This document shows, piece after piece, positions 1 to 61,517 of a stretch of 61,517 nucleotides of DNA (positions are counted from its first letter, which is position 1; each line of letters opens with the position of its first letter). Location of the stretch: positions 1 to 61,517 of the forward strand of contig JAFZOL010000049.1 of assembly GCA_017550625.1 (NCBI GenBank), given 5' to 3'. The notes below the pieces were generated by a model. That model made no database searches, was not told the DNA's origin, and was given only the letters and a program-made list of their open reading frames with translations. This DNA is from Clostridia bacterium (GTDB taxonomy: Bacteria; Bacillota; Clostridia; Oscillospirales; Acutalibacteraceae). Position numbers and translations under genes: made by a program.

Positions 1-1040
1 GGTGATCTCTTCGGCCCAGACGTGTTCGCCGGTGGCGGGGATCTCTTCGGGCTCGGTCTCTTCGCCGCACACGGTGCACACGTAGTGGCCGCTGCCGGCC
101 TCGCCGCAGGTGGGTTCCTGATCAACGGTGATCTCTTCGGCCCAGACGTGTTCACCGGTGGCGGGGATCTCTTCGGCGTCGCTGTCGGCGCCGCACACGG
201 TGCACACGTAATGGCCGCTGCCGGCCTCGCCGCAGGTGGGCTCCTGATCAACGGTGATCTCTTCGGCCCAGACGTGTTCGCCGGTGGCGGGGATCTCTTC
301 GGGGTCGCTGTCGGCGCCGCACACGGTGCACACGTAGTGGCCGCTGCCGGGCTCGCCGCAGGTGGCCTCCTGATCGTGGAACAGCTCTTCGCCCCAGGTG
401 TGCTCGCCGGTGGGATTGATATCAACTCTGTCGCTGTCCGCGTTGCAGACCGTGCACCGGTAAAAGCCATAGCCGTACTCGCCGCAGGTGGGCGCCTCGA
501 CCACGATCAGCTCGGTGCCCCAGGTGTGGTTGCCGGTGGGATCGATATAAACTCTGTCGCCCTCGGCGCCGCACACGGTGCACACGTAATGGCCGTAGCC
601 GTAATTGCCGCAGGTGGGCGCCTGATCCACGGCCAGATCGTTGCCCCAGGTGTGGTTGCCGGTGGGCTGGATCTCAACGGGGTCGCTGGGTGCGCCGCAG
701 TCTAAGCACACGTAGTGGCCGTAGCCGGCCTCGCCGCAGGTGGGCTCCTGATCGACGATCAGTTCGGGGCCCCAGGGGTGGTTGCCGTTGGCCGGGATCT
801 CAAAGGTGTCGCTCTTGGCGCCGCACACGGTGCAGACGTAGCGTCCGAGGCCGGGCTCGCTGCAGGTGGGCGAGGTTATCGTTTCCACCTCGCCGCCCCA
901 GGTGTGTTCGCCGGTGGCGGGGATCTCAACGGGATCGCTCGGGTCGCCGCAGATCGTGCACACGTAGTGGCCGCTGCCGGCCTCGCCGCAGGTGGGCTCG
1001 GTGTCGACGATCAGCTCGTCGCCCCAGACGTGCTGGCAGG
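1..1040 (-). repeat. 126-bp tandem coding repeats (about 8.3 copies)
   Basis: The repeat unit encodes the 42-residue CxxC module of the truncated gene. Copies nearest the window edge (1-375) are almost identical at DNA level, for example ggtgatctcttcggcccag at 1, 127 and 253. Copies further from the edge, near the N-terminus, are more diverged. This suggests recent expansion at the 3' side. Confidence 0.9.
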
Positions 1041-1614
1041 GCTGGTCGGGACCGCTGTTGGCCCAGGTGAACTCGATATACTGAAGATAGATCGCGCCGT
1101 TCTTCGAACGCACGCCGACGTACTCATAGTCGTCGGTGATATTGAGAGTCAACACGGACTCGTAGTCGGCTTCGAACATGATGGAACCGATCAGAGTACC
1201 TTTGGCACTGTTGTCGTAGAGGTCCGACGCCGCCGTATATGCGGTGTTTTTGCCGTAGACCTGAAGTTCTCTCTGTCCGCTGTACTTAGCTTCTGTTTTT
1301 TCGTGCCAGACGATCGTCACGCTCGTGATCTTGCCGCCGGACGTGGTGGAAACGATGCCGGAATTGTTTTTGGCGCGCATCTGGATCGAACCGCCGTCCG
1401 CGGCAGTATTGCCCGCGTAAACGGCGCCGGAATCGCCTTCAACGTCAGTAGAATCTGCATAACTGGTGCCGGACGCGGCGAAATTCTCGCTCGTCAGATG
1501 GTCCGTCACGTTTGTCGCCCAGGCGACGGCCTCAAGCGTCAGCGTGCCGCAGACGGAGAAGACCATCAAAAGGCTTAGCAGGATGCTGAGGGGTTTTTTG
1601 ATCATACGTTTCAT
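1..1614 (-). CDS. Secreted CxxC-repeat protein, 3' end cut by window
   Basis: The reading frame is open from an ATG at 1614 to the window edge (538 codons, no stop seen), so the C-terminus is missing. An AAAGGAGG ribosome binding site lies 7-8 bases upstream. Residues 1 to about 30 form a signal peptide (MKRMIKK, then a hydrophobic stretch ending near VAWA). Residues about 30-185 look like a beta-rich surface module with SGAVYAG, GIVSTTSGGKITSVTIVW and YVGVRSKNGAIYL. From about residue 190 there are eight full 42-residue repeats and the start of a ninth, each with PTCGEAGxGHYVCTVCG followed by EIPATGEHxW. The spaced cysteines and histidines suggest small zinc- or disulphide-stabilised domains. 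The same repeat occurs twice near the end of the protein at 57368-61234. The role is unknown; a surface protein is likely. Confidence 0.9.
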   Translation of the reverse strand, partial: MKRMIKKPLSILLSLLMVFSVCGTLTLEAVAWATNVTDHLTSENFAASGTSYADSTDVEGDSGAVYAGNTAADGGSIQMRAKNNSGIVSTTSGGKITSVTIVWHEKTEAKYSGQRELQVYGKNTAYTAASDLYDNSAKGTLIGSIMFEADYESVLTLNITDDYEYVGVRSKNGAIYLQYIEFTWANSGPDQPCQHVWGDELIVDTEPTCGEAGSGHYVCTICGDPSDPVEIPATGEHTWGGEVETITSPTCSEPGLGRYVCTVCGAKSDTFEIPANGNHPWGPELIVDQEPTCGEAGYGHYVCLDCGAPSDPVEIQPTGNHTWGNDLAVDQAPTCGNYGYGHYVCTVCGAEGDRVYIDPTGNHTWGTELIVVEAPTCGEYGYGFYRCTVCNADSDRVDINPTGEHTWGEELFHDQEATCGEPGSGHYVCTVCGADSDPEEIPATGEHVWAEEITVDQEPTCGEAGSGHYVCTVCGADSDAEEIPATGEHVWAEEITVDQEPTCGEAGSGHYVCTVCGEETEPEEIPATGEHVWAEEIT

Positions 1615-1670
1615 AAACGTGCCTCCTTTTATCGCGCCGGTTGCCGCGGGCGCACGCGGTAGTCACCTAT

Positions 1671-1699
1671 ATTATACATTCCCGCGCGCGGGATTGCAA
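1671..1699 (-). promoter_or_regulatory. Promoter of the CxxC-repeat gene
   Basis: On the minus strand there is TTGCAA, a 17-bp spacer containing the palindrome CCCGCGCGCGGG, and a perfect TATAAT. The start codon is about 57 bases downstream of the -10 box. Confidence 0.7.
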
Positions 1700-1702
1700 T
1701 AG

Positions 1703-1741
1703 AAAACGCGCCCGATCCGATAAAATCAGGCGCGTTTTTTT
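1703..1741 (-). terminator. Terminator of the lipoprotein gene
   Basis: Arms AACGCGCC and GGCGCGTT are separated by a 16-base loop, with T runs on either side. It lies directly after the stop codon of the minus-strand gene that ends at 1743. Confidence 0.75.
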
Positions 1742-1742
1742 A

Positions 1743-2762
1743 TCAATATGAAAATCCGGAATACACAACGGTGTTTTCGAGCTTTATGCTCTTGTTGTCG
1801 AGCGAGAAGAGCACGATCTTCATGTGCCCGAGCAGGATCTCGGCGTCGCAATGGTGCCTGAGTGAAACGAGCCTGCCGTCGGGTGTGAGCTCGGCTGTGA
1901 TCGTGTAATTCGTGTACAAGATCCGGATACCGCTGAACTCCTTGATCTGCGGCACGCTGCCGAGCGCCGCCTCCACGTCCTCGCGGAACATCACGCTGCC
2001 CACGGCCTCGAGGTGACGGGGGGTCGCTTTGTCGGGCGTGTCCTCGTCCGCCATCAAGATCGTGATCCGGTAATTGCCGCCGGATTCTTCCAGCGTCGCC
2101 GAAACGACGGCGCTGTCGTCCGCGAGGCCCCAGCCGAGCATGTTTTCGCCGCTCGACGGCGTCCCCTTCACCCCGGCAACGTGCTCGGCGGTGGTTTCGT
2201 CCTTGGCGAAGCTGCCGATGCTGTCGCGGATCATGCCGTCCACCGTGGCGTTGCCGGTCATGTTCACGTCGCTGATCTTCTGGTGTTCCACCTTGTCGTA
2301 CGAGGCGGAGCAGTTAAACCTGACGTCGTTCACGGCGGCGGCGAAAAACGACACGATTGCGGCCTTCGTCGCGGGCACGGCAGGCGCGGGCGGCTCGGTG
2401 ACGGTCGGCGGCGCTTCGGTCGTCGGCACGGTCGGGGCAGGGGAGGTCGGCGCGGCCGGCGTTTCGACCGTCGTCTCCCCGCCGGGCGCGGGCACAGTCG
2501 GCGTTCCGGCAGTCGTCTCCCCGCCGGGCACGGATGCGGTCACAGTCGGATCCGTATAGGGAACCTCCGCGGGCAGCGTCGTTTCGGCGGTCACGGGCGC
2601 GTTTTCCGTCGCGCCGGTTTCTTTCTCCTGTTTCGCGCCCGTTCTGGCGCACGAAGACGCGCAAAACAGCATCAGCGCCGCCGCGGCGACACACATCGCC
2701 CGCCGTGCCGTCCCCTTGGCGGCTTTTTGATCGGTACGCTTATTCAGGTTCGTTTGCGTCAC
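1743..2762 (-). CDS. Putative lipoprotein with Thr/Pro-rich linker
   Basis: A GTG start at 2762 is preferred: GGAAGGGAGA lies 9 bases upstream, and the longer upstream frame has no ribosome binding site and reads low-complexity sequence. The product is 339 residues. A positively charged N-terminus is followed by a hydrophobic stretch ending LMLFCASSC, which resembles a lipobox (S-S-C, not the usual L-A-G-C). A linker of about 70 residues rich in Thr, Pro, Glu and Val follows, then a C-terminal domain of about 200 residues containing YDKVEHQKISDVNMTGNATV. No family is recognised. The C-terminal domain is probably extracellular and membrane-tethered. It is transcribed away from ychF. Confidence 0.8.
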   Translation of the reverse strand: MTQTNLNKRTDQKAAKGTARRAMCVAAAALMLFCASSCARTGAKQEKETGATENAPVTAETTLPAEVPYTDPTVTASVPGGETTAGTPTVPAPGGETTVETPAAPTSPAPTVPTTEAPPTVTEPPAPAVPATKAAIVSFFAAAVNDVRFNCSASYDKVEHQKISDVNMTGNATVDGMIRDSIGSFAKDETTAEHVAGVKGTPSSGENMLGWGLADDSAVVSATLEESGGNYRITILMADEDTPDKATPRHLEAVGSVMFREDVEAALGSVPQIKEFSGIRILYTNYTITAELTPDGRLVSLRHHCDAEILLGHMKIVLFSLDNKSIKLENTVVYSGFSY

Positions 2763-2825
2763 GTTCTTTTTCTCCCTTCCGGCAAAGGGAGCCGAACACG
2801 CCCCGCCGTTTGGTATTGTGTCTCC

Positions 2826-2854
2826 ATTGAACCATGTTTCGCTTCTTTTGTCAA
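2826..2854 (-). promoter_or_regulatory. Promoter of the lipoprotein gene
   Basis: A perfect minus-strand TTGACA, a 17-bp spacer and a weak TTCAAT -10 box are present. The start codon is about 64 bases downstream. Confidence 0.5.
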
Positions 2855-2896
2855 GTCCCGTCACACAGGGCGGGGCAAGTTCTCTTTGAAAGGGTA

Positions 2897-2925
2897 TTGA
2901 AATCCCTTTTATCATTTGATATAAT
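2897..2925 (+). promoter_or_regulatory. Promoter of ychF
   Basis: TTGAAA, a 17-bp spacer and a perfect TATAAT are present, with the ychF start codon 33 bases downstream. The rest of the 195-bp gap 2763-2957 holds only the divergent lipoprotein promoter. Confidence 0.85.
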
Positions 2926-2957
2926 GAATCTCAGTGCGAAAGGAGACGTGATGCATT

Positions 2958-4052
2958 ATGAAACTCGGCATCGTGGGGCTGCCGAACGTCGGCAAGTCCA
3001 CCCTGTTCAACGCGCTCACCAACGCGGGGGCGCAGGCGGCGAACTACGCCTTCTGCACCATCGAGCCCAACGTCGGCGTGGTGGCGGTGCCCGACAAGCG
3101 CCTCGACGCCCTCGCGGCGCTTTACCATCCCGACAAGATCACCCCCGCCTCGATCGAATTCGTGGATATTGCGGGCCTCGTGAAGGGCGCGAGCAAGGGC
3201 GAGGGCCTCGGCAACAAGTTTTTGTCGCACATCCGCGAGGTGGACGCGATCGTCCACGTGGTGCGGTGCTTTGAGGACGACGACATCGTGCACGTGGACG
3301 GATCCATCGACCCGGTGCGCGACATCGAGACCATCAACTACGAGCTCATCTTATCCGACCTCGACGTGCTGCAGCGGCGCATCGACCGCGACCTGAAGGC
3401 CATGAAGGGCGATAAGTCCCTCGGCGCGGACATCGGCTTTTTCAACCGCGTGAAGGCGGCTCTCAACGACGGGACCTCCGCCCGCGCGGTGGAGATGACC
3501 GACGACGAGCGCGAGACGCTTTCGGGCGTGGCGCTGCTGTCGTCCAAGCCCGTGATCTACGCCTGCAACATGAGCGAGGGCGACTTCGCCGCGGGCGTGG
3601 AGACGAACGAAAACTATCAGAAGGTCGTGGCGTGGGCCGAGCGCGAGGGCAGCGCCGTGCTGCCCATCTGCGCCGAGCTCGAGGCGCAGATCGCCGAGCT
3701 GCCGCAGGACGAGAAAGAGATGTTTTTATCCGAGCTCGGCGTCACGTCGTCGGGCCTCGACAAGCTCGTGGAGAAGAGCTACGATCTGTTGGGACTCATG
3801 TCGTTCCTCACCGCGGGCAAGCCCGAGGTGCGCGCGTGGACCATCAAAAAGGGCACCAAGGCGCCGCAGGCCGCGGGCAAGATCCACTCCGATTTCGAGC
3901 GCGGCTTCATCCGCGCCGAGGTCATCTCGTTCGACGAGCTGATGAAAAACGGCAGCATGGCCGCCGCGAAAGAAAAAGGGCTCGTGAGAAGCGAAGGGAA
4001 GGAGTACGTGATGCAGGACGGCGACGTGGTGCTGTTCCGCTTCAACGTATAA
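2958..4052 (+). CDS. ychF: Ribosome-binding ATPase YchF (Obg/OLA1 family)
   Basis: The product is 364 residues, the normal size for YchF. The P-loop GLPNVGKST is at residues 7-15. The G2/G3 region shows [12 protein letters not shown] and [20 protein letters not shown]. The G4 position carries NMSE in place of NKxD, which in this family gives preference for ATP over GTP. The C-terminal part (about 280-364) is the TGS domain ([25 protein letters not shown] is split across its start). AGGAGA precedes the ATG. The family associates with ribosomes and affects translation and the redox stress response. Confidence 0.97.
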
Positions 4053-4059
4053 TTTCGGC

Positions 4060-4419
4060 ATGGACGCAAACGATAAACTGACGGGCGTCGGGGTGTCGAG
4101 ACCCCTCGACGCCGAAGCGGAAGCCGAGATCACCCTCGTCCTCGCGCCGGACTTCACGGTGCAAAGCGCCGCGTTCCGCGTGTCGGGCGGCGGCCGCCTT
4201 GCCGACTGCGCCGAAGCGCTGTGCGGTCAGCTTGAGGGGCACGACGTCAGAGATCTCTTTCAGATGACCAACAACGTGATCTATTACAACGTCGAGCCGG
4301 ACCTTACGCGCGCCGACCTGTGGCAGGCGAGCGTATGCGTGCTGGCCGCCAAACGCGCCGCCGCCGACGTCTGCCGCAAAAACGGCCTCAAGTTCGAAAC
4401 CGAGTGCGATTGCGTTTAA
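4060..4419 (+). CDS. Small NifU_N-like protein of unknown function
   Basis: 119 residues, beginning 7 bases after the ychF stop, with no clear ribosome binding site of its own, so it may depend on translational coupling. The pattern of an N-terminal beta sheet (EITLVLAPDFTVQSAAFRVSG), a middle helix with CAEALCGQLEG and a C-terminal helix (ASVCVLAAKRAAADVCRKNG) resembles the NifU/IscU N-terminal fold. The usual three cysteine ligands are not at their standard places. It could be a degenerate Fe-S scaffold relative; this is an inference from pattern only. Confidence 0.6.
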   Translation: MDANDKLTGVGVSRPLDAEAEAEITLVLAPDFTVQSAAFRVSGGGRLADCAEALCGQLEGHDVRDLFQMTNNVIYYNVEPDLTRADLWQASVCVLAAKRAAADVCRKNGLKFETECDCV

Positions 4420-4420
4420 G

Positions 4421-4652
4421 AGCCGCCGGAGGCGGCGGGCAAGCGCGCTGCGCGCGCGGGTGCACGGTCCACGGGTGCACGGGAGCGCGGCGATGCCGCG
4501 CAGCACCGTTCACACCCCGTCACGAATCATCCCGCATCATTTTGTATTTTGTATTTTGTATTTTTCATTCTTCCCCTGGCCCCTGGCCCCTGGCCTCTGG
4601 CCCCTGGCCTCTGGCCCCCGGCCCCTCAATTTTGTATTTTGCATTTTGCATC
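4421..4652. repeat. Composite intergenic element (hairpins, GTGCACGG, GGCCYCT, TTTTGTA modules)
   Basis: It occupies almost the whole gap before tldD. In order it holds the hairpin gccgccggaggcggc, the hairpin gcgcgctgcgcgcgc, degenerate GGGTGCAC units, a gcgcgg/ccgcgc hairpin, a TTTTGTA run at 4540-4566, about seven TGGCCYC 7-mers at 4574-4625 and a second TTTTGTA/TTTTGCA run at 4628-4652. The tldD ribosome binding site follows at once. No gene is seen here. Confidence 0.8.
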
Positions 4653-4672
4653 AATAAAGGAGGATCCCCCCT

Positions 4673-6106
4673 ATGAAAGCACCCTTCTCCCCGTATCTTG
4701 CGGGGATCAAACCCGGGCTCCGGGCGCTGCTCGGCGCCCTGCAGCCCCATTTCGAGTACCTGAGCCTGTTGGCGACGGACTCCAAGGGCCTTGCGGTGCG
4801 CGTGTCGCGCCACGCGAAGAGCGTCGCGAGCTCCACGATGACCACCGAGCGCGGCGTGGTGGTGCGCGCCGCGAAAAACGGGCTTTACAGCGAATACGCG
4901 TTCAACCGCTTCGACCCCGAAAAGGCCGACGAAAAGGCCGACGAGATCTTAGCGGCGCTGAACGCCCAGTTCGCCCTGCTCGAGGCGACCGGCACCGCCG
5001 TGTACGACACCCCGCTGCTGCCGGACGAACCCGAAACCCTGTTCGTGGAAAAAGAGACCGCCGAGATGCCCGAAGAGACGGACGTGAAGGCCCTCGTCGA
5101 AAAGATGGTGGCCCTGCAGGAGGCGGCGCTCGCAAAGGACGAGCGCATCATCGAGTGCATGGTCAACGCCCAGTCCACCCATATCTCGAAGCTCTTTCTC
5201 ACGAAGAACCGCGATCTGTCGCAGAGCTACGTCTATTCCGAGGGCGTGATCGTGCCCTTCGCCACCGACGGCGAAAAGACCGTGAACGGCTATCAGGGCG
5301 TGGCGGATATCCGCGGCCCCGAGATCTTCGACACGCTCGGCGACCGCCTCGACAAGGCCGTTTCCACCGCCGTGGAGCTGTTGTCCGCGGGGCGCATCGA
5401 GCCCGGCGAATACGACGTCATCTCGTCGCCCGAGGTGTCGGGCCTCATCGCGCACGAGGCCTTCGGCCACGGCGTGGAGATGGATATGTTCGTCAAGGAC
5501 CGCGCGCTCGGCAAGGACTATATCGGCAAGCGCGTCGGCAGCGATTACGTGACGATGCACGAGGGCGCGCTCTGCGCCGAAAACGTGGCGAGCTACGCGT
5601 TCGACGACGAGGGGACGCTCGCCGGCGACGTGACCGAGATCGACAAGGGCATTCTGAAAACCGGCGTGTGCGACGCCCTGTCGGCGCTCCGGCTCGGCAC
5701 CGTGCCCACCGGCAACGGCAAGCGCGAGAACTTCGAGCACAAGGCCTATACCCGCATGACGAACACCGTGTTCGACTCGGGCGAGAGCACGCTTGACGAG
5801 ATGATCGCCTCGATCGACTACGGCTACCTGCTCGAGGGCATGGAGAGCGGCATGGAGGACCCGAAGCACTGGGGCATCCAGTGCATCCTGAAGCTCGGCC
5901 GCGAGATCAAAGACGGCAAGCTCACGGGCAAGATCGTGGCGCCCATCATTATGACCGGCTACGTGCCGGAGCTGCTCGGCAGCATTTCGATGCTGTCGTC
6001 CGACCGCGAGGTCTTCGGCAACGGCGGCTGCGGCAAGGGCCACAAGGAGTGGGTCAAAGTTTCCGACGGCGGCCCCTATATGAAAATGAAAGCGAGGCTG
6101 GGCTGA
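4673..6106 (+). CDS. tldD: TldD family metalloprotease subunit
   Basis: 477 residues, similar in length to Escherichia coli TldD. The catalytic motif HEAFGH is at residues 261-266 and a conserved cysteine lies in GGCGKG (about residue 453). In the family these two histidines and this cysteine bind the active-site zinc. TldD works as a heterodimer with TldE/PmbA and degrades unfolded or short peptides; in other bacteria it helps mature modified peptides. AAAGGAGG precedes the ATG. The stop overlaps the start of tldE (ATGA), so the two subunits are translationally coupled. Confidence 0.95.
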   Translation: MKAPFSPYLAGIKPGLRALLGALQPHFEYLSLLATDSKGLAVRVSRHAKSVASSTMTTERGVVVRAAKNGLYSEYAFNRFDPEKADEKADEILAALNAQFALLEATGTAVYDTPLLPDEPETLFVEKETAEMPEETDVKALVEKMVALQEAALAKDERIIECMVNAQSTHISKLFLTKNRDLSQSYVYSEGVIVPFATDGEKTVNGYQGVADIRGPEIFDTLGDRLDKAVSTAVELLSAGRIEPGEYDVISSPEVSGLIAHEAFGHGVEMDMFVKDRALGKDYIGKRVGSDYVTMHEGALCAENVASYAFDDEGTLAGDVTEIDKGILKTGVCDALSALRLGTVPTGNGKRENFEHKAYTRMTNTVFDSGESTLDEMIASIDYGYLLEGMESGMEDPKHWGIQCILKLGREIKDGKLTGKIVAPIIMTGYVPELLGSISMLSSDREVFGNGGCGKGHKEWVKVSDGGPYMKMKARLG

Positions 6107-7380
6107 TGACTGAAAAACTGATCGCTCTGTTAAAGGCTTCGGGCGTGCACGCGTGGGAAGTGACCGACGTTGTGACGGACGCCTGGGAGTTCTATTTCAT
6201 CCGGCATAAGCTGGACCAGAACCGCGCCGTATCGGTGCGCCACGTTTTCGTCAACGTGTTCGAGACCACCGACGGCTGCAAGACGCTGGGCTCCGCCTCC
6301 GCCGAGGTGCCGCTCGGCGCGACCGAGGACGAGATGAAAAAGCTGATAAGCGACCTCTCGTACCGCGCCACCCTCGTCAAAAACGCCTATTACCCCCTGA
6401 ACCCCGCCGTGGCCGACGAAGGCGAAAACGTGAAGATCGACGTGCCCGCCATCGCCAAGGCCTATATCGGCGCGCTCAGGTCCCTGCCCGAGACCGCCAC
6501 CGAGGATATCAACAGCTACGAGATCTTCGTGCGCGCCAAGAGCCGCCGCTTTATCAATTCCAACGGCGTGGACGTGCGCGAAACGTATCCGTCGTCGATG
6601 GCCGAGGTCATCGTGAACGCGCGCAGGGACGGCCACGAGATCGAATTATACCGCAGTTTTACCTCGGGCGAATGCGACGAGGCCGTGCTCAAAGAGGACC
6701 TTGTTGCCGCCATGCGGCAGGGCCGCGACCGCCTCGCCGCCGAAAAGACCCCCGCCCTCGGCAAGGTGGCGGTGGTGTTCTCGTCCGACGACGCGTGCGA
6801 GATCTACGATTATTTCTCCACGCGCCTCGACCCCGCCATGCTGTTCCGTCATTTTTCGGATTATAAGATCGGCGAGCCCATCAGCGACGCGCTCGCGGGC
6901 GACAAAGTGACCGTGCGCACCGTGAAAACCCTGCCCGGCTCTTCCGAAAACTTCAGTTACGACCGCGAGGGCGCGCCCATCCGCGACGAAACGCTGATGG
7001 AAAACGGCGTGCCGCGCTTTTTCACCGGCGGGCGCATGTTCTCTTGCCTCATGGGCCTCGAAAACACCTTCATCCCCACGAACGTGGTGTTCGGGGGCGG
7101 CACGAAGACCGAGGAGGAGATCCGCCGCGGCGCCTATCTCGAGGCCGTGGAGTTCTCGGACTTCCAGGTGGACCCCGTCACGGGCGACGTGTTCGGGGAA
7201 CTGAGACTCGGCTATTACCACGACGGGCAGGGGCACGTCACCCCCGTGTCCGGCGGCTCGGTGTCCGGCGATATGGGCGAGTTCCTCAAGACCATGACCA
7301 TGTCGAAGGAAACGAAACGCAACGACAACATTGTGTACCCGAAGCTCACGCGCCTCGAGGACGTGACCTTCGCGGGCTGA
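6106..7380 (+). CDS. tldE: TldE/PmbA family partner subunit
   Basis: 424 residues starting at the ATG that overlaps the tldD stop codon. As expected for the non-catalytic partner, it has no HExxxH motif. The C-terminal part, GGTKTEEEIRRGAYLEAVEF and SGGSVSGDMGEFL, is typical of PmbA. It pairs with TldD to form the hollow protease dimer. A strong terminator follows, so ychF-to-tldE may form one transcription unit, although an intergenic element separates the first two genes from tldD. Confidence 0.93.
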   Translation: MTEKLIALLKASGVHAWEVTDVVTDAWEFYFIRHKLDQNRAVSVRHVFVNVFETTDGCKTLGSASAEVPLGATEDEMKKLISDLSYRATLVKNAYYPLNPAVADEGENVKIDVPAIAKAYIGALRSLPETATEDINSYEIFVRAKSRRFINSNGVDVRETYPSSMAEVIVNARRDGHEIELYRSFTSGECDEAVLKEDLVAAMRQGRDRLAAEKTPALGKVAVVFSSDDACEIYDYFSTRLDPAMLFRHFSDYKIGEPISDALAGDKVTVRTVKTLPGSSENFSYDREGAPIRDETLMENGVPRFFTGGRMFSCLMGLENTFIPTNVVFGGGTKTEEEIRRGAYLEAVEFSDFQVDPVTGDVFGELRLGYYHDGQGHVTPVSGGSVSGDMGEFLKTMTMSKETKRNDNIVYPKLTRLEDVTFAG

Positions 7381-7395
7381 GCGAAACAAAAAAAG

Positions 7396-7430
7396 AAAGC
7401 TGAAAGCGGCCAACCGCTTCCAGCTTTTTT
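7396..7430 (+). terminator. Terminator after tldE
   Basis: Stem AAGCTGAAAGCGG / CCGCTTCCAGCTT with one internal mismatch and a CCAA loop, followed by TTTTTT. It begins 16 bases after the tldE stop codon. Confidence 0.92.
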
Positions 7431-7449
7431 GTTATATATCCATATTCCC

Positions 7450-7537
7450 GTGCACCCATGCACCCGTGCACCCGTGCACCCATGCACCCGTGCACCCGTG
7501 CACCCGTGCACCCATGCACCCATGCACCCGTGCACCC
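7450..7537. repeat. 8-bp minisatellite RTGCACCC, 11 units
   Basis: Eleven consecutive 8-mers, each GTGCACCC or ATGCACCC in mixed order, end at a small hairpin (gcgccgccgagcggcgcc). It lies between the tldE terminator and the convergent phosphodiesterase gene. Every frame is an open Cys/His/Pro-rich string, which I do not regard as coding. Confidence 0.92.
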
Positions 7538-7559
7538 GCGCCGCCGAGCGGCGCCTTTT

Positions 7560-8564
7560 TCAGACCAACGCCGTGCACAGCGTGATGAGCCACATGAAGC
7601 GCGAGATGATCCAGTCGAGCGGGTCGCGGTAATCGGGGCGCAGCTCGCCCTTCACGTCGGCAAACACGTGCGCCGGCACGCGGGCGGTCATTTTGTTTGT
7701 CTTTTCAATGCCGAGCGCATAGAGCGTGATCGCCGCCACGTCGCGGTCGCGCGTGTCGGCGTCCATCGTGCCGCCCGGGACCGTGGTCTTGCCGACGACC
7801 GCCACGGTGGTGTTGGTCTCGCGCATCGAGAACCTGCCGTGGCCGCCCTCTTTTTTGTGGCCGTGGTCGGCGCACACGATGAACAGGCCGTCTTCCATCA
7901 GGCCGTTGCGCTCGACGGCGTCGTAAATGCGGCCCACGTATCCGTCGGCGGTATGGATCGCGTCAAAATACTCCTGCGAGGCGCTGCCGTGGGCGTGGCC
8001 GGCGGCGTCCACGCCGTCGAGCTGCACGAAGAACACGGCGGGGGCGTTGCCCGCGTCGAAATAGTCGCAGATCGCGTCGGTCAGCTTTTCGTCGTTCGTG
8101 ATATTCACCTTCGTCACGCCGATGTCGTTTTCGATGATGCCGAAGTTGACGTTGTTCCAGTTGACGAACGAGGCAAGCTCCGCGTCCGGAAAGGCCTTGC
8201 GCGCCAGCGCGAACACGGAGGGATAGGCGGTGTCGGACGACCGCTCGTTTTCGCCGGAGTTGCCGTTATGGATGAGGTGCTTGAAATATGAAACGCCGGT
8301 CAGGATGGAGCCCCAGTTCGGGCCGCTGTCGGTGGGCACCTCGGTGCGGGCGGTGTAGTCCACCGCGCCGTTTGCGAAGATGCGGTCGAATTCGGGGGTG
8401 TCGGCGTCCTTGATGAAACGCCCGGCGCCGTCCACGCCGATGATGAACACGTGCTTATACGCGCCGAAGGAGCTTTGCTCCGTGCCGGGGCCCCCGGCGA
8501 ACGCGGGCGCGGCGCACGCGAAAACGAGCAGGATCGTAATGAGAACGGAAATGAGTTTCTTCAT
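7560..8564 (-). CDS. Secreted alkaline phosphatase/phosphodiesterase-like hydrolase
   Basis: 334 residues. MKKLISVLI at 8564 is chosen because AAAGGAG lies 8 bases upstream and a cleavable signal peptide (about residues 1-22, ending APAFA) follows at once. Metal-ligand motifs of the alkaline phosphatase superfamily appear in order: FIIGVDGAG, a nucleophile region TDSGPNWGSILTG, DGVDAAGHAHG, CADHGHKK and GGHGRF. This matches type I phosphodiesterase / nucleotide pyrophosphatase proteins that act outside the cell on phosphoesters. The substrate cannot be deduced. The C-terminus (LDWIISRFMWLITLCTALV) is hydrophobic and may anchor the enzyme. Confidence 0.88.
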   Translation of the reverse strand: MKKLISVLITILLVFACAAPAFAGGPGTEQSSFGAYKHVFIIGVDGAGRFIKDADTPEFDRIFANGAVDYTARTEVPTDSGPNWGSILTGVSYFKHLIHNGNSGENERSSDTAYPSVFALARKAFPDAELASFVNWNNVNFGIIENDIGVTKVNITNDEKLTDAICDYFDAGNAPAVFFVQLDGVDAAGHAHGSASQEYFDAIHTADGYVGRIYDAVERNGLMEDGLFIVCADHGHKKEGGHGRFSMRETNTTVAVVGKTTVPGGTMDADTRDRDVAAITLYALGIEKTNKMTARVPAHVFADVKGELRPDYRDPLDWIISRFMWLITLCTALV

Positions 8565-8596
8565 GGTCGGCACTCCTTTTCTCCGGCGAAGGGCCG

Positions 8597-8634
8597 GTCT
8601 GCTCTTATTATAGCAGACGCGCGGAAAAAAACAA
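8597..8634 (-). promoter_or_regulatory. Promoter with inverted repeat over -10 (phosphodiesterase gene)
   Basis: The minus strand shows TTGTTT (8634-8629), a 16-bp spacer and an extended -10 TGCTATAAT (TATAAT at 8612-8607). A 7-bp inverted repeat GTCTGCT / AGCAGAC (8597-8603 and 8612-8618) brackets the -10 box and could be an operator. Confidence 0.6.
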
Positions 8635-8645
8635 GCCCCTTGCGC

Positions 8646-8681
8646 AAAAACCGAGCCGCCCTGCAGATCAGGGCGGCCCGG
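8646..8681 (-). terminator. Terminator of the dockerin operon
   Basis: A long GC stem GCCGCCCTG / CAGGGCGGC with T runs on both sides, so it can work in either direction. It lies about 90 bases after the last minus-strand gene of the dockerin operon. Confidence 0.85.
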
Positions 8682-8767
8682 CTTTTCTCTTCCCAAACTT
8701 ACTTCGGGAGTGCTTCCCGGAAGGTCCGTTTTCAGTATACGGCCTTCCCCTTAAAACATGCTGAAAG

Positions 8768-9967
8768 TCAGCGCGCGGAAACGAGGATCTCCCGCACCGA
8801 CAGCGGCTCGTCTTCCCACTCGCGTTTTTCGGTCAGCGTCACGCGGTAGGCGCCCGGGGTTTTCGTCGAGAACATGAAGAGGAAATACCGCGATTCGCCC
8901 ACCGTGCCCGGCAGGGCGAGGTCGAGTTCGATCTGCTCCACGCCGAGGTCTTCCGAGTCTGATTCCGCCGTCAGCCGGTAGCCGCCGTCGGTGTGCTCCT
9001 CCACGGCGCCGACGAGCGTCCTGCCTGAGGTCAGCACCGGCACCCTGACGCGCATAGCCTCCCGTTCAAGCCCAACTGCCGCGCGCAGGATGAGCCTCGC
9101 GTCGGCGGAAGTCACGTCCCCGTCGCCGTCCGCGTCGCAGGTCAGGGGATAGGGCGTCGCCGTCGGCAGGCCCACGGCGGCGCGCAGGGCCTCTCTGGCG
9201 TCCGCGGCGGTGATCAGGCCGTCGCCGTCCGGGTCCCCGGCAAGGGGCTTCATCGCGCCGAGCGAAGCGGCTTCGAGCAGGGGCTTGACCTCAAAGGTCG
9301 GGGCGGCCACGCCGTCGTAAATGTACCCGCCCGCGTACAGGGCGTCGAGCCCCGCTTTCACCGCGTCGAAGTCGGCGGGGTCGGCGGGCCAGAGCACGAA
9401 CACCGCGAGATCCCCGCGCACGGCGATGAACGTGGCGCGGTAGAAGGCGAAGTCGGGCGTGCCGGCGCTTATCAGGGCGTCGCTTTTGTCGACCGGCACC
9501 CAGACCTTCGCGAGCAGATTGCCGTAGGCGTAGATATCGGTGCCCTCGTAGTCGATCACGCGCGCCTCGAACAGGGCGTCGGCGAGGGGATGGCCGTCGC
9601 CGAGCATGTGCCGCCCGGTTTTGCCCGTGAGCGCGTCGGCGAGGGCCTCGGCGGTTTCACGCGTGGGGTCGGCGGGCACAAGGACCCAGCGGGCGGTATA
9701 CGCGCCCCCGCCCGTTTCGTCGTAGACTTCGCGGCAGCCGAAGGTCTCGCGCACGCGGATCACGGTCTCAACGCCGAGCTCCCCGAAGTCCTCGGGCTTC
9801 ATGCCAGCCTCCGTCGCTTCGGGCGAAAGCTCCGTGATCGCCCCGATCAGGCGCAGCTCCACGGCTGAGTGGGGCGTCGTATCCTTCGGGAGTGCCGTCG
9901 CCGGAAAAACGGCGAATAGCGAGAGCACGGCGGCGAGCGCGAGGGCGCAGCATCGTTTGACGTTCAT
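8768..9967 (-). CDS. Secreted protein with internal dockerin and chagasin-like C-terminus
   Basis: 399 residues. The ATG at 9967 (MNVKRCC) is chosen for its AAGGAGGAAG ribosome binding site and immediate signal peptide ending PATALP. Residues about 30-225 form an unassigned N-terminal region. Two dockerin EF-hand-like units follow, DPDGDGLITAADAREALR and CDADGDGDVTSADARLILR. Unusually, about 90 residues come after them. That tail has GYRLTAES, a G-E-S-R-Y-F-L-F pattern, KTPGAYRVTL and KREWEDEPLSVREILV, which resembles the conserved parts of chagasin (protease inhibitor family I42). It is the last gene of a three-gene operon of related proteins. Confidence 0.85.
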   Translation of the reverse strand: MNVKRCCALALAAVLSLFAVFPATALPKDTTPHSAVELRLIGAITELSPEATEAGMKPEDFGELGVETVIRVRETFGCREVYDETGGGAYTARWVLVPADPTRETAEALADALTGKTGRHMLGDGHPLADALFEARVIDYEGTDIYAYGNLLAKVWVPVDKSDALISAGTPDFAFYRATFIAVRGDLAVFVLWPADPADFDAVKAGLDALYAGGYIYDGVAAPTFEVKPLLEAASLGAMKPLAGDPDGDGLITAADAREALRAAVGLPTATPYPLTCDADGDGDVTSADARLILRAAVGLEREAMRVRVPVLTSGRTLVGAVEEHTDGGYRLTAESDSEDLGVEQIELDLALPGTVGESRYFLFMFSTKTPGAYRVTLTEKREWEDEPLSVREILVSAR

Positions 9968-10002
9968 CTTCTCTTCCTCCTTTTCATTTCTTTTCTCTTC
10001 CT

Positions 10003-10803
10003 TTACCAAACGTGTTCCGCCGGTTCCAGCCCCACGGCCACGCGCAGGGCGTGGCGGGCGTCGCCGGCGTCGATTCCTCCCCTGCGGTCACAGTCCGCCA
10101 CCCACGCGGAATAGGCGAAGCGCGGTTCCTCGAGCCCCACGGCGAAGCGCAGGATGAGCCTTGCGTCGGCTGCGGTCACCTCGCCGTCGCAGTCCGCGTC
10201 GCCGACGAGGAATTCGTCCAGAAACATCACGCCGTTTTTCTCGGCGTAGCGCACGCCGGGCTGCGTTTTGAGCTGCGCGATCAGCGCTTCGGCCTCCGCC
10301 TCACAGGGATTCACCAGACAGAACTCGGCGATCAGCGTGTCGCCGCCGCGGAACAGGATCTTCGCCTCATTCACCGCCTCGCCGCCGAGCGATAAAAGGT
10401 CCGGCTCGTCGCCGAGCACCTTCGGGTCCAGCCCCGCCAGCACGGCGTAGCTCTCCCTGAGCTTTTCGAGCATCTTCGTCTCTTCCGTCAGCTCCCCGCC
10501 CGTCACGGCGTCGGCAGCGATCGCGCGGGCGAGGGCTTGTTCCGCCGCCTCGCGCGACCCGTCGACGAGGCGCACGAACACCGCGTCGTGAAAGCGCGAC
10601 GTGTTCTCGGCGAACGCCGGGAGCACTTCCGCCACCTCGTCCGCCGAAAGCCCAAGCTCGGCGGGGCTGACGGGCGTGGAGCCGTCGGTCAGCTTCATCA
10701 CCAGAAGCTCGAGGACGTAGGTCTCGGCGTCCGGCGCGGCAAAAACGGGCGTCACGGCTATGAGCAGCAGGGCTGCCAATACGACCGAAATGAGTTTTTT
10801 CAT
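10003..10803 (-). CDS. Secreted dockerin protein (266 aa)
   Basis: The signal peptide is residues 1-22 (ending TPVFA). Residues about 23-195 form an alpha/beta region of unknown function. The last 67 residues hold a dockerin pair: GDADCDGEVTAADARLILR, then a diverged second unit, DCDRRGGIDAGDARHALR. The final residues EHVW nearly match the EHVC end of its upstream neighbour, and the two signal peptides are alike, so the genes are probably duplicates. Ribosome binding site GGGAGGAAG. Dockerins bind cohesins in cellulosome-like assemblies, but no catalytic module or cohesin is seen here. Confidence 0.85.
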   Translation of the reverse strand: MKKLISVVLAALLLIAVTPVFAAPDAETYVLELLVMKLTDGSTPVSPAELGLSADEVAEVLPAFAENTSRFHDAVFVRLVDGSREAAEQALARAIAADAVTGGELTEETKMLEKLRESYAVLAGLDPKVLGDEPDLLSLGGEAVNEAKILFRGGDTLIAEFCLVNPCEAEAEALIAQLKTQPGVRYAEKNGVMFLDEFLVGDADCDGEVTAADARLILRFAVGLEEPRFAYSAWVADCDRRGGIDAGDARHALRVAVGLEPAEHVW

Positions 10804-10821
10804 CTCTCTTCCTCCCTTTCT

Positions 10822-12300
10822 TTAACAGACGTGTTCTTCCCGTTCCAGCCCCACGGCCACGCGCAGGGCGTGGCGGGCGTCGCCGGCGTCCCAGCGCCCG
10901 TTGTTGTCCCGATCCGCCACCCACGCCGCGTAGCGGGTGAGAGGCGTTTCGAGTCCCACGGCGAAGCGCAGGATGAGCCGCGCGTCGCCGGCGGTCACTT
11001 TGCCGTCGCCGTCGGCATCGCACACGAGAAAATTGTCCATATAAAACGCTTCTTCTATATAGGCGACGCGCACGAAGGGCTTTTCTTTCAATTCGCGGAT
11101 CAGGGCGACGGCGTTTTCACGCGTGGGGTCTTTCAGATAAAGCCGCACCGGCGTCAGGCCCGCGATCAGCTCCTGTCCGCTGTCAGCGGGGGCGTCCGCC
11201 AGCGCCAGCGCCACGGCCTCGCCGAAGTCGCCGGGCGTCGGCGAACCGGTAAGGAACCCGTTTTGCGTATACGCGATCACGCAGTATCCGGCGTCGAGCT
11301 CCTGCTTTGCGTCGAACGCCGAGACCACCCGCGCCCGGTATACGCCCGGCGCGGACCGGGCGCGCGCGGCCGCTTCGAGCGCGGACGGCAGGGAGTCGTC
11401 ATTCAAAAACACGGTGCAGTCGTCGTAATACCGGGACGAGAGATAGGCCTCCGTCGGCAGTATGCGCGCGACCTCGTCGTCCGCCAGCCCCAGATACGCG
11501 GGGGCGTAGGCGCCGTTGGGCGCCGCTTCGGCCGCCGCGCGGAGATACGCCGCTTCTTCTTCCGGGCTGTCGAAAACGGGCTCAAGCAGGGGCTCCCTGC
11601 TGAAGCCGAGGTCGTCCGACGCGTACGGAAACGCGCTGTCGATCGGTTTATAAAGCCCCACGCGCAGCGCAAACGAGCCCGTCGCGTCGTCTTCCTCCGG
11701 CGAAAGGCTCACCACCGACACAACTTGCGGCACCAGCCCCGGCAGCATATCCCCATAGGCCGTCGAGATCAGGCTGAGGTCGAAATCCGGCGTGAACGAG
11801 ACCTGCGCCGTGCCCGCCGCGGCCTGCCGCACGTGCCCAACCGCTTTCAACCGGGCGTACAGCTCCACCGCGCTCTCACGCGCCGCGGGGTCCTCCGGAT
11901 ACAAAAGCAGCTCCGCCGCCCAGCCGCCCCTGAGCGTTTCGAGCAGGGCGGCGTTTTCGGCATACGCCGCCGCGTTTTCTTCATCCACGGGGGATAGCTT
12001 TCCCCCGTCGGCGAGCGCCATCCAGTCTTCCAGCAGGGTGATCTCGTCGGCGAAGGCCACGCTTGCGGGTGCGAGGACCCGCACGGCGGCGACCCCCTCC
12101 CCGAGATCTGCGGGCGCGTAGGCCTCCTTCAGCGAGTCCGGGGCGGAGGCTTCGGAGATGCGCATCAGCACCGCCCACCTTCGCTGCCCGAGCACGAGGC
12201 CGCCGCGTTCGACTTCAAAATCGTAACGGATCGCAGCCCGTGCCGGAAAAGCGCCGGCGAGCAGCAGGGCTGCCAATACGATCGAAATGAGTTTTTTCAT
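10822..12300 (-). CDS. Secreted dockerin protein (492 aa), first gene of operon
   Basis: The start at 12300 (MKKLISIVL) has AAAGGAGGAAG upstream; longer forms lack a ribosome binding site and run into the promoter. A signal peptide ends FPARA. Two long halves follow with repeated patterns such as APADLGEG and YLGLADDEVARILP, which also resemble AELGLSADEVAEVLP in the next gene. This suggests an internally duplicated domain shared across the operon. The C-terminal dockerin has CDADGDGKVTAGDARLILR and DRDNNGRWDAGDARHALR. The function of the duplicated domain is unknown. Confidence 0.85.
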   Translation of the reverse strand: MKKLISIVLAALLLAGAFPARAAIRYDFEVERGGLVLGQRRWAVLMRISEASAPDSLKEAYAPADLGEGVAAVRVLAPASVAFADEITLLEDWMALADGGKLSPVDEENAAAYAENAALLETLRGGWAAELLLYPEDPAARESAVELYARLKAVGHVRQAAAGTAQVSFTPDFDLSLISTAYGDMLPGLVPQVVSVVSLSPEEDDATGSFALRVGLYKPIDSAFPYASDDLGFSREPLLEPVFDSPEEEAAYLRAAAEAAPNGAYAPAYLGLADDEVARILPTEAYLSSRYYDDCTVFLNDDSLPSALEAAARARSAPGVYRARVVSAFDAKQELDAGYCVIAYTQNGFLTGSPTPGDFGEAVALALADAPADSGQELIAGLTPVRLYLKDPTRENAVALIRELKEKPFVRVAYIEEAFYMDNFLVCDADGDGKVTAGDARLILRFAVGLETPLTRYAAWVADRDNNGRWDAGDARHALRVAVGLEREEHVC

Positions 12301-12322
12301 CTCTCTTCCTCCTTTCGTTCCC

Positions 12323-12351
12323 ATCATAGCACGAAAAATCCGGTTTGTCAA
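12323..12351 (-). promoter_or_regulatory. Promoter of the three-gene dockerin operon
   Basis: Perfect TTGACA, a 17-bp spacer and TATGAT on the minus strand. It shares a 108-bp gap with the divergent PadR promoter. Confidence 0.85.
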
Positions 12352-12365
12352 CAATATATTTCCTG

Positions 12366-12402
12366 CAAAAGTATTTACATCAAAAGTAATCTGTGCTATA
12401 CT
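12366..12402 (+). promoter_or_regulatory. PadR promoter with direct repeats; leaderless start
   Basis: TTTACA (12374-12379), a 17-bp spacer and TATACT (12397-12402). The start codon at 12409 is only 6 bases after the -10 box, so the expected transcription start coincides with the ATG. Two direct repeats CAAAAGTA (12366-12373 and 12381-12388) flank the -35 box and could bind the regulator. Confidence 0.75.
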
Positions 12403-12408
12403 GGGTCC

Positions 12409-12747
12409 ATGAGCCAGAATATCGACAACTTCAAAAGGGGCACCGCCGAGCTGCTGGTGCTGCATCTATTGCAAAAAGAGGATCTTTACGGCTACCAGAT
12501 CACCCACGCCTTCGAAGAGAAGAGCGGCGGGGTGTATACGGTGCTCGAGGGGTCCTTATATCCGATATTATATAAGCTGACCGAGGCGGGGTATATCTCC
12601 GATTACGTGGTGCCCGCGGGCAAAAAGCGCACGCGCCGCTATTATCATCTTGAAGAGCGCGGGCGGGAATACTACCGCGAGATCTTAGGCGAATACCGCG
12701 CCGTGTCGAACGCCATCGAGTGTATTTTGGAGGGGGAGAGCGTATGA
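12409..12747 (+). CDS. PadR family transcriptional regulator
   Basis: 112 residues. It has the winged-helix PadR pattern: FKRGTAELLVLHLLQKEDLYGYQI, split as helix 1 and helix 2, then YTVLEGSLYPILYKLTEAGYI and KRTRRYYHLEERGREY. No ribosome binding site precedes the ATG, and the promoter places the transcript start on it. PadR proteins usually repress their own and adjacent genes. Here the partners would be the downstream membrane protein and dockerin gene and possibly the divergent dockerin operon. The stop overlaps the next start (ATGA). Confidence 0.93.
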   Translation: MSQNIDNFKRGTAELLVLHLLQKEDLYGYQITHAFEEKSGGVYTVLEGSLYPILYKLTEAGYISDYVVPAGKKRTRRYYHLEERGREYYREILGEYRAVSNAIECILEGESV

Positions 12748-13130
12748 CCGAAAACGAAAAGGCGCTCAGGCGTTATCAGAAACAGGTCCGCCGTCTGCTG
12801 CTGGTGAAAACGCCCGCCTCGAAGCAGTTTTTATCTGACCTCGAGGGCCAGATCGCCGATTTCACCGGGGCCTCGGGCGAAAGCGGCCTTGAAAGCATCG
12901 TCTCGCGCTTCGGCACGCCCGAAGAGGTGGCGTCGTCCTTCTTCGCCTCCACCGATATTTCGGCGATCCGCAAAAAGCTCACCGTCCGGCGCGCCGTCGT
13001 CTGCGCGCTGCTCGCGGCGCTCGTTATCTGGGGCGCGGCGGTGGCGGCTCTCTATATCGAGGCGAAAAACGACTACGCGGGCTCTTTCGAGACCGAAGAG
13101 ATCGTGGCGGACGCGGAGGGTGCTTTATGA
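12744..13130 (+). CDS. Small HAAS/DUF1700-like membrane protein
   Basis: 128 residues with a strong GGAGGGGGAG site inside the end of padR. The N-terminal half (KALRRYQKQVRRLLLVKTPASKQFLSDLEGQI, then LESIVSRFGTPEEVASSFF) matches the helical region commonly found next to PadR regulators in Firmicutes (DUF1700/HAAS). One transmembrane helix follows (VCALLAALVIWGAAVAALYI) with a short outer tail. Its genetic link with PadR suggests a signalling or regulatory role in the envelope. The stop overlaps the next start. Confidence 0.8.
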   Translation: MTENEKALRRYQKQVRRLLLVKTPASKQFLSDLEGQIADFTGASGESGLESIVSRFGTPEEVASSFFASTDISAIRKKLTVRRAVVCALLAALVIWGAAVAALYIEAKNDYAGSFETEEIVADAEGAL

Positions 13131-13963
13131 AAAAGCTTCTGAGCCTGCTCCTGAGCCTCGCGCTCCTGCTCTGCTGCGCCGTCCCCGCGTTCGCGGAGGA
13201 GGACGAAGCCCCCGTGCCGGTCGAGACCGAGGTGACCGTCGCCGAAACGGCGGCCGGGGCGCTGGGCGTCGAAAACCCGACCTACGCCGTCGTCATCGAG
13301 CGCGTCTGCGCGCTCTTCGGGCTCGAGCTGCCCGAGATCGGCATGCTGCTCAGCGCGGAGCAACCTCCCGCGGAGCTCGCCGAAGAGCTGTTCCGGCTGC
13401 TGTTCGGCGGCAACGGCGCTTCGCAGGGGAATCCCATCTCCCCGGATTCTCACGAGGCCGAAACGGTCGCCGACGGCAAGGCCTATTCGGTGGAAAAGCG
13501 CGTATCCTACTATGATAAGAACGGCAGCAAAGAGTATACGCTGATTTTGAAGGCGTATTTCGTCAACGTCGCGGGCGCGCCGACGTGCATCCGCGCCGAG
13601 GCGGACTATACGGTCGAAAACCCCGGGCGGTGGCAGATCGAGCCCGCCGAGCCCGTGATCGGGCAGGGGAGCGCCGCGTGCGCGTTCACGGTCACGCGCC
13701 TCTTCACGGGCGTTCCCGTGAAGACCGATACGGTCACCCTCAAGGCCGGGGGCAAACCGACCGACACGCCCCTGACCGGGTACGTGGGCGGCGACCTCGA
13801 TTACGACGGCAAAATCACCGCCGCCGACGCGCGCAAGGCCCTTCGCATCGCCGTGGAGCTCGAGCCCGCCGACGCGGACCTCAGAAAGCGCGCCGACGTG
13901 GACTGCGACGGCAAAATCACCGCGGCGGACGCGAGACACATCCTGCGCGCGGCGGTGCTGTAA
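13127..13963 (+). CDS. Secreted dockerin protein (278 aa), PadR operon
   Basis: The ATG overlaps the stop of the preceding gene, so translation is probably coupled. A signal peptide ends VPAFA. An acidic segment, a region of about 150 residues (KRVSYYDKNGSKEYTLILKA, then beta-rich sequence to TDTVTLKAGG) and a C-terminal dockerin follow. The two dockerin units DLDYDGKITAADARKALR and DVDCDGKITAADARHILR are close to consensus. It is encoded with PadR and the HAAS-like protein and opposite three other dockerin genes. Confidence 0.88.
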   Translation: MKKLLSLLLSLALLLCCAVPAFAEEDEAPVPVETEVTVAETAAGALGVENPTYAVVIERVCALFGLELPEIGMLLSAEQPPAELAEELFRLLFGGNGASQGNPISPDSHEAETVADGKAYSVEKRVSYYDKNGSKEYTLILKAYFVNVAGAPTCIRAEADYTVENPGRWQIEPAEPVIGQGSAACAFTVTRLFTGVPVKTDTVTLKAGGKPTDTPLTGYVGGDLDYDGKITAADARKALRIAVELEPADADLRKRADVDCDGKITAADARHILRAAVL

Positions 13964-13965
13964 GC

Positions 13966-14245
13966 CGCGTTTCACGCGGCGGGTGCACGGGTGCACGCCC
14001 CACGGGTGCACGGGGACGAGGATTCGCCGCCGCCTGTGGAAGACGCCCCCGCAGTGCGGGGGAGATGTCGGCGAAGCCGACAGAGGGGGACGGCCCGGTT
14101 AGGGATGAAGGCGAACCGCAGTCTGGAGAAAACAACGAGCGTGCCGAGCGCTCCAAGCGAAGGCAGGCGACTATGTTTTCGACTGGGAAAGGCGGCATAG
14201 CCGCGCAGTTATGAATGAAAAATACAAAATACAAAATACAAAATT
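13966..14245. repeat. Composite intergenic element after dockerin gene
   Basis: In order: hairpin gccgcgtttcacgcggc, GGGTGCAC units (13980-14011), GGGGACGAGGATTCGCCGCCG, hairpins cccccgcagtgcggggg and gtcggcgaagccgac, the 84-bp dispersed repeat (14103-14186), and AAAATAC units (14219-14245). No plausible gene is present. Confidence 0.75.
14103..14186 (+). repeat. 84-bp dispersed repeat, copy 1
   Basis: It begins ggatgaaggcgaaccgcagt and ends atgttttcgactgg. It matches the reverse complement of 42878-42961 with a single mismatch, although the flanking sequence differs. In both places it sits within a composite intergenic element. Confidence 0.9.
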
Positions 14246-14256
14246 ATATAACTGGG

Positions 14257-14288
14257 AACCGGGGGTTTAACAAAGCCTCCGGTTTTTT
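14257..14288 (+). terminator. Terminator-like hairpin of the 14.2-kb gap
   Basis: AACCGGGGG pairs with CCTCCGGTT (one G-T pair) and is followed by TTTTTT. It probably ends the PadR-dockerin transcript. A closely similar hairpin sits at 23322-23355. Confidence 0.75.
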
Positions 14289-14294
14289 GTCGCC

Positions 14295-14449
14295 CGTAGC
14301 ACGGCACCTCAGTGCCGTTCCCGGAACATCATTCTTTTTTAATGGCAGCCGATTGGAAGCGGCTTCCGGCTGTCGCGGAAAGCGGTTCGCAAATTCTGAA
14401 CGGGCTCAAATTTCCGTCGAAACGAACGGCACTGAGGTGCCGTGCTACG
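14295..14449. mobile_element. 155-bp MITE-like element with perfect 25-bp inverted ends
   Basis: Arms at 14295-14319 and 14425-14449 are exact reverse complements (25 of 25). Each arm also contains its own palindrome, CGGCAC-CTCA-GTGCCG. The 105-bp interior has a further imperfect hairpin (cagccg...cggctg near 14346-14372) and no gene. There is no transposase nearby and no clear target duplication, so the mobile label is an inference. Confidence 0.55.
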
Positions 14450-14536
14450 GACTGGCGTGTATGCCGCCCGCACATCACGAAAGCCGCAAATCCATTCGCG
14501 CAGCGGCAGAGACCCGCCGCGCTGCTATTTAAAACT

Positions 14537-14618
14537 CCCGTGCACCCGTGTACCCGTGGACCGTGCACCCGCGCGGCCGCGCCGCGCCCCTGGCCCCTAA
14601 TTTTGCATTTTGTATTCT
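14537..14618. repeat. Composite intergenic element before the kinase-like gene
   Basis: Degenerate GTGCACCC units (14538-14571), a gcgcggccgcgccgcgc hairpin, two TGGCCCC units, then TTTTGCATTTTGTATT. It carries the inverted orientation of the modules at 13966-14245. The remaining gap (14619-14732) shows only a weak possible promoter (TTAACT, 17 bp, TTTATA) and a gggcccggttcccgggc hairpin. Confidence 0.7.
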
Positions 14619-14732
14619 CCCCATGCGCGGTTTCCCGCGAATTTTAACTTCGCTTAAACTCCACCCTTTATACTTCGTATCAGAGAACGAAAAAGGGCCC
14701 GGTTCCCGGGCAGGCAGAAAGGAACGAAACGC

Positions 14733-15941
14733 ATGAAACAGGCGAAACGCAGATTCATCCGCACCGCGCTCTTGGCGGTCGGGGCGCTGCTCGCGGTGCT
14801 GCTCGCGGCGATCAACGTGACGGGCTTCACGATGGCGGCGAACGACGCCGACCGCGTGCTCGAGCGCCTGAGCGGCAACCACGGAATCTTCGGCAGAGAA
14901 GAGGACGCCCGCGGGCGCTTCTCACCCGAAAAGGAGGGCATGGGCCCGATGGGCCCCGGTTCGCCCGAGACCGAAAAGAGCGTGCGCTATTTCACCGTGG
15001 CGTTTGACACCGACGGCAAGGCCGAGACCGTGGCGTTCGAGATGACCGCCGTGACCGAATCGGACGCGCAAACCTGGGCGCGCAGTTTGCTTTCGGGGGA
15101 TCACGGCTGGACCAAGGGCACCTACCGCTACCGCGTTTACCGCTTCGCGGACCGCACCTACGTCACGGTCATCGACCAGGGCCGCGAACTGACGCTCGCC
15201 TACCGCATCCTCACGATCTCGGCGATCGGTTTTCTGGCGGCCATGCTCCTGAGCTTTTTGGTGCTGCGCCTCGCCGCCGATAAATTCCTCGGCCCCGTGG
15301 AGGACGCCGACCGCAAGCAGAAGCAGTTCATCGCCCGGGCGAAGCGGGACCTCAAGGAGCCTGTGGATGCCATTGCCGCCTCGAACGGCAACCTCGAGCG
15401 GGCGCTCGGCGAAAACGAAGATACCAAAAACATCGCCCGTCAGGTCAAAAAACTCGGCACGCTCGCGGGCAGGCTCGGCGCGCTGACCCTGTTCGACGAA
15501 GAGGACCTGACGCGGAGCGAGACCGACCTCAGCGCCCTGGTGCTGAAAAACGCAGACCGCGCGCGGGAGAAATACGCCGCCCGGCCCGTCGCGTTCGAAA
15601 CCGACGTCCCCGCCGGGATCGTGCTGAACGCCGACGAAGCCGTGCTCGACAAGGCGCTGTGGGAGCTTGCCGACAACACCCTCAAATTCGCGGTGAGCCG
15701 GGCAAAGATCGGCCTGCAGGCGTCCGAAGGGCGCGTGACGGTCGTATGTGAAAACGACACCACATTGAAACCGGGCTCCTACGAAGCCGCCTTCGACCGC
15801 TTCGTGCGCCTATCTAACGCCGACGCCCTGCCGGGCGTGGGGCTGGGGCTGCCGCTCGTGCGCGACGCCGCAGCCGCCCATAACGGCCGCGTGAAGGCCG
15901 AGGTCAAAGACGGGCTTTTCACCGTCACTCTGACACTGTAA
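14733..15941 (+). CDS. Histidine kinase-like protein lacking phosphoacceptor His
   Basis: 402 residues. A transmembrane helix at about 10-32, an extracytoplasmic domain to about 155 and a second helix at about 157-182 are followed by a DHp-like and an ATPase-like region. In the H-box position, where SHELRTP is expected, the sequence is KRDLKEP (residues 204-210), with Arg205 replacing the histidine. The N-box retains ELADNTLKF (Asn316), and a G2-like GVGLGLPLV is present, but the DxGxG G1 motif is not recognisable. No response regulator is adjacent. It may be a sensor-like pseudokinase that binds nucleotide. AAAGGAA precedes the ATG. Confidence 0.82.
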   Translation: MKQAKRRFIRTALLAVGALLAVLLAAINVTGFTMAANDADRVLERLSGNHGIFGREEDARGRFSPEKEGMGPMGPGSPETEKSVRYFTVAFDTDGKAETVAFEMTAVTESDAQTWARSLLSGDHGWTKGTYRYRVYRFADRTYVTVIDQGRELTLAYRILTISAIGFLAAMLLSFLVLRLAADKFLGPVEDADRKQKQFIARAKRDLKEPVDAIAASNGNLERALGENEDTKNIARQVKKLGTLAGRLGALTLFDEEDLTRSETDLSALVLKNADRAREKYAARPVAFETDVPAGIVLNADEAVLDKALWELADNTLKFAVSRAKIGLQASEGRVTVVCENDTTLKPGSYEAAFDRFVRLSNADALPGVGLGLPLVRDAAAAHNGRVKAEVKDGLFTVTLTL

Positions 15942-15972
15942 CAAAAAACCGACGAGGAAAGGAGGCGGTCCC

Positions 15973-16755
15973 ATGGCGGAGCCCATCGTCGTGATGAAGC
16001 GCTACGAACTCAAATATCTGCTCTCGCCCGAACAGCGCGAATTCCTTTTGGAACGCCTCGAGGGGCACATGCGGCCGGACCGATACGGCAGGACCTCCAT
16101 CGCCTCGCTCTATTACGACACCCCCGATTTCAGGCTCGTGCGCGCCTCGGTCGAGAAACCCGAATTCAAAGAAAAGGTACGCCTGAGGAGCTACGGCCTC
16201 GCCACCGACGAGAGCCCCGTGTTCCTCGAGCTCAAGCGCAAGGCCTACGGTATCGTGTATAAACGCCGCGTGCCGACCACGGTGCCGCTCGTGAAAACCT
16301 TTTTCAGCGGCGACGGCGACATCTGCGCCGGCGGCCAGATCAACAGCGAGATCCGGTATTTCCGCGATTACTACGAAAACCTCGCCCCGCGCTGCCTCAT
16401 CGTCTACGACCGCACGGCTTATTTCGAGCCCGGCGGCGACCTGAGGCTCACGATCGACGAAGCGCCGCGCTTCCGTTTCACGGATCTGAACCTCACGACC
16501 TCGATGGACGGCACGCTGCTGCTGCCCTCCGGGTATTCGATCCTCGAATTAAAGGTGCAGGACGCGATGCCCCTGTGGCTCACTTCGATCCTCTCAGAGG
16601 GAAAGATCTATAAAACGAGCTTCTCGAAATACGGCTCCGCGTATCAGACCCTCGCCGCCGCGGGCGCAAAGACCGCCCCCGCGCCGAGGCGCGAAAAAGC
16701 CGAAACCCCCGTCAACCCCCGTCTTTATCTCAGAAAGGAAGGTTCCCATGTTTGA
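15973..16755 (+). CDS. Polyphosphate polymerase (VTC) domain protein
   Basis: 260 residues with an AAAGGAGG site. The tunnel-fold motifs of the VTC/CYTH-like family appear in order: KRYELKYLLS near the N-terminus, SIASLYYDTPDFRL, KVRLRSYG, PVFLELKRKAYG, LIVYDRTAYF, DLRLTIDEAPRF, YSILELKVQDAMP and SKYGSAY. The alternating Lys, Arg and Glu residues would line a polyphosphate or triphosphate tunnel. In clostridia this family is usually encoded beside DUF4956 proteins, as here. It is cytoplasmic with no membrane segment. The gene overlaps the next one by 8 bases. Confidence 0.93.
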   Translation: MAEPIVVMKRYELKYLLSPEQREFLLERLEGHMRPDRYGRTSIASLYYDTPDFRLVRASVEKPEFKEKVRLRSYGLATDESPVFLELKRKAYGIVYKRRVPTTVPLVKTFFSGDGDICAGGQINSEIRYFRDYYENLAPRCLIVYDRTAYFEPGGDLRLTIDEAPRFRFTDLNLTTSMDGTLLLPSGYSILELKVQDAMPLWLTSILSEGKIYKTSFSKYGSAYQTLAAAGAKTAPAPRREKAETPVNPRLYLRKEGSHV

Positions 16756-17422
16756 TTCCGTATTCACCACCTCCTCCGTCACCGTGACGCAGTTTTTCAC
16801 CATGGCGGGCGCCGCCCTCGTTTCGGGCGTCGTCTACGCCTGGATCATGAGCTTCCGCGTGCGCTCCACCAAGCGCTTCTTCCTCGTGAACGCGGTGCTG
16901 CCGTTCGTGATCGCCACGGTCATCACGTTCGTGGCCGGCAACATCGGCGCGGGCGTGGCCTTCGGCGGCGCGTTCGCCCTCATCCGCTTCCGTTCGGCGC
17001 AGGGCACAGCCGACGAGCTCGCCTCGATCCTCATCGCCATGTGCGGCGGCGTGGCCTTCGGCATGGGCTATCTCGGCTACGGCGCGATCATCCTGATCGG
17101 CATGGCGGCCCTGTATTTCGGCATCTCGCTCCTGCCGATCTTCGAGCACAGGGGCATGGGCGAAGAAAAGCTATTGAAGGTCACGATCCCCGAATCGCTC
17201 GACTACACCGGCGTGTTCGACGACACCTTCTCGCATTTCCTTAAAAGCTATGAGAGCGTGGGCGTGAAGACCACGGGCATGGGCTCGATGTTCCGCCTCT
17301 CGTTCAAGATCCGCATGAAGGACCCGCGCGAGGAAAAGGCCTTCATCGACGAGCTGCGCACCAAAAACGGCAACCTCGAGATCGCCGTCCTGCCCTACGT
17401 GGAGGCGGTCAAAGAGCTGTAA
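16748..17422 (+). CDS. DUF4956 membrane protein
   Basis: 224 residues with AAGGAAGG upstream inside the preceding gene. Four probable transmembrane helices lie in the first 130 residues (for example FFLVNAVLPFVIATVITFVA and AIILIGMAALYFGISLLPIF), with the family-typical GGAFALIRFRSAQGTADELA loop. The C-terminal 90 residues form a cytoplasmic alpha/beta domain (KLLKVTIPESLDY, MFRLSFKIRMKD). DUF4956 is consistently paired with VTC-domain proteins, which suggests a membrane partner, possibly for polyphosphate or surface-protein synthesis. The function is unproven. Confidence 0.92.
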   Translation: MFDSVFTTSSVTVTQFFTMAGAALVSGVVYAWIMSFRVRSTKRFFLVNAVLPFVIATVITFVAGNIGAGVAFGGAFALIRFRSAQGTADELASILIAMCGGVAFGMGYLGYGAIILIGMAALYFGISLLPIFEHRGMGEEKLLKVTIPESLDYTGVFDDTFSHFLKSYESVGVKTTGMGSMFRLSFKIRMKDPREEKAFIDELRTKNGNLEIAVLPYVEAVKEL

Positions 17423-17479
17423 GCGGAGAGGACGCTCCGCAATGATCCGCACGCAGGCGGTATGAAAGGACTGAACAAG

Positions 17480-19147
17480 ATGAAAAAGATATTTGCGATC
17501 CTCATTTCAATATGTTTGCTCGTGTCGCTCCTCGCGGGCTGCGCGGGCGGCGGCAGCGATAACGGCGGCTCCGTCGACACCGTGACGGTTTCGCCTGTCA
17601 CCGCGGCGGCGGACACCTTCGCCGACGGCGATTATAAGGACGTTTCATCCGAGACCGCGAACGCCGAGATCACCCTCTCCGGCAGCTCCGGCGAGATCTC
17701 CGACACCACGCGCGGCTCCTCCGGGTCCACGGTCACAATTACGTCGAAGGGCACGTACCGCGTGACCGGCAGCGGCGAGAACGTGCAGATCGTGGTGAGC
17801 GACTCGACGAAGTCCGGCAACGTGTATCTCGTGCTCGACAACGTGACGATGACGAACGAAAACGCCCCCTGCATCACGGTGGAGGACGCCGACAAGGTGA
17901 TTTTGCAGATCGTGGGCGAGTGTGCGCTCACTTCGACCGGGGCGGCGGCCGTCGACGCCAAGGACGACCTGACCGTCAACGGCGAGGGGAGCCTCACCGT
18001 CACGAGCGACGGCGACGGCATCGAATGCAACAACGACCTGCGCGTCACGGGAGCCAAGCTCACCGTGAACGCCGGCAAGATCGGCCTTTCGGCGGGCGAC
18101 AGCGTGCGCATCGGCGGCGGCAGCGTTTCGATCGCGGCCGGGCACGACGGCATCCAACTCAGAAACGACACGGGCGACGCCTTCTTCGTGATCACCGACG
18201 GCACGCTCGTGATCGACGCGGGCTACGACGGCATTGACGTCGGCACCTCCGGCGCGGCCTTCACCGGCAGCCTGACGCTGGCGGGCGGCAGCGTTTCCAT
18301 TAAAGCGGGCGGCGGCAGCGCCAATGCCAAGACTTCCACCTCGCAGAAGGGCCTCAAGTGCGACGGCGACGTGAACGTCGGCGACGTTTCGCTCACCGTG
18401 GACGCGGCCGACGACGCCGTATCCGGCGCGAACGTGAATATCACCGCGGGCGTAACGGCCCTCTCGTCCTCCGACGACGGCGTGCACGCCGACGGTACCC
18501 TCAACATCACGGGCGGGAACCTTACCGTGTCGAAGGCCTACGAGGGGCTCGAGGCCGAGACTGTGAACGTCGCGGGCGGCGAGATCAGCGTGACCGCCTC
18601 CGACGACGGCGTGAACGCCGCGGGCGGCTCCGACACAGCCTCGACCGAGGCGGGCCCGTGGGGGAGCGCCTCCACCGGCACGCTCAACGTTTCAGGCGGC
18701 AGCCTTTACGTCAACGCGGGCGGCGACGGCCTCGACTCGAACGGCTCGCTTTACGTCACCGGCGGCACCGTGATCGTGGAGGGCCCCGCGGACAACGGCA
18801 ACGGCGCTCTGGACGTCGGCGACGGCGCGAATTGCGTGTGCTCGGTCACGGGCGGCACGGTGCTGGCCCTCGGGTCGGCAGGCATGGCGGTCAACTTCGG
18901 CGCGGGCAGCCAGCCGAGCGCGCTGGTGAGCGTCAGCGGCAGCGCGGGCGACACGATAACGGTCGACGACGGCTCGGGCTTCAGCTTCACCGCGACGAAA
19001 GCCTTCTCCACCGCCGTTTACACCTCGCCCTCGCTCGAACAGGGCAAAACCTACACGCTCACGGCCGGCGGCAGCGCCGTCACCCTCGACTTTACGTCCT
19101 CGCTGTATTACTCCACCGTGCAGGGCATGGGCGGCAGACGCTTCTGA
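17480..19147 (+). CDS. Carbohydrate-binding-domain (DUF4353-like) beta-helix lipoprotein
   Basis: 555 residues. The start at 17480 has AAAGGA 9 bases upstream; an in-frame ATG at 17462 has no well-placed site. The lipobox is LLAGC. After a Gly/Ser-rich linker, the sequence is a long series of short beta-strand repeats such as YRVTGSGENVQIVV, LTVNGEGSLTVTSDGDGIEC, VNVAGGEISVTASDDGVNA and LNVSGGSLYVNAGGDGLDS. This is typical of a right-handed parallel beta-helix. The C-terminus ends GMGGRRF. It is likely surface-attached and in one operon with the VTC and DUF4956 genes. Confidence 0.88.
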   Translation: MKKIFAILISICLLVSLLAGCAGGGSDNGGSVDTVTVSPVTAAADTFADGDYKDVSSETANAEITLSGSSGEISDTTRGSSGSTVTITSKGTYRVTGSGENVQIVVSDSTKSGNVYLVLDNVTMTNENAPCITVEDADKVILQIVGECALTSTGAAAVDAKDDLTVNGEGSLTVTSDGDGIECNNDLRVTGAKLTVNAGKIGLSAGDSVRIGGGSVSIAAGHDGIQLRNDTGDAFFVITDGTLVIDAGYDGIDVGTSGAAFTGSLTLAGGSVSIKAGGGSANAKTSTSQKGLKCDGDVNVGDVSLTVDAADDAVSGANVNITAGVTALSSSDDGVHADGTLNITGGNLTVSKAYEGLEAETVNVAGGEISVTASDDGVNAAGGSDTASTEAGPWGSASTGTLNVSGGSLYVNAGGDGLDSNGSLYVTGGTVIVEGPADNGNGALDVGDGANCVCSVTGGTVLALGSAGMAVNFGAGSQPSALVSVSGSAGDTITVDDGSGFSFTATKAFSTAVYTSPSLEQGKTYTLTAGGSAVTLDFTSSLYYSTVQGMGGRRF

Positions 19148-19167
19148 GTCTCAACGGATAACCCGGG

Positions 19168-19197
19168 CCCGGTATGTTCCCGACATACCGGGTTTTC
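19168..19197 (+). terminator. Terminator of the kinase-like/VTC operon
   Basis: A perfect 10-bp stem CCCGGTATGT / ACATACCGGG with a 5-base loop and TTTTCT, 21 bases after the stop codon. Confidence 0.93.
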
Positions 19198-19212
19198 TGT
19201 CAAAAAAAGACT

Positions 19213-19241
19213 TTGACTTTTTATATTTCTTTTGCTATAAT
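19213..19241 (+). promoter_or_regulatory. Promoter of lon
   Basis: TTGACT, a 17-bp spacer and TATAAT. A short inverted repeat (GCCGGC, gaac spacer, GCCGGC) lies just downstream in the leader. No CIRCE or CtsR-like heat-shock operator is recognised. Confidence 0.88.
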
Positions 19242-19291
19242 TAAAAATCCAGCCGGCCGGCGAACGCCGGCGATCCGTTAGGAGAATGCAC

Positions 19292-21733
19292 ATGGATAAG
19301 ATAGACGTCATCAAACGTATGCCCATGGTCCCGCTCAGGGGCCTGGTGCTGTTTCCCGGCATGACGCTGCACTTCGACGTGGGGCGCAAGAGCTCCGCCG
19401 CGGCCGTGAAGGCCGCCGCCGACGGCAGAAACGAGCTGTTTCTCGTGCTGCAAAAGGACGCGATGGACGAGGACCCCGCGAAGGACGACGTGTTTGAGAT
19501 CGGCGTGATCGCCGAGGTCAAGCAGATGCTACGCCTGCACGACCGCAGCGGCACGATCCGCGTGGTGGTGGAGGGCAAGTCGCGCGCGCGGCTGACCACG
19601 ATATTGCGCACCGACCCGCACCTCACCGCCCAGGTCGAGGCGCTGTCGGAGGATACCTCGCTCCCGCGCGAGATCAAGCGCACGCGGCGCGTGTATGAAA
19701 CGGCGTGCGTCTACGCGGCGCGCACCGCCTTCGCGCGCTATCTGCAGGTGGCCGAAAAGCTGACCCCCGACGTCGTGAACAGCGTGATGACCGCCGCCGA
19801 GGCGGGGCCGCTGGCGGACCTGATCGCGGCGAACCTGCCTTTACAGGTCAACGACCAGCAGGCCGTGCTCGAGACCCTCAACGTCTTCGAGCGCGTGCAG
19901 AAGCTCATCATGATCCTCGGCGCGGAGACCGAGATCCTCGAGGAGGAGACGAAGCTCCACGCGAAGGTCGACGAGATGATGGACAAGAACCAGCGCGAGT
20001 ATTATCTGCGCGAGGAGATGCGCGCCATCAGCGAGGAGCTCGGCGAGGACCCCGACGAGGCCGACAGGCTTTTGAGGGAGATCGAAAAGAGCAAGATGCC
20101 CGAGGGGCACAAAGAAAAGCTGACCGCCGAGGTCGGCCGCCTTCGCCGCATGCCCACATCCTCGCCGGACTACAACGTGCTGTGCACCTATATCGAAAAA
20201 TGCCTCGAGGTCCCGTTCGGGATCTACACGAAAGAAAACAAGAACCTCGACCGTGCCGTGAAGATCCTCGACCGCGACCACTACGGTTTGAAGGACGTGA
20301 AGGAGCGCATCACCGAGATGCTCGCCGCCCAGATCGTGGCGCCCGCCATCAAGGGGCAGATCATCTGCCTCGCGGGCCCGCCGGGCGTCGGCAAAACGTC
20401 GGTCGCGCGGTCGGTGGCGGAGGCCACGGGGCGCAAATACGTGCGCATCGCCCTCGGCGGCGTGCACGACGAGGCCGAGATCCGCGGCCACCGCAAGACC
20501 TATATCGGCTCCATGCCGGGGCGCATCGTGGCGGCGCTGATCGAGGCGGGCAGCCAGAACCCGCTCGTGCTGCTCGACGAGGTGGATAAGCTCGGGCAGG
20601 ATTTCCGCGGCGACCCCGCGTCGGCGCTGCTGGAGGCGCTCGACAGTGAGCAGAACTTCTCGTTCAAGGACCACTACATCGACATGGCGGTGGATCTCAG
20701 CCGCGTGCTGTTCATCACCACCGCGAACGACAAATACGCGATCCCGGCGCCGCTTCTCGACCGCATGGAGGTCATCGACCTGCCGGGCTACACCTTCGAA
20801 GAGAAGGTGCACATCGCGAAGCGTCACCTGATCCCGAAGCAGATGAAGGCCCACGGGCTTGACAAAACGCGCCTTTCGATCGCCGACAAGGGCCTGCGCG
20901 CCCTGATCGACGGCTACACGCGCGAGGCGGGCGTGCGCCAGCTCGAGCGCCGCATCGCCGCCATCTGCCGCAAAGAGAGCGTGCGCCTCGCCAAAGGCGA
21001 GACCGAAAAGCTCGTCGTGACCGACAAGAACCTCGAGTCGCTCTTAGGGCCCAAAAAGTTCCGTCCCGAGGACAGAAAACGCGCCGACATGGTGGGCGTG
21101 GTCAACGGCCTCGCGTGGACGGGCGTGGGCGGCGAGCTCTTGAAGGTGGAGGTCCTCATCATGGACGGCACCGGCAAGCTCGAGCTCACCGGCAGCCTCG
21201 GCGACGTGATGAAGGAGTCTGCGCGCGCCGCCGTCAGCTTCATCCGCTCGCGCGCGAACGTGCTCGGCGTCGACCCCGATTTTTACAAGAACAAGGATAT
21301 CCACATCCACTTCCCCGAGGGCGCGGTGCCGAAGGACGGCCCCTCCGCCGGCGTTACGGTCGTGAGCGCGGTGGTATCCGCCCTCACGGGCAGGCCCGCG
21401 AAGGGGAATACGGCGATGACGGGCGAGATCACCCTCACCGGGCGCGTGCTGCCCATCGGCGGCCTCAGGGAAAAGAGCATGGCCGCCTACCGCGAGGGCA
21501 TCGACACGGTGCTCATCCCGGCCGGCAACGAGCCGGACCTCGCCGAAGTGGACCCCGAGGTCAAAGAGAACGTGCGCTTCATCCCGGTGAAGACCGCCGA
21601 CGACGTGCTCGCCGAGATTTTGCTGCCGAAGCCCGAAGCGCAAACCGAGCCCGAACCCGCCGCGCCCGTGAAACCAAAGCCCGCCCGCAGGCCGCGCGCG
21701 ACCGCGCGCACCGGGGCGGCGAACCCCTCGTAA
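19292..21733 (+). CDS. lon: ATP-dependent protease Lon
   Basis: 813 residues, the normal length. The ATG at 19292 is 7 bases from AGGAG; the ATG at 19286 is too close. The N-terminal substrate-binding domain begins with [14 protein letters not shown]. Walker A GPPGVGKT is at 362-369 and Walker [10 protein letters not shown] at about 425-433. The protease dyad is Ser685 in KDGPSAGV and Lys728 in [10 protein letters not shown] short Pro/Ala/Arg-rich tail follows the protease domain. Lon degrades damaged and regulatory proteins in the cytoplasm. It is followed at 13 bases by the ribosome-assembly GTPase gene, a pairing also common in Bacillus. Confidence 0.97.
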
Positions 21734-21746
21734 AACGGAGGCCGTT

Positions 21747-22331
21747 ATGAACCTCAACGACGTGAAATTCACCGCCGCCTACGGCACAGCCGGGCAGCTC
21801 CCGGCGTCGAACGGGCCCGAGATCGTGTTCTCGGGCAAGTCGAACGTGGGCAAAAGCAGCCTCATCAACCGCTTTTTCAACCGCCGCGCGCTCGCCAGAG
21901 TCTCGGCGGTCCCGGGCAAGACCACAACGGTCAACTACTTCACCGCCGCGGGCGTGAGCTTCGTGGACCTGCCGGGCTACGGCTACGCCAAACGCTCCAA
22001 GGCCGAGATCCTGCGCTGGAGCGAGCTCATGGAGGGCTATTTCGCCGGCGAGCGTGAGATCTGCCTGCTCGTGCAGCTTTTAGACATGCGCCATAAGCCC
22101 ACCGCCGACGACCGCACGATGCTGCGCTTTTTGATCGAGAAAAACATCCCCTTCGCCGTGGCGCTCACGAAGTGCGACAAGCTCAAAAAGACCGAGCGCG
22201 AGGCGCAGCGGGCGTTTTTCGCCGCCGACGCCGACCTTTGCCACGCGAAAGCGGTGATCGAGACCTCCGCCGAGACGGGCGAGGGGCTCGAGGCGCTCAG
22301 GGACCTTGTGGAAAAAGCCCTCGCGGGCTGA
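21747..22331 (+). CDS. ysxC: Ribosome biogenesis GTPase EngB/YsxC
   Basis: 194 residues with GGAGG upstream. GTPase motifs: G1 GKSNVGKSS (residues about 31-39), G2 Thr within PGKTTTVNYF, G3 DLPGYGYAK, G4 TKCDK and G5 TSAETGEG. The protein acts in assembly of the large ribosomal subunit. The lon-ysxC order is conserved in Firmicutes and supports the assignment. Confidence 0.96.
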   Translation: MNLNDVKFTAAYGTAGQLPASNGPEIVFSGKSNVGKSSLINRFFNRRALARVSAVPGKTTTVNYFTAAGVSFVDLPGYGYAKRSKAEILRWSELMEGYFAGEREICLLVQLLDMRHKPTADDRTMLRFLIEKNIPFAVALTKCDKLKKTEREAQRAFFAADADLCHAKAVIETSAETGEGLEALRDLVEKALAG

Positions 22332-22345
22332 GGGGAGGCGTTCGT

Positions 22346-23182
22346 ATGATCGGCGTGGTGGACGTCGGGGGCGGCACGCGCGGCATATTCGGCGCGGGCG
22401 TGCTCGACCGCTGCATGGACGAGGGGATCGTGTTCGATCTCTTTATCGGCGTGTCCGCGGGCAGCGCCAACGGCGCGTCTTACTGCGCCGGGCAGCGCGG
22501 GCGCAACTATAAATTCTACACCGAATACGCCTTCCGCGAAGAATATATGGGCTTTAAGCACCTCAAAAACGAGGGCTCGTTCATCAACATGGACTACATC
22601 TATTCCGCCCTCTCGAATTCCGACGGCGAGTATCCCCTCGACTACGAGGCTATGCAGTCTTCGCCCACCGATTTCGAGATCGTGGCCACGAACGCGGTCA
22701 CGGGCGAGCCCGTGTATTTCAACAAGCGCGACATGCCGAAGGACCGCTACGAGATCATCAAGGCCTCGTGCTCGGTGCCCGTGGTGAACAAGCCCTACGA
22801 AGTGGACGGCGTGCCGTATTACGACGGCGGCATCTCGGACCCCGTGCCGCTCGACCGCGCGTTCGCGCGCGGGTGCGACAAGGTGGTGCTGATCCTCACG
22901 AAGCCGAAGGACCTGATCCCGGACAACAAACGCAACGCCTTTGCCGCGAAATGGCTCGAAAAGACCTATCCCGAGGCGGCGCTCCGCACGGCCTCGTGCA
23001 ACGCCGTGTACGTGGAGTGCGTGAAAAAAGCCCTCGCCCTCGAAGAGGAGGGCAGGGTGCTCGTCGTCGCGCCCGACGACATCGGCGGCCTCAAGACCCT
23101 GTCGAAGGACGCCGACGTCCTCGACCGCCTGTATAAAAAGGGGTTCGTCGCGGCGAGGACGATCAAAAGGTTCGTCGGGTGA
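22346..23182 (+). CDS. Patatin-like phospholipase
   Basis: 278 residues. The ATG at 22346 has GGGGAGG upstream and places the conserved N-terminal motif at the start. The oxyanion loop GGGTRG is at 8-13, the nucleophile elbow GVSAGS has Ser37, and the catalytic aspartate is in DGGISDPVPL (Asp160). This corresponds to the bacterial YjjU/RssA-like group of patatins, serine acyl hydrolases acting on lipid esters. It has no signal peptide. It follows ysxC by 14 bases, so it is probably cotranscribed with lon and ysxC. Confidence 0.93.
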   Translation: MIGVVDVGGGTRGIFGAGVLDRCMDEGIVFDLFIGVSAGSANGASYCAGQRGRNYKFYTEYAFREEYMGFKHLKNEGSFINMDYIYSALSNSDGEYPLDYEAMQSSPTDFEIVATNAVTGEPVYFNKRDMPKDRYEIIKASCSVPVVNKPYEVDGVPYYDGGISDPVPLDRAFARGCDKVVLILTKPKDLIPDNKRNAFAAKWLEKTYPEAALRTASCNAVYVECVKKALALEEEGRVLVVAPDDIGGLKTLSKDADVLDRLYKKGFVAARTIKRFVG

Positions 23183-23194
23183 ACCGCCTGCGGC

Positions 23195-23428
23195 GGGAAT
23201 GCGTAATTAAGGGGCCAGAGGCCAGAGGCCAGGGGCCAGAGGCCAGAGGCCAGAGGCCAGGGGCCAGAGGCCAGAGGCCAGAGGCCGGGGGCCGGGGAAA
23301 AATTCATAATGCAGAATAGAGAAAGCCGGGGGTTCAATCGAACCTCCGGCTTTGCTTATATTATTTGTTTGAATTCCGCGCGGCTTTGCCGCGCCCCTGG
23401 CCTCTGGCCTCTGGCCCCTGGCCCCTGC
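23195..23428. repeat. Composite intergenic element with inverted GCCAGRG arrays
   Basis: A small hairpin ccgcctgcggcgg is followed by twelve GCCAGRG/GCCGGGG 7-mers (23214-23297), CATAATGC, a terminator hairpin, the hairpin gcgcggctttgccgcgc, and about five TGGCCYC units in inverted orientation ending at 23427. The arrays at the two ends can pair. It lies between two convergent genes. Confidence 0.9.
23322..23355 (+). terminator. Terminator after the lon operon
   Basis: Stem AGCCGGGGGTTC / GAACCTCCGGCT (one G-T pair) with loop AATC, then TTTGCTT. It sits in the centre of the composite element. T runs are weak, so it may be only partly efficient. Confidence 0.65.
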
Positions 23429-23429
23429 G

Positions 23430-26090
23430 TTACCCTACCCATTCCGGGTCCTCGAACCCGACCGCTTTACGCAGGATCAGGCGTGCGTCGGCGGCGTTCA
23501 CCGCGCCGGAGCCGTCCGCGTCCGCGAGTTTCAGGAGCACGGGATCGGAAGCGAGCTTCGGCTCGAGGCCCACGGCCATGCGCAGGGCGAGGCGGGCGTC
23601 GCCGGCCGAGATCTTCTCGTCGCCGTCGAGGTCGCCGGTCTTGCCCTCTTGGGGCTCGGGGTCGACGGGCTTTTTGATCGTCACGATGTGCGCTTCCTGC
23701 GCGCGCCAGCCCTCGCCGTCGATCACTTCGCCCCCGGCGATATCGCCGCCCGCGGGCGCTTCAAGCTCGCTGTTGACGAGGGTGATGCCGCCGCCGAAGC
23801 ACCAGATGGCGCCCTTGGGGCCCGTGGCCGTGACCTCGGCCTGGTCGATCAGCAGCGATTCTTTCCCCGGCATCATCGTGTTGCCGGTGATGCCCATAAC
23901 GCCGTCGGCGGTCAGCGTCAGCTCGCGCACCGTGAGCAGGGCGCTCTGCGCCACGAACACCGCGGCGTCCTTGTCGCTCGTGAGCGTGAGCCTGCCGCCG
24001 CCGGTCAGGGCGGCGTCCTGCTGGGTGACCACGGCGATGCCCTCTCTGCTTGTGAGCGAGACCTCGTCCTCGACCACCACGATGAGCCCCGCGACGCCGC
24101 TGTTGAGGATCACGGGCTCGTCGGTCACGATATCGCCGGCGAGCGTGAGGGTGCGGCAGCCGTCGAAGCTGACGGCGAGTTTGCCGTCGCGGTAGGCTTT
24201 TCCGTTCTCATTGTTGAGCCCCGCGAGCACCGCGCCGAGGTCCTGCCGGTTCTCACTCGTGACGGTCACGCCGCCGATCCAGAGCGGGTAAGACACCTTT
24301 TCGGCCTGTTCGGTGATGAAGAACTCGCGGCTGTCGACGTAGTCTTCTTCGCCGTCGCCGTAATAGGCGCGCAGCTTATACGGTTCGTCGGACGCGCCGA
24401 GCTCCACCCAGCCGCGGTTCGTCTCGGGCGCTTCGGCGTCGAGGTTATATTCGCCGTCCTTGATCACGGTCACCTTCTTCGGCACGAAGTTCGTGCTCCA
24501 CGGGATTGTGCGCGTGACGCCCGGCTCGGCGTAGACGGTCTCGAAGCCGCAGGTGAAAAAGTAGCCGGGCGTGATCACGGCGGACTGTGAGAGCTCGGTG
24601 CCCTCGTAAACGCCGTCGCCGCGGATCATGCCCTCTTCGGGGGAGCTCAGATAACACCCGACGAGCGTGATGCCGCCCCTGAAGCCCATGATCGCGGCCT
24701 CGCTGCCGTTGATGTGGACGTAAGAATGGATGATCTCAAGCGACTCGGCGGTGGCGGGATCGTCGCCCGCCGTGAGCGGGTATTCGGCGCGGATGTTGAG
24801 CGTGAGCTCGTCGAGCGTCAGCTTCGCCCCGTTGCAGACCCAGATTCCGCAGTTGTGCGCCGACGCAAGGTTGAGCTTGGTGCCGCCGGTGACGGTCGCG
24901 TCGGCGAGGAGCTGTATGCAGGGCTGCTCCCGCGCCGAGAGGTAGGCGGTCCCGTCCACCTCGATCACGAGGCCTTTAAGCTCCGACTTGATGATGCACT
25001 CGTTGACGGTGTTGATCTCGCCCTTCACGGTGAGGGTATGGTCGCCGTCGAAGGTGACGGCCATCGTGCCGTCGAGGTAATTTTCCATATTCGCGTCGCC
25101 GAGGTCGGCAAGGATCTCGCCGAGGTCGCCGCGGTTGTCGTTATTGACCTGCACGCCCGCGATCCACAGCGGATAGCTGTTGTCCTCGCGGATCAGGACG
25201 TTGAGCGCGGGCAGACGGCTGCCGGGCTCGATGACGGTGGTCTTGTCGTCGCTCAGGCTCCCGCCCTCGGGGGTCATGATCTTCATGCGCTCGCCGAGCG
25301 TGATCTTCGCGGCTTTCACGGCATATCCTGACATCACGTCGCACGAGAACGAGCCGCCGTCGATCGTGAGTTCGCCGCCGATCTCCACGGTGACGGTCTC
25401 GCCCGAGAACATCGGCATGGCCGAAAAGGTCGAATTCTTAAACACGGCGTCGTTTTTCTTCTTCCCCGTGGGGTCCGTGAGTTTGATGCCGCCGCTTTTT
25501 CCGTCGGCGGTCAGCGTGGAGTTCGTCACGGTGAGCGACCCTTCGCCCACGAGGCCCCGGTCGCCGAAGCCGCGCGCCATCACTTCGGAATCGGTGATCG
25601 CGATCGCGTTTTCGGCGTAAAGCCCGCGCTCGGACCCGCGCGCCTGCACGGTCGCGCCCGTGACCGTCAGGTCATTCCCGGCGTAAAACGCGGTGTCGCG
25701 GCAGTCCGAATAGAGCCTGCCCCTGAGGGTGAGGCTGCCGGAGCGCGCGAACGCGCCGAAATCGCAGTCGTCCGCGGCGAAGAGCGGGAATTCGCCCTTG
25801 CCCTCGATCGTCAGGTCAAGGGACTCGGTGTAGACGGCGCAGGCGCCCTCGCTGACCGTATGGTACCCCTTTTCGGAATACGTGTCGTCGAGCGTGAGGG
25901 TGTTCGTTTGGGGGTCGAAGCTGGCCTTGCCGTGTTCGAACGCCGGAATATCGTCTTTGTTCGCGCTCGTGACCCGCACGCCGCCGACCCACAGGTCGTA
26001 TTCCGTCGCGGCAAGCGCCGTGCCCGAAAGCGGCAGCGCCGCCAGCACGAGCAGCAGGCACAAAAGCACCCCGATCGCGCGTTTCGTCAT
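23430..26090 (-). CDS. Large secreted beta-helix dockerin protein (886 aa)
   Basis: The ATG at 26090 (MTKRAIG) has AAAAGGAGC upstream. A signal peptide ends GTALA. The body has three modules, each opening with a similar phrase: EYDLWVGGVRVTSANKDD, SYPLWIAGVQVNNDNRGD and SYPLWIGGVTVTSENRQD. Each continues with LTLDD/LTVKG/LTLAG strand repeats of a beta-helix type. The C-terminal dockerin has GDLDGDEKISAGDARLALR and DADGSGAVNAADARLILR. It is probably an adhesive or polysaccharide-binding protein. No catalytic residues are recognised. Confidence 0.9.
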   Translation of the reverse strand: MTKRAIGVLLCLLLVLAALPLSGTALAATEYDLWVGGVRVTSANKDDIPAFEHGKASFDPQTNTLTLDDTYSEKGYHTVSEGACAVYTESLDLTIEGKGEFPLFAADDCDFGAFARSGSLTLRGRLYSDCRDTAFYAGNDLTVTGATVQARGSERGLYAENAIAITDSEVMARGFGDRGLVGEGSLTVTNSTLTADGKSGGIKLTDPTGKKKNDAVFKNSTFSAMPMFSGETVTVEIGGELTIDGGSFSCDVMSGYAVKAAKITLGERMKIMTPEGGSLSDDKTTVIEPGSRLPALNVLIREDNSYPLWIAGVQVNNDNRGDLGEILADLGDANMENYLDGTMAVTFDGDHTLTVKGEINTVNECIIKSELKGLVIEVDGTAYLSAREQPCIQLLADATVTGGTKLNLASAHNCGIWVCNGAKLTLDELTLNIRAEYPLTAGDDPATAESLEIIHSYVHINGSEAAIMGFRGGITLVGCYLSSPEEGMIRGDGVYEGTELSQSAVITPGYFFTCGFETVYAEPGVTRTIPWSTNFVPKKVTVIKDGEYNLDAEAPETNRGWVELGASDEPYKLRAYYGDGEEDYVDSREFFITEQAEKVSYPLWIGGVTVTSENRQDLGAVLAGLNNENGKAYRDGKLAVSFDGCRTLTLAGDIVTDEPVILNSGVAGLIVVVEDEVSLTSREGIAVVTQQDAALTGGGRLTLTSDKDAAVFVAQSALLTVRELTLTADGVMGITGNTMMPGKESLLIDQAEVTATGPKGAIWCFGGGITLVNSELEAPAGGDIAGGEVIDGEGWRAQEAHIVTIKKPVDPEPQEGKTGDLDGDEKISAGDARLALRMAVGLEPKLASDPVLLKLADADGSGAVNAADARLILRKAVGFEDPEWVG

Positions 26091-26121
26091 ATCGCATCGC
26101 TCCTTTTCCGTTTCTGTCTTC

Positions 26122-26150
26122 ATCATACCTTGTTTCGGGAGAAAAAGCAA
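26122..26150 (-). promoter_or_regulatory. Promoter of the 886-aa dockerin gene
   Basis: TTGCTT, a 17-bp spacer and TATGAT on the minus strand, about 32 bases before the start codon. Confidence 0.75.
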
Positions 26151-26162
26151 GGTTTTTTATAA

Positions 26163-26410
26163 GGGCGCACAGGGCGCACAGGGCACACAGGGAGGAATGC
26201 AAAATACAAAATACAGAATACAAAATTATTGTGAGGGGTGAGAAGTGAGGGGTGAGGAGTTGCGGAAGGGCTTCGCCCTTACCTGTTTTTATAATGCGAG
26301 CCGCAGGCTCCGACACTCCTCACCGCTCACTCCTGACTCCTAACTTTTTCCCGTGCATCCGCCGCGCTTTGCGCGGCCATTCCCTGTGTGCCCTGTGCGC
26401 CCTGTGCGCC
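26163..26410. repeat. Composite intergenic element with GGGCGCACA ends
   Basis: Left end: three 9-mers of the type GGGCGCACA (26163-26191), AAAATAC units (26199-26226), then TGAGGGGTGAG runs. Centre: hairpin aagggcttcgccctt, TATAATGCG (26290-26298) and hairpin gagccgcaggctc. Right end: CACTCCTCACC runs, hairpin ccgcgctttgcgcgg, and three CCTGTGCGC units inverted relative to the left end. No gene is visible. Confidence 0.85.
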
Positions 26411-26416
26411 CAAAAC

Positions 26417-26444
26417 AAAAAAACCGCTTTTCAGCGGTTTTTTT
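26417..26444 (-). terminator. Terminator of the lysine ABC operon
   Basis: Stem AACCGCT / AGCGGTT with long T runs on both sides, immediately after the stop at 26447. Confidence 0.85.
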
Positions 26445-26446
26445 GT

Positions 26447-27181
26447 TTACCTCACCCTCGCTAAGAAGTCCTTCGTCTCCTGATGCTGCGGGTGGTTGAA
26501 GACGTCGTCGGGGCTGCCCTGTTCGAGGATCACGCCCTTGTTCATATATACGACCTTATTCGCCACTTCTCTGGCGAACGCCATCTCGTGCGTGACCACG
26601 AGCATGGTCATGCCTTCGTCCGCGAGGCGGCGCATGACCGTGAGCACCTCGCCCACCATTTCGGGGTCGAGGGCGGAGGTGGGCTCGTCGAAGAGCAGCA
26701 CGTCCGGCTGCATGCACAGCGCCCGCGCGATCGCCACGCGCTGCTTCGGCCCGCCCGCGAGCTGGCGCGGCCGCGCCTTCACGAACGGCGCCATGCCCAC
26801 CTTGTCGAGGTATTCCGTGGCGCGCTGTTCGGCCTCGGCCTTCGGCACGCCGAGGATCTTTCGGGGCCCCACGGTGCAGTTTTTGAGCACGTTCATGTTG
26901 TAGAACAGGTTGAAGGACTGGAACACCATGCCCACCTTCTGCCGGTAGGCGGGGGCGCCGCCCTTCATTTTGCGGATATCCTGCCCCTTATAAAGGATCT
27001 CGCCGCCCGAGGGGGTCTCGAGGAGGTTGATACATCTGAGAAGCGTCGATTTGCCCGAGCCGGACGCGCCGATGATGCAGGTCACGTCCCCCTTGTCCAC
27101 CTCGAAGTCGACGTCGGTGAGCACCTCGTGCTTGCCGAAGGCTTTCGACAGGTGCCTGATCTGAAGGATCGGTTCGCTCAT
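26447..27181 (-). CDS. Amino-acid ABC transporter ATP-binding protein, lysine-regulated
   Basis: 244 residues. Walker [11 protein letters not shown]-loop VFQSFNLF, Walker [14 protein letters not shown] and switch histidine VVTHEM are all present. The signature motif reads LAGGPKQR instead of the usual LSGGQQQR, replacing the first glutamine with proline. It is closest to the GlnQ/HisP class of polar amino-acid importers. The start overlaps the permease stop (ATGA). With the permease, the binding protein and the upstream lysine riboswitch, it most likely powers lysine uptake. Confidence 0.93.
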
Positions 27182-27987
27182 CTCACGGCCTCCTTCCGCT
27201 TTTTCTTCACGTAGGTCGTCATGCCGCTGGTGTGCGCCAGCGAGTCGGCGGTGGTCACGTCAAAGTTTTCGGGGCCGTCGAGCTTTTTCTCCCAAAGCCT
27301 CAAAAGCACCGAGCAGATCACCGTCATCGCGAGATACATCGCCATTTCGATCGCGGCGGAGGGGAAATAGAGATAGGTGCTGCCCACCACGCCCTTGTGC
27401 ACCGCGAAGAGCTCGGTGTAGCCGATGATGAACATCACCGACGTATCCTTGATGTTGACGATCAGGTTGTTGCCGATCTGCGGAATGATGTTGCGCACGG
27501 TCTGCGGCAATATCACGTGCAGCATCGTCTGCAGGTGGTTCATGCCCACGGCCTTCGCGCCCTCGGTTTGGCCGGGGTCGATCGACAGGATGCCGCCGCG
27601 CACGGTCTCGGCCATGTAAGCGCCCGTGTTGATTGAAACGACGAGGTAGCTCGCGAACGTGATGTCGAGCCGCGCGGCGTTGCCGAACAGATACGGGATG
27701 CCGAAATAGATGAACACCGCCTGAATGATCATGGGCGTGCCGCGGAAGACCTCCACGTAAACGCGGATCACCGCGCGCAGCACGAGAAGCAGCGCCTTTT
27801 TAAGGGGATTGTCGTGCTTTTCGACCGGGATCGTTTGCAATATGCCGCAGATGAAGCCGATCACGCAGCCGATCGCCGTGGCGACCACCGCGAGCAATAT
27901 CGTCTTCCACGCGCCCGTGAGATACTGGGCGCTGTTCTGGCTCCACGCCTTGCCGATCTCGGTGAGCAGTTTCGTCAGATTATCCAT
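27178..27987 (-). CDS. Amino-acid ABC transporter permease, lysine-regulated
   Basis: 269 residues of the HisM/GlnP type. Transmembrane helices include [18 protein letters not shown] and [12 protein letters not shown]. The conserved cytoplasmic loop is seen as [20 protein letters not shown], typical of EAAxxxG permease contacts with the ATPase. The [10 protein letters not shown] motif characteristic of polar amino-acid permeases is also present. It lies between the binding protein and the ATPase in a single minus-strand operon. Confidence 0.94.
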
Positions 27988-28037
27988 AATGCCTCTTTTA
28001 ATCGGAGATGGAAAAGGGAAAGGGGAGAGGGGCTCGC

Positions 28038-28925
28038 TCAGTCGCCGATAGGCTGGATCGACACGGCCTCAGCCATGAGGGCGTTGAAGTCGTCGCGGCC
28101 CATGGGCTCGAGCACCGCGTTGATCGCGTCGAGGAGCTCCGTATTGCCCTTCTGCACCGAGATGCCGATGTTGATCTCTTCGTCGGACACGGTGAAGTCG
28201 TCGCCGGAACCCGCGAAGTCGAGCAGCACGAAGTCGGAATAGGCCTTCAGGGCGCCCTGGGCGGTGGGCATGTCGCAGCACACGAAATCCACCTCGCCCG
28301 TTTCAAGGGCGGTGAGCATCAGCGGCGCGGACTCGCGGCCCGAGCGGATGTCGGCGTTTTCGACCTGCGGCAGGCAGTTGTCGTACCAGATGGTGGAGAG
28401 CTGCGAGGTGCAGGAGTGCCCCGCGAGATCCGAAATGCCCTTGGCGTTTTCAAGATCGGAGCCCTTTTTCGTGAGGCACACGATCGTGGCGTAGAGATAA
28501 GGCCCCGCGAAGTCGACCTGCTCGGCGCGCTGCGCGGTCATGCTCTGGCCCGCGATCACGGCGTCCACCTGGCCGGACTGCACGGCGGGGATCAGCGAAT
28601 CCCAGTCGAGGCGCACGATCTCGAGGTCCCAGCCGTTGGCCTCGCAGATCTTTTTGGCGATCATCACGTCGTAGCCGTTGGCGTAGTCGGCGGAGCCGCT
28701 GATCGGCACGGCGCCGTCGGCGTCGGTGGGCTGGCTCCAGTTATAGGGGGCGTAGGCGCATTCCATGGCCACTCTGAGCACGCTGCGGCCGGTTTCGGCG
28801 GGGGCGCCGGCGCTTTCTGCATTCGCGCTGCTGCCGTCGGCGGGTTCGCTGCCGCAGCCCGAAAGCAGGGCGGCAAAGGAGCAGATGAGGGTGAGAACGA
28901 GGAACAGGGAGATCGCTTTTTTCAT
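28038..28925 (-). CDS. Amino-acid ABC transporter substrate-binding lipoprotein
   Basis: 295 residues with a lipoprotein signal ending ALLSGC. After a Ser/Ala-rich linker, the type 2 periplasmic-binding fold begins with LRVAMECAYAPYNW, then GYDVMIAKKIC and DWDSLIPAVQSGQVDAVIAG, features of SBP family 3. A single-copy lysine riboswitch and terminator precede it, so lysine is the probable substrate; arginine or other basic residues are possible. It is the first gene of the operon. Confidence 0.94.
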   Translation of the reverse strand: MKKAISLFLVLTLICSFAALLSGCGSEPADGSSANAESAGAPAETGRSVLRVAMECAYAPYNWSQPTDADGAVPISGSADYANGYDVMIAKKICEANGWDLEIVRLDWDSLIPAVQSGQVDAVIAGQSMTAQRAEQVDFAGPYLYATIVCLTKKGSDLENAKGISDLAGHSCTSQLSTIWYDNCLPQVENADIRSGRESAPLMLTALETGEVDFVCCDMPTAQGALKAYSDFVLLDFAGSGDDFTVSDEEINIGISVQKGNTELLDAINAVLEPMGRDDFNALMAEAVSIQPIGD

Positions 28926-28965
28926 GGGGATACCATCCTTTCACGCGTATGGTACGCGAAATAAT

Positions 28966-28997
28966 ACAAAAAGGCCGCCTTTCGTGAAGGCGGCCTG
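28966..28997 (-). terminator. Riboswitch-controlled terminator
   Basis: Stem AGGCCGCC / GGCGGCCT followed by TTTTTGT on the minus strand, between the aptamer and the binding-protein gene. Its loop CACGAAAG (28986-28979) can pair with CTTTCGTG inside the aptamer (29040-29033), a likely antiterminator contact. Confidence 0.88.
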
Positions 28998-29021
28998 AAA
29001 GCTCCGGAAAACCGGGGATCC

Positions 29022-29179
29022 TGATAGCGCTCCACGAAAGCTCGTGACAGTCCGCGGGATGTTCTCTCGCGGCCCAGGCAACCCGGACGGTTTTATCCGG
29101 ATCCCTTCGGCGTCGGTCCCTTTCGCGGCGGGCAAAACCGCCCGTGCGTCCGTTACTGATGGCCAACGCGCCTCTATCG
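29022..29179 (-). promoter_or_regulatory. Lysine riboswitch (L-box) aptamer
   Basis: The minus-strand RNA shows the lysine aptamer signatures in order: GAUAGAGGCGCG, CAGUAA, GAAAGGGACCGACGCCGAAG, GGGUUGCCUGGG, GGACUGUCAC, and GUGGAGCGCUAUC. The last closes the P1 stem with the first. With lysine bound, the downstream terminator should form and switch off the ABC operon. The gap 28926-29275 is fully explained by promoter, aptamer and terminator. Confidence 0.93.
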
Positions 29180-29195
29180 GTATGAAATTATGGAC

Positions 29196-29225
29196 ACTAT
29201 AACACGCTTTTCGGCGTTTTGTCAA
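29196..29225 (-). promoter_or_regulatory. Promoter of the lysine ABC operon
   Basis: Perfect TTGACA, an 18-bp spacer and TATAGT on the minus strand. Transcription would begin about 10 bases before the riboswitch aptamer. Confidence 0.82.
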
Positions 29226-29275
29226 GTGTTTTTTCGCATTTTTTGTGAAAAATGCTAAATCCCGTCCGCGGATCC

Positions 29276-29953
29276 TTACACGTAACGGCGTTTGATGAAC
29301 CAGCCGCCGGTGAACACCGCGAGGCCGAACAGCACGAGAAGCCCGAGCTGGTAGCCGTAGGCGAATTCCAGGGCGGTGATCTTGAACGCGTTGTTCACAA
29401 GGCCGCTCAGAAGGCCGCCCAGGGCGTCGCCGAGGCCGCTGATGAGATCGCCGAGGCTCCCGGCGAACGCCGAGATGAGCGACGAAAGGTTCATGCGCTG
29501 CAGCGCCTTCACGCAGGCCTTGAGCATCTGGTCCGCGCCGAAGCCCGCCGCGAGGGCGAGAAGCGACAACAGGAACGTGATCCCGTATTTCTTCGTGGCG
29601 ATCGCCATCACGATCACGGCGATGAGCAGCAGCACCATGATCGCCAGCAGCACGCCGGTGGTGATGAGCCACGCGAGGGGCGTTTTGAACTCCTCTTTGA
29701 TCTTCTGCGAGGTCTCGGTCTCTTCGCCCGAGAACAGCATGTCGAGCACCGACTTGAGCGTCTCTTTGCGCGAGGCGTCCATCTGCCGGTATTCTTCGAT
29801 CGTGCCGGCCACGGAGTTGTATTCCGGGATCGAGAGGTTCACCATGCTCAGCAGCGTGCCTTCGAGCTTGACGTGCAATATCGGCAGGAACACCATCAAC
29901 AGGAGCGACGCGACCACGATGAGGGGAACGACGACTTTGTAAACGATTTTCAT
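29276..29953 (-). CDS. Membrane protein of unknown function
   Basis: 225 residues with AAAGG upstream. An N-terminal membrane helix (VVVPLIVVASLLLMVFLPIL) is followed by an outer segment of about 60 residues, then two close helices (AWLITTGVLLAIMVLLLIAV, YGITFLLSLLALAAGFGA), an amphipathic Gly/Leu/Ser-rich region (GSLGDLISGLGDALGGLLSG) and a last helix ending FIKRRYV. No family is recognised. It begins 15 bases after glnS, so it is probably cotranscribed with it. Confidence 0.8.
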   Translation of the reverse strand: MKIVYKVVVPLIVVASLLLMVFLPILHVKLEGTLLSMVNLSIPEYNSVAGTIEEYRQMDASRKETLKSVLDMLFSGEETETSQKIKEEFKTPLAWLITTGVLLAIMVLLLIAVIVMAIATKKYGITFLLSLLALAAGFGADQMLKACVKALQRMNLSSLISAFAGSLGDLISGLGDALGGLLSGLVNNAFKITALEFAYGYQLGLLVLFGLAVFTGGWFIKRRYV

Positions 29954-29968
29954 TTGGATCGACCTTTC

Positions 29969-31627
29969 TTATTTGACCTTGTAGCCGGAATTTAATTCCA
30001 CCGTGCGGTTGAACACGGGTTTTTCGGGCGCCGAATCGGGGTCGACGCAGAAATAGCCCGTGCGGATGAACTGGAAGGCGTCGCCGGGCTTCGCCGCGGC
30101 GGCCGCGGGGGAGACGAGGGCGTTTCCGACGACCACGAGAGAATCCTTGCGCACGGCGGCCTCGAACTCCTCGTCCGGCACGCTGGCGGGGTCCTCCACG
30201 TCGAAGAGCTGGCTGTAAAGCCGCACCTCGGCCTTCACGGCGTCGGGGCCCGCCCAGTGGATCGTGCCCTTCACCTTTCTGCCGTCGGGGGCGTCGCCGC
30301 CCTTCGTTGCGGGGTCGTAGGTGCAGCGGATGAGGGTGACGTTTCCGTTTTCGTCCCCCTCGAACGACGTGCAGGTCGCGAAATACGCGCCCTTAAGCCG
30401 CACTTCGTTGCCCGGATACAGGCGGAAATACTTTTTCGGCGGGTCCTTCATGAAGTCGGCGCGGTCGATGTAGATCTCGCGGCCGAACGTGAAGGTCTCT
30501 TTGCCCATCTCGGGATGGTCGGGATGGCGCTCGACCTCGATCGTCTCGGTCTTGCCCTCGGGGTAGTTCTCGATCACGACCTTCACGGGGTCAATGACCG
30601 CCATGGTGCGCGGAGCCGAGGCGTTCAGTTCGTCGCGCACGCAGGCTTCGAGCAGGCCGTAGTCCACCACGGAATAGGCCTTCGCCACGCCCACGCGCTC
30701 GATGAAGGCTCTGAGCGCCTTCGCGGGGTAGCCGCGGCGGCGCATACCGCAAAGGGTGGCCATGCGCGGGTCGTCCCAGCCGGAGACGAGGTGGTCTTTG
30801 ACAAGGCGGATGTTTTTGCGCTTACTGGTGATGCAGCGGTTGATGTTGAGCCGCGCGAACTCGATCTGGCGCGGGGGCTCTTTGAAGCCGATCTCCCTGA
30901 TGAACCAGTCGTAGAGCGGGCGGTGGTTCTCGAACTCCAGCGAGCACAGCGAATAGGTCACGCCCTCTTTCGCGTCCGACAGCGGATGCGCGAAGTCGTA
31001 CATCGGATACACGCACCACTTGTCGCCGGTCTGGTGATGGCTCACGTGCATGATGCGGTAGATCACGGGGTCGCGCATGTTGAGGTTCGGGCTCGCCATG
31101 TCGATCTTGGCCCTGAGCACCCGCTCGCCGTCGGCGAACTCGCCCTCGGTCATGCGGCGGAACAGGTCGCGGTTCTCTTCCACGCTGCGCTCGCGGTAAG
31201 GCGAGTTGCGCCCCGGCTCGGTGAGCGTGCCGCGGTATTCGCGGATCTCGTCGGCCGAAAGGTCGTCCACGTAGGCCTTGCCCGCGTCGATGAGTTTGAG
31301 CGCGCATTCGTAGATGAAATCGAAATATTCGGAGGCGTAGTAGACGTGCTCCCATTTGAAGCCGAGCCACTTGATATCCTCCATGATGGATTCCACGTAT
31401 TCCACGTCCTCTTTCGAGGGGTTGGTGTCGTCGAGGCGCAGGTTGCACACGCCGCCGTATTTCTCGGCGGTGGCGAAGTCGATGCAGATGGCCTTCGCGT
31501 GCCCGATGTGCAGATAGCCGTTGGGCTCGGGCGGGAAGCGCGTCTGCACGCGGGTGTTCACCCCCGCGGCGAGGTCCTCGTCGATGAAATCGTGGATGAA
31601 GTTCGAAGCTAACATGTTTTCGGACAT
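29969..31627 (-). CDS. glnS: Glutaminyl-tRNA synthetase
   Basis: 552 residues. The ATG at 31627 has GAAGGTG upstream; the upstream frame is minisatellite sequence and is not coding. The class I HIGH motif is in PPEPNGYLHIGHAKA, and the KMSKS equivalent is TSKRKN. Other GlnRS signatures are LRLDDTNPSKED, YPMYDFAHPLSDA and the C-terminal anticodon-binding beta barrels (LRLYPGNEVRLKGAY-type region). It charges tRNA-Gln directly, so the organism need not use the GatCAB route for Gln. It lies downstream of gltX. Confidence 0.97.
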   Translation of the reverse strand: MSENMLASNFIHDFIDEDLAAGVNTRVQTRFPPEPNGYLHIGHAKAICIDFATAEKYGGVCNLRLDDTNPSKEDVEYVESIMEDIKWLGFKWEHVYYASEYFDFIYECALKLIDAGKAYVDDLSADEIREYRGTLTEPGRNSPYRERSVEENRDLFRRMTEGEFADGERVLRAKIDMASPNLNMRDPVIYRIMHVSHHQTGDKWCVYPMYDFAHPLSDAKEGVTYSLCSLEFENHRPLYDWFIREIGFKEPPRQIEFARLNINRCITSKRKNIRLVKDHLVSGWDDPRMATLCGMRRRGYPAKALRAFIERVGVAKAYSVVDYGLLEACVRDELNASAPRTMAVIDPVKVVIENYPEGKTETIEVERHPDHPEMGKETFTFGREIYIDRADFMKDPPKKYFRLYPGNEVRLKGAYFATCTSFEGDENGNVTLIRCTYDPATKGGDAPDGRKVKGTIHWAGPDAVKAEVRLYSQLFDVEDPASVPDEEFEAAVRKDSLVVVGNALVSPAAAAAKPGDAFQFIRTGYFCVDPDSAPEKPVFNRTVELNSGYKVK

Positions 31628-31654
31628 ATGATACACCTTCTTTGAATAGCCGCC

Positions 31655-31975
31655 TGCGGCGGCGGGTGCACGGGTGCAAGGGTGCACGGGGGTTGGAAGC
31701 CGCCGGTGGCGGCGGGTGCACGGGTGCATGGGTGCACGGGTGCACGGGGGTTGGAAGCCGCCTGCGGCGGCGGGTGCACGGGAGTTGGGATGATTAAAAG
31801 TTTAGCGGAAAGGGGAGAAGGCAGGGAATGGTTCGCCTTTATCTGTTTATTTGAAATGCGGTCGGCAGTTCCGTGCAGGGCGGGGTACGACAGGTTTTTT
31901 TGCGGTACGATTCTGCGCGCGAAGCGCGCTCCCGTGTACCCGTGCACCCGTGCACCCATGCACCCGCGCGCCTCT
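31655..31975. repeat. Composite element of hairpin plus GGGTGCAC units, three tandem copies
   Basis: Three copies of a unit made of a GC hairpin (gccgcctgcggcggc, or the variant gccgccggtggcggc), 1-4 GGGTGCAC 8-mers and a GGGGTTGGAA- or GGAGTTGGGA-like tail lie at 31655-31800. About 120 bp of other sequence follows (including cctttatctgtttattt and cgcgcgaagcgcgc), then inverted GTGCACCC units at 31935-31968. The 360-bp gap between glnS and gltX has no gene and no clear promoter. Confidence 0.85.
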
Positions 31976-31987
31976 GCCGCGCCTGAG

Positions 31988-33475
31988 TCAGCTCAGTTTC
32001 TCAATGGCTTTTTTGACCCTCTCAAGCGTCTTTTCACGGCCGAGAATGACCGCGAGATCGGTGCCGCCGCCGGGGGTGGAGCGCGTGCCGGCCAGCGCGA
32101 TGCCGAGCGGGTACAGCAGCCACCCGTTCTTCTTTTCGAGGACGGCGGCCTTTTCGGCGCAGGCGGCGAAGATCGTCTCGGGCGACCAGTCCGTCACGCT
32201 TTCGAGCACCGGCAGCAGGATCTTGAGGGCCTCGAGGGCGGTGGCGGGGTCGGTTTTCATCTTTTTGTTGCAATAGAGCTCGTTATCGTAATCGGGCACC
32301 TCTCTGATGAAGCCGAGCTGGTCCGGGATCTCGCCGAGCACCTCGGTGCGGGGCTGGAGATTTTTGCACAGCAGGTCGGCGTTTTCGATCTCGGCGAGCA
32401 GTTCCTCGCCGATCACGGCCTTCGCTTTCTCGGCGAACGCCTCGGGCGAGAGCGCCTTGATATACTCGAAGTTGATGTGCCTTAGCTTCAGCGGGTCGAA
32501 GATGGCGGGGGACTTGCTGATGCGCGCGGGGTCCCATGCGGCGACCATCTCGTCGAGCGAGAAGATCTCCTGCTCGCCCTCGGGGCTCCAGCCCAGCAGC
32601 AGCAGGTAGTTGAGCACGGCGTCGCTGAGATATCCCTTCGCAACGAGGTCCTCAAAGCTTGCGTCGCCGTTGCGCTTCGAAAGCTTCTGGTGCGCGTCCT
32701 TCATCACGGGCGGGCAGTGGATATAGGTGGGCTTGTCCCAGCCGAACGCCTCGTACAGCAGGTTATATTTCGGCGTGGACGAGAGATACTCGTTGCCCCG
32801 CAGCACGTGCGTGATGCCCATCAGGTGGTCGTCCACGACGTTGGCGAAGTTATAGGTGGGCATGCCGTCGGATTTTAAGAGCACCTGGTCCTCGAGCTCG
32901 CAGTTCTCGACCTCGATGCGGCCGTAGATGAGGTCGTCGAAGCCCGTTTTGCCCTCGAGCGGCATCTTCTGGCGGATGACGTAGGGCACGCCGTTTCTGA
33001 GGTTCTCGTCGATCTCTTCCTGCGAGAGGTTGCGGCAGTGGCGGTCGTAGCTGCCCACGGCCTGCCCCGCGGCGACCTGCGCCTGCCGCATTTGCTCAAG
33101 CCGCTCCTCGGTGCAGAAGCAGTAATAGGCCTTGCCCTCTTTCACGAGCTGCTCGGCGTAGCCCTTGAAGATGCCCATGCGCTCGCTTTGCACGTAGGGG
33201 CCGAAGTCGCCGGGCTTATCGGGGCCCTCGTCCCACGTAAGGCCGGTCTCGGTGAGCGTCTTGTAGATCACGTCCACGGCGCCTTCCACTTTTCTGCCCT
33301 GATCGGTATCCTCGATGCGCAGGATAAAGGTGCCGCCGGCGTGGCGCGCGGTGAGCCACGTGTAAAGGGCGGTACGGAGATTGCCCACGTGCATGTAGCC
33401 CGTGGGGCTCGGCGCGAAGCGGGTCACAACGCCGCCGTCGGGGCGTTTGGGCGCGCGGTTCGGGTTCGTATCCAT
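31988..33475 (-). CDS. gltX: Glutamyl-tRNA synthetase
   Basis: 495 residues starting at 33475 (MDTNPNRAP) with AAAAAGGA about 9 bases upstream. The HIGH-type motif is in RFAPSPTGYMHVGNLRTALY and the KMSKS motif is KLSKRNGD. The insert CFCTEERLEQMRQ with a later YDRHCRNL is typical of bacterial GluRS. The C-terminal helical anticodon domain is complete. It makes Glu-tRNA. Since glnS is adjacent, this enzyme may be a discriminating type, but that cannot be read from sequence alone. Confidence 0.97.
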   Translation of the reverse strand: MDTNPNRAPKRPDGGVVTRFAPSPTGYMHVGNLRTALYTWLTARHAGGTFILRIEDTDQGRKVEGAVDVIYKTLTETGLTWDEGPDKPGDFGPYVQSERMGIFKGYAEQLVKEGKAYYCFCTEERLEQMRQAQVAAGQAVGSYDRHCRNLSQEEIDENLRNGVPYVIRQKMPLEGKTGFDDLIYGRIEVENCELEDQVLLKSDGMPTYNFANVVDDHLMGITHVLRGNEYLSSTPKYNLLYEAFGWDKPTYIHCPPVMKDAHQKLSKRNGDASFEDLVAKGYLSDAVLNYLLLLGWSPEGEQEIFSLDEMVAAWDPARISKSPAIFDPLKLRHINFEYIKALSPEAFAEKAKAVIGEELLAEIENADLLCKNLQPRTEVLGEIPDQLGFIREVPDYDNELYCNKKMKTDPATALEALKILLPVLESVTDWSPETIFAACAEKAAVLEKKNGWLLYPLGIALAGTRSTPGGGTDLAVILGREKTLERVKKAIEKLS

Positions 33476-33513
33476 AAAGATCAGTCCTTTTTTGCGTAAA
33501 AATAATCTATCAT

Positions 33514-33542
33514 AGTATAATACAGATATTCGGATTTGTAAA
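33514..33542 (-). promoter_or_regulatory. Promoter of gltX
   Basis: TTTACA, a 17-bp spacer and TATACT on the minus strand, about 38 bases before the start codon. Confidence 0.85.
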
Positions 33543-33561
33543 GCATTTTTTGCCGCGCGCA

Positions 33562-33592
33562 TAAAAAAGAAGCAGGGAGCGGGCCCTGCTTC
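33562..33592 (-). terminator. Terminator of the zinc-ribbon/DUF3298 gene
   Basis: Perfect 9-bp stem GAAGCAGGG / CCCTGCTTC and TTTTTT on the minus strand, 17 bases after the stop at 33609. Confidence 0.92.
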
Positions 33593-33608
33593 ATGAAATG
33601 ACGGTTCG

Positions 33609-35726
33609 TCATTTGTCGGTGAAATATCCGGTGTAAACGGTGAACGCCCCGTCGGCGTAGGAGCCGAGCTCATAGACCGGGATATACACCACGAGCTCGC
33701 CGTCGGCGTCGATCCAGAAGAAGAGCTTGTCGAGCGTGTAGCCGTCAAGCGACGGGCGTTCGTTGCGTCGCTCTTCCACCGCGTCGCGGATGCTCTCTTT
33801 GATATCCTCCAATAGCTCGCCGGGGTCTTCGTCGTCGAACACGTCGGTGATCGTGAGCTGCCTGCCGGTATCAAGGTCCGCGGTCACGCCGTACTGCCAG
33901 TAGCTGCCGTGCGCGCCGCCGCCGTAGTTGTCGCCCGAGAACACGAAGCTGATGACCCGGTCGCTGCGGTAAGCGACCCACGCGTACACGTTCTCATACA
34001 GGCTCCCGCCGCCGGAATACCCGGCGTATTCCTTCAGGTCGTCCTCAGTCATGCAGTGGCTCCAGAATTCGTCTTCGTTCACCGCGAACAGGGCGTTGAG
34101 ACGCTCGGCCACTGCGTCGCCGCCGTAGAAGGTGACGTGCGGATAGCTCAGACGCAGCGTGGCCTCGCCCTCGGTATAGAACTCTTCGCGAAAGTCGATC
34201 TCGATCTCGCGCCGGCCCTCGTTCGGGTCCACGGGCTTCTCGCCGCGCGGCATCCACTCATACACGACCTCCATATCGTAGTAGTCGGTGTTCGTGTAGA
34301 TCGAGATCAGGTGCCCCGCTTCGTCGTAGGTGCAGGTATCGGTCTCCTCGGAGCCGTCGGGGGCGGTGCGGGTGATTTTGATCACCCTGCCGTTTTCCAT
34401 ATAATAACGGATGTGCGTGCCGTCCTCGATGCCGGCGTAGCTGCCGTCCTGCACGGCCTCGAAGCCGTCGGCGTAGGTCTGCACGGTGCGCTGCTCCGCC
34501 CGGACGCGGCCGGCGCGCGTCACCTTGGTGTTCGTGACCACTTCGCCGGTGAACTCGTTTTCGATCGTTTCTTCCACGCCGTCGTAGGAGTTGACCACCT
34601 TGAGCGTGTGGCGGCCGGTCTCGTCGTAGACGGCCTCGGAGCGGAACGACAGGTCGCCGTCCTCGTCATAGCCCGAGCGCACCGTTCTGCGGCGCACGCC
34701 CTTTTCGTCGTATTCGTAGGTCGTGACCGTCAGGCCGTTGCCCTCCCTGCGCTGCTCGGTTAGGCGGTAGTTCTTGTCGTAGCGGTAGGTCTCGGTCTCG
34801 TCGCCCTCGTCGTAATAGCGCGGATGCGTGATCGAGGCGACGCTGCCCTCGCCGTCGGGCTTGTAGACGTAGGTGTATTTTTTTCCGTATTCGCCGTTTT
34901 TCTGGGTCAGGATGCGGCCGTGCTCGTCATAGGTGTAATAATAGTCGGCTTCGATGCCGTATTCGCTCAGGATGTTGCCGGCTTCGTCGTAGGTCTCGCC
35001 GTAGATCTCGCCGGGATAGTAGAGGGTCTGATAGCGATACAGATAATAGGGATCCTCCTCTTTCGCGGGCTCGGCGGGCGTCGTCGCGGGCTCGGGCTCG
35101 GCGGGCTTGCCGGGCTTGGTGCCGTCCTCCTGCGTGGTGCCGGGCTTCGCGGGCTCGTTGTCGTCCTTGTGCAGGAAGGGCAGGCGGATCACGCCGAACA
35201 CGTCGAGCAGATATACGGTCAGGAGCGCCAGCACGGCGATCCCGGCGATCAGCAGGCCGATCTTGAGGCCTTTTTTCGAGCCGCCGGCTTTCGCCGGCTG
35301 CTGCTGCGGGGCCTGCTGCGGATAGGGCTGCCGATACTGCTGCTGATACGGCTGCTGTCCCTGCGGCGGGTAAGGCTGCCGGACTTGCTGCCCGTAGGGC
35401 TGCTGCGCCTGCGCGGGCTGCTGATACTGCGGCGGATAGGGCTGCTGCGCCTGCTGGGGGTAGGGCTGCTGTGCCTGCGGCGGATAGTATACGGGCGGGA
35501 CGGGCGCGCTCGGGGCCTGCGCGGCGGGCGCGGCAGGCTGCTGCTGTACGGGCGGGACGAACTGCGCGGGCTCTTCCGCGGGGAATGCCGGTTCCTCGGG
35601 GATAATCGGCTCTTCGGGCACGGGGGCCCCGGCGGGTGGGGCGAACGCAGGCTCCGTGAACCCGCAGTTGGGGCAGACGCCGTTTTCGCCGAGCGGCGTG
35701 CCGCAGTCTCTGCAATAAATTGCCAT
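33609..35726 (-). CDS. Zinc-ribbon membrane protein with YD-like repeats and DUF4163/DUF3298 domain
   Basis: 705 residues. The ATG at 35726 has AAGGAAGGTG upstream. Residues 1-25 form a zinc ribbon (YCRDCG and CPNCG). A Pro/Gln/Tyr-rich linker (QQPYPPQ-type) extends to about 175 and a membrane helix IGLLIAGIAVLALLTVYLL follows. The outer part has TYDEAGNILSEYG, TYDEHGRILTQ, YDETGRHTL-type repeats resembling YD/RHS units (about 250-470). The last 190 residues match the DUF4163/DUF3298 pattern of RsiV-like proteins (DLDTGRQLTITDVFDD, YIPVYELG). It is probably an envelope protein; the partner is unknown. Confidence 0.87.
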   Translation of the reverse strand: MAIYCRDCGTPLGENGVCPNCGFTEPAFAPPAGAPVPEEPIIPEEPAFPAEEPAQFVPPVQQQPAAPAAQAPSAPVPPVYYPPQAQQPYPQQAQQPYPPQYQQPAQAQQPYGQQVRQPYPPQGQQPYQQQYRQPYPQQAPQQQPAKAGGSKKGLKIGLLIAGIAVLALLTVYLLDVFGVIRLPFLHKDDNEPAKPGTTQEDGTKPGKPAEPEPATTPAEPAKEEDPYYLYRYQTLYYPGEIYGETYDEAGNILSEYGIEADYYYTYDEHGRILTQKNGEYGKKYTYVYKPDGEGSVASITHPRYYDEGDETETYRYDKNYRLTEQRREGNGLTVTTYEYDEKGVRRRTVRSGYDEDGDLSFRSEAVYDETGRHTLKVVNSYDGVEETIENEFTGEVVTNTKVTRAGRVRAEQRTVQTYADGFEAVQDGSYAGIEDGTHIRYYMENGRVIKITRTAPDGSEETDTCTYDEAGHLISIYTNTDYYDMEVVYEWMPRGEKPVDPNEGRREIEIDFREEFYTEGEATLRLSYPHVTFYGGDAVAERLNALFAVNEDEFWSHCMTEDDLKEYAGYSGGGSLYENVYAWVAYRSDRVISFVFSGDNYGGGAHGSYWQYGVTADLDTGRQLTITDVFDDEDPGELLEDIKESIRDAVEERRNERPSLDGYTLDKLFFWIDADGELVVYIPVYELGSYADGAFTVYTGYFTDK

Positions 35727-35757
35727 CGTAAAACACCTTCCTTTATTCTTCGTTCTT

Positions 35758-35786
35758 ATCATAGCGTATCGGGCGAAATTTGTCAA
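35758..35786 (-). promoter_or_regulatory. Promoter of the zinc-ribbon/DUF3298 gene
   Basis: Perfect TTGACA, a 17-bp spacer and TATGAT on the minus strand, about 32 bases before the start codon. Confidence 0.87.
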
Positions 35787-35800
35787 ACGGAAAGGCGCAA

Positions 35801-35828
35801 AAAAAGCCGCGGGAACGCGGCTTTTTTT
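35801..35828 (-). terminator. Terminator of the GPH transporter operon
   Basis: Stem GCCGCG / CGCGGC with 7-base T runs on both sides; a bidirectional-type hairpin beyond the stop of the small gene at 35914. Confidence 0.8.
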
Positions 35829-35830
35829 CA

Positions 35831-35912
35831 GATGTTGGATGTGAGGTGTTGGATGTCGGATGAAGAGCGGCTGCGCCGCGCATCTCACATCTCACATCCC
35901 ACATCTCACACT
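35831..35912. repeat. Composite intergenic element with GGATGTGAGG / TCTCACATC arms
   Basis: A run of GATGTTGGATGTGAGG units, the hairpin gcggctgcgccgc, and an inverted run of CATCTCACATCTCACATC. It is a compact example (82 bp) of the same inverted design seen in the larger gaps. Confidence 0.75.
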
Positions 35913-35913
35913 T

Positions 35914-36168
35914 TTATGCATTTTCCGGCTCCGTTTCGGCCTCCTCCGTATATCCGATGATCGTGTCGTTCGATTCGCGGGGCAGGAAGCTGAGGCGGAT
36001 GATCTCGGCGCGGTCGAGGGCGAACAAAACCGCGAACGTGATCGCGAGCACGATGACGATGATATAAAGGATGTTGCGCGCGCGTTTGAGCGCGGAGGGC
36101 TTTTCGAGGACGGCGGGCTTCTCCTGGATGGGGTTGCCGTTTTCGTCGAGTTTGATCGCGTTGCTCAT
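35914..36168 (-). CDS. Small membrane protein
   Basis: 84 residues with AAAGGAG upstream. The N-terminal half is polar with Lys/Pro (KLDENGNPIQEKPAVLEKPS). One membrane helix (NILYIIVIVLAITFAVLFAL) follows, then a short acidic outer tail. No family is recognised. It begins 19 bases after the GPH transporter gene and is likely cotranscribed. Confidence 0.75.
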   Translation of the reverse strand: MSNAIKLDENGNPIQEKPAVLEKPSALKRARNILYIIVIVLAITFAVLFALDRAEIIRLSFLPRESNDTIIGYTEEAETEPENA

Positions 36169-36187
36169 GGGTTCTCCTTTATGCCGG

Positions 36188-37660
36188 TCACGTTTCCAGG
36201 TTACGGCTCGCGTTGAATTCCTTCAGCTTCTGCTGGATCTCGGGCCGGTCGAGCTTGTAGAACAGCATCGGGATCATCGAAAGGCCGACGCAGATGCCGG
36301 GCACGAGCCAGTAGGCCGCCATGATGATATTGCGCATCGATTCGGTCACGGCCTCGAAGGCGATGGTGCCGTAGAAGCCCGAGGCGCCCACCATGAACAC
36401 GCCCGTGGCCACCGAGAAGGCGTTGGCGAGCTTGATCGAGAGGCTGAGCACCGCGAACTGCGTGCCCTCGGTGCGCACGCCCGTGGTCATCTCTTTGTAG
36501 TCGACGGTGTCGGTGAGCATCACGAGCGGGGCGTAGCCGTGGGGGCCGAACATGAAGTTCGTGATGAACTGCACGGCGAACACCACCCAGAAGCTCTTGC
36601 CGGAATCGTTCGGATCGAACATCTTGAGGAACACGATGTAGCCGAGCACGCTCGCCACGAAGCCGTAAACGCCGTAGATGAGGAACGAGCGCTTGGTGCC
36701 GAGCTTTTTGGCGACCATCGGGATCGTGACGATCGATAAGGTGGACGTGACCGCCGCGCCGAGGCCGAGGATCATGGGCAGGTTCTCGCCGTTGAGGGTA
36801 ATGGAGCCGATCGTGAACGGCTTGAACAACACGGTCGCGGCCTGCACGCCGAGGGTCACGGCGAGGTTGCGCCCGAAGCCGAGCATGTTGATGAGAAAGA
36901 TGATGAGCAGGGGCTTGTTGTGCTTCATCTCGGCGAACATCGCCTTGAAGCTCATCTTCTGGGGCGGGCTGGGGATGACCTCACGGCTGCTTTTGAGCAT
37001 GATCGAAACGAACAGCACGCCGCCGAGGCCCACGATGCCCGCGGCGATCATGTATTCGAGCTTGCCGATGCCGCCGGAGCCCGTGAAGATGCAGGTCACC
37101 GGCACCACGGCGTTGCACGCCACGAGGCCGATGCTCTTGAGCATGTTCGAAATGCCCGCCGCGGCGTTGCGCTCGTCCGACGAGGGCGAGAGCACCGCAA
37201 GCATGCCCTGGCTCGGGATGTCCGCAAAGCTCATGAAGATGTTCCACAGCACGGTGGTGACGGTGATGTAGGCGTATTTCGCGAAGTCGGACTTGAAGTC
37301 GATGAAGATGAACATCACGAACGTCATCAGCGCCAGCGGCAGGATGCTCATCGCCACGAAGGGCTTCATCTTGCCCCGGAACATGGGCCGCATCTTATCC
37401 TGATTGAACTTCGCGCTGTCGATGAGGTTGCCGATCACCGGGTCGGCGAAGGACGAGATGAGCTTCGCGATCAGAATGATCACCGCGCATTTCATCAGGT
37501 CCGCCTGCAGCACCGAGGTGTAGAACTGGGACTGATAGGTGTTCATCATGCCGATGCACATCTGAATGCCGAAGATGCCGATGCCGTACGCCGCCATTTT
37601 GCCGAAGGTCAGCGTTTTTTTCGCCGCCGGCGCCTCGGCCTTCGCGTTCGTCTGTTTCAT
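36188..37660 (-). CDS. GPH-family sugar:cation symporter (MFS)
   Basis: 490 residues with about 12 membrane helices. Motifs of the glycoside-pentoside-hexuronide family are present: SSFADPVIGNLIDSAK, KMRPMF and TDTVDYKEMTTGVRTEG. The family imports glycosides with Na+ or H+. The substrate is unknown and no glycosidase is adjacent. A good promoter (37693-37721) precedes it, back to back with the atp promoter. Confidence 0.9.
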   Translation of the reverse strand: MKQTNAKAEAPAAKKTLTFGKMAAYGIGIFGIQMCIGMMNTYQSQFYTSVLQADLMKCAVIILIAKLISSFADPVIGNLIDSAKFNQDKMRPMFRGKMKPFVAMSILPLALMTFVMFIFIDFKSDFAKYAYITVTTVLWNIFMSFADIPSQGMLAVLSPSSDERNAAAGISNMLKSIGLVACNAVVPVTCIFTGSGGIGKLEYMIAAGIVGLGGVLFVSIMLKSSREVIPSPPQKMSFKAMFAEMKHNKPLLIIFLINMLGFGRNLAVTLGVQAATVLFKPFTIGSITLNGENLPMILGLGAAVTSTLSIVTIPMVAKKLGTKRSFLIYGVYGFVASVLGYIVFLKMFDPNDSGKSFWVVFAVQFITNFMFGPHGYAPLVMLTDTVDYKEMTTGVRTEGTQFAVLSLSIKLANAFSVATGVFMVGASGFYGTIAFEAVTESMRNIIMAAYWLVPGICVGLSMIPMLFYKLDRPEIQQKLKEFNASRNLET

Positions 37661-37692
37661 GCAAAGGACTCCCTTTTCAAAAAGATATACCC

Positions 37693-37721
37693 ATCATATC
37701 ACACGCCCGCGCCGATTGCAA
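37693..37721 (-). promoter_or_regulatory. Promoter of the GPH transporter operon
   Basis: TTGCAA, a 17-bp spacer and TATGAT on the minus strand, about 33 bases before the start. Confidence 0.78.
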
Positions 37722-37781
37722 CGGAAAAAAAGAAACCTTTTCCGAAAAGGGTAAAGTTCATCAAAGATTCACGATAAAGCC

Positions 37782-37810
37782 TTGCTTTTTCGGGGGCGTA
37801 GGTCTATAAT
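37782..37810 (+). promoter_or_regulatory. Promoter of the ATP synthase operon
   Basis: TTGCTT, a 17-bp spacer and a perfect TATAAT, 44 bases before the first gene of the operon. Confidence 0.85.
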
Positions 37811-37854
37811 GAGAACATCCCGAATTATACCCTATTCTTACGCAAGGTGGTCTT

Positions 37855-38127
37855 ATGATCGTAATGGGCCTCATCGCCGCGCTGTTCGGCGTTATGCAGC
37901 TCATCCTCACCGTGCTGGTCTTCCGCGCCGTGTTCGGGCAGCGGGGGATCGCCGCCGCGGGGTCGCTGCTCATCAAAATCGCCCTCTACGCCGTCGCGCT
38001 CTACGTGCTGATGCGCATCTTCCGCGCCTTCGTGTGGGCGGCCGCGATCGGCTTCGGCGCGGGCTTTTTCCCGGCGCTCGTGATGTGCGCCATCCTGCTG
38101 ATGCACAGAAAGGAGGGATCGACGTGA
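37855..38127 (+). CDS. Small membrane protein at the atpI position
   Basis: 90 residues with AAGGTGG upstream. Two or three hydrophobic helices (MGLIAALFGVMQLILTVLVF, IALYAVALYVLMRIF, FVWAAAIGFGAGFFPALVMC). It is the first gene of the atp operon, the place normally held by atpI or atpZ. Clear AtpI sequence motifs are not seen, so the assignment rests on position. Its stop overlaps the atpB GTG start. Confidence 0.75.
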   Translation: MIVMGLIAALFGVMQLILTVLVFRAVFGQRGIAAAGSLLIKIALYAVALYVLMRIFRAFVWAAAIGFGAGFFPALVMCAILLMHRKEGST

Positions 38128-39029
38128 CGACCGTACAGGTCATCGAGGCGGGCGTTGCCGCCGTCGTGCTGGCGGCTTGCCTCGTGATCTATGTCCTCAA
38201 TTTCAAAAAACCGCCCGATGAAAACGGCAAAAAGCCGAAGGGCCGCAAGTTCGCCTTTCTCGGCATGCTCGTGTCCGCGTGGTTCCTCGTGGGGCTGTTC
38301 ATCACGGTGTTCGCGCACAAGACGTCGGCGCTGCACATCGAGTTCGAGATGTTCAGCGAGCGCGTGCCCCTGTTCGGCGGCTTCACGCTCGCGAAGACAA
38401 CGCTCATCGGCGCGGGGGTGCTCGTCGCGCTCATTTTGCTGCTCGTGATTTTGCGTTTCACGGCGATCAGCCGCTTCAGCGTGGACGACCCGAAGCCCCT
38501 GCAGCTCGCGCTTGAGACCGTGGTGGACTTCATGGACAACATGGTGCGGGGCAGCGTGCACGGCTACGAGCCGAAAAACCTGCAGCCCTTCATGCTGGGC
38601 GTGGCGCTTTACATGTTCGGCTGCGCGCTTTCCGAGCTCTTCGGCTTGCGCGCGCCCACGTCGGACCTCACGTTCACGTTCGCCCTGGGCCTTACCACCT
38701 TCGCCGCGATGAACATTTACGGCATCAAGAAGAACGGCGTTTTGGGCCGACTCAAAAACATGGGCGGCGAGCTGCCCGCCATGCGCCCCGTGATGGTGCC
38801 GCTCAAGGCGGTGTCGGATATCTCGATCCCGGTGTCGCTTGGGGCAAGACTTTTCGGCAATATGCTCGGCGGCATGCTCGTGATGGATCTTCTCAAAGGC
38901 GTGCTCGGCGGCTACGGCTCGGGCATCCCGGCGGTCGCGGGCCTGTGGTTCAACCTCGCCCACCCCGGCATCCAGATCTATATCTTCGTCACCCTGTCGC
39001 TGACGTTTATCAACGAGGCCATGGAATAG
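38124..39029 (+). CDS. atpB: ATP synthase subunit a
   Basis: 301 residues from a GTG at 38124, with AGGAGG 7 bases upstream and an overlap with the preceding stop. The essential helix is recognised in ISIPVSLGARLFGNMLGG, where the arginine contacts the c-ring carboxylate, and in the last helix HPGIQIYIFVTLSLTFINEA. Five or six membrane helices are visible. It forms the ion half-channels of the Fo motor. A composite repeat element separates it from atpE. Confidence 0.95.
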   Translation: MTTVQVIEAGVAAVVLAACLVIYVLNFKKPPDENGKKPKGRKFAFLGMLVSAWFLVGLFITVFAHKTSALHIEFEMFSERVPLFGGFTLAKTTLIGAGVLVALILLLVILRFTAISRFSVDDPKPLQLALETVVDFMDNMVRGSVHGYEPKNLQPFMLGVALYMFGCALSELFGLRAPTSDLTFTFALGLTTFAAMNIYGIKKNGVLGRLKNMGGELPAMRPVMVPLKAVSDISIPVSLGARLFGNMLGGMLVMDLLKGVLGGYGSGIPAVAGLWFNLAHPGIQIYIFVTLSLTFINEAME

Positions 39030-39035
39030 GGCCGC

Positions 39036-39265
39036 GGGCGCACAGGGCGCACAGGGACGAGGGGCCAGAGGCCAGAGGCCAGGGGCCAGGGGCGCGGCAA
39101 AGCCGCGCGGTGATGAACGATCCCTGTCCTGATTCATAATGCGTGCCGCGCCGCTCTTCACCCCTCAACCCACACTCCTTACCCCACGCTAAATAATTAT
39201 TTTGTATTTTATATTTTGCATTCTGCATTCTTTTCTGGCCCCTGGCCTCTGGCCTCTGGCCCCTC
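39036..39265. repeat. Composite intergenic element between atpB and atpE
   Basis: Two GGGCGCACA units, four GCCAGRG units (39064-39091), hairpin gcgcggcaaagccgcgc, CATAATGCG (39135-39143), a TCACCCCTC-like run, TTTTGTATTTTATATTTTGCATT (split by one changed base), and four inverted TGGCCYC units ending at 39264. The atpE ribosome binding site follows about 27 bases later. Confidence 0.88.
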
Positions 39266-39304
39266 AATTGCCGTATTTTCCATCCCCCTGAAAGGAGCTT
39301 TCAT

Positions 39305-39532
39305 ATGAACTTTATCGCTGCTGCCATCATCATGTTCGCCGCGTCGCTCGGCGCTGGCTTTGGCATGTGCTTCGCCACGTCCAAGGCTGTGGACGCCGCC
39401 GCCCGTCAGCCCGAGGCCGCGAGCAAGATCCAGACCATCCTGCTGCTGGGCTGCGCCCTTGCGGAATCCACCGCGATCTACGCGTTCGTGGTGGCGCTGA
39501 TCATCGCGACTTCCGGCGGCGCGGGCGCGTAA
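39305..39532 (+). CDS. atpE: ATP synthase subunit c
   Basis: 75 residues with AAAGGAG upstream. Two helices are joined by the conserved polar loop ARQPEA (residues 33-38). The ion-binding carboxylate is Glu54 in ALAESTAIY. Compared with the Na+-binding Ilyobacter ring, Ser55, Thr56 and Tyr59 match, but the glutamine of the first helix (Gln32 there) is replaced by Met21. The coupling ion is therefore uncertain. The N-terminus is shorter than in most c subunits. Confidence 0.95.
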   Translation: MNFIAAAIIMFAASLGAGFGMCFATSKAVDAAARQPEAASKIQTILLLGCALAESTAIYAFVVALIIATSGGAGA

Positions 39533-39573
39533 GCCCGGATCTGCCCGAAATCCCGAAAAACGGAGATGAGCGT

Positions 39574-40065
39574 ATGGATTTACTGAAACCCGAGATGCTC
39601 GGGGACGTGATCATCAATATCGTCAACATCCTGATCCTGTTCTTCGTCACGAAAAAGCTGCTCTATAAGCCGGTCAGGAACTATCTTGCCGCGCGCCGCG
39701 AAAAGGAGCTTGCCGCCCTCACGGGCGCCCAAGAGGCGAAGAAGGAGGCCGAGGAGGCCAAGGCGCGCTGCGACGCCCTGCTCGCCGACGCCGAAAAAGA
39801 GAAGGAGACGCTGCTTTCGGGCGCGAAAGCCGAGGCCAAGGCCGCAGCCGAGGCCCTGCTTGCCGACGCCCGGACCGAGGCGGACGAGGTGCTCAGAAAG
39901 GCCGGCGAGAACGCCGAGGCCGAAAAGGCGCGCGTGTTGCGCGACGCCGACCGCGAGATCGGCCTCACGGCCGTGGAGCTCGCGGGCAAGATCCTCGGCA
40001 GGGAAGTCTCGGACGAGGATGAGCGCCGCCTGATCGACGATTTCTTCAAACACCTGGGTGACTGA
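39574..40065 (+). CDS. atpF: ATP synthase subunit b
   Basis: 163 residues with CGGAGA upstream. An N-terminal membrane helix (MLGDVIINIVNILILFFVT) is followed by a long charged coiled coil rich in Ala, Glu and Lys, then a C-terminal helix (LAGKILGREVSDEDERRLID) that normally meets the delta subunit. It forms the peripheral stalk. The next gene begins one base after its stop. Confidence 0.94.
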   Translation: MDLLKPEMLGDVIINIVNILILFFVTKKLLYKPVRNYLAARREKELAALTGAQEAKKEAEEAKARCDALLADAEKEKETLLSGAKAEAKAAAEALLADARTEADEVLRKAGENAEAEKARVLRDADREIGLTAVELAGKILGREVSDEDERRLIDDFFKHLGD

Positions 40066-40066
40066 T

Positions 40067-40300
40067 ATGAGAAGCTGCGTGATCACGGTATCGCCGGCGA
40101 TGACCGACGATACCTTCGCCTATCTCGTAAAGCGCGTCCACGCCCGGTTCGGCGAGGACGCCGACTGCGTGCGCGTCAACGACGCAGACGTCCTCGGCGG
40201 CTTTCAGATCGAGTTCGACGGCGCGGTTTACGACAACACGGTGAAAACGCGCCTTGACCAGGCCAGAGACGTGTTCTCGCGGGGGGGCGGTTCGGTATGA
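40067..40300 (+). CDS. atpH: ATP synthase delta subunit, C-terminal domain only
   Basis: 77 residues (a GTG at 40058 would add 3). The usual delta/OSCP subunit is about 175-185 residues. What is present matches only the C-terminal domain: VITVSPAMTDDTFAYLVKRV, then VRVNDADVLGGFQIEFDG and YDNTVKTRLDQARDVF, which parallels the IDKSLIGGVIIRAGD and DNSVRGRLERL part of E. coli delta. The six-helix N-terminal domain that caps the alpha subunits is missing, and the upstream gene leaves no room for it. The stop overlaps atpA (ATGA), so this is not a simple frameshift remnant. Confidence 0.88.
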   Translation: MRSCVITVSPAMTDDTFAYLVKRVHARFGEDADCVRVNDADVLGGFQIEFDGAVYDNTVKTRLDQARDVFSRGGGSV

Positions 40301-41796
40301 CGGAGAAAAAGATATCCGCCTTTCTCAAAGACCGCACCGCGGCGTTCACGCCCGGGCCCGTCATCTTCCGCAAGGGCACGGTGGAGCGCGTCGGCGACGG
40401 CGTGGTCCACGTAAAGGACCTGCCGGGGCGCAAATACGGCGAGCTGTTGGAATTCGGCAGCGGGGTCTACGGCATGGCGCTGGAGCTCACCGAAAACGGC
40501 GTGGGCGCGGTGCTGCTCGACGCCGAAGATTCGGTGTGCGCGGGCGAAACCGTCAAGGGCACGGGCCGCGTGGCCGAGGTGCCCGTGGGCGAAGCCCTGC
40601 TCGGGCGCGTGATCGACCCCATCGGCAGGCCGCTCGACGAGCGCGAGCTCGAGACCGACCTTTATTATCCCGTCGAGCGCCCCTCGCCCGCGATCATGGA
40701 CCGCCGTCCCGTCGACACCCCGCTCGAGACCGGCATCCTCGCGATCGACTCGATGATCCCGATCGGCCGCGGCCAGCGCGAGCTCATCATCGGCGACCGC
40801 CAGACGGGCAAGACCGCCATCGCCGTGGACGCGATCATCAACCAGCGCAATACGGGCGTCATCTGCGTCTACTGCGCCGTGGGGCAGAAGAGCTCCACCG
40901 TGGCGGGCGTTATCGAGACCCTGCGCGCCGCCGGGGCGATGGACAACAGCGTGGTCGTGCACGCGGGCGCCTCCGATTCGCCCGCGATCCAGTATCTCGC
41001 GCCCTTTGCCGCGTGCAGCGTGGCCGAATATTTCGCCGAGCGCGGGCGCGACGTGCTGGTGGTGTACGACGACCTCACGAAGCACGCCGTGGCCTACCGC
41101 ACCATGACCCTGCTTCTGCTGCGCCCGCCGGGACGCGAGGCTTATCCCGGCGACGTGTTTTATCTGCATTCGCGCCTTTTGGAGCGCGCGGCGTGCCGCT
41201 CCGCCGAAACGGGCGGCGGCACCGTGACCGCCCTGCCGATCATCGAAACGATGGCGGGCAACATCGCGTCGTATATCCCCACGAACGTCATCTCGATCAC
41301 CGACGGCCAGATCTATCTCGAGAGCGAGCTCTTCCACGCCGGCATCCGCCCCGCCGTCAACACGGGCCTTTCGGTGTCGCGCGTGGGGCGCAGCGCCCAG
41401 AGCGAGGCCATGCGCGCCGTGTCCGGGACGCTGAGGATCGACCTGTCGCAGTACCGCGAGATGGCGGTGTTCACGCGCTTCGGCAGCGACCTCGACGCCG
41501 CCACCGTCAAAATGCTGCGCCGCGGCGAAACGCTTACGAATCTGTTCAAACAAGGCAAATCGCACCCCTACACCTTATTTGAGGAGGTGGCGGTGCTGCT
41601 CGCATACGAGGCCGATACCTTCCGCGACGTGCCGATGAAGGCGCTCGGCGCGAAGGTGACGGATTACCTCGCCCACATGAACGCCGCGTTCCCGGCCGTG
41701 GCGGCGCACATGAACGCCACCGGCTCCATGGACGACGGCACGCGCGCCGAGCTTTTAGCGGCCGCCGAACGCTACCGGGAGGGGACCGAATTATGA
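40297..41796 (+). CDS. atpA: ATP synthase subunit alpha
   Basis: 499 residues. Walker A is GDRQTGKT. The conserved IPTNVISITDGQIYLESELF and GLSVSRVGRSAQ regions are intact. The N-terminal helix KISAFLKDRTAAF, which in other bacteria docks to the delta N-terminal domain, is still present although that domain is missing here. The start overlaps atpH and the stop overlaps atpG. Confidence 0.97.
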   Translation: MTEKKISAFLKDRTAAFTPGPVIFRKGTVERVGDGVVHVKDLPGRKYGELLEFGSGVYGMALELTENGVGAVLLDAEDSVCAGETVKGTGRVAEVPVGEALLGRVIDPIGRPLDERELETDLYYPVERPSPAIMDRRPVDTPLETGILAIDSMIPIGRGQRELIIGDRQTGKTAIAVDAIINQRNTGVICVYCAVGQKSSTVAGVIETLRAAGAMDNSVVVHAGASDSPAIQYLAPFAACSVAEYFAERGRDVLVVYDDLTKHAVAYRTMTLLLLRPPGREAYPGDVFYLHSRLLERAACRSAETGGGTVTALPIIETMAGNIASYIPTNVISITDGQIYLESELFHAGIRPAVNTGLSVSRVGRSAQSEAMRAVSGTLRIDLSQYREMAVFTRFGSDLDAATVKMLRRGETLTNLFKQGKSHPYTLFEEVAVLLAYEADTFRDVPMKALGAKVTDYLAHMNAAFPAVAAHMNATGSMDDGTRAELLAAAERYREGTEL

Positions 41797-42674
41797 GCGC
41801 GGGCTCGCTGAGGGATATCCGCAACCGGATCGACGGCGTGTCGCAGACCCGCCAGATCACCGGCGCGATGTACCTTTTGTCCTCGTCGCGGCTGAGAAAG
41901 CTGACGGGGAATATGGACTATACCCTCAGGTATATGGAGCGCCTGCGCAAAACGATGGCGGACCTGCTCATCGTGACCAAGGGCGCGGGCATCGAAAACC
42001 GCTTCGTGGAAAAAGATTCGAAGGGAACGGCCCTGTTTCTGCCCGTGATGGGCGACAAGGGCCTGTGCGGCAGCTATAACGCCGACGTGGTGCGCCTGAC
42101 GCAGGAGCGGCTCAAGAAATACGACGATCCCATCGTTTACTGCTTCGGCGAACTGGGACGCGACCTGCTCGAGGCCAGGGGCGTGAAAGTGGACCGCCTG
42201 CTGCCCGGCTCGTCCGGCTATCCCGATATGGCGCTCGCGCACGAGCTCACGGCGGCGCTCATCGACATGTACGTCACCGACAAGGTCAACGAGGTATATA
42301 TCGTATACACCCCCTTCACGCGCGGCGAGCGCAAACCCGCGTGCTACCGCCTGCTGCCGTTACTCCGGCACGACTTTCACGATCTCCACCGCTATCGGGC
42401 GCCCGACGAGATGCTCTACGCCCCCTCGGCCGAGGAGGTGTTCGAGCACATCGTGCCGCTCTACTGCTCGTCGCTCCTCTACGATTTTCTCGTGCAGTCG
42501 TCCGCGTCCGAAAACGCGGCGCGCATGGAGGCGATGAAGTCCGCCACCGACGCCGCCGACGACATGCTCGACCGGCTCGTCGCCGACCTCAACGCCGCCC
42601 GCCAGCTCGCCGTGACGCAGGAGATCACCGAGATCGCCGCGGCACAGCTTCAAAGGGGCAAAAAAGAGGAATAG
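41793..42674 (+). CDS. atpG: ATP synthase subunit gamma
   Basis: 293 residues. The N-terminal rotor helix (SLRDIRNRIDGVSQTRQITG), the central MGDKGLCGSYNA motif and the C-terminal helix (ENAARMEAMKSATDAADDML) are all in place. It is the rotor shaft. GGAGGGGA lies upstream and the ATG overlaps the atpA stop. A 400-bp composite element follows before atpD. Confidence 0.96.
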   Translation: MSAGSLRDIRNRIDGVSQTRQITGAMYLLSSSRLRKLTGNMDYTLRYMERLRKTMADLLIVTKGAGIENRFVEKDSKGTALFLPVMGDKGLCGSYNADVVRLTQERLKKYDDPIVYCFGELGRDLLEARGVKVDRLLPGSSGYPDMALAHELTAALIDMYVTDKVNEVYIVYTPFTRGERKPACYRLLPLLRHDFHDLHRYRAPDEMLYAPSAEEVFEHIVPLYCSSLLYDFLVQSSASENAARMEAMKSATDAADDMLDRLVADLNAARQLAVTQEITEIAAAQLQRGKKEE

Positions 42675-42675
42675 G

Positions 42676-44468
<1,793 letters not shown>

Positions 44469-44469
44469 G

Positions 44470-44712
44470 CCGCGCGCTGCGCGGCAGGCAAAGGGCGCAC
44501 AGGGGCGAGGGGCAAGAGGCCAGAGGCCAGAGGCCAGAGGCCAAGGACGCGCTTCGCGCGCATATATGTCGCTTGCGCGAAACGATTCAAAGCCTACAGT
44601 GCATTTTATAATGGGGTAAGGAGCGGAGCCCCTTCCACCATTCCACATTTCACACTTCACATTCATTTTGTATTTTGTAGTTTGTATTTTGCATTTTGCA
44701 TTCTTCCCCCGG
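44470..44712. repeat. Composite intergenic element between atpD and atpC
   Basis: Hairpin gccgcgcgctgcgcggc, one GGGCGCACAG unit, five GCCAGAG-like units (44513-44545), hairpin gcgcgcttcgcgcgc, TATAATGGGG (44607-44616), hairpin gggg...gagcggagcccc, a TTTCACACTTCACATTC run, TTTTGTA/TTTTGCA units (44667-44700) and CCCCCGGCCC. Confidence 0.88.
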
Positions 44713-44728
44713 CCCTTCAGGTGATCTT

Positions 44729-45139
44729 ATGTCCGAAGAATACCGTTTCTGCATCTATACGCCCGAAAAGATCGTGCTTGAGGGCATGACCGAGAGCCTT
44801 GTTCTGCAGGGGCTCGACGGGCAGCTATGCGTGCAGGCGCACCACATGCCCGCCCTGTTCGCCCTCGACACGGGCTACATCCGCGTCAAACAGAACGGCG
44901 CGTGGCGGCAGCTCGTGTCCACCGAGGGCTACGTGGACGTCAACTACAACCGCGCCTATATCTTCGTGGACCACTGCATCGAAGAGGACGACGCCGAAAA
45001 GGCCGAGGCGGAGCTTCAGCGCCTGAAGGCGACCGAGCGCCGCAGCGTGCGCGAACATAAGCGCAGCGCCATCAAGCTCGCGCGAACATTGGCCGAGCTG
45101 AACGCGAAAGACAAACGGCGCAGAACGCCGAAGCCCTGA
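44729..45139 (+). CDS. atpC: ATP synthase subunit epsilon
   Basis: 136 residues from the ATG at 44729 with AGGTGA nearby. The beta-sandwich domain is recognised in YTPEKIVLEGMTESLVLQG, DGQLCVQAHHMPALFALDTG and YVDVNYNRAYIFVDH. A C-terminal helical hairpin follows (EKAEAELQRLKATERR), with a basic tail. It is the last gene of the atp operon and regulates or couples the rotor. Confidence 0.95.
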   Translation: MSEEYRFCIYTPEKIVLEGMTESLVLQGLDGQLCVQAHHMPALFALDTGYIRVKQNGAWRQLVSTEGYVDVNYNRAYIFVDHCIEEDDAEKAEAELQRLKATERRSVREHKRSAIKLARTLAELNAKDKRRRTPKP

Positions 45140-45170
45140 GCCGCATTCGCGCGAAAAACGCAAAAACCGG

Positions 45171-45200
45171 TTGACGGATGAGACCTGTTTGTTCTATAAT
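45171..45200 (+). promoter_or_regulatory. Promoter of the IseA-like gene
   Basis: TTGACG, an 18-bp spacer and a perfect TATAAT, about 48 bases before the start. Confidence 0.83.
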
Positions 45201-45248
45201 GATTAAGATACGACATTTTGTTTTCGGCCTGTCCGAAAGGAGCCCCGC

Positions 45249-46121
45249 ATGAGCAAGAAAAAACGCAAACGCATGACGAAATCGAACCGCAGGCAGATCG
45301 TCCTGCTGCTCTTCCTGCTGATCGTGATCGGCGTGGCGCTGTATTACGTGCTGAAAAACCGCCCGGGCGACGAGCTTTCGTCCCCCGGCAGCCGCGTCAG
45401 CCCCGGCACGCCCGCCGCCGAATCGACCACCGAGGACGACTTCACCGTCCCCGAGGTGCCGTTCTACACGGCCGCGCGCATCACCGACGCCGAGGCGGAG
45501 GCGATCTTCCGCGCCGCCAACGAGTTCTACGTCACGTGGATCCTGCACGGCCCGTCGATCGACTACGGCGACGGCTACGAGAGCCGCGTCGTCGCCCACA
45601 TGTATCTGCCCGTCACAGAACCCGGATTTAACACGCTCGCCCAGATCAAAAGCGTGGCGGCCGCGTATTTCGGCGAGGGCGCGTTCGAGGACCGCATCAA
45701 CGGCCTGTATCTCGAAAAGAACGGAAAGCTCTACGCCAAGATGCGCAAGGGCACCTACGACGAGGACGCCCCCGACGACGAGGACGAGCCTACGGGACGC
45801 AGGGACGAGAATTGGTCCGAGATCGACATGGAGCTCGAGGACGTGGAGCTGTTCCATTTCCGCATCACCGACCGTGAAAAGGACGCGATCAACTTCCGCG
45901 TGCGCATCTATACCGATGAGGCGGAGGACGACTACGTCACCGTCACGAACCGCATGCGTCTGACGCGCGGCTTCCCGCCCTTCAACGAGAGCTTCAACGC
46001 GGTCTACGGCTATGCCGGCGCCGGCCTGCACGGCGAAGAGGGAACTGTCGAGGTTGAAGTCTGGAGCGAGCCCGAAACCGAGCCCGAGCCGGAAGAGACC
46101 GAAGACGAAGACGAAACCTGA
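45249..46121 (+). CDS. Membrane-anchored extracellular protein, IseA-like
   Basis: 290 residues with AAAGGAG upstream. A basic N-terminus (KKKRKRMTKSNRR) precedes one membrane helix (IVLLLFLLIVIGVALYYVL), then a Ser/Pro-rich linker and a domain at about 75-260. Its pattern AEAIFRAANEFYVTWILHG, FNTLAQIKSVAAAYFGE, LYLEKNGKLYAKMRKGTYD resembles the IseA (DL-endopeptidase inhibitor) family of Firmicutes. The C-terminus is a Glu-rich tail. It probably acts at the cell wall; the IseA link is by pattern and moderate at best. Confidence 0.82.
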   Translation: MSKKKRKRMTKSNRRQIVLLLFLLIVIGVALYYVLKNRPGDELSSPGSRVSPGTPAAESTTEDDFTVPEVPFYTAARITDAEAEAIFRAANEFYVTWILHGPSIDYGDGYESRVVAHMYLPVTEPGFNTLAQIKSVAAAYFGEGAFEDRINGLYLEKNGKLYAKMRKGTYDEDAPDDEDEPTGRRDENWSEIDMELEDVELFHFRITDREKDAINFRVRIYTDEAEDDYVTVTNRMRLTRGFPPFNESFNAVYGYAGAGLHGEEGTVEVEVWSEPETEPEPEETEDEDET

Positions 46122-46183
46122 GCCCGCCGCGCCCGACGGCGCGATCAAAGATAAAAAATATAACATAGAAACGGAGTTTTAGT

Positions 46184-48331
46184 ATGCGTTGCAAGAATTG
46201 CGGCCGCGAAGTCGCGCCCGGTTCCATTTTCTGCACCTATTGCGGCGTCAGCGTCGAGGCGCCGAAGCCCGCGGCACAGCCGGGTCCCGACCCGGCCGCC
46301 GCCCGTCCTCAGCCCGCCGCACCCGCCGGCATGCCGGCGCAGCCGGTCCGGAATCCCGCGCAGGCGGCTCAGCCGCAGCAGCCGGTGCAGAGGCCCTTCC
46401 AGCCCGCCCAGCAGGTCCCGCAGGTGCAGAGGCCTTTCCAGCCCGCCCAGCAGGTCCCGCAGGCGCAGAGCGCCTTCCGGCCCCCGCAGCAGGTCTCGAC
46501 CCAGCCGGTTCAGAGACCCGTCCAGCCCGCGCAGCCGCAGGCACAGGCGCAGCCGACGGTCCAGAAGGCCGTCGAGTCCGCGCCGCAGGCACAGCCCATC
46601 CAGAGACCCGTCCAGCCCGCGCCGCAGCCCATCCAAAAACCCGCGCAGCCGCAGGTACAGGCACCGCCTGTTCAGAAGCCTGCCGAGCCCGCGCCGCAGC
46701 CGGTCCAGAAGCCTGCCGAGCCCGCGCCGCAGCCTGTTCAGAAGCCCGTTCCGCCCGTGACTCCGCAGCAGATCCAGAAGGCTGCCGAGCCCGCGCCGCA
46801 GCCTGTTCAGAAGCCCGTGCCTCCCGTGACTCCGCAGCAGATCCAGAAGCCTGCCGAGCCCGCGCCGCAGCCTGTTCAGAAGCCCGTGCCTCCCGTGACT
46901 CCGCAGCAGATCCAGAAAGCTGTCGAGTCCGCGCCGCAGGCCCAGCCGATCCAGAGACCCGCGCAGCCGCAGGTACAGGCGCAGCCTGTTCAGAAAGCGG
47001 TCGAACAGCCGGTGCAGGCGCAGCCGATCCAGAGACCCGTCCAGCCCGCGCAGCCCGTCCCGCAGCCGGTCCAGAAACCCGCGCAGCCGGTGCAGGCGCA
47101 GCCCGTCCAAAGACCCGTCCAGCCCGCGCAGCAGCCCGTGCCCGTGCCCGCGCCCGCGCAGGCGAAGCCGCAGAAGCAAAAGGCCGAAAAACAGCCGAAG
47201 CCCGCGAAAGAGCCGAAACCCGCGAAAGAGCCGAAACCCGCGAAGCAGCCGAAGCCCGAAAAGCAGGCCGGCGAAAAGAAGAGCAAAAAGGGCCTGATCA
47301 TCGGCATCGTCGTCGGTCTGATCGCCGTGGCGGCGGCCGTCGTGTGCTTCCTGTATTTCACGAACGGCGCGCGGCAGGTCGTGAGCGCGCTCAAGAGCGG
47401 CGACTACGAGAAGGCGTACGAGCTCTATGAAGAGAAATACGAGGGCAAGGATACCTCCGCCCTCGCCAAGGCGCTCAAGGACCGCATCAATGAGATCCGC
47501 GAGGGCTTCGTTGCCGGCGACGTCACCTATGTTGACGCGGACAAGGAGCTGTCGGTGATCGAGCGCATGAACATCGCCGACGTGAACGTCGATCTGACGC
47601 AGGCAAGGGCCCTCATCGGCGAACTCGACGTCTCGCGTCAGGCGTTTTACGACGCCGAGGACTTCTACCGCACCGGCAACTACGCCGAGGCGATCCGCAG
47701 TTATCTGAACGTCTCGTCGATGGATTCCCGCGCCGCCGAAGCGAAAGAAAAACTCAGCGCCTGCGTTTCGACCTACGCCGACAAGCTGCTCTCGCAGGTG
47801 AACGCCGGTGAGGCCGGCGGCAAGGAAGTCATGGAGGCCGCCGACCTGCTTGAGCAGGCGACCCTTCTTGTGCCGGACGACGCCGCCATCCGGGAGAAAT
47901 ACGAGGCGGTCAGCGCCGTGGTGCCCGTGTCGGTGAAGGATCTTTCGCCCTCCAACGTCAACGGCAACTGGCTCAAGAGCTTCAACGACCGCAAGGACCT
48001 GCAGGGCAACGACTATAACGACGCGATCAACTATTTCATCCCGGGCATGGACGCTTTCGGCGAGTATGCGATCAGAGGGAAATACACCAAGGTGACCGGC
48101 CGCGTTTCGAACCTCGGGCGCAGCGAGCCGATCGCGGAGCGCGAGACCGTGTTCCACATCCTCGCGGACGGGAAAGAGATCTATACCTCCCCCGTGATCA
48201 CCACGAAAACGCAGGCCGTGACCTTCTCGGTCGAGATCCCGGCGGGCGCCGAGGTCGTCAAGTTCCTCACCACCGCCAACGGCTACGGCAAGTCCGAGAT
48301 CCTCGTGACCGACCTGCTGCTCTGGAAATAA
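46184..48331 (+). CDS. Zinc-ribbon membrane protein with long Pro/Gln-rich segment
   Basis: 715 residues. An N-terminal zinc ribbon (CKNCG, FCTYCG) is followed by about 340 residues of Pro/Gln/Val/Ala repeats (PAPQPVQKPVPPVTPQQIQK), a Lys/Pro stretch, a membrane helix (GLIIGIVVGLIAVAAAVVCF) and an outer region of about 330 residues. The outer region has alpha-helical repeats (VVSALKSGDYEKAYELYEEK, YRTGNYAEAIRSYL) that resemble TPR units, and a C-terminal beta-sandwich. Compare the genes at 33609 and 54048. Overlap with the C-terminal segment of other families was not recognised. Confidence 0.87.
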   Translation: MRCKNCGREVAPGSIFCTYCGVSVEAPKPAAQPGPDPAAARPQPAAPAGMPAQPVRNPAQAAQPQQPVQRPFQPAQQVPQVQRPFQPAQQVPQAQSAFRPPQQVSTQPVQRPVQPAQPQAQAQPTVQKAVESAPQAQPIQRPVQPAPQPIQKPAQPQVQAPPVQKPAEPAPQPVQKPAEPAPQPVQKPVPPVTPQQIQKAAEPAPQPVQKPVPPVTPQQIQKPAEPAPQPVQKPVPPVTPQQIQKAVESAPQAQPIQRPAQPQVQAQPVQKAVEQPVQAQPIQRPVQPAQPVPQPVQKPAQPVQAQPVQRPVQPAQQPVPVPAPAQAKPQKQKAEKQPKPAKEPKPAKEPKPAKQPKPEKQAGEKKSKKGLIIGIVVGLIAVAAAVVCFLYFTNGARQVVSALKSGDYEKAYELYEEKYEGKDTSALAKALKDRINEIREGFVAGDVTYVDADKELSVIERMNIADVNVDLTQARALIGELDVSRQAFYDAEDFYRTGNYAEAIRSYLNVSSMDSRAAEAKEKLSACVSTYADKLLSQVNAGEAGGKEVMEAADLLEQATLLVPDDAAIREKYEAVSAVVPVSVKDLSPSNVNGNWLKSFNDRKDLQGNDYNDAINYFIPGMDAFGEYAIRGKYTKVTGRVSNLGRSEPIAERETVFHILADGKEIYTSPVITTKTQAVTFSVEIPAGAEVVKFLTTANGYGKSEILVTDLLLWK
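46721..46927 (+). repeat. 69-bp coding tandem repeat, three units
   Basis: Three near-identical 69-bp units each encode the 23-residue PAPQPVQKPVPPVTPQQIQK plus three residues. They lie inside the Pro/Gln-rich segment and point to recent length change. Confidence 0.85.
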
Positions 48332-48344
48332 AGCTTCATCCGAT

Positions 48345-48374
48345 AAAAAAGCCGTCCCCGGACGGCTTTTTTTG
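48345..48374 (+). terminator. Terminator of the zinc-ribbon/PQ gene
   Basis: Stem AGCCGTCC / GGACGGCT followed by TTTTTT, 12 bases after the stop codon. Confidence 0.92.
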
Positions 48375-48407
48375 CGCCCGGAAAACGCGAACCGGCAAAT
48401 TTCACAT

Positions 48408-48435
48408 TGCAAAACGGCGGCGGACGTGGTATACT
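48408..48435 (+). promoter_or_regulatory. Promoter of the Na/Pi cotransporter
   Basis: TTGCAA, a 16-bp spacer and TATACT, about 43 bases before the start. Confidence 0.65.
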
Positions 48436-48478
48436 TGAAGCGTACCCGGTGCCGTCCGGGGAAAGGAGTTTTTTTCGT

Positions 48479-50230
48479 ATGGCTATACAGGAGATCATCG
48501 CGCTTTTGAGCGGCGTCGCGCTGTTTCTGTTCGGCATGACGCTGATGGGCGACGGCCTCAAGGCGGTGGCGGGCAACAAGATGGAGCTGATCCTCTACCG
48601 GCTCTCGGGCACGCCGCTCAGGGGCCTGCTGCTCGGCACGGTCGTCACGGCCGCGATCCAGTCGTCGTGCGCCACCTCGGTGATGGCGGTCGGCTTCGTG
48701 AACGCAGGCATGATGCCGCGCAGGCGCAGCGTGAGCGTGATCATCGGCGCGATTTTGGGCACCAGCGTCACGGGCTGGGTGATCTGCCTCGGTTACCTCG
48801 AGGGCGCGGGCACGCTCAAAAGCCTGCTGTCCACGGCGACCCTCACGGGCGCGGTGGCCGTGGCGGGCATCATCTTACGCATGTTCACGAAAAGCCGACC
48901 CAAGCGCCGCGTTGGCGACATCCTGCTCGGCTTCGCCGTGCTGATGACCGGCATGGCGGCGATGAGCGGGGCGGTGTCGTCGCTCGGTGAGAGCCCCGCG
49001 TTTTCGTCAATTATGTCGTCGCTGTCGAACCCCCTGCTCGGCATTCTGGTGGGCCTGGTGTTCACGGCGCTGTTGCAGAGCGCGAGCGCAGCCGTCGGTA
49101 TCGTGCAGGCACTTTCGTTCACGGGCGTGATGGCCGCGGGTCAGGCGCTGCCGCTGCTGCTCGGCGTGGCAGTCGGCGCCGCGGCGCCGGTTCTGCTGTC
49201 GGCGATCGGCGCGGGCACGGAGGGCAAGCGCGCAGCTCTCGTCTATCCCATCACCGCCGCGCTCGGCACGGTGACCGTGGGCGGCGTGTTCTACGCGATC
49301 AACGCCTTCGTCGGCTTTTCGTTCCTCGACAAAACGGTCAACCCGTTCACCGTCGCCGCGCTCAATTCGTTTCTGCGCCTCGCGATGGTCATTCTGCTCA
49401 TGCCCCTCTCGGGCGTGATCGACCGGCTCACGGTGCTTCTGGTGCGCGAAAAGCGCGCTGCCGCCTCCGAGCCCGAGCTGCGCCTTGAAGAGCGCTTTCT
49501 CGCCTATCCCGCCCTCGCGCTCGAGCAGTGCCGCATGGCGATCGACGCCATGGCCAAGCTCAGCCGCAAGAGCGTGAACCGGGCGCTCAAGCTCCTGCGC
49601 GGCTATTCCGAAGAGGGCTTCTCTGAGATCAAAGAGATGGAAGAGACCGTGGATACCTACGAGGACCGCCTCGGCTCGTATCTGATGCGCCTCACGGGCA
49701 AGGAGCTCACGCGCCGCCAGAACGAGGACGCCGCCAAATATTTATGCGCCCTGACCGACCTCGAGCGCATCTCCGACCATGCTTTGAACCTCGCCGAGAG
49801 CGCGAAAGAGATCGACGAAAAGCGCGTGCGCTTTTCCGACGCCGCCGACAAGGAGCTCACGGTCCTGTTCTCGGCCGTGACCGAGATCATCCACCTCGCG
49901 TCCGGCGCGTTTGAGGACGACGACGCCGAGCTTGCCAAGCGCGTGGAGCCGCTCGAAGAGCGCATCGACGAGCTGTGCGACACCATGAAGCGCCGCCACG
50001 TCGAGCGTCTGCAGGCGGGCGAGTGCACGATCTCGCAGGGCTTCGTGTTCAACGACATCCTCACCGACCTCGAGCGCGTGGCGGACCACTGCTCCAACAT
50101 CGCCCTCGAGGTGCTCGAGGTGCGCAGCGACACCATGGCGGCGCACGACTACCTGCACGACCTCAAGGAACAGCAGGCCGACGCGATGCGCGAGGCCTAT
50201 GACGAGTACGCCGCGCGGTACGCGATCTGA
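48479..50230 (+). CDS. Na+/phosphate cotransporter with C-terminal PhoU domain
   Basis: 583 residues from the ATG at 48479 with GAAAGGAG upstream. The two inverted halves of the NptA family carry the QSS motifs (TAAIQSSCATSVMAVGF and TALLQSASAAVGIV). Nine or so membrane helices extend to about residue 330. The C-terminal 230 residues form PhoU-like helical bundles (ALEQCRMAIDAMAKLSRKSV, CALTDLERISDHALNLAES). It imports phosphate with Na+. It is flanked by two terminators of nearly the same sequence and is monocistronic. Confidence 0.94.
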   Translation: MAIQEIIALLSGVALFLFGMTLMGDGLKAVAGNKMELILYRLSGTPLRGLLLGTVVTAAIQSSCATSVMAVGFVNAGMMPRRRSVSVIIGAILGTSVTGWVICLGYLEGAGTLKSLLSTATLTGAVAVAGIILRMFTKSRPKRRVGDILLGFAVLMTGMAAMSGAVSSLGESPAFSSIMSSLSNPLLGILVGLVFTALLQSASAAVGIVQALSFTGVMAAGQALPLLLGVAVGAAAPVLLSAIGAGTEGKRAALVYPITAALGTVTVGGVFYAINAFVGFSFLDKTVNPFTVAALNSFLRLAMVILLMPLSGVIDRLTVLLVREKRAAASEPELRLEERFLAYPALALEQCRMAIDAMAKLSRKSVNRALKLLRGYSEEGFSEIKEMEETVDTYEDRLGSYLMRLTGKELTRRQNEDAAKYLCALTDLERISDHALNLAESAKEIDEKRVRFSDAADKELTVLFSAVTEIIHLASGAFEDDDAELAKRVEPLEERIDELCDTMKRRHVERLQAGECTISQGFVFNDILTDLERVADHCSNIALEVLEVRSDTMAAHDYLHDLKEQQADAMREAYDEYAARYAI

Positions 50231-50239
50231 CCGAGTAAT

Positions 50240-50269
50240 AAAAAAAGCCGTCAGCGGACGGCTTTTTTT
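50240..50269 (+). terminator. Terminator of the Na/Pi cotransporter
   Basis: Stem AGCCGTC / GACGGCT with loop AGCG and TTTTTTT, 15 bases after the stop. Confidence 0.93.
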
Positions 50270-50334
50270 GTTGCGCGGGGCGCGGGGATATGTTAATATA
50301 AATGCAGATTTATGCAGAGACGGGAGGCAGTGGG

Positions 50335-51708
50335 ATGAAACTCACGCTCGACACGGCGCGGAAATACCAGACCTATATGGGCGTCGGCGCGTCCGGCGCG
50401 TGGTGGGCGCAGGCCGTGGGGAACTGGACGAGACCGGACCCCGCGACCGGCGAAGAGACCCGCCGTGCGGTCGCGGAATTGTTGTGGTCCGAGACGCGCG
50501 GCATCGGCCTCAACATCTACCGCCACAACCTCGGCGGCGGGTCGGCGGGCTCCGGCAAGGGGGTCTATTGGGATCCTTTGCGCCGCGCCGAGGATCATTT
50601 CGCCCCCGACGGCAGCCTCGATTTCACGAAGGACGCCGCCGCCGTTTCGATGCTGCGTCTGGCCGTTGAGGCGGGCGCGGACGAAGTGGTGTTTTTCGTC
50701 AACTCCCCGCCCGAACGCCTCACGAAAAACGGCATGGCGCAGCTCGGCAAACGGCAGCTTTTCCGCACGAACCTCGCCAAAAAGAACATCCCCGCCTTCG
50801 CGGACTATTGCCTCGACGTGACCGAGCATTTCATCGAAGACGGCGTCCCCGTTAACTATCTCTCGCCGGTCAACGAGCCGCTGTGGGTGTGGAACGGCGG
50901 GCAGGAGGGCTGCCACTATTCGCCCCGGCAGGTCAAACGCGTGCTGCGCGCGTTCGCGTCGGCCCTCGAAAAGCGCCCCGCCCTCAAGGATCTTCGCCTC
51001 GCCGCCGCCGAAAACGGAGACGTCCGCTGGTTCAACAAGGCCTACACCCGCGCCTGCCTCAGTGACCCCGCCGTCGCCGCGCGCCTCGACGGCGTGGACG
51101 TGCATTCCTACTGCATCGGGCAATCCTTCCTGCCGCGCTTTCTCAACGACCGCGTCGCGTTTTTGCGGCGTTTCCGGCGCTATATGGACCGCCGCTTTCC
51201 GGGCGTGCCGGTGCAGACGAGCGAATGGACGCACATGAAGGGCGGGCGCGACGCCGGGATGGACTCTGCCCTCGAAACCGCGAAGGTGATGCTCGAAGAT
51301 TTTACGATCCTGAACGTCACGCGCTTCACGCACTGGATCGCCTGCTCGCCCTACGACTACTGCGACGGCCTTTTGTATCTCGACCTTGAGAACGAGACCT
51401 ATGCGCTCACGAAGCGGTATTTCGTCACGGGGCAATTCTCGAAATATATCCCACGCGGCGCGAAGCGCTTCGAGGTAAAAACCGATTCGCCGGAGGTTAT
51501 GGCCGCGGGTTTCGTGTATGAAAATACGCGCGTCGTCGTGCTCATGAACCCCACGTCCGAAGACCTGCCGTTCGCGTCGCCGTTTCAGGGGCTCTGCGCC
51601 GTGACGGACGAGACGCGCTCGCTGTTTGAGTCGCCGGTCTCGGCAGGGGAGGCGCTCACCCTGCCCGCGAAGAGCGTGATGACTCTAAAGGAGGCGAAGC
51701 CGTGCTGA
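50335..51708 (+). CDS. GH30-like glycoside hydrolase, cytoplasmic
   Basis: 457 residues; the ATG at 50335 has GGGAGG upstream. The (beta/alpha)8 barrel of clan A is suggested by GVGASGAWWAQAVGNW, GLNIYRHNLGGGS, the acid/base Glu181 in SPVNEP and the nucleophile Glu297 in QTSEWTH. The C-terminal beta domain (residues about 360-457) is as in GH30. There is no signal peptide, so it would act on imported oligosaccharides. It overlaps the next gene, a GPH transporter, by 7 bases, giving an uptake-and-cleavage pair. The exact linkage cut is unknown. Confidence 0.86.
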   Translation: MKLTLDTARKYQTYMGVGASGAWWAQAVGNWTRPDPATGEETRRAVAELLWSETRGIGLNIYRHNLGGGSAGSGKGVYWDPLRRAEDHFAPDGSLDFTKDAAAVSMLRLAVEAGADEVVFFVNSPPERLTKNGMAQLGKRQLFRTNLAKKNIPAFADYCLDVTEHFIEDGVPVNYLSPVNEPLWVWNGGQEGCHYSPRQVKRVLRAFASALEKRPALKDLRLAAAENGDVRWFNKAYTRACLSDPAVAARLDGVDVHSYCIGQSFLPRFLNDRVAFLRRFRRYMDRRFPGVPVQTSEWTHMKGGRDAGMDSALETAKVMLEDFTILNVTRFTHWIACSPYDYCDGLLYLDLENETYALTKRYFVTGQFSKYIPRGAKRFEVKTDSPEVMAAGFVYENTRVVVLMNPTSEDLPFASPFQGLCAVTDETRSLFESPVSAGEALTLPAKSVMTLKEAKPC

Positions 51709-53960
51709 AAAAAGCCTTTTCGATGCTCCGGGGCGTGAAAACGCATTGGCGCGCGCCCGCCGAGGGGCGCTACATGCCCTACCGCGAGGTGTTCTCGCTC
51801 TCGTTCGGCGGCATCGGCGTGCGCATGATCGTATATTGCGTGTCGCAGATGATATTGGCCGCGAACAACGCGCTGATCGGCAACACGATCGGCGTGCCGC
51901 CCGATACCCTATATCTGTTGTATCTGCTGGGCGTGCTGTCGTCGTTCCCGCTCACGGGCCTTCGGGCGAAGATGATCGACAACACCCGCTCGATGAAGGG
52001 CAAATACCGCCCCTATCTCATCTCGATGGGCATCCCCACCGTCGTGCTCGGCGTCGCCTTCGTGTGGATGCCCTACGACAAAATGGATCTCTTCGGCAAG
52101 AGCGTCACGGTGCTGCTCTTCAACATCGGGTTCCAGTTTTTCTATAACTTCTTCAACGATTCCTACGATTCTCTGATCAACGTCCTCTCGCCGAACTCCA
52201 TCGAGCGCTCGGACGTGCTGTCGATCCGCAGCGTGGTCGAGAACCTCTCGCCCTCGATCATCAACATCGTGTTCCCCCTGCTCGCGAAGGCGGTCACGGG
52301 GGAGGACAAATTGTTCGACCTCAGGATCTACCGGATCCTGTTCCCGCCCATCCTGCTGCTCGGGTTCCTGATCTCTCTTCCCGTCTATTTCGGCACGAAA
52401 GAAAAGCTCGTGCGCGCGCGTTCGCACGTGGCGGGCGTGAGCTTTGCCGACGCCCTCAGGGCCGTGGCGCGCAACAAATACTTCTGGATCATCTCGCTCG
52501 CGGGGTGGCTCGGCTTTCTCGAGGGCGCGTTCAACGAGATCTTACGGTGGATGTATAATTATCAGGGCGCGGCCACGGCGGGGCAGTATTCGCTCATCAC
52601 CGCCATCGCCGGCAACGCGAGCTTCTGGCCGAACCTTGTGGCGCCGTTTCTCATCCGCAGATACGGCAAAAAGAAGATCCTCATCGGCACCAATCTTTTG
52701 AACATCGGCTTCATCGCCCTCATGCTGCCTGCCGTGCGCATGACCGGCACGCCCGGCGCGATCTGGATCCTATTGTTCTTCACGTTCATCAACCAGTTCA
52801 TCTCGTCCCTCGGGCACCTGCTCACGCCGAGCGTGAACGCCGACATCCGCGACTATCAGCAATACGTCAGCGGCGAGCGCATCGACGGCATGTTCGCCGC
52901 GGTGGGGCTCATCGGCGGCCTCATCTCGATGGGCACGGGCTACGTGCTGCCCGCCATTTACAAGCGCGTGGGGCTCAACGCCGCCACCGCCGTGAAGCTC
53001 GGCTACACCGCCGAAAACGTTTACGACGTCCTCTATAACCGCGGCTATTTCGTGAACATCTGCTCGGTGCTCATCCTGGCGTCGGTCGTGGGCGCGGCGC
53101 TGAACGTGATCCCGTATTTCTTCTACGACCTGTCCGAAACCAAACAGCGCGCGATGGTGCGCATTCTGGCGCTGCGCGCCGCCGCCGAGGACCGTGCCGC
53201 CGGCACGCTGACCGAAGAGGCCGCCGAAAAGGCGCAGGCAGACGTGCGCGCGGCAAATGAGGCGGTCGCCGCCGCGGGAGAGACCGATCTCAACGCCCTC
53301 GCCGATGAATACCGCGCGACGAAAGATAAAACGGAGAAAAAAGAACTGTCTTCACGCCTTGCCGAGGCAAAAAAGACCGTCGCGGCGGGCGAGGAGGCAG
53401 CCCTCGTGCTCGAGGAGCTTCATTGGTTCGGTTCCGATACGGGCAAAGCCGCCCTCCGGCGGGCAGCCTCCGTGTGCGAAGCGGGCGTCGGCGGGTGCCT
53501 GACGCTCGACCTCCCGACGAAAAAAGAGGCAGCCGCCCTGCCGAAAACCACCCCCGACGAGCGCGAACGCCGCCGCGAGGCGCTGGTGTTCGCCTCCGAG
53601 CTCGGGGTCGCGCGCAGGACCGCCGCCCGGTATTACCCCGATGGTGTCGAACCCTTCGACGAAGCGTCTCTCACCGCCGCCGTGGAGGAGTGCGACCGCC
53701 TCGAGATCCGCCACGCCGCGCTGCTTGCCGAGATCAAGCGCGCGAACACCGGGGGCGACAAAGAATCCGCCGCTGCGCTCAGGGAGGAGCTAAACCGCGT
53801 GCGCGCCGAAAAGCGCGCCGCCGAACAGGATTTCAAAACCCTGTCCGCCGCCTTCGCCCGCCACCGCCGCGTGTCGGCGCCGTATCTCTCGTCGCGCCGT
53901 CTATTAGACCGCGCCGCGTATTACGAGACCCTGTCCGCCCCGGCCGGGACGGCGGAATAA
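51702..53960 (+). CDS. GPH/MFS sugar transporter with long C-terminal helical extension
   Basis: 752 residues from a GTG at 51702, with AAAGGAGG 7 bases upstream. The first about 490 residues form a 12-helix transporter (SSFPLTGLRAKMIDNTRSMK, GKYRPYLISMG, DIRDYQQYVSGERIDGM). About 260 residues then follow that are charged and helical (AAEDRAAGTLTEEAAEKAQ, KKELSSRLAEAKKTVAAGEE, LREELNRVRAEKRAAEQDF), with a coiled-coil character. Ordinary GPH transporters end near 450-500 residues. The tail should lie in the cytoplasm and may regulate transport or bind the co-encoded GH30 enzyme. Confidence 0.88.
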   Translation: MLKKAFSMLRGVKTHWRAPAEGRYMPYREVFSLSFGGIGVRMIVYCVSQMILAANNALIGNTIGVPPDTLYLLYLLGVLSSFPLTGLRAKMIDNTRSMKGKYRPYLISMGIPTVVLGVAFVWMPYDKMDLFGKSVTVLLFNIGFQFFYNFFNDSYDSLINVLSPNSIERSDVLSIRSVVENLSPSIINIVFPLLAKAVTGEDKLFDLRIYRILFPPILLLGFLISLPVYFGTKEKLVRARSHVAGVSFADALRAVARNKYFWIISLAGWLGFLEGAFNEILRWMYNYQGAATAGQYSLITAIAGNASFWPNLVAPFLIRRYGKKKILIGTNLLNIGFIALMLPAVRMTGTPGAIWILLFFTFINQFISSLGHLLTPSVNADIRDYQQYVSGERIDGMFAAVGLIGGLISMGTGYVLPAIYKRVGLNAATAVKLGYTAENVYDVLYNRGYFVNICSVLILASVVGAALNVIPYFFYDLSETKQRAMVRILALRAAAEDRAAGTLTEEAAEKAQADVRAANEAVAAAGETDLNALADEYRATKDKTEKKELSSRLAEAKKTVAAGEEAALVLEELHWFGSDTGKAALRRAASVCEAGVGGCLTLDLPTKKEAAALPKTTPDERERRREALVFASELGVARRTAARYYPDGVEPFDEASLTAAVEECDRLEIRHAALLAEIKRANTGGDKESAAALREELNRVRAEKRAAEQDFKTLSAAFARHRRVSAPYLSSRRLLDRAAYYETLSAPAGTAE

Positions 53961-53972
53961 CGCGTTCGCGCC

Positions 53973-53994
53973 CGCAAGAAATGCTTGCGTTTTC
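53973..53994 (+). terminator. Possible terminator of the GH30-GPH operon
   Basis: Stem CGCAAG / CTTGCG then TTTT, nested within a larger GCGCCCG / CGGGCGC pairing. It overlaps the -35 region of the next promoter. Confidence 0.5.
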
Positions 53995-54013
53995 GGGCGC
54001 AGTCTGCTATACT
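53985..54013 (+). promoter_or_regulatory. Promoter of the short zinc-ribbon gene
   Basis: TTGCGT, a 17-bp spacer and an extended -10 TGCTATACT, 35 bases before the start. Confidence 0.72.
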
Positions 54014-54047
54014 GAAACAAGAATCTGTGAATCCGGGAGGATGAAAT

Positions 54048-54701
54048 ATGAACTGTGCGTTTTGCGGCAGCAATATCCCCGAAGGCGCCGCCGTGTGCCC
54101 CGCGTGCGGCATGCCCGCGAAGTCGGTGTCCGACCTGAACGCGAATGCGCCCGAAATGCCCGAGGGCCCCGCCGAGGCGCCCGCGCCGTACGCGTCCGCT
54201 CCCGAGGCTCCCGCCCCCGCGCCCGCGGCGGACGACTGGACCCAGAACTGGAAAAAGGGCACCGTGGCGCCTGCCAAAAAGCCCGAAGAGGACCGCAAAA
54301 AGCGCATCCTCGTGATCGCCGCGATCGCCGGCGTGCTGCTGATCGGTGTGATCGCGGCGTTCGTGCTGATCTTCGGCGGCAAAGGTGAAGAAGACCCCGG
54401 CGAGACCGAGCCGTCCGTGCGTGAGGACGCGTCCGTGTCCGAAAACAGCGAATCGACCGAAGCGGAAGAAACGACAGCCGCCGACGCGCCGACGACAGGG
54501 GAGCCGACCATCGAAGAACCTGCTACCGAAGCGACGACCGAAGAACCGACGACCGAAGAGCCGACCGCCGAGACCCCGTCCGGCGAAGACGAAGACGAAT
54601 CCAAGTCGCTGCCGCTCGAGAGCGGGACCAAGGCGCAGATCGAGCCCACCACCGAGGCCGCGATCCGCCCGACCGAAACGACGACGCTGGTGACCGAATA
54701 A
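54048..54701 (+). CDS. Short zinc-ribbon membrane protein with Thr/Glu-rich tail
   Basis: 217 residues with GGGAGGATG upstream. An N-terminal zinc ribbon (CAFCG, CPACG), a Pro/Ala-rich linker, a membrane helix (ILVIAAIAGVLLIGVIAAFV) and an outer tail of about 100 residues rich in Thr, Glu and Pro (TTEEPTTEEPTAE). The architecture matches the two larger zinc-ribbon proteins at 33609 and 46184, but without a folded outer domain. The function is unknown. Confidence 0.85.
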   Translation: MNCAFCGSNIPEGAAVCPACGMPAKSVSDLNANAPEMPEGPAEAPAPYASAPEAPAPAPAADDWTQNWKKGTVAPAKKPEEDRKKRILVIAAIAGVLLIGVIAAFVLIFGGKGEEDPGETEPSVREDASVSENSESTEAEETTAADAPTTGEPTIEEPATEATTEEPTTEEPTAETPSGEDEDESKSLPLESGTKAQIEPTTEAAIRPTETTTLVTE

Positions 54702-54746
54702 AAAAAGCGGCGCCGCCGCACCGCCGATATTTCACATCCAACACTT

Positions 54747-54781
54747 AAAAACCGCTTCGTTTTCGAACGAAGCGGTTTTTT
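54747..54781. terminator. Bidirectional terminator
   Basis: Stem AACCGCTTCGTT / AACGAAGCGGTT with loop TTCG and runs of A and T on either side, between two convergent genes. Confidence 0.93.
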
Positions 54782-55500
54782 CAATGCCTTGTGTCGTCGG
54801 TGAAGCGTTCGCAGAAGCGGGCGGCGAAGGCGGGGTCCTCGCCCGCCGCGTCGAGGTGCCCCAGATCCCCGTATCTGAGCGCCACGAACTGGGCGATCCC
54901 GTCCTCGCGCTCCTCGGTCACGAGGTGCGTCACCGAGGTGGTCAGCGCCCGGAAGTTGTGCCAGAGGATCACCGGCGAGATGCAGAAGAGGTGCGACAGG
55001 ATCACGCTCTCGACGCCGAAGTGGCAGAAGAGCACGATGACGTCGGCGTTCGGGCGCACGGCGCGGTAGAGGCGCCCTTCGCGCACGTAGCCGTGGCCGG
55101 CGAGAAAGGCGTCGAGCTTTTCGGTGACTTCGCGGTAGCAGTCGCCTACGCCGTATTCGGCCATCAGCGGGACTTTATCCCATTTCTCATAATCGTAATA
55201 CGCGTCCACGGTCGTCCAGTAAGAGGGGTAGCGGTCCCACGGGCAGCCGTGGCCGCCCTCGTGGGTCGGCACGCGGCCTTCGAACTCCCTGAGCCAGTCG
55301 AGCGTTTCGGCTTTGCGCCCCGTTTTTTCGAGGGTGTAGGACGCGGTGCGTTTCGCCCTGCCGAGCGGCGAGCAGTAAAACGCCGTGACGTTGAGCTTCG
55401 CAAGGCGTTCTGCCAATAATTTCGCGTCGGCGTCGCCCTTCGGCGTCAGCGAATCGTGCTCGTAATCCGGATCGCCGTGGCGGACAATATATATTTGCAT
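54781..55500 (-). CDS. Histidine phosphatase family protein
   Basis: 239 residues with AAAGGAG upstream. The RHG motif is at residues 7-9 (IYIVRHGDPDYE), the second catalytic histidine in LFCHFGVE, and the arginine in SPLGRAKRTASY. These are the catalytic signature of the phosphoglycerate-mutase-like phosphatases (branch 1). An insertion with WDRYPSYWTTVDAYYDYEKW sits in the middle. The substrate is unknown; cobalamin-pathway or sugar phosphatases are possible relatives. Confidence 0.92.
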   Translation of the reverse strand: MQIYIVRHGDPDYEHDSLTPKGDADAKLLAERLAKLNVTAFYCSPLGRAKRTASYTLEKTGRKAETLDWLREFEGRVPTHEGGHGCPWDRYPSYWTTVDAYYDYEKWDKVPLMAEYGVGDCYREVTEKLDAFLAGHGYVREGRLYRAVRPNADVIVLFCHFGVESVILSHLFCISPVILWHNFRALTTSVTHLVTEEREDGIAQFVALRYGDLGHLDAAGEDPAFAARFCERFTDDTRH

Positions 55501-55528
55501 AGGAACTCCTTTTCAGACGGGGAAGAAG

Positions 55529-55682
55529 GGGCCAGAGGCCAGAGGCCAGGGGCCAGTAAAAATTCAAAATGCAAAATACAAAATACAAAACTTAATGAAA
55601 CCGGGTTCTGGAGATTTCTGTTTTTATGCTTTTATGTGTCTTTTCTCAACCCCTGGCCCCTGGCCTCTGGCCTCTGGCCCCT
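55529..55682. repeat. Composite intergenic element, GCCAGRG arms
   Basis: Four GCCAGRG units (55531-55556), AAAATGC/AAAATAC units (55566-55589), a short spacer with aaaccgggtt, and four or five inverted TGGCCYC units (55651-55682). It lies upstream of the histidine phosphatase and downstream of the GPH transporter, both on minus. Confidence 0.88.
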
Positions 55683-55684
55683 TT

Positions 55685-57187
55685 TTACGCCATCTCCCCG
55701 TCAAACGACTGCTGCTGTTCGCGGCGCTTGAGGATCTCGCGCATCATTTCGCGGTGGCTTTCGCCGGTGATGTTGTAGAACTTGATGGGGATGAGCATCA
55801 AAAGATACCCGACGATCGGCGCGACCGTGGTCATCAAAAACAGCGCCCAGCGGGTTTTGGGGTTCTGCACCATCGACACCTTTTCGTCGGCGTCGTCGTG
55901 CTCGATGTAGTGCGTCAGACCCAATATCCACAGCGCGAGGGCGGACGACATCGTGCCCTCGAGTTTGCCGGTGAAGCTCATGATCGAGAGCATCGTGCCC
56001 TCCACGCGCTTGCCGGAGCGGTATTCCACGTAGTCCACGGTCTCGGCTTCCATCTCTTTCTGCATCAGGTTCTTGAACTCGAGCGGGATGGTCGAGAGCA
56101 TCGTGAACGCCACCACGAGGATGCCGGTGAAGAGGCTCACGGGCTGATCGGCGGGCTTGTTCATCACGCCCGGGAAGGTGGAGAGGGCGAACACGCCGTT
56201 CACGAGCGCGCCCACCACGCAGCACGCCTGATAAAAGCGGCGGGAGTCGGCCTTTTCGCCGAGCTTTTCAACGATCAGGGGCACGATCACGGCGGCGAGC
56301 ACGCTGCCCGGGGCCTTCGCGATATCGAGAAAGCCGTTATATTTCGGGGCGTAGAGCGAGTCGTAGGCGAAATAGAACGACACCTGCTCGGGCACCTTGA
56401 TGAGGATGAACACGAGGTTTCCGAGGAAGAGCATCAGCAGCGGGCGGTTCGATACCAAGAGGCGCAGGCATTCTTTGAGCCCCGGGGTCTCTTCGTGGTG
56501 CTCGAGGCGCTCGCGCGTGTTGCGGAACGTAAAGCGCGTGAGCAGGATCACGAACGCGGCGCTCGCGACGGCGGCGGTGAGATAGGCCTTGTCGAGGTGA
56601 TCTTTGAAGTACGGCAGCCACGCGGCGAAGGCCACGAGCCCGGTCGGGATCGCGCCCAAAATCATGCGCCCGATGGCCGAAACGCCGTACAGCTTCGTGC
56701 GCTCGGTGCCGTTCGGGGTCATCGAAAACGCCAGCGCCCCCATCGGCACGTCGAAGGCGGTGTAGGTCACGTCGAGCCCCACGAAGGCGAACACCGTGAG
56801 CGCGAGCTTCATGCCGTAAGACAGGTTATCGCTGCCGATGAAGAACAGCAAGATGAACAGCGCCACGAAATACGGGGCGAACTTGATATAGGGGCGCATC
56901 TTGCCGTATTTCGTGCGGGTCTTGTCCACGAGCACGCCCATGATGGGGTCGTTGACCGCGTCGAAGATGCCGCAGAACAGGCGGATGCGCGAGGCGTGCA
57001 TCATGTCGATCTTCAGCACGTTCGTGATGAAGTAGTTGACGTATTTCGACGCCGTCATGCTGGTGGTCATGCCCTGCGCGCCGCGCCCGGCGGCGTAGGA
57101 CAGGGCCTCTTTCCAGTTGATGTAGGTCTCTTCGCCCACGTCCTTGGTCACGATCTTGCGGTTCAGAAAGCCTTTCAGAGAAAACAT
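55685..57187 (-). CDS. GPH-family sugar transporter (MFS)
   Basis: 500 residues with GGAGGG upstream. About 12 membrane helices; family motifs GIFDAVNDPIMGVLVDKTRT, KMRPYIKFAPYF and ETVDYVEYRSGKRVEGTM. It is a third, distinct member of this family in the window (compare 36188 and 51702) and has no glycosidase next to it. The substrate is unknown. Confidence 0.92.
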   Translation of the reverse strand: MFSLKGFLNRKIVTKDVGEETYINWKEALSYAAGRGAQGMTTSMTASKYVNYFITNVLKIDMMHASRIRLFCGIFDAVNDPIMGVLVDKTRTKYGKMRPYIKFAPYFVALFILLFFIGSDNLSYGMKLALTVFAFVGLDVTYTAFDVPMGALAFSMTPNGTERTKLYGVSAIGRMILGAIPTGLVAFAAWLPYFKDHLDKAYLTAAVASAAFVILLTRFTFRNTRERLEHHEETPGLKECLRLLVSNRPLLMLFLGNLVFILIKVPEQVSFYFAYDSLYAPKYNGFLDIAKAPGSVLAAVIVPLIVEKLGEKADSRRFYQACCVVGALVNGVFALSTFPGVMNKPADQPVSLFTGILVVAFTMLSTIPLEFKNLMQKEMEAETVDYVEYRSGKRVEGTMLSIMSFTGKLEGTMSSALALWILGLTHYIEHDDADEKVSMVQNPKTRWALFLMTTVAPIVGYLLMLIPIKFYNITGESHREMMREILKRREQQQSFDGEMA

Positions 57188-57216
57188 GGCGGTCCCTCCG
57201 TTCTTTATCTGCGTTC

Positions 57217-57245
57217 ATTATACTATGCCCGGCAAAAAAATGCAA
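57217..57245 (-). promoter_or_regulatory. Promoter of the GPH transporter at 55685
   Basis: TTGCAT, a 17-bp spacer and a perfect TATAAT on the minus strand, 30 bases before the start. Confidence 0.82.
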
Positions 57246-57271
57246 GATTTGAAAAAAATGTCTAAAAACAA

Positions 57272-57300
57272 TGGACAAATGTAAAATATTTTTATATAAT
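57272..57300 (+). promoter_or_regulatory. Promoter of the 1288-aa dockerin gene
   Basis: TGGACA, a 17-bp spacer and a perfect TATAAT, followed by a 67-base leader. The divergent 180-bp gap is A/T-rich compared with the rest of the window. Confidence 0.75.
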
Positions 57301-57367
57301 AAAACTGGAGTTTTATACCCAAAAACGTCGCGCGTTCTCTTTGCGCCGCAGACAGGAGGCAAATACC

Positions 57368-60300
57368 ATGAAGAAAAACACGACTGAAAAACGAACCGGC
57401 ATGCTCTGGCGCGTGCTGTTCGCCGCCGCCCTCACGGCGCTGCTGTTCGCCGTGTGCGCGGTCACCGCGCTCGCGGCCACGGACATCAAGGCGGGGGACA
57501 AATGGCTTTACTCTTTGGATAGGCTCTATGAAAACACGGTCTACGCGCCGATGAACGCCCCCAAACCGTACCTGAAAGACGGACAAATCGAGATCACCGC
57601 CGTGAACCTGTATGTGTATAACGCGAACGGCACCTACGCGTCCTACGCCAGCGGCGCGTACACGCCGACGCTGAAGGACAACGTCTACGGCGTCAAGGTG
57701 GCGGTCGTCGGGCGCCCGGCGGACGGCTATCAGTGGCCGGACGGCGACCCGTCGCAAATCAGGCTGATATGGGATGGCGCGAATTATGTGGGGGGCGGAA
57801 ATGTGATCGCCGTGGGTGAAAAAAGGGGAAACACGCAATATGCGATTTTCCTCTTTGACGCCTGGGTCCGCGGCAACGTCGACACCATCGATCTCAGCGT
57901 CCCCGTTCCCACGGCGGGCAGCGTCCCGGACAATACGCTCACCTTCAACGCCGCCGACGACCACGGGTATTCGGTCCAGTACGTCAGATGGAAGGTCAAC
58001 AACGGCAGCTGGGGCGACGGCCCCGCCGTCTGGCAGGGCGGCGACAAGATCATGGTCTCCGTCAGGCTCACCAGACACGGCGGCTGTACGTTCAAAGACG
58101 ATCTCAAGGTCCGGCTGAACGGAACGCAGCTGGCGGCGGGAACCGAAGGAGACGCTTATTACTACAAGGCTTCCAACTATATCATCCTGTACTATACGTT
58201 CAACCTCGAAGACTCACTTTCGGCCGAGCTGGATCTTACTTCCGGGCCCGTCACGGTTACGAACCCGGACTATCAATTCGGGCTGGCGGAGCGGTATCTC
58301 AATATGCTGCTGACACTCGCGAACAAGCCCGTACCGGCGACTTATGTGGAAGCGACCTACGATCTGGACCTGAACAACGACGGCAAGACTGACCTTACGC
58401 TCGCCTACAAGCCCCGCATCCCGTCCGGCTCCAACATCCGCAAGTCCTCGATCGTGATCACGCCCGAGATCGGCCTTTGGCGGGCCATGGGCAAGACCGC
58501 GCAAAAGACCTTTACGCTGACCATGGATCAGCAGGCGGCGCTCGCCGGGAACAGCAGGGTCTTCTGGCAGAAGCTCAACCTGACCGTTTCGCCCCCGCGC
58601 GTCACCATCGACCCCAACGGCGGCAAATTAAGATCGGGCTACACCTCACCTGTCACGATCGTGACCGATTCCGCCGGCAAGCTCACCTCCGACATGCTCA
58701 GCGCCTATTGCAAGGACGATGAGACGGACTTCGGCATGTACCGCTTCCAGCATTTCGCGATGGGCTTCGCGAAGAACGCCTCGGCGACCTCTCCGACCGC
58801 GACCCGCGTTTCCAGCCTTTGCGGGACCTACGATGAGGATACGACCTGGTACGTCATGTGGAAGAAGCAGGCGTACGGCACGATCGACCCGAACGGCGGC
58901 GCCTTCGCGAACGGGAGCAAAAACGTTGCATCGTTCCCGCTCAACAGGGACAACAAGATCAGCAGCGGGGCGCCGTATTTCGACGACAGCGCGTCGAATT
59001 TCGGCCTGCAGCCCCCGGCGAACCACGTCTTCAAGGGCTTCTGCACCAAAAAGGACGGCACCGGCTCCTACTATTATAAATATAAACTCATCGACTTCGG
59101 CGACGAGGGCAGCACGTGGTATATCATCTGGGATAAGCTCATCACGGTCACCGTGGACCCGAACGGCGGCTATTTCACCGACGGCACGAACACGCCGAGG
59201 AGCGTGACCATCAAGAGCGGCGAACGCCTGACCTACTCAAAGGCGTATACGCTCGGCATCGCCAGCTCCTACCACTATTACCGCGAGGGCCACGTGTTCA
59301 TGGGCGTGTCGTACACGAAGGACGGCGCGGTGGCTTACAACATCAACGTGATGAGCGACCTTTACAGCTCCGACGGCCCGGTCTTTACCGAAGACACCAC
59401 GCTATATTTCAGCTGGGCCGAGGCGGCGACCCTCTATTACGACCTCAACGGCGGCCAATTCCTGGGCGACTTGGGCGTGTATCACAGCGTGAGCCAGGAT
59501 ATTTACGACGCGCCTCCGCCCCGCACCGTGCCCTACGGCGAGAAGATCAACGTGCAGTATTACGATTCGACCCGTTTCGTGCGCGACGGGTATATCCCCT
59601 CCTACTGGGCCACCGACCGCGCGGGCGAGCATAAGCTCTGCGGTGTTGACGAATACGGCGAGCTCATCGTCACGGCCAAAGAGACCACGGTGTATCTGAT
59701 CTGGGAAGAGTCGCCCACGCTCGTTATCAGAGTGCAGCCGACCCGCGTCTATGGCGACGAGAACAACTGGCCCCTGAGATTCGGCGGCGAGGCCATCTTC
59801 TTCTGCAGCGCCGCGGGCAAGGGCGTGACCTATCAGTGGCAGGTCGCCGACTCAGGCCTTATGCCCATTTGGCGCGATATGCCCGGCGAAACGGCAAATA
59901 CCCTCACCGTGACGGCCGAGGCCGCCGACTGGTTCGGGGGCGGGCGCGTCTACCGGTGCGTGGTCAGGGACGAAAACGGCGCGCAGCTCGAATCCGACGC
60001 GACGTATTGCAAGCCGAGCTACTGCTTCTTCGAGGGGCCGTGGAACTATTCCGGCAAGGCGGGCGAGACCGCGGTATTCAAAATCGACGTCAGCGCCTCG
60101 GAGCCGACCTACACCTGGAAGGCCGTCGACGCCTCGGATAACGAGGTCAATATCGAGGCGATCGCGGGCGTGACGGGCGTCCACAGCCCGGAGCTCAAAG
60201 TCCCCATCGCCGCCGCGCTGGACGGCTACGGCTTCTACTGCGTGGTCACGGACCTGAGCCTCGGCGGCAGCCAGATCATATCCGACAAGGGACGCCTCAA

Positions 60301-61234
60301 CGTGTACGGCAACACCATAAACGAGATCGCGATCACCATTTCGCCGGAGCCCGCCTACGGCGCGGTCGTCGGCGACGTCAAGATCACGATGCCCACCGGG
60401 ATCAAGGAGCCGAGCGGCATGGGCGGCAAGGTCTGGTACCTGATCACGGATCCCGAGGCCGCCGCCTGGGGGCGCGACAAGGGCGGGCTTTCGATGCTCC
60501 GCCATTGGGGCGAAGCGTTCGGCGGGTGTTACGTGGATATCCCCGACGAAAGAACGTTCACCGAAGGCGTTTATCTGCTGGGGCTCGCGGTCAATACGGT
60601 CCCGGATCTGGCGATGAACGTAGAAACGCTCAGGATCACCTTGAACGGCAGACTGCTCGAAAAGGAGAAGGACTATCATTGCGAGGGCGGAGCTTACCTC
60701 TATCTGGTCTATAACGTCGTGAAGCCCCACGACCACGTGCTCGTGAAGACGGACGAGGTGCCCGCTACCTGCGGCGCCGACGGCACGAAGGCGTATTACA
60801 CCTGCTCGATCTGCGGCAAAAAGTTCTCCGACGCCGCGGGCAAGCACGAGATCGCCGTGCCCGAAACGATCCCGGCCACCGGCAAGCACACGTGGGATAA
60901 GGGCGAGATCACCGTCAAGCCCACCGCCACCGACGCGGGCGTGAAGACCTTCACCTGCCTCGTTTGCGGCGCGACGAAAACCGAGCCCGTGCCGCCCGGC
61001 ACCGGCGAGGACGAGCTTTTGCTCGGCGACGTGGATAACGACGGCAAGGTCACCGCGTCCGACGCCCGTCTGGCGCTCAGAGGCGCGGTGGGGCTCGAAT
61101 CCTACGCTCCCGACTCGCGCTCGTTCAAGGCCGCCGACGTGAACCTCGACAACCAGCTCACCGCCGCCGACGCGCGACTCATCCTTCGCAAGGCCGTCGG
61201 CTTCACCGACAAGGAATTCGGCGTGAAATACTGA
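57368..61234 (+). CDS. Large secreted multidomain dockerin protein (1288 aa)
   Basis: The ATG at 57368 has AGGAGG 8 bases upstream. A signal peptide ends VTALAA. Residues about 30-400 are beta-rich and unassigned. Residues about 410-780 hold four repeats of the InlB B-like type marked by IDPNGGKLRSG, IDPNGGAFANG, VDPNGGYFTDG and YDLNGGQFLGD, often followed by WYVMWKK/WYIIWDK. Ig-like domains follow (GVTYQWQVADSG, YTWKAVDASDNE). Next come two CxxC repeats like those of the gene at 1-1614 (ATCGADGTKAYYTCSICG), and finally a dockerin (DVDNDGKVTASDARLALR, DVNLDNQLTAADARLILR). It is probably a surface or assembly protein. Confidence 0.92.
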   Translation: MKKNTTEKRTGMLWRVLFAAALTALLFAVCAVTALAATDIKAGDKWLYSLDRLYENTVYAPMNAPKPYLKDGQIEITAVNLYVYNANGTYASYASGAYTPTLKDNVYGVKVAVVGRPADGYQWPDGDPSQIRLIWDGANYVGGGNVIAVGEKRGNTQYAIFLFDAWVRGNVDTIDLSVPVPTAGSVPDNTLTFNAADDHGYSVQYVRWKVNNGSWGDGPAVWQGGDKIMVSVRLTRHGGCTFKDDLKVRLNGTQLAAGTEGDAYYYKASNYIILYYTFNLEDSLSAELDLTSGPVTVTNPDYQFGLAERYLNMLLTLANKPVPATYVEATYDLDLNNDGKTDLTLAYKPRIPSGSNIRKSSIVITPEIGLWRAMGKTAQKTFTLTMDQQAALAGNSRVFWQKLNLTVSPPRVTIDPNGGKLRSGYTSPVTIVTDSAGKLTSDMLSAYCKDDETDFGMYRFQHFAMGFAKNASATSPTATRVSSLCGTYDEDTTWYVMWKKQAYGTIDPNGGAFANGSKNVASFPLNRDNKISSGAPYFDDSASNFGLQPPANHVFKGFCTKKDGTGSYYYKYKLIDFGDEGSTWYIIWDKLITVTVDPNGGYFTDGTNTPRSVTIKSGERLTYSKAYTLGIASSYHYYREGHVFMGVSYTKDGAVAYNINVMSDLYSSDGPVFTEDTTLYFSWAEAATLYYDLNGGQFLGDLGVYHSVSQDIYDAPPPRTVPYGEKINVQYYDSTRFVRDGYIPSYWATDRAGEHKLCGVDEYGELIVTAKETTVYLIWEESPTLVIRVQPTRVYGDENNWPLRFGGEAIFFCSAAGKGVTYQWQVADSGLMPIWRDMPGETANTLTVTAEAADWFGGGRVYRCVVRDENGAQLESDATYCKPSYCFFEGPWNYSGKAGETAVFKIDVSASEPTYTWKAVDASDNEVNIEAIAGVTGVHSPELKVPIAAALDGYGFYCVVTDLSLGGSQIISDKGRLNVYGNTINEIAITISPEPAYGAVVGDVKITMPTGIKEPSGMGGKVWYLITDPEAAAWGRDKGGLSMLRHWGEAFGGCYVDIPDERTFTEGVYLLGLAVNTVPDLAMNVETLRITLNGRLLEKEKDYHCEGGAYLYLVYNVVKPHDHVLVKTDEVPATCGADGTKAYYTCSICGKKFSDAAGKHEIAVPETIPATGKHTWDKGEITVKPTATDAGVKTFTCLVCGATKTEPVPPGTGEDELLLGDVDNDGKVTASDARLALRGAVGLESYAPDSRSFKAADVNLDNQLTAADARLILRKAVGFTDKEFGVKY

Positions 61235-61341
61235 GATACCCGCCGGTAACGGCATAAGACAAAAGACCCGCCCTTCGAAGGGCGGTGCAGATAAGGGATA
61301 ATATAGCCGCAGCGGCGCACTTGTTTGTGAAATACCGCGTT

Positions 61342-61380
61342 GCAGGGGACGGATAACCGTCAGGTTTATCCGTCCCCTGC
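61342..61380. repeat. Perfect 15-bp inverted repeat
   Basis: Arms GCAGGGGACGGATAA and its exact complement with a 9-base loop, downstream of the dockerin gene. It lacks a T run, so a terminator role is uncertain. A GC hairpin (ccgcccttcgaagggcgg) lies at 61268-61285. The remaining sequence to 61517 shows no gene. Confidence 0.7.
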
Positions 61381-61462
61381 GCCTTGTCTTTCGCAAAAAT
61401 TGCATCCTCTGCGGTGCGAAGCAGTTTTGTCGCCAGCTATTTATCGTCCGAACAATCTGAAC

Positions 61463-61495
61463 GGCAGGGGATAATCCTGGCGGATATCCCCTGCC
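61463..61495. repeat. Perfect 11-bp inverted repeat
   Basis: Arms GGCAGGGGATA and its exact complement with an 11-base loop. It shares the GCAGGGGA core with the repeat at 61342 and may belong to the same palindromic family. Confidence 0.65.
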
Positions 61496-61517
61496 GGGCG
61501 GGCAGTTCGGGCGGGAA

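Follow-up and report, generated by a model that had tools for sequence, protein, structure and literature searches.

Nested arrays of short tandem units in the gaps of a Clostridia bacterium genome and their possible relation to four-helix-bundle (S23/IVP) genes

Array elements between the genes of the window

The window analysed here is the whole stretch of 61,517 nucleotides from a Clostridia bacterium, and the gaps between its protein genes, three of them inside the atp operon, hold 11 elements built from short tandem units (Table 1). Array calls at periods of 7, 8 and 9 bp number 22 (16, four and two, respectively). All 22 are intergenic in a hand-made gene list in which gaps make up 11.7% of bases, in agreement with the preliminary description, which had the elements never interrupting a gene; in that list, the genes before the gaps at 31655 and 35831 are given starts downstream of the start codon of the longest open reading frame, and those longest frames, if used, would overlap the arrays in part. 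Base-shuffled gaps yielded no arrays in 200 rounds. Other periods in the window gave either no arrays (4, 5, 10 and 11) or three that are all coding (6 and 12). The modules described earlier were recovered at their positions in all 11 gaps: GGGTGCAC with a unit of 8 bp, GGGCGCACA with a unit of 9 bp, and the GCCAGRG, AAAATRC and GATGTGA/GGGGTGA types with units of 7 bp. Three consecutive GCCAGRG units match 165 times genome-wide, against none for the reversed control, and GCCAGRG x3 is present in only two of 20 genomes of the genus. A search of Rfam at gathering score gave no match in the gaps; a lysine riboswitch at another place in the window was the only match.

Table 1. Array elements of the window, with arms in forward (fwd) or reverse (rev) orientation and, for some gaps, the support from folding (z, relative to shuffled sequence).
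Position	Composition	Support
4421..4655	Composite: GC hairpins, GGGTGCAC arm fwd, then AAAATAC, GCCAGRG and AAAATAC arms rev	
7447..7538	One-armed array, 8-mer CCCGTGCA x 11.5 copies, reverse orientation	
13966..14618	Composite with GGGTGCAC arm fwd and long unit at ~14000-14190; further arms AAAATAC fwd (14219-14244), GGGTGCAC rev (14540-14571), AAAATRC-type rev (14605-14618)	
23213..23427	GCCAGRG x10 fwd (23213-23293), short interior, GCCAGRG x4 rev (23393-23427)	z -10.5
26162..26411	Nested hairpin: GGGCGCACA-type x3, then AAAATAC-type x3, then GTGAGRR array; GGGCGCACA-type x3 rev	z -14.8
31655..31966	Two to three units of GC hairpin plus GGGTGCAC array, ~50-58 bp each, fwd; GGGTGCAC-type rev arm, 4.5 copies	
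35831..35912	GGATGTG-type fwd arm and CATCTCA rev arm, small GC hairpin	
39036..39268	atpB-atpE gap: GGGCGCACA x2, then GCCAGRG x4 fwd; GC hairpin; AAAATRC-type and GCCAGRG rev	
42676..43050	atpG-atpD gap: GCCAGRG fwd, AAAATAC rev, long unit at ~42881-42976, GCCAGRG rev, GGGCGCACA x2 rev	
44470..44712	atpD-atpC gap: GGGCGCACA and GCCAGRG fwd, AAAATRC-type rev; arms differ	z -1.7
55529..55682	GCCAGRG x3, then AAAATRC fwd, GCCAGRG x4 rev; near-complete hairpin	z -8.4

The preliminary description also had, in most gaps, a module at the left end recur inverted at the right end, so that the whole gap can fold as one long hairpin. In eight of the 11 gaps one module type does lie in forward orientation to the left and in inverted orientation to the right, the exceptions being those at 4421 and 44470, whose arms differ, and that at 7450, which has one arm; however, because the modules are nested, the inverted module is frequently not the outermost one. 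Folding is better than that of shuffled sequence in nine gaps (z -5.2 or lower), but not at 44470 or at 4421, where the hairpin is no better than shuffled (z -0.1). The element at 26162..26411 has its unit variants mirrored from outer to inner. Nesting order is biased, AAAATRC lying outside the GTGAGRR type six times and the reverse order never occurring. The layout extends to 400 kb of the genome: among 32 clusters with arrays in both orientations, 30 have all forward modules on the left and all reverse modules on the right (11.7 expected), and 21 of these 30 share a module between the two arms, against 14.4 by permutation (p=0.003). It is possible, given the strong predicted hairpins, that these are RNA elements acting between genes. 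In gaps of at least 100 bp, arrays were tallied in 26 of 71 co-directional, nine of 21 convergent and four of 25 divergent gaps, using a crude gene caller that got some window genes wrong and had 27 of 124 arrays lying within open reading frames; we therefore make no claim on a preference for operon gaps.

Related elements in other genomes

Whole elements differ at orthologous sites, as seen in four gaps of two relatives, G009 and G011. Instead of the window element, the gap at 31655 (tRNA-synthetase) carries arms of the AAAATGC/AAAATAC type in both relatives. The atpB-atpE element is absent from both, and those of the atpG-atpD and atpD-atpC gaps are absent from G009, with different elements in G011. 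Such absence or difference in the same gaps of other species supports the earlier suggestion of a mobile or recombining family, as do gene-carrying versions elsewhere, presence and absence in phages and direct repeats at two tRNA-Leu genes. Slippage alone, with neither whole-element gain or loss nor an excess of inverted ends, would have refuted the preliminary description, and it is not what was observed.

The best lead outside the window is a four-helix-bundle gene (4HB, S23/IVP, PF05635) flanked by AAAATAC arms in G011 (L111). AAAATRC x3 occurs at five places in this relative (58% complete), one of them L111, and AATTCGG x3 occurs in G021 at 34 places (grouped from the listing), one flanking a 4HB gene (L113) and three lying on the atp contig, so that the same heptamer occurs with and without a 4HB gene in one genome. 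PF05635 is present in 24 of 26 genus genomes and in none of 14 control genomes. Among 80 named 4HB loci, 69 have full flanks and 11 do not; period-7 arrays lie on both sides in 39 of the 69, on one side in 19 and on neither in 11. The corresponding figures are 0, 12 and 49 of 61 at control places 1 kb away, and 0, 3 and 47 of 50 at 2 kb. The period of arrays near named 4HB genes is 7 in 97 of 100, 8 in two and 9 in none. 4HB genes between such arrays are found in several phyla, plasmids and phages, and two Planktothrix plasmids have a 4HB gene among CCCCAAT/GATTTAC-type arrays. In G186, a period-7 array accompanies ten of 13 4HB matches fetched (16 found), every unit being different. Arrays are missing at 19 of 51 clade-1 and nine of 64 clade-2 loci in a mixed set with duplicates. 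Of 22 viral 4HB loci, four are without an array and 14 have a left array only, and one-sided arrays occur in four of 13 viral control places 2 kb away. Three Nostoc plasmid 4HB genes lie 0-15 bp from their neighbours and thus leave no room for arrays.

The heptamers vary with the protein. In one clade, 69 of 74 heptamers fit ARTKNNN against a shuffled mean of 25; since they were anchored to ARTK by best rotation, the result rests on this shuffled control. Heptamer and 4HB protein co-vary with 13 homologous-flank pairs excluded (Mantel r 0.22, p 0.0002) and also when only pairs from different phylum groups are compared (r 0.17, p 0.0008), as they do in a second clade of 43 loci, identical or near-identical proteins left out (r 0.20 and p 0.0002 once homologous flanks are removed, p 0.0003 before), all of these values being uncorrected for phylogeny. 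The co-variation test omitted six of the 80 named loci, which had no array; L123 was dropped, and neither alignment (A1 or A2) includes L107, L110, L114, L118 or L120-L122 (L107 and L118 have stop codons).

Filled and empty sites for a 4HB element could be compared in phages; in the phage pair the element replaces about 60 bp of spacer and therefore allows neither a clean duplication nor an exact insertion point to be read. When the 80 named loci were screened for direct repeats together with the 4HB matches of L358-L405, 12 loci had a repeat of at least 14 bp. The only clear cases are elements in two tRNA-Leu genes, flanked by direct repeats of 45 and 23 bp; in seven of the other ten the repeats are the arrays themselves (period-7 match of at least 0.7), the remainder being L149, L194 and L401. 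No target duplication beyond chance was found at the 11 window elements, whose longest direct repeats of 4-8 bp average 5.5 against 5.9 at random places; in this they are unlike a MITE of a DDE transposon, for which a target-site duplication is expected.

Origin of the arrays

The explanation that we favour, and consider reasonably probable, is that the window gaps hold gene-less copies or remnants of very small 4HB mobile elements, nested in one another. In our reading these 4HB elements are relatives of 23S rRNA intervening sequences. A complete element would span about 430 bp and consist of a 4HB gene (PF05635/TIGR02436, S23/IVP family) between two inverted arrays of 7-bp units, the unit going with the element's own 4HB protein. 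The copies sampled in this genome are without the 4HB gene, and insertion of several array types beside or within one another would produce the modular, mirrored and nested composites. The 4HB protein may bind the heptamer array of its own element, whether in the form of DNA, RNA or a single-strand hairpin, draw the two arms to each other and, helped by host enzymes, direct the copying of the element into another gap. Gene-less copies might be moved in trans or be left-overs, and the hairpin may make insertion between cistrons tolerable, by analogy with 23S rRNA intervening sequences. We know of no catalytic activity of 4HB proteins.

Several observations count against this explanation. Neither the window nor a 400-kb sample of the same genome yielded a 4HB relic. 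The sole PF05635 match of this genome (C18, L106) is flanked by short-hairpin arrays, not window modules, and we found no 4HB gene with GCCAGRG arms. The period-8 and period-9 modules of the window, the 11 of 69 named genes and the loci of the mixed set without arrays, the viral loci with one-sided or no arrays, the Nostoc plasmid genes, the scarcity of GCCAGRG x3 in the genus and the lack of target duplication in the window weigh in the same direction.

It is possible, though rather unlikely, that the elements are instead RNA structures of the host: selection would have maintained long hairpins between cistrons for the termination, stabilisation or cutting of polycistronic mRNA, while the modules turned over by neutral drift. 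The folding of nine of the 11 gaps far better than shuffled sequence and the three elements inside the atp operon would fit such a role. However, all three atp gaps are plain short spacers in G009, and in G011 one is a plain spacer and the other two carry different elements; the modules are not conserved in sequence, two of the 11 gaps have no better hairpin, and there are versions with a gene in which the arms vary with the protein. A similarly low likelihood attaches to the idea that the arrays came first, by an unknown process such as templated, telomere-like 3'-end addition at breaks, and that 4HB genes are passengers inserting into or living off the palindromes. This idea accommodates the inward-pointing arms of same strand polarity, the arms of different types that one element may have, and the excess of array-only over gene-bearing places in G021, G011 and G000, but not readily the heptamer type following the 4HB protein across phylum groups, nor the separate unit at each of ten array-bearing 4HB loci in G186.

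REP/BIME or other Y1-transposase elements (RAYT, IS200/IS605) are a very improbable source. REP are single tagged palindromes of 20-40 bp, and although the window elements are also intergenic palindromes, their units are tandem 7-9-mers, which bears out the earlier remark that they are unlike REP. G000 has a single weak Y1_Tnp match (35 bits), and G018 has none despite five AATTCGG x3 and seven 4HB matches. Neither a Y1 transposase nor a reverse transcriptase was accepted as constant partner, since neither tracks the arrays: Y1_Tnp and RVT_1 each have matches in 16 of the 26 genomes (15 above the cut-off), and G006 has no RVT_1 match despite 24 AATTCGG x3 matches. Ordinary microsatellite slippage in unconstrained gaps could explain the varying array lengths and the location of the window arrays in gaps, but it is hardly credible given the strict forward-then-reverse order, on which slippage alone was rejected (30 of 32 clusters), the mirrored unit variants, the periods of 7-9, the types shared genome-wide and the gain and loss of whole elements.

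There is also a broader proposal, which we hold more tentatively and with somewhat more doubt than belief: 4HB (S23/IVP) genes with their own mirrored heptamer arrays may form a class of bacterial mobile element that ranks among the smallest and the most widespread. Each protein would read a 7-bp code of its own (ARTKNNN in one clade) and move a hairpin-bounded cassette into inter-cistron gaps, and many unexplained heptamer repeats (GGGAATC, TAACTGA, cyanobacterial STRR, the window modules) may be gene-bearing and gene-less copies. The present data link two old puzzles, intergenic heptamer repeats and the function of S23/four-helix-bundle genes, by a rule that is open to test, namely that every 4HB protein has a heptamer of its own. 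Should this hold, a mobile element found across several phyla and in plasmids and phages is under the direction of a protein of about 120 residues in which no catalytic motif is known, a natural set of protein-to-7-bp specificities is at hand, and the repeat-rich gaps of this genome are explained as gene-less composites.

Comparison with known systems

Cyanobacterial STRR are tandem heptamers in gaps and in this resemble the arrays described here; among the literature entries listed, none linked them to 4HB genes. DGR Avd (NF033474) gave weak matches to three of five 4HB proteins scanned, with scores of 22-31 bits, which are below the cut-off of 80. Classical intervening sequences are excised from RNA by RNase III and sit in 23S rRNA, whereas the elements here lie between protein genes, those sampled in this genome are gene-less and their array types are nested. 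PF05635 bears the name 23S_rRNA_IVP, and a study of Coxiella describes an intervening sequence of about 430 nt with an S23 ORF, tandem GACAGAT heptamers before it and terminal inverted repeats that form a stem, suggested as a possible mobile element (PMC4990558). The likeness to 23S rRNA intervening sequences with an S23p ORF lies in that ORF, the inverted-repeat stem and the tandem heptamers (PMC4990558).

Similar heptamers have already been published for Coxiella (PMC4990558) and for Xanthomonas (PMC4692102); apart from the Coxiella case, our literature search turned up no paper in which heptamer arrays are connected with 4HB genes. The TAACTGA repeats of Beggiatoaceae, cyanobacteria and Bacteroidetes are intergenic tandem heptamers, also found inside operons, for which a mobile origin was considered; they are reported as direct repeats with one inverted case, in contrast to the mirrored arms here, and that paper has no mention of 'S23' or 'four helix bundle' (PMC4679880). 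In Xanthomonas (GGGAATC) and Nostoc (GGGGA(C/T)T), heptamer repeats form arrays mainly in gaps; the source studies one heptamer type per organism, unlike the several module types and periods here, states that in general the repeats lacked an association with mobile elements, and does not mention 'S23' or 'helix bundle' (PMC4692102). Two Xanthomonas genomes have 70 and 75 heptamer pairs in convergent orientation, and the Xanthomonas heptamers and the elements of the window and the 400-kb sample are alike in forming intergenic arrays in convergent pairs (PMC4692102).

Layout of the intergenic arrays

The elements in the gaps of the window are real and more than ordinary. In each of the eleven gaps listed in the preliminary description (named by their starts as 4421, 7450, 13966, 23195, 26163, 31655, 35831, 39036, 42676, 44470 and 55529), gap-by-gap inspection confirmed the modules that had been claimed for them. 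A motif-free test returned 16 arrays of period 7, four of period 8 and two of period 9 in the window, all 22 of them intergenic, with gaps making up 11.7% of the window by a gene list compiled by hand from ORFs and Pfam matches. In this list the genes preceding gaps 31655 and 35831 were given start codons downstream of those of the longest ORFs, which overlap part of the arrays. Base-shuffled window gaps yielded no arrays in 200 rounds. Across the whole genome (G000), (GCCAGRG)3 has 165 matches and three copies of AAAATRC have 58, with none for either control (reversed in the case of GCCAGRG). Since (GCCAGRG)3 is present in only two of 20 genus genomes, G000 and its relative G009, the GCCAGRG module is lineage-specific. 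Long GCCAGRG arrays lie at the ends of three G000 contigs (see table), and therefore the assembly probably breaks at such arrays and the array counts are probably lower bounds.

The arrays follow a layout rule. When 399,841 bases of G000 (the window and loci L060-L079) were scanned for arrays of at least two copies, 54 array clusters were found. Arrays of both orientations occur in 32 clusters, of which 30 have every forward array ahead of every reverse one, where 11.7 are expected for random orientation. The two exceptions are a stretch of contig C3, which reads as two side-by-side elements, and one cluster that closes contig C42. Both arms share a module type in 21 of the 30 ordered clusters (14.4 by permutation, p=0.003). 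Nested modules have differing junction sequences and their order is partly fixed: D7 lies outside E7 six times and never inside it, A8 outside D7 six times versus once the other way and C9 outside B7 five times versus twice, while B7 and D7 occur in both orders (8 and 5). On folding, nine of the 11 window gaps reach z <= -5.2, and gaps 4421 and 44470 give no clear signal. Elements 42676 and 13966 also carry a non-tandem unit that was without match in an Rfam scan of the window and has several matches in the relatives G009 and G011. The longer-period repeats of the window are unrelated to the gap modules.

Modules of the gap elements and positions of individual features (4HB, four-helix bundle)
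Feature	Position	Unit or content	Period (bp)
Module A8		GGGTGCAC	8
Module B7		GCCAGRG	7
Module C9		GGGCGCACA	9
Module D7		AAAATRC	7
Module E7		GATGTGA or GGGGTGA type	7
Long array at contig end	C17, 5-82	GCCAGRG
Long array at contig end	C41, 34-167	GCCAGRG
Long array at contig end	C46, 14-126	GCCAGRG
Unit of element 42676	window, ~42881-42976	~100-130 bp
Unit of element 13966	window, ~14060-14190	~100-130 bp, orientation opposite to that in 42676
Longer-period tandem repeat	window, 7-1032	overlaps ORF	126
Longer-period tandem repeat	window, 46666-47266	overlaps ORF	18-102
Lysine riboswitch	window, 29017-29184 (-)	89 bits (Rfam)
4HB locus of Monoglobus plasmid	L236, 2495-2843	4HB gene with internal stop codons at hsdS-hsdR junction, arms recognisable
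Translated heptamer array	L221, 2930-2969	new N- or C-terminus of adjoining phage ORF
Translated heptamer array	L226, 2676-2720	new N- or C-terminus of adjoining phage ORF
Direct tandem	L230, 200-760	4HB gene end, then second copy, joined via heptamer array

Gain and loss of whole elements

Four gaps were compared with the two nearest relatives among the available genomes, G009 and G011, whose AtpG proteins are 80% and 79% identical. The atpB-atpE gap (39036) is a short plain spacer in both. In G009 the atpG-atpD (42676) and atpD-atpC (44470) gaps are plain spacers too; in G011 the former holds a different element, made of GTTGGATG units with a repeated 112-bp piece, and the latter another element. 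At gap 31655 all three genomes have elements whose modules differ. Thus, whole elements come and go, and at the gaps compared with these relatives the gain and loss sought by the preliminary description in orthologous gaps is borne out.

In G011, the AAAATAC-type arms of gap 31655 flank a small gene (L111) for a four-helix-bundle protein of the S23/IVP family (4HB; PF05635/TIGR02436). Elements with such a gene leave traces of mobility elsewhere. In two phage loci (L246, L247) an element separates the gene for the small terminase subunit from that for the large one. It takes the place of some 60 bp of spacer, and within its array one reading frame ends and the following one begins; the element is absent from this junction in three loci (L248, L249, L257) whose large terminase is 96% identical. 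Likewise, at a gene junction in L326-L329 the array of an element now codes a new N-terminus, and the genes overlap or touch at this junction in the relatives L330 and L332-L335 (query gene 62-75% identical). In two genomes, elements at tRNA-Leu are flanked on both sides by a direct repeat of the tRNA start (45 bp in L368, 23 bp in L376) and leave an intact tRNA-Leu beside them; the repeat lies a few bases from both arrays in L376, and about 19 bp separate the left copy from its array in L368. None of the 11 window elements has flanking direct repeats of this kind. Neither a reverse transcriptase (RT) nor a Y1 transposase gene is a constant partner in 26 genus genomes. On plasmids, 4HB elements lie between genes of a DISARM locus, hsdS/hsdR, nrdB/nrdA and cas6/cas4, and the Monoglobus plasmid locus L236 is a decaying copy.

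Four-helix-bundle genes and their private heptamers

Of 26 genus genomes, 24 contain a PF05635 match, as do 96 of 200 genomes sampled across the family; 14 control genomes gave none. Among 29 genus 4HB loci whose flanks were judged by eye, 16 have inverted short arrays on both sides, and the remaining 13 mostly have arrays of short hairpin units. A second kind of locus (L106, L109, L118, L126, L372, L378 and others) has flanks of different short hairpins joined by a constant short linker (such as ATGATG or ATATCAC) and no heptamer arrays. Among the best 80 of 572 relatives from a scan of named genomes, whose hosts include Bacteroidota, Clostridia, Acidobacteriota, Cyanobacteria, Lentisphaeria/Verrucomicrobiota, Ignavibacteria, Proteobacteria and Fibrobacter, 69 loci had full 450-bp flanks; period-7 arrays lie on both sides of 39 of these, on one side of 19 and on neither side of 11. 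At 1 kb from the genes the corresponding counts are 0, 12 and 49 (n=61), and at 2 kb 0, 3 and 47 (n=50). Period 7 accounts for 97 of the 100 arrays near the gene in this set, and purines make up over half of the bases in 51 of 59 left arrays versus 9 of 57 right arrays. Viral loci, near-identical copies included, have a left array in 18 of 22 cases, four of them with a right array as well; one-sided arrays occur in 4 of 17 viral controls at 1 kb and 4 of 13 at 2 kb. A counter-case comes from Nostoc plasmids, in which three 4HB genes are separated from the adjacent genes by 0-15 bp, leaving no space for arrays.

The heptamer and the 4HB protein vary together. In the first clade of the best 80 of 572, ARTKNNN at best rotation fits 69 of 74 heptamers (45 of 50 distinct ones), where 2000 shuffles average 25.2 and never exceed 39, and the free bases of these heptamers follow the 4HB protein. 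With 13 pairs that have homologous flanks taken out, protein and heptamer distances correlate (r 0.22, p 0.0002, 2688 pairs, without tree correction), and mean heptamer distance is 0.22 in the 19 closest protein pairs versus 0.43-0.45 in distant pairs. GC content as the cause of this correlation was checked and is not the explanation. The correlation holds for pairs across phylum groups only, shuffled within groups (r 0.17, p 0.0008, without tree correction; Bacteroidota 27, Clostridia 29, others lumped 18, assigned from record titles), and in the 43 loci of a second clade (r 0.20, p 0.0003, without tree correction; r 0.20, p 0.0002 minus four homologous-flank pairs). In a single genome, G186, ten of 13 fetched 4HB matches (16 found) have a period-7 array, each with a different unit, and three have none of period 7. 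These differing units indicate that the repeat belongs to the element and not to the genome. The solved structures 2rld and 2gsc, both from this protein family, have five chains of one sequence each; such an assembly would be compatible with a putative ring that binds several copies of a site.

Gene-less copies and known systems

In G021, G011 and G000, places with arrays alone are more numerous than those with the gene. Three copies of AATTCGG occur at 34 places (grouped) in G021, one of which flanks a 4HB gene (L113) and three of which are on the atp-operon contig, and G006 has 24 such matches, none on a contig with a listed 4HB gene. In G011, three copies of AAAATRC occur at five places, one of them at a 4HB gene. 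G000 has a single PF05635 match, on contig C18 and flanked by hairpin units, and no 4HB relic was found in its sampled elements; the window elements are therefore array-only members. Given their architecture and the AAAATAC arms shared with a gene-bearing partner in the related species G011, the best reading is that they belong to a mobile family and lack its gene; where the gene is present, the family takes the form of a 4HB cassette flanked by inverted arrays of its own private heptamer. Three points weigh against a simple version of this reading: the gene is missing, two modules have units of 8 and 9 bp, and target duplications are absent. In addition, no gene-bearing partner was found for modules other than AAAATAC.

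Heptamer repeats have been described before. In two Xanthomonas genomes GGGAATC heptamers are arranged as convergent pairs, 70 in one genome and 75 in the other (PMC4692102), and neither S23 nor helix bundle occurs in the text of that article; TAACTGA repeats are a third published case (PMC4679880). In a literature search by title and abstract, with bioRxiv outside its scope, heptamer arrays were tied to a 4HB gene only in the intervening sequence of the Coxiella 23S rRNA gene. There, three tandem heptamers precede an S23 ORF and a 28-bp inverted repeat forms a stem; the sequence has been proposed to be of mobile origin (PMC4990558).
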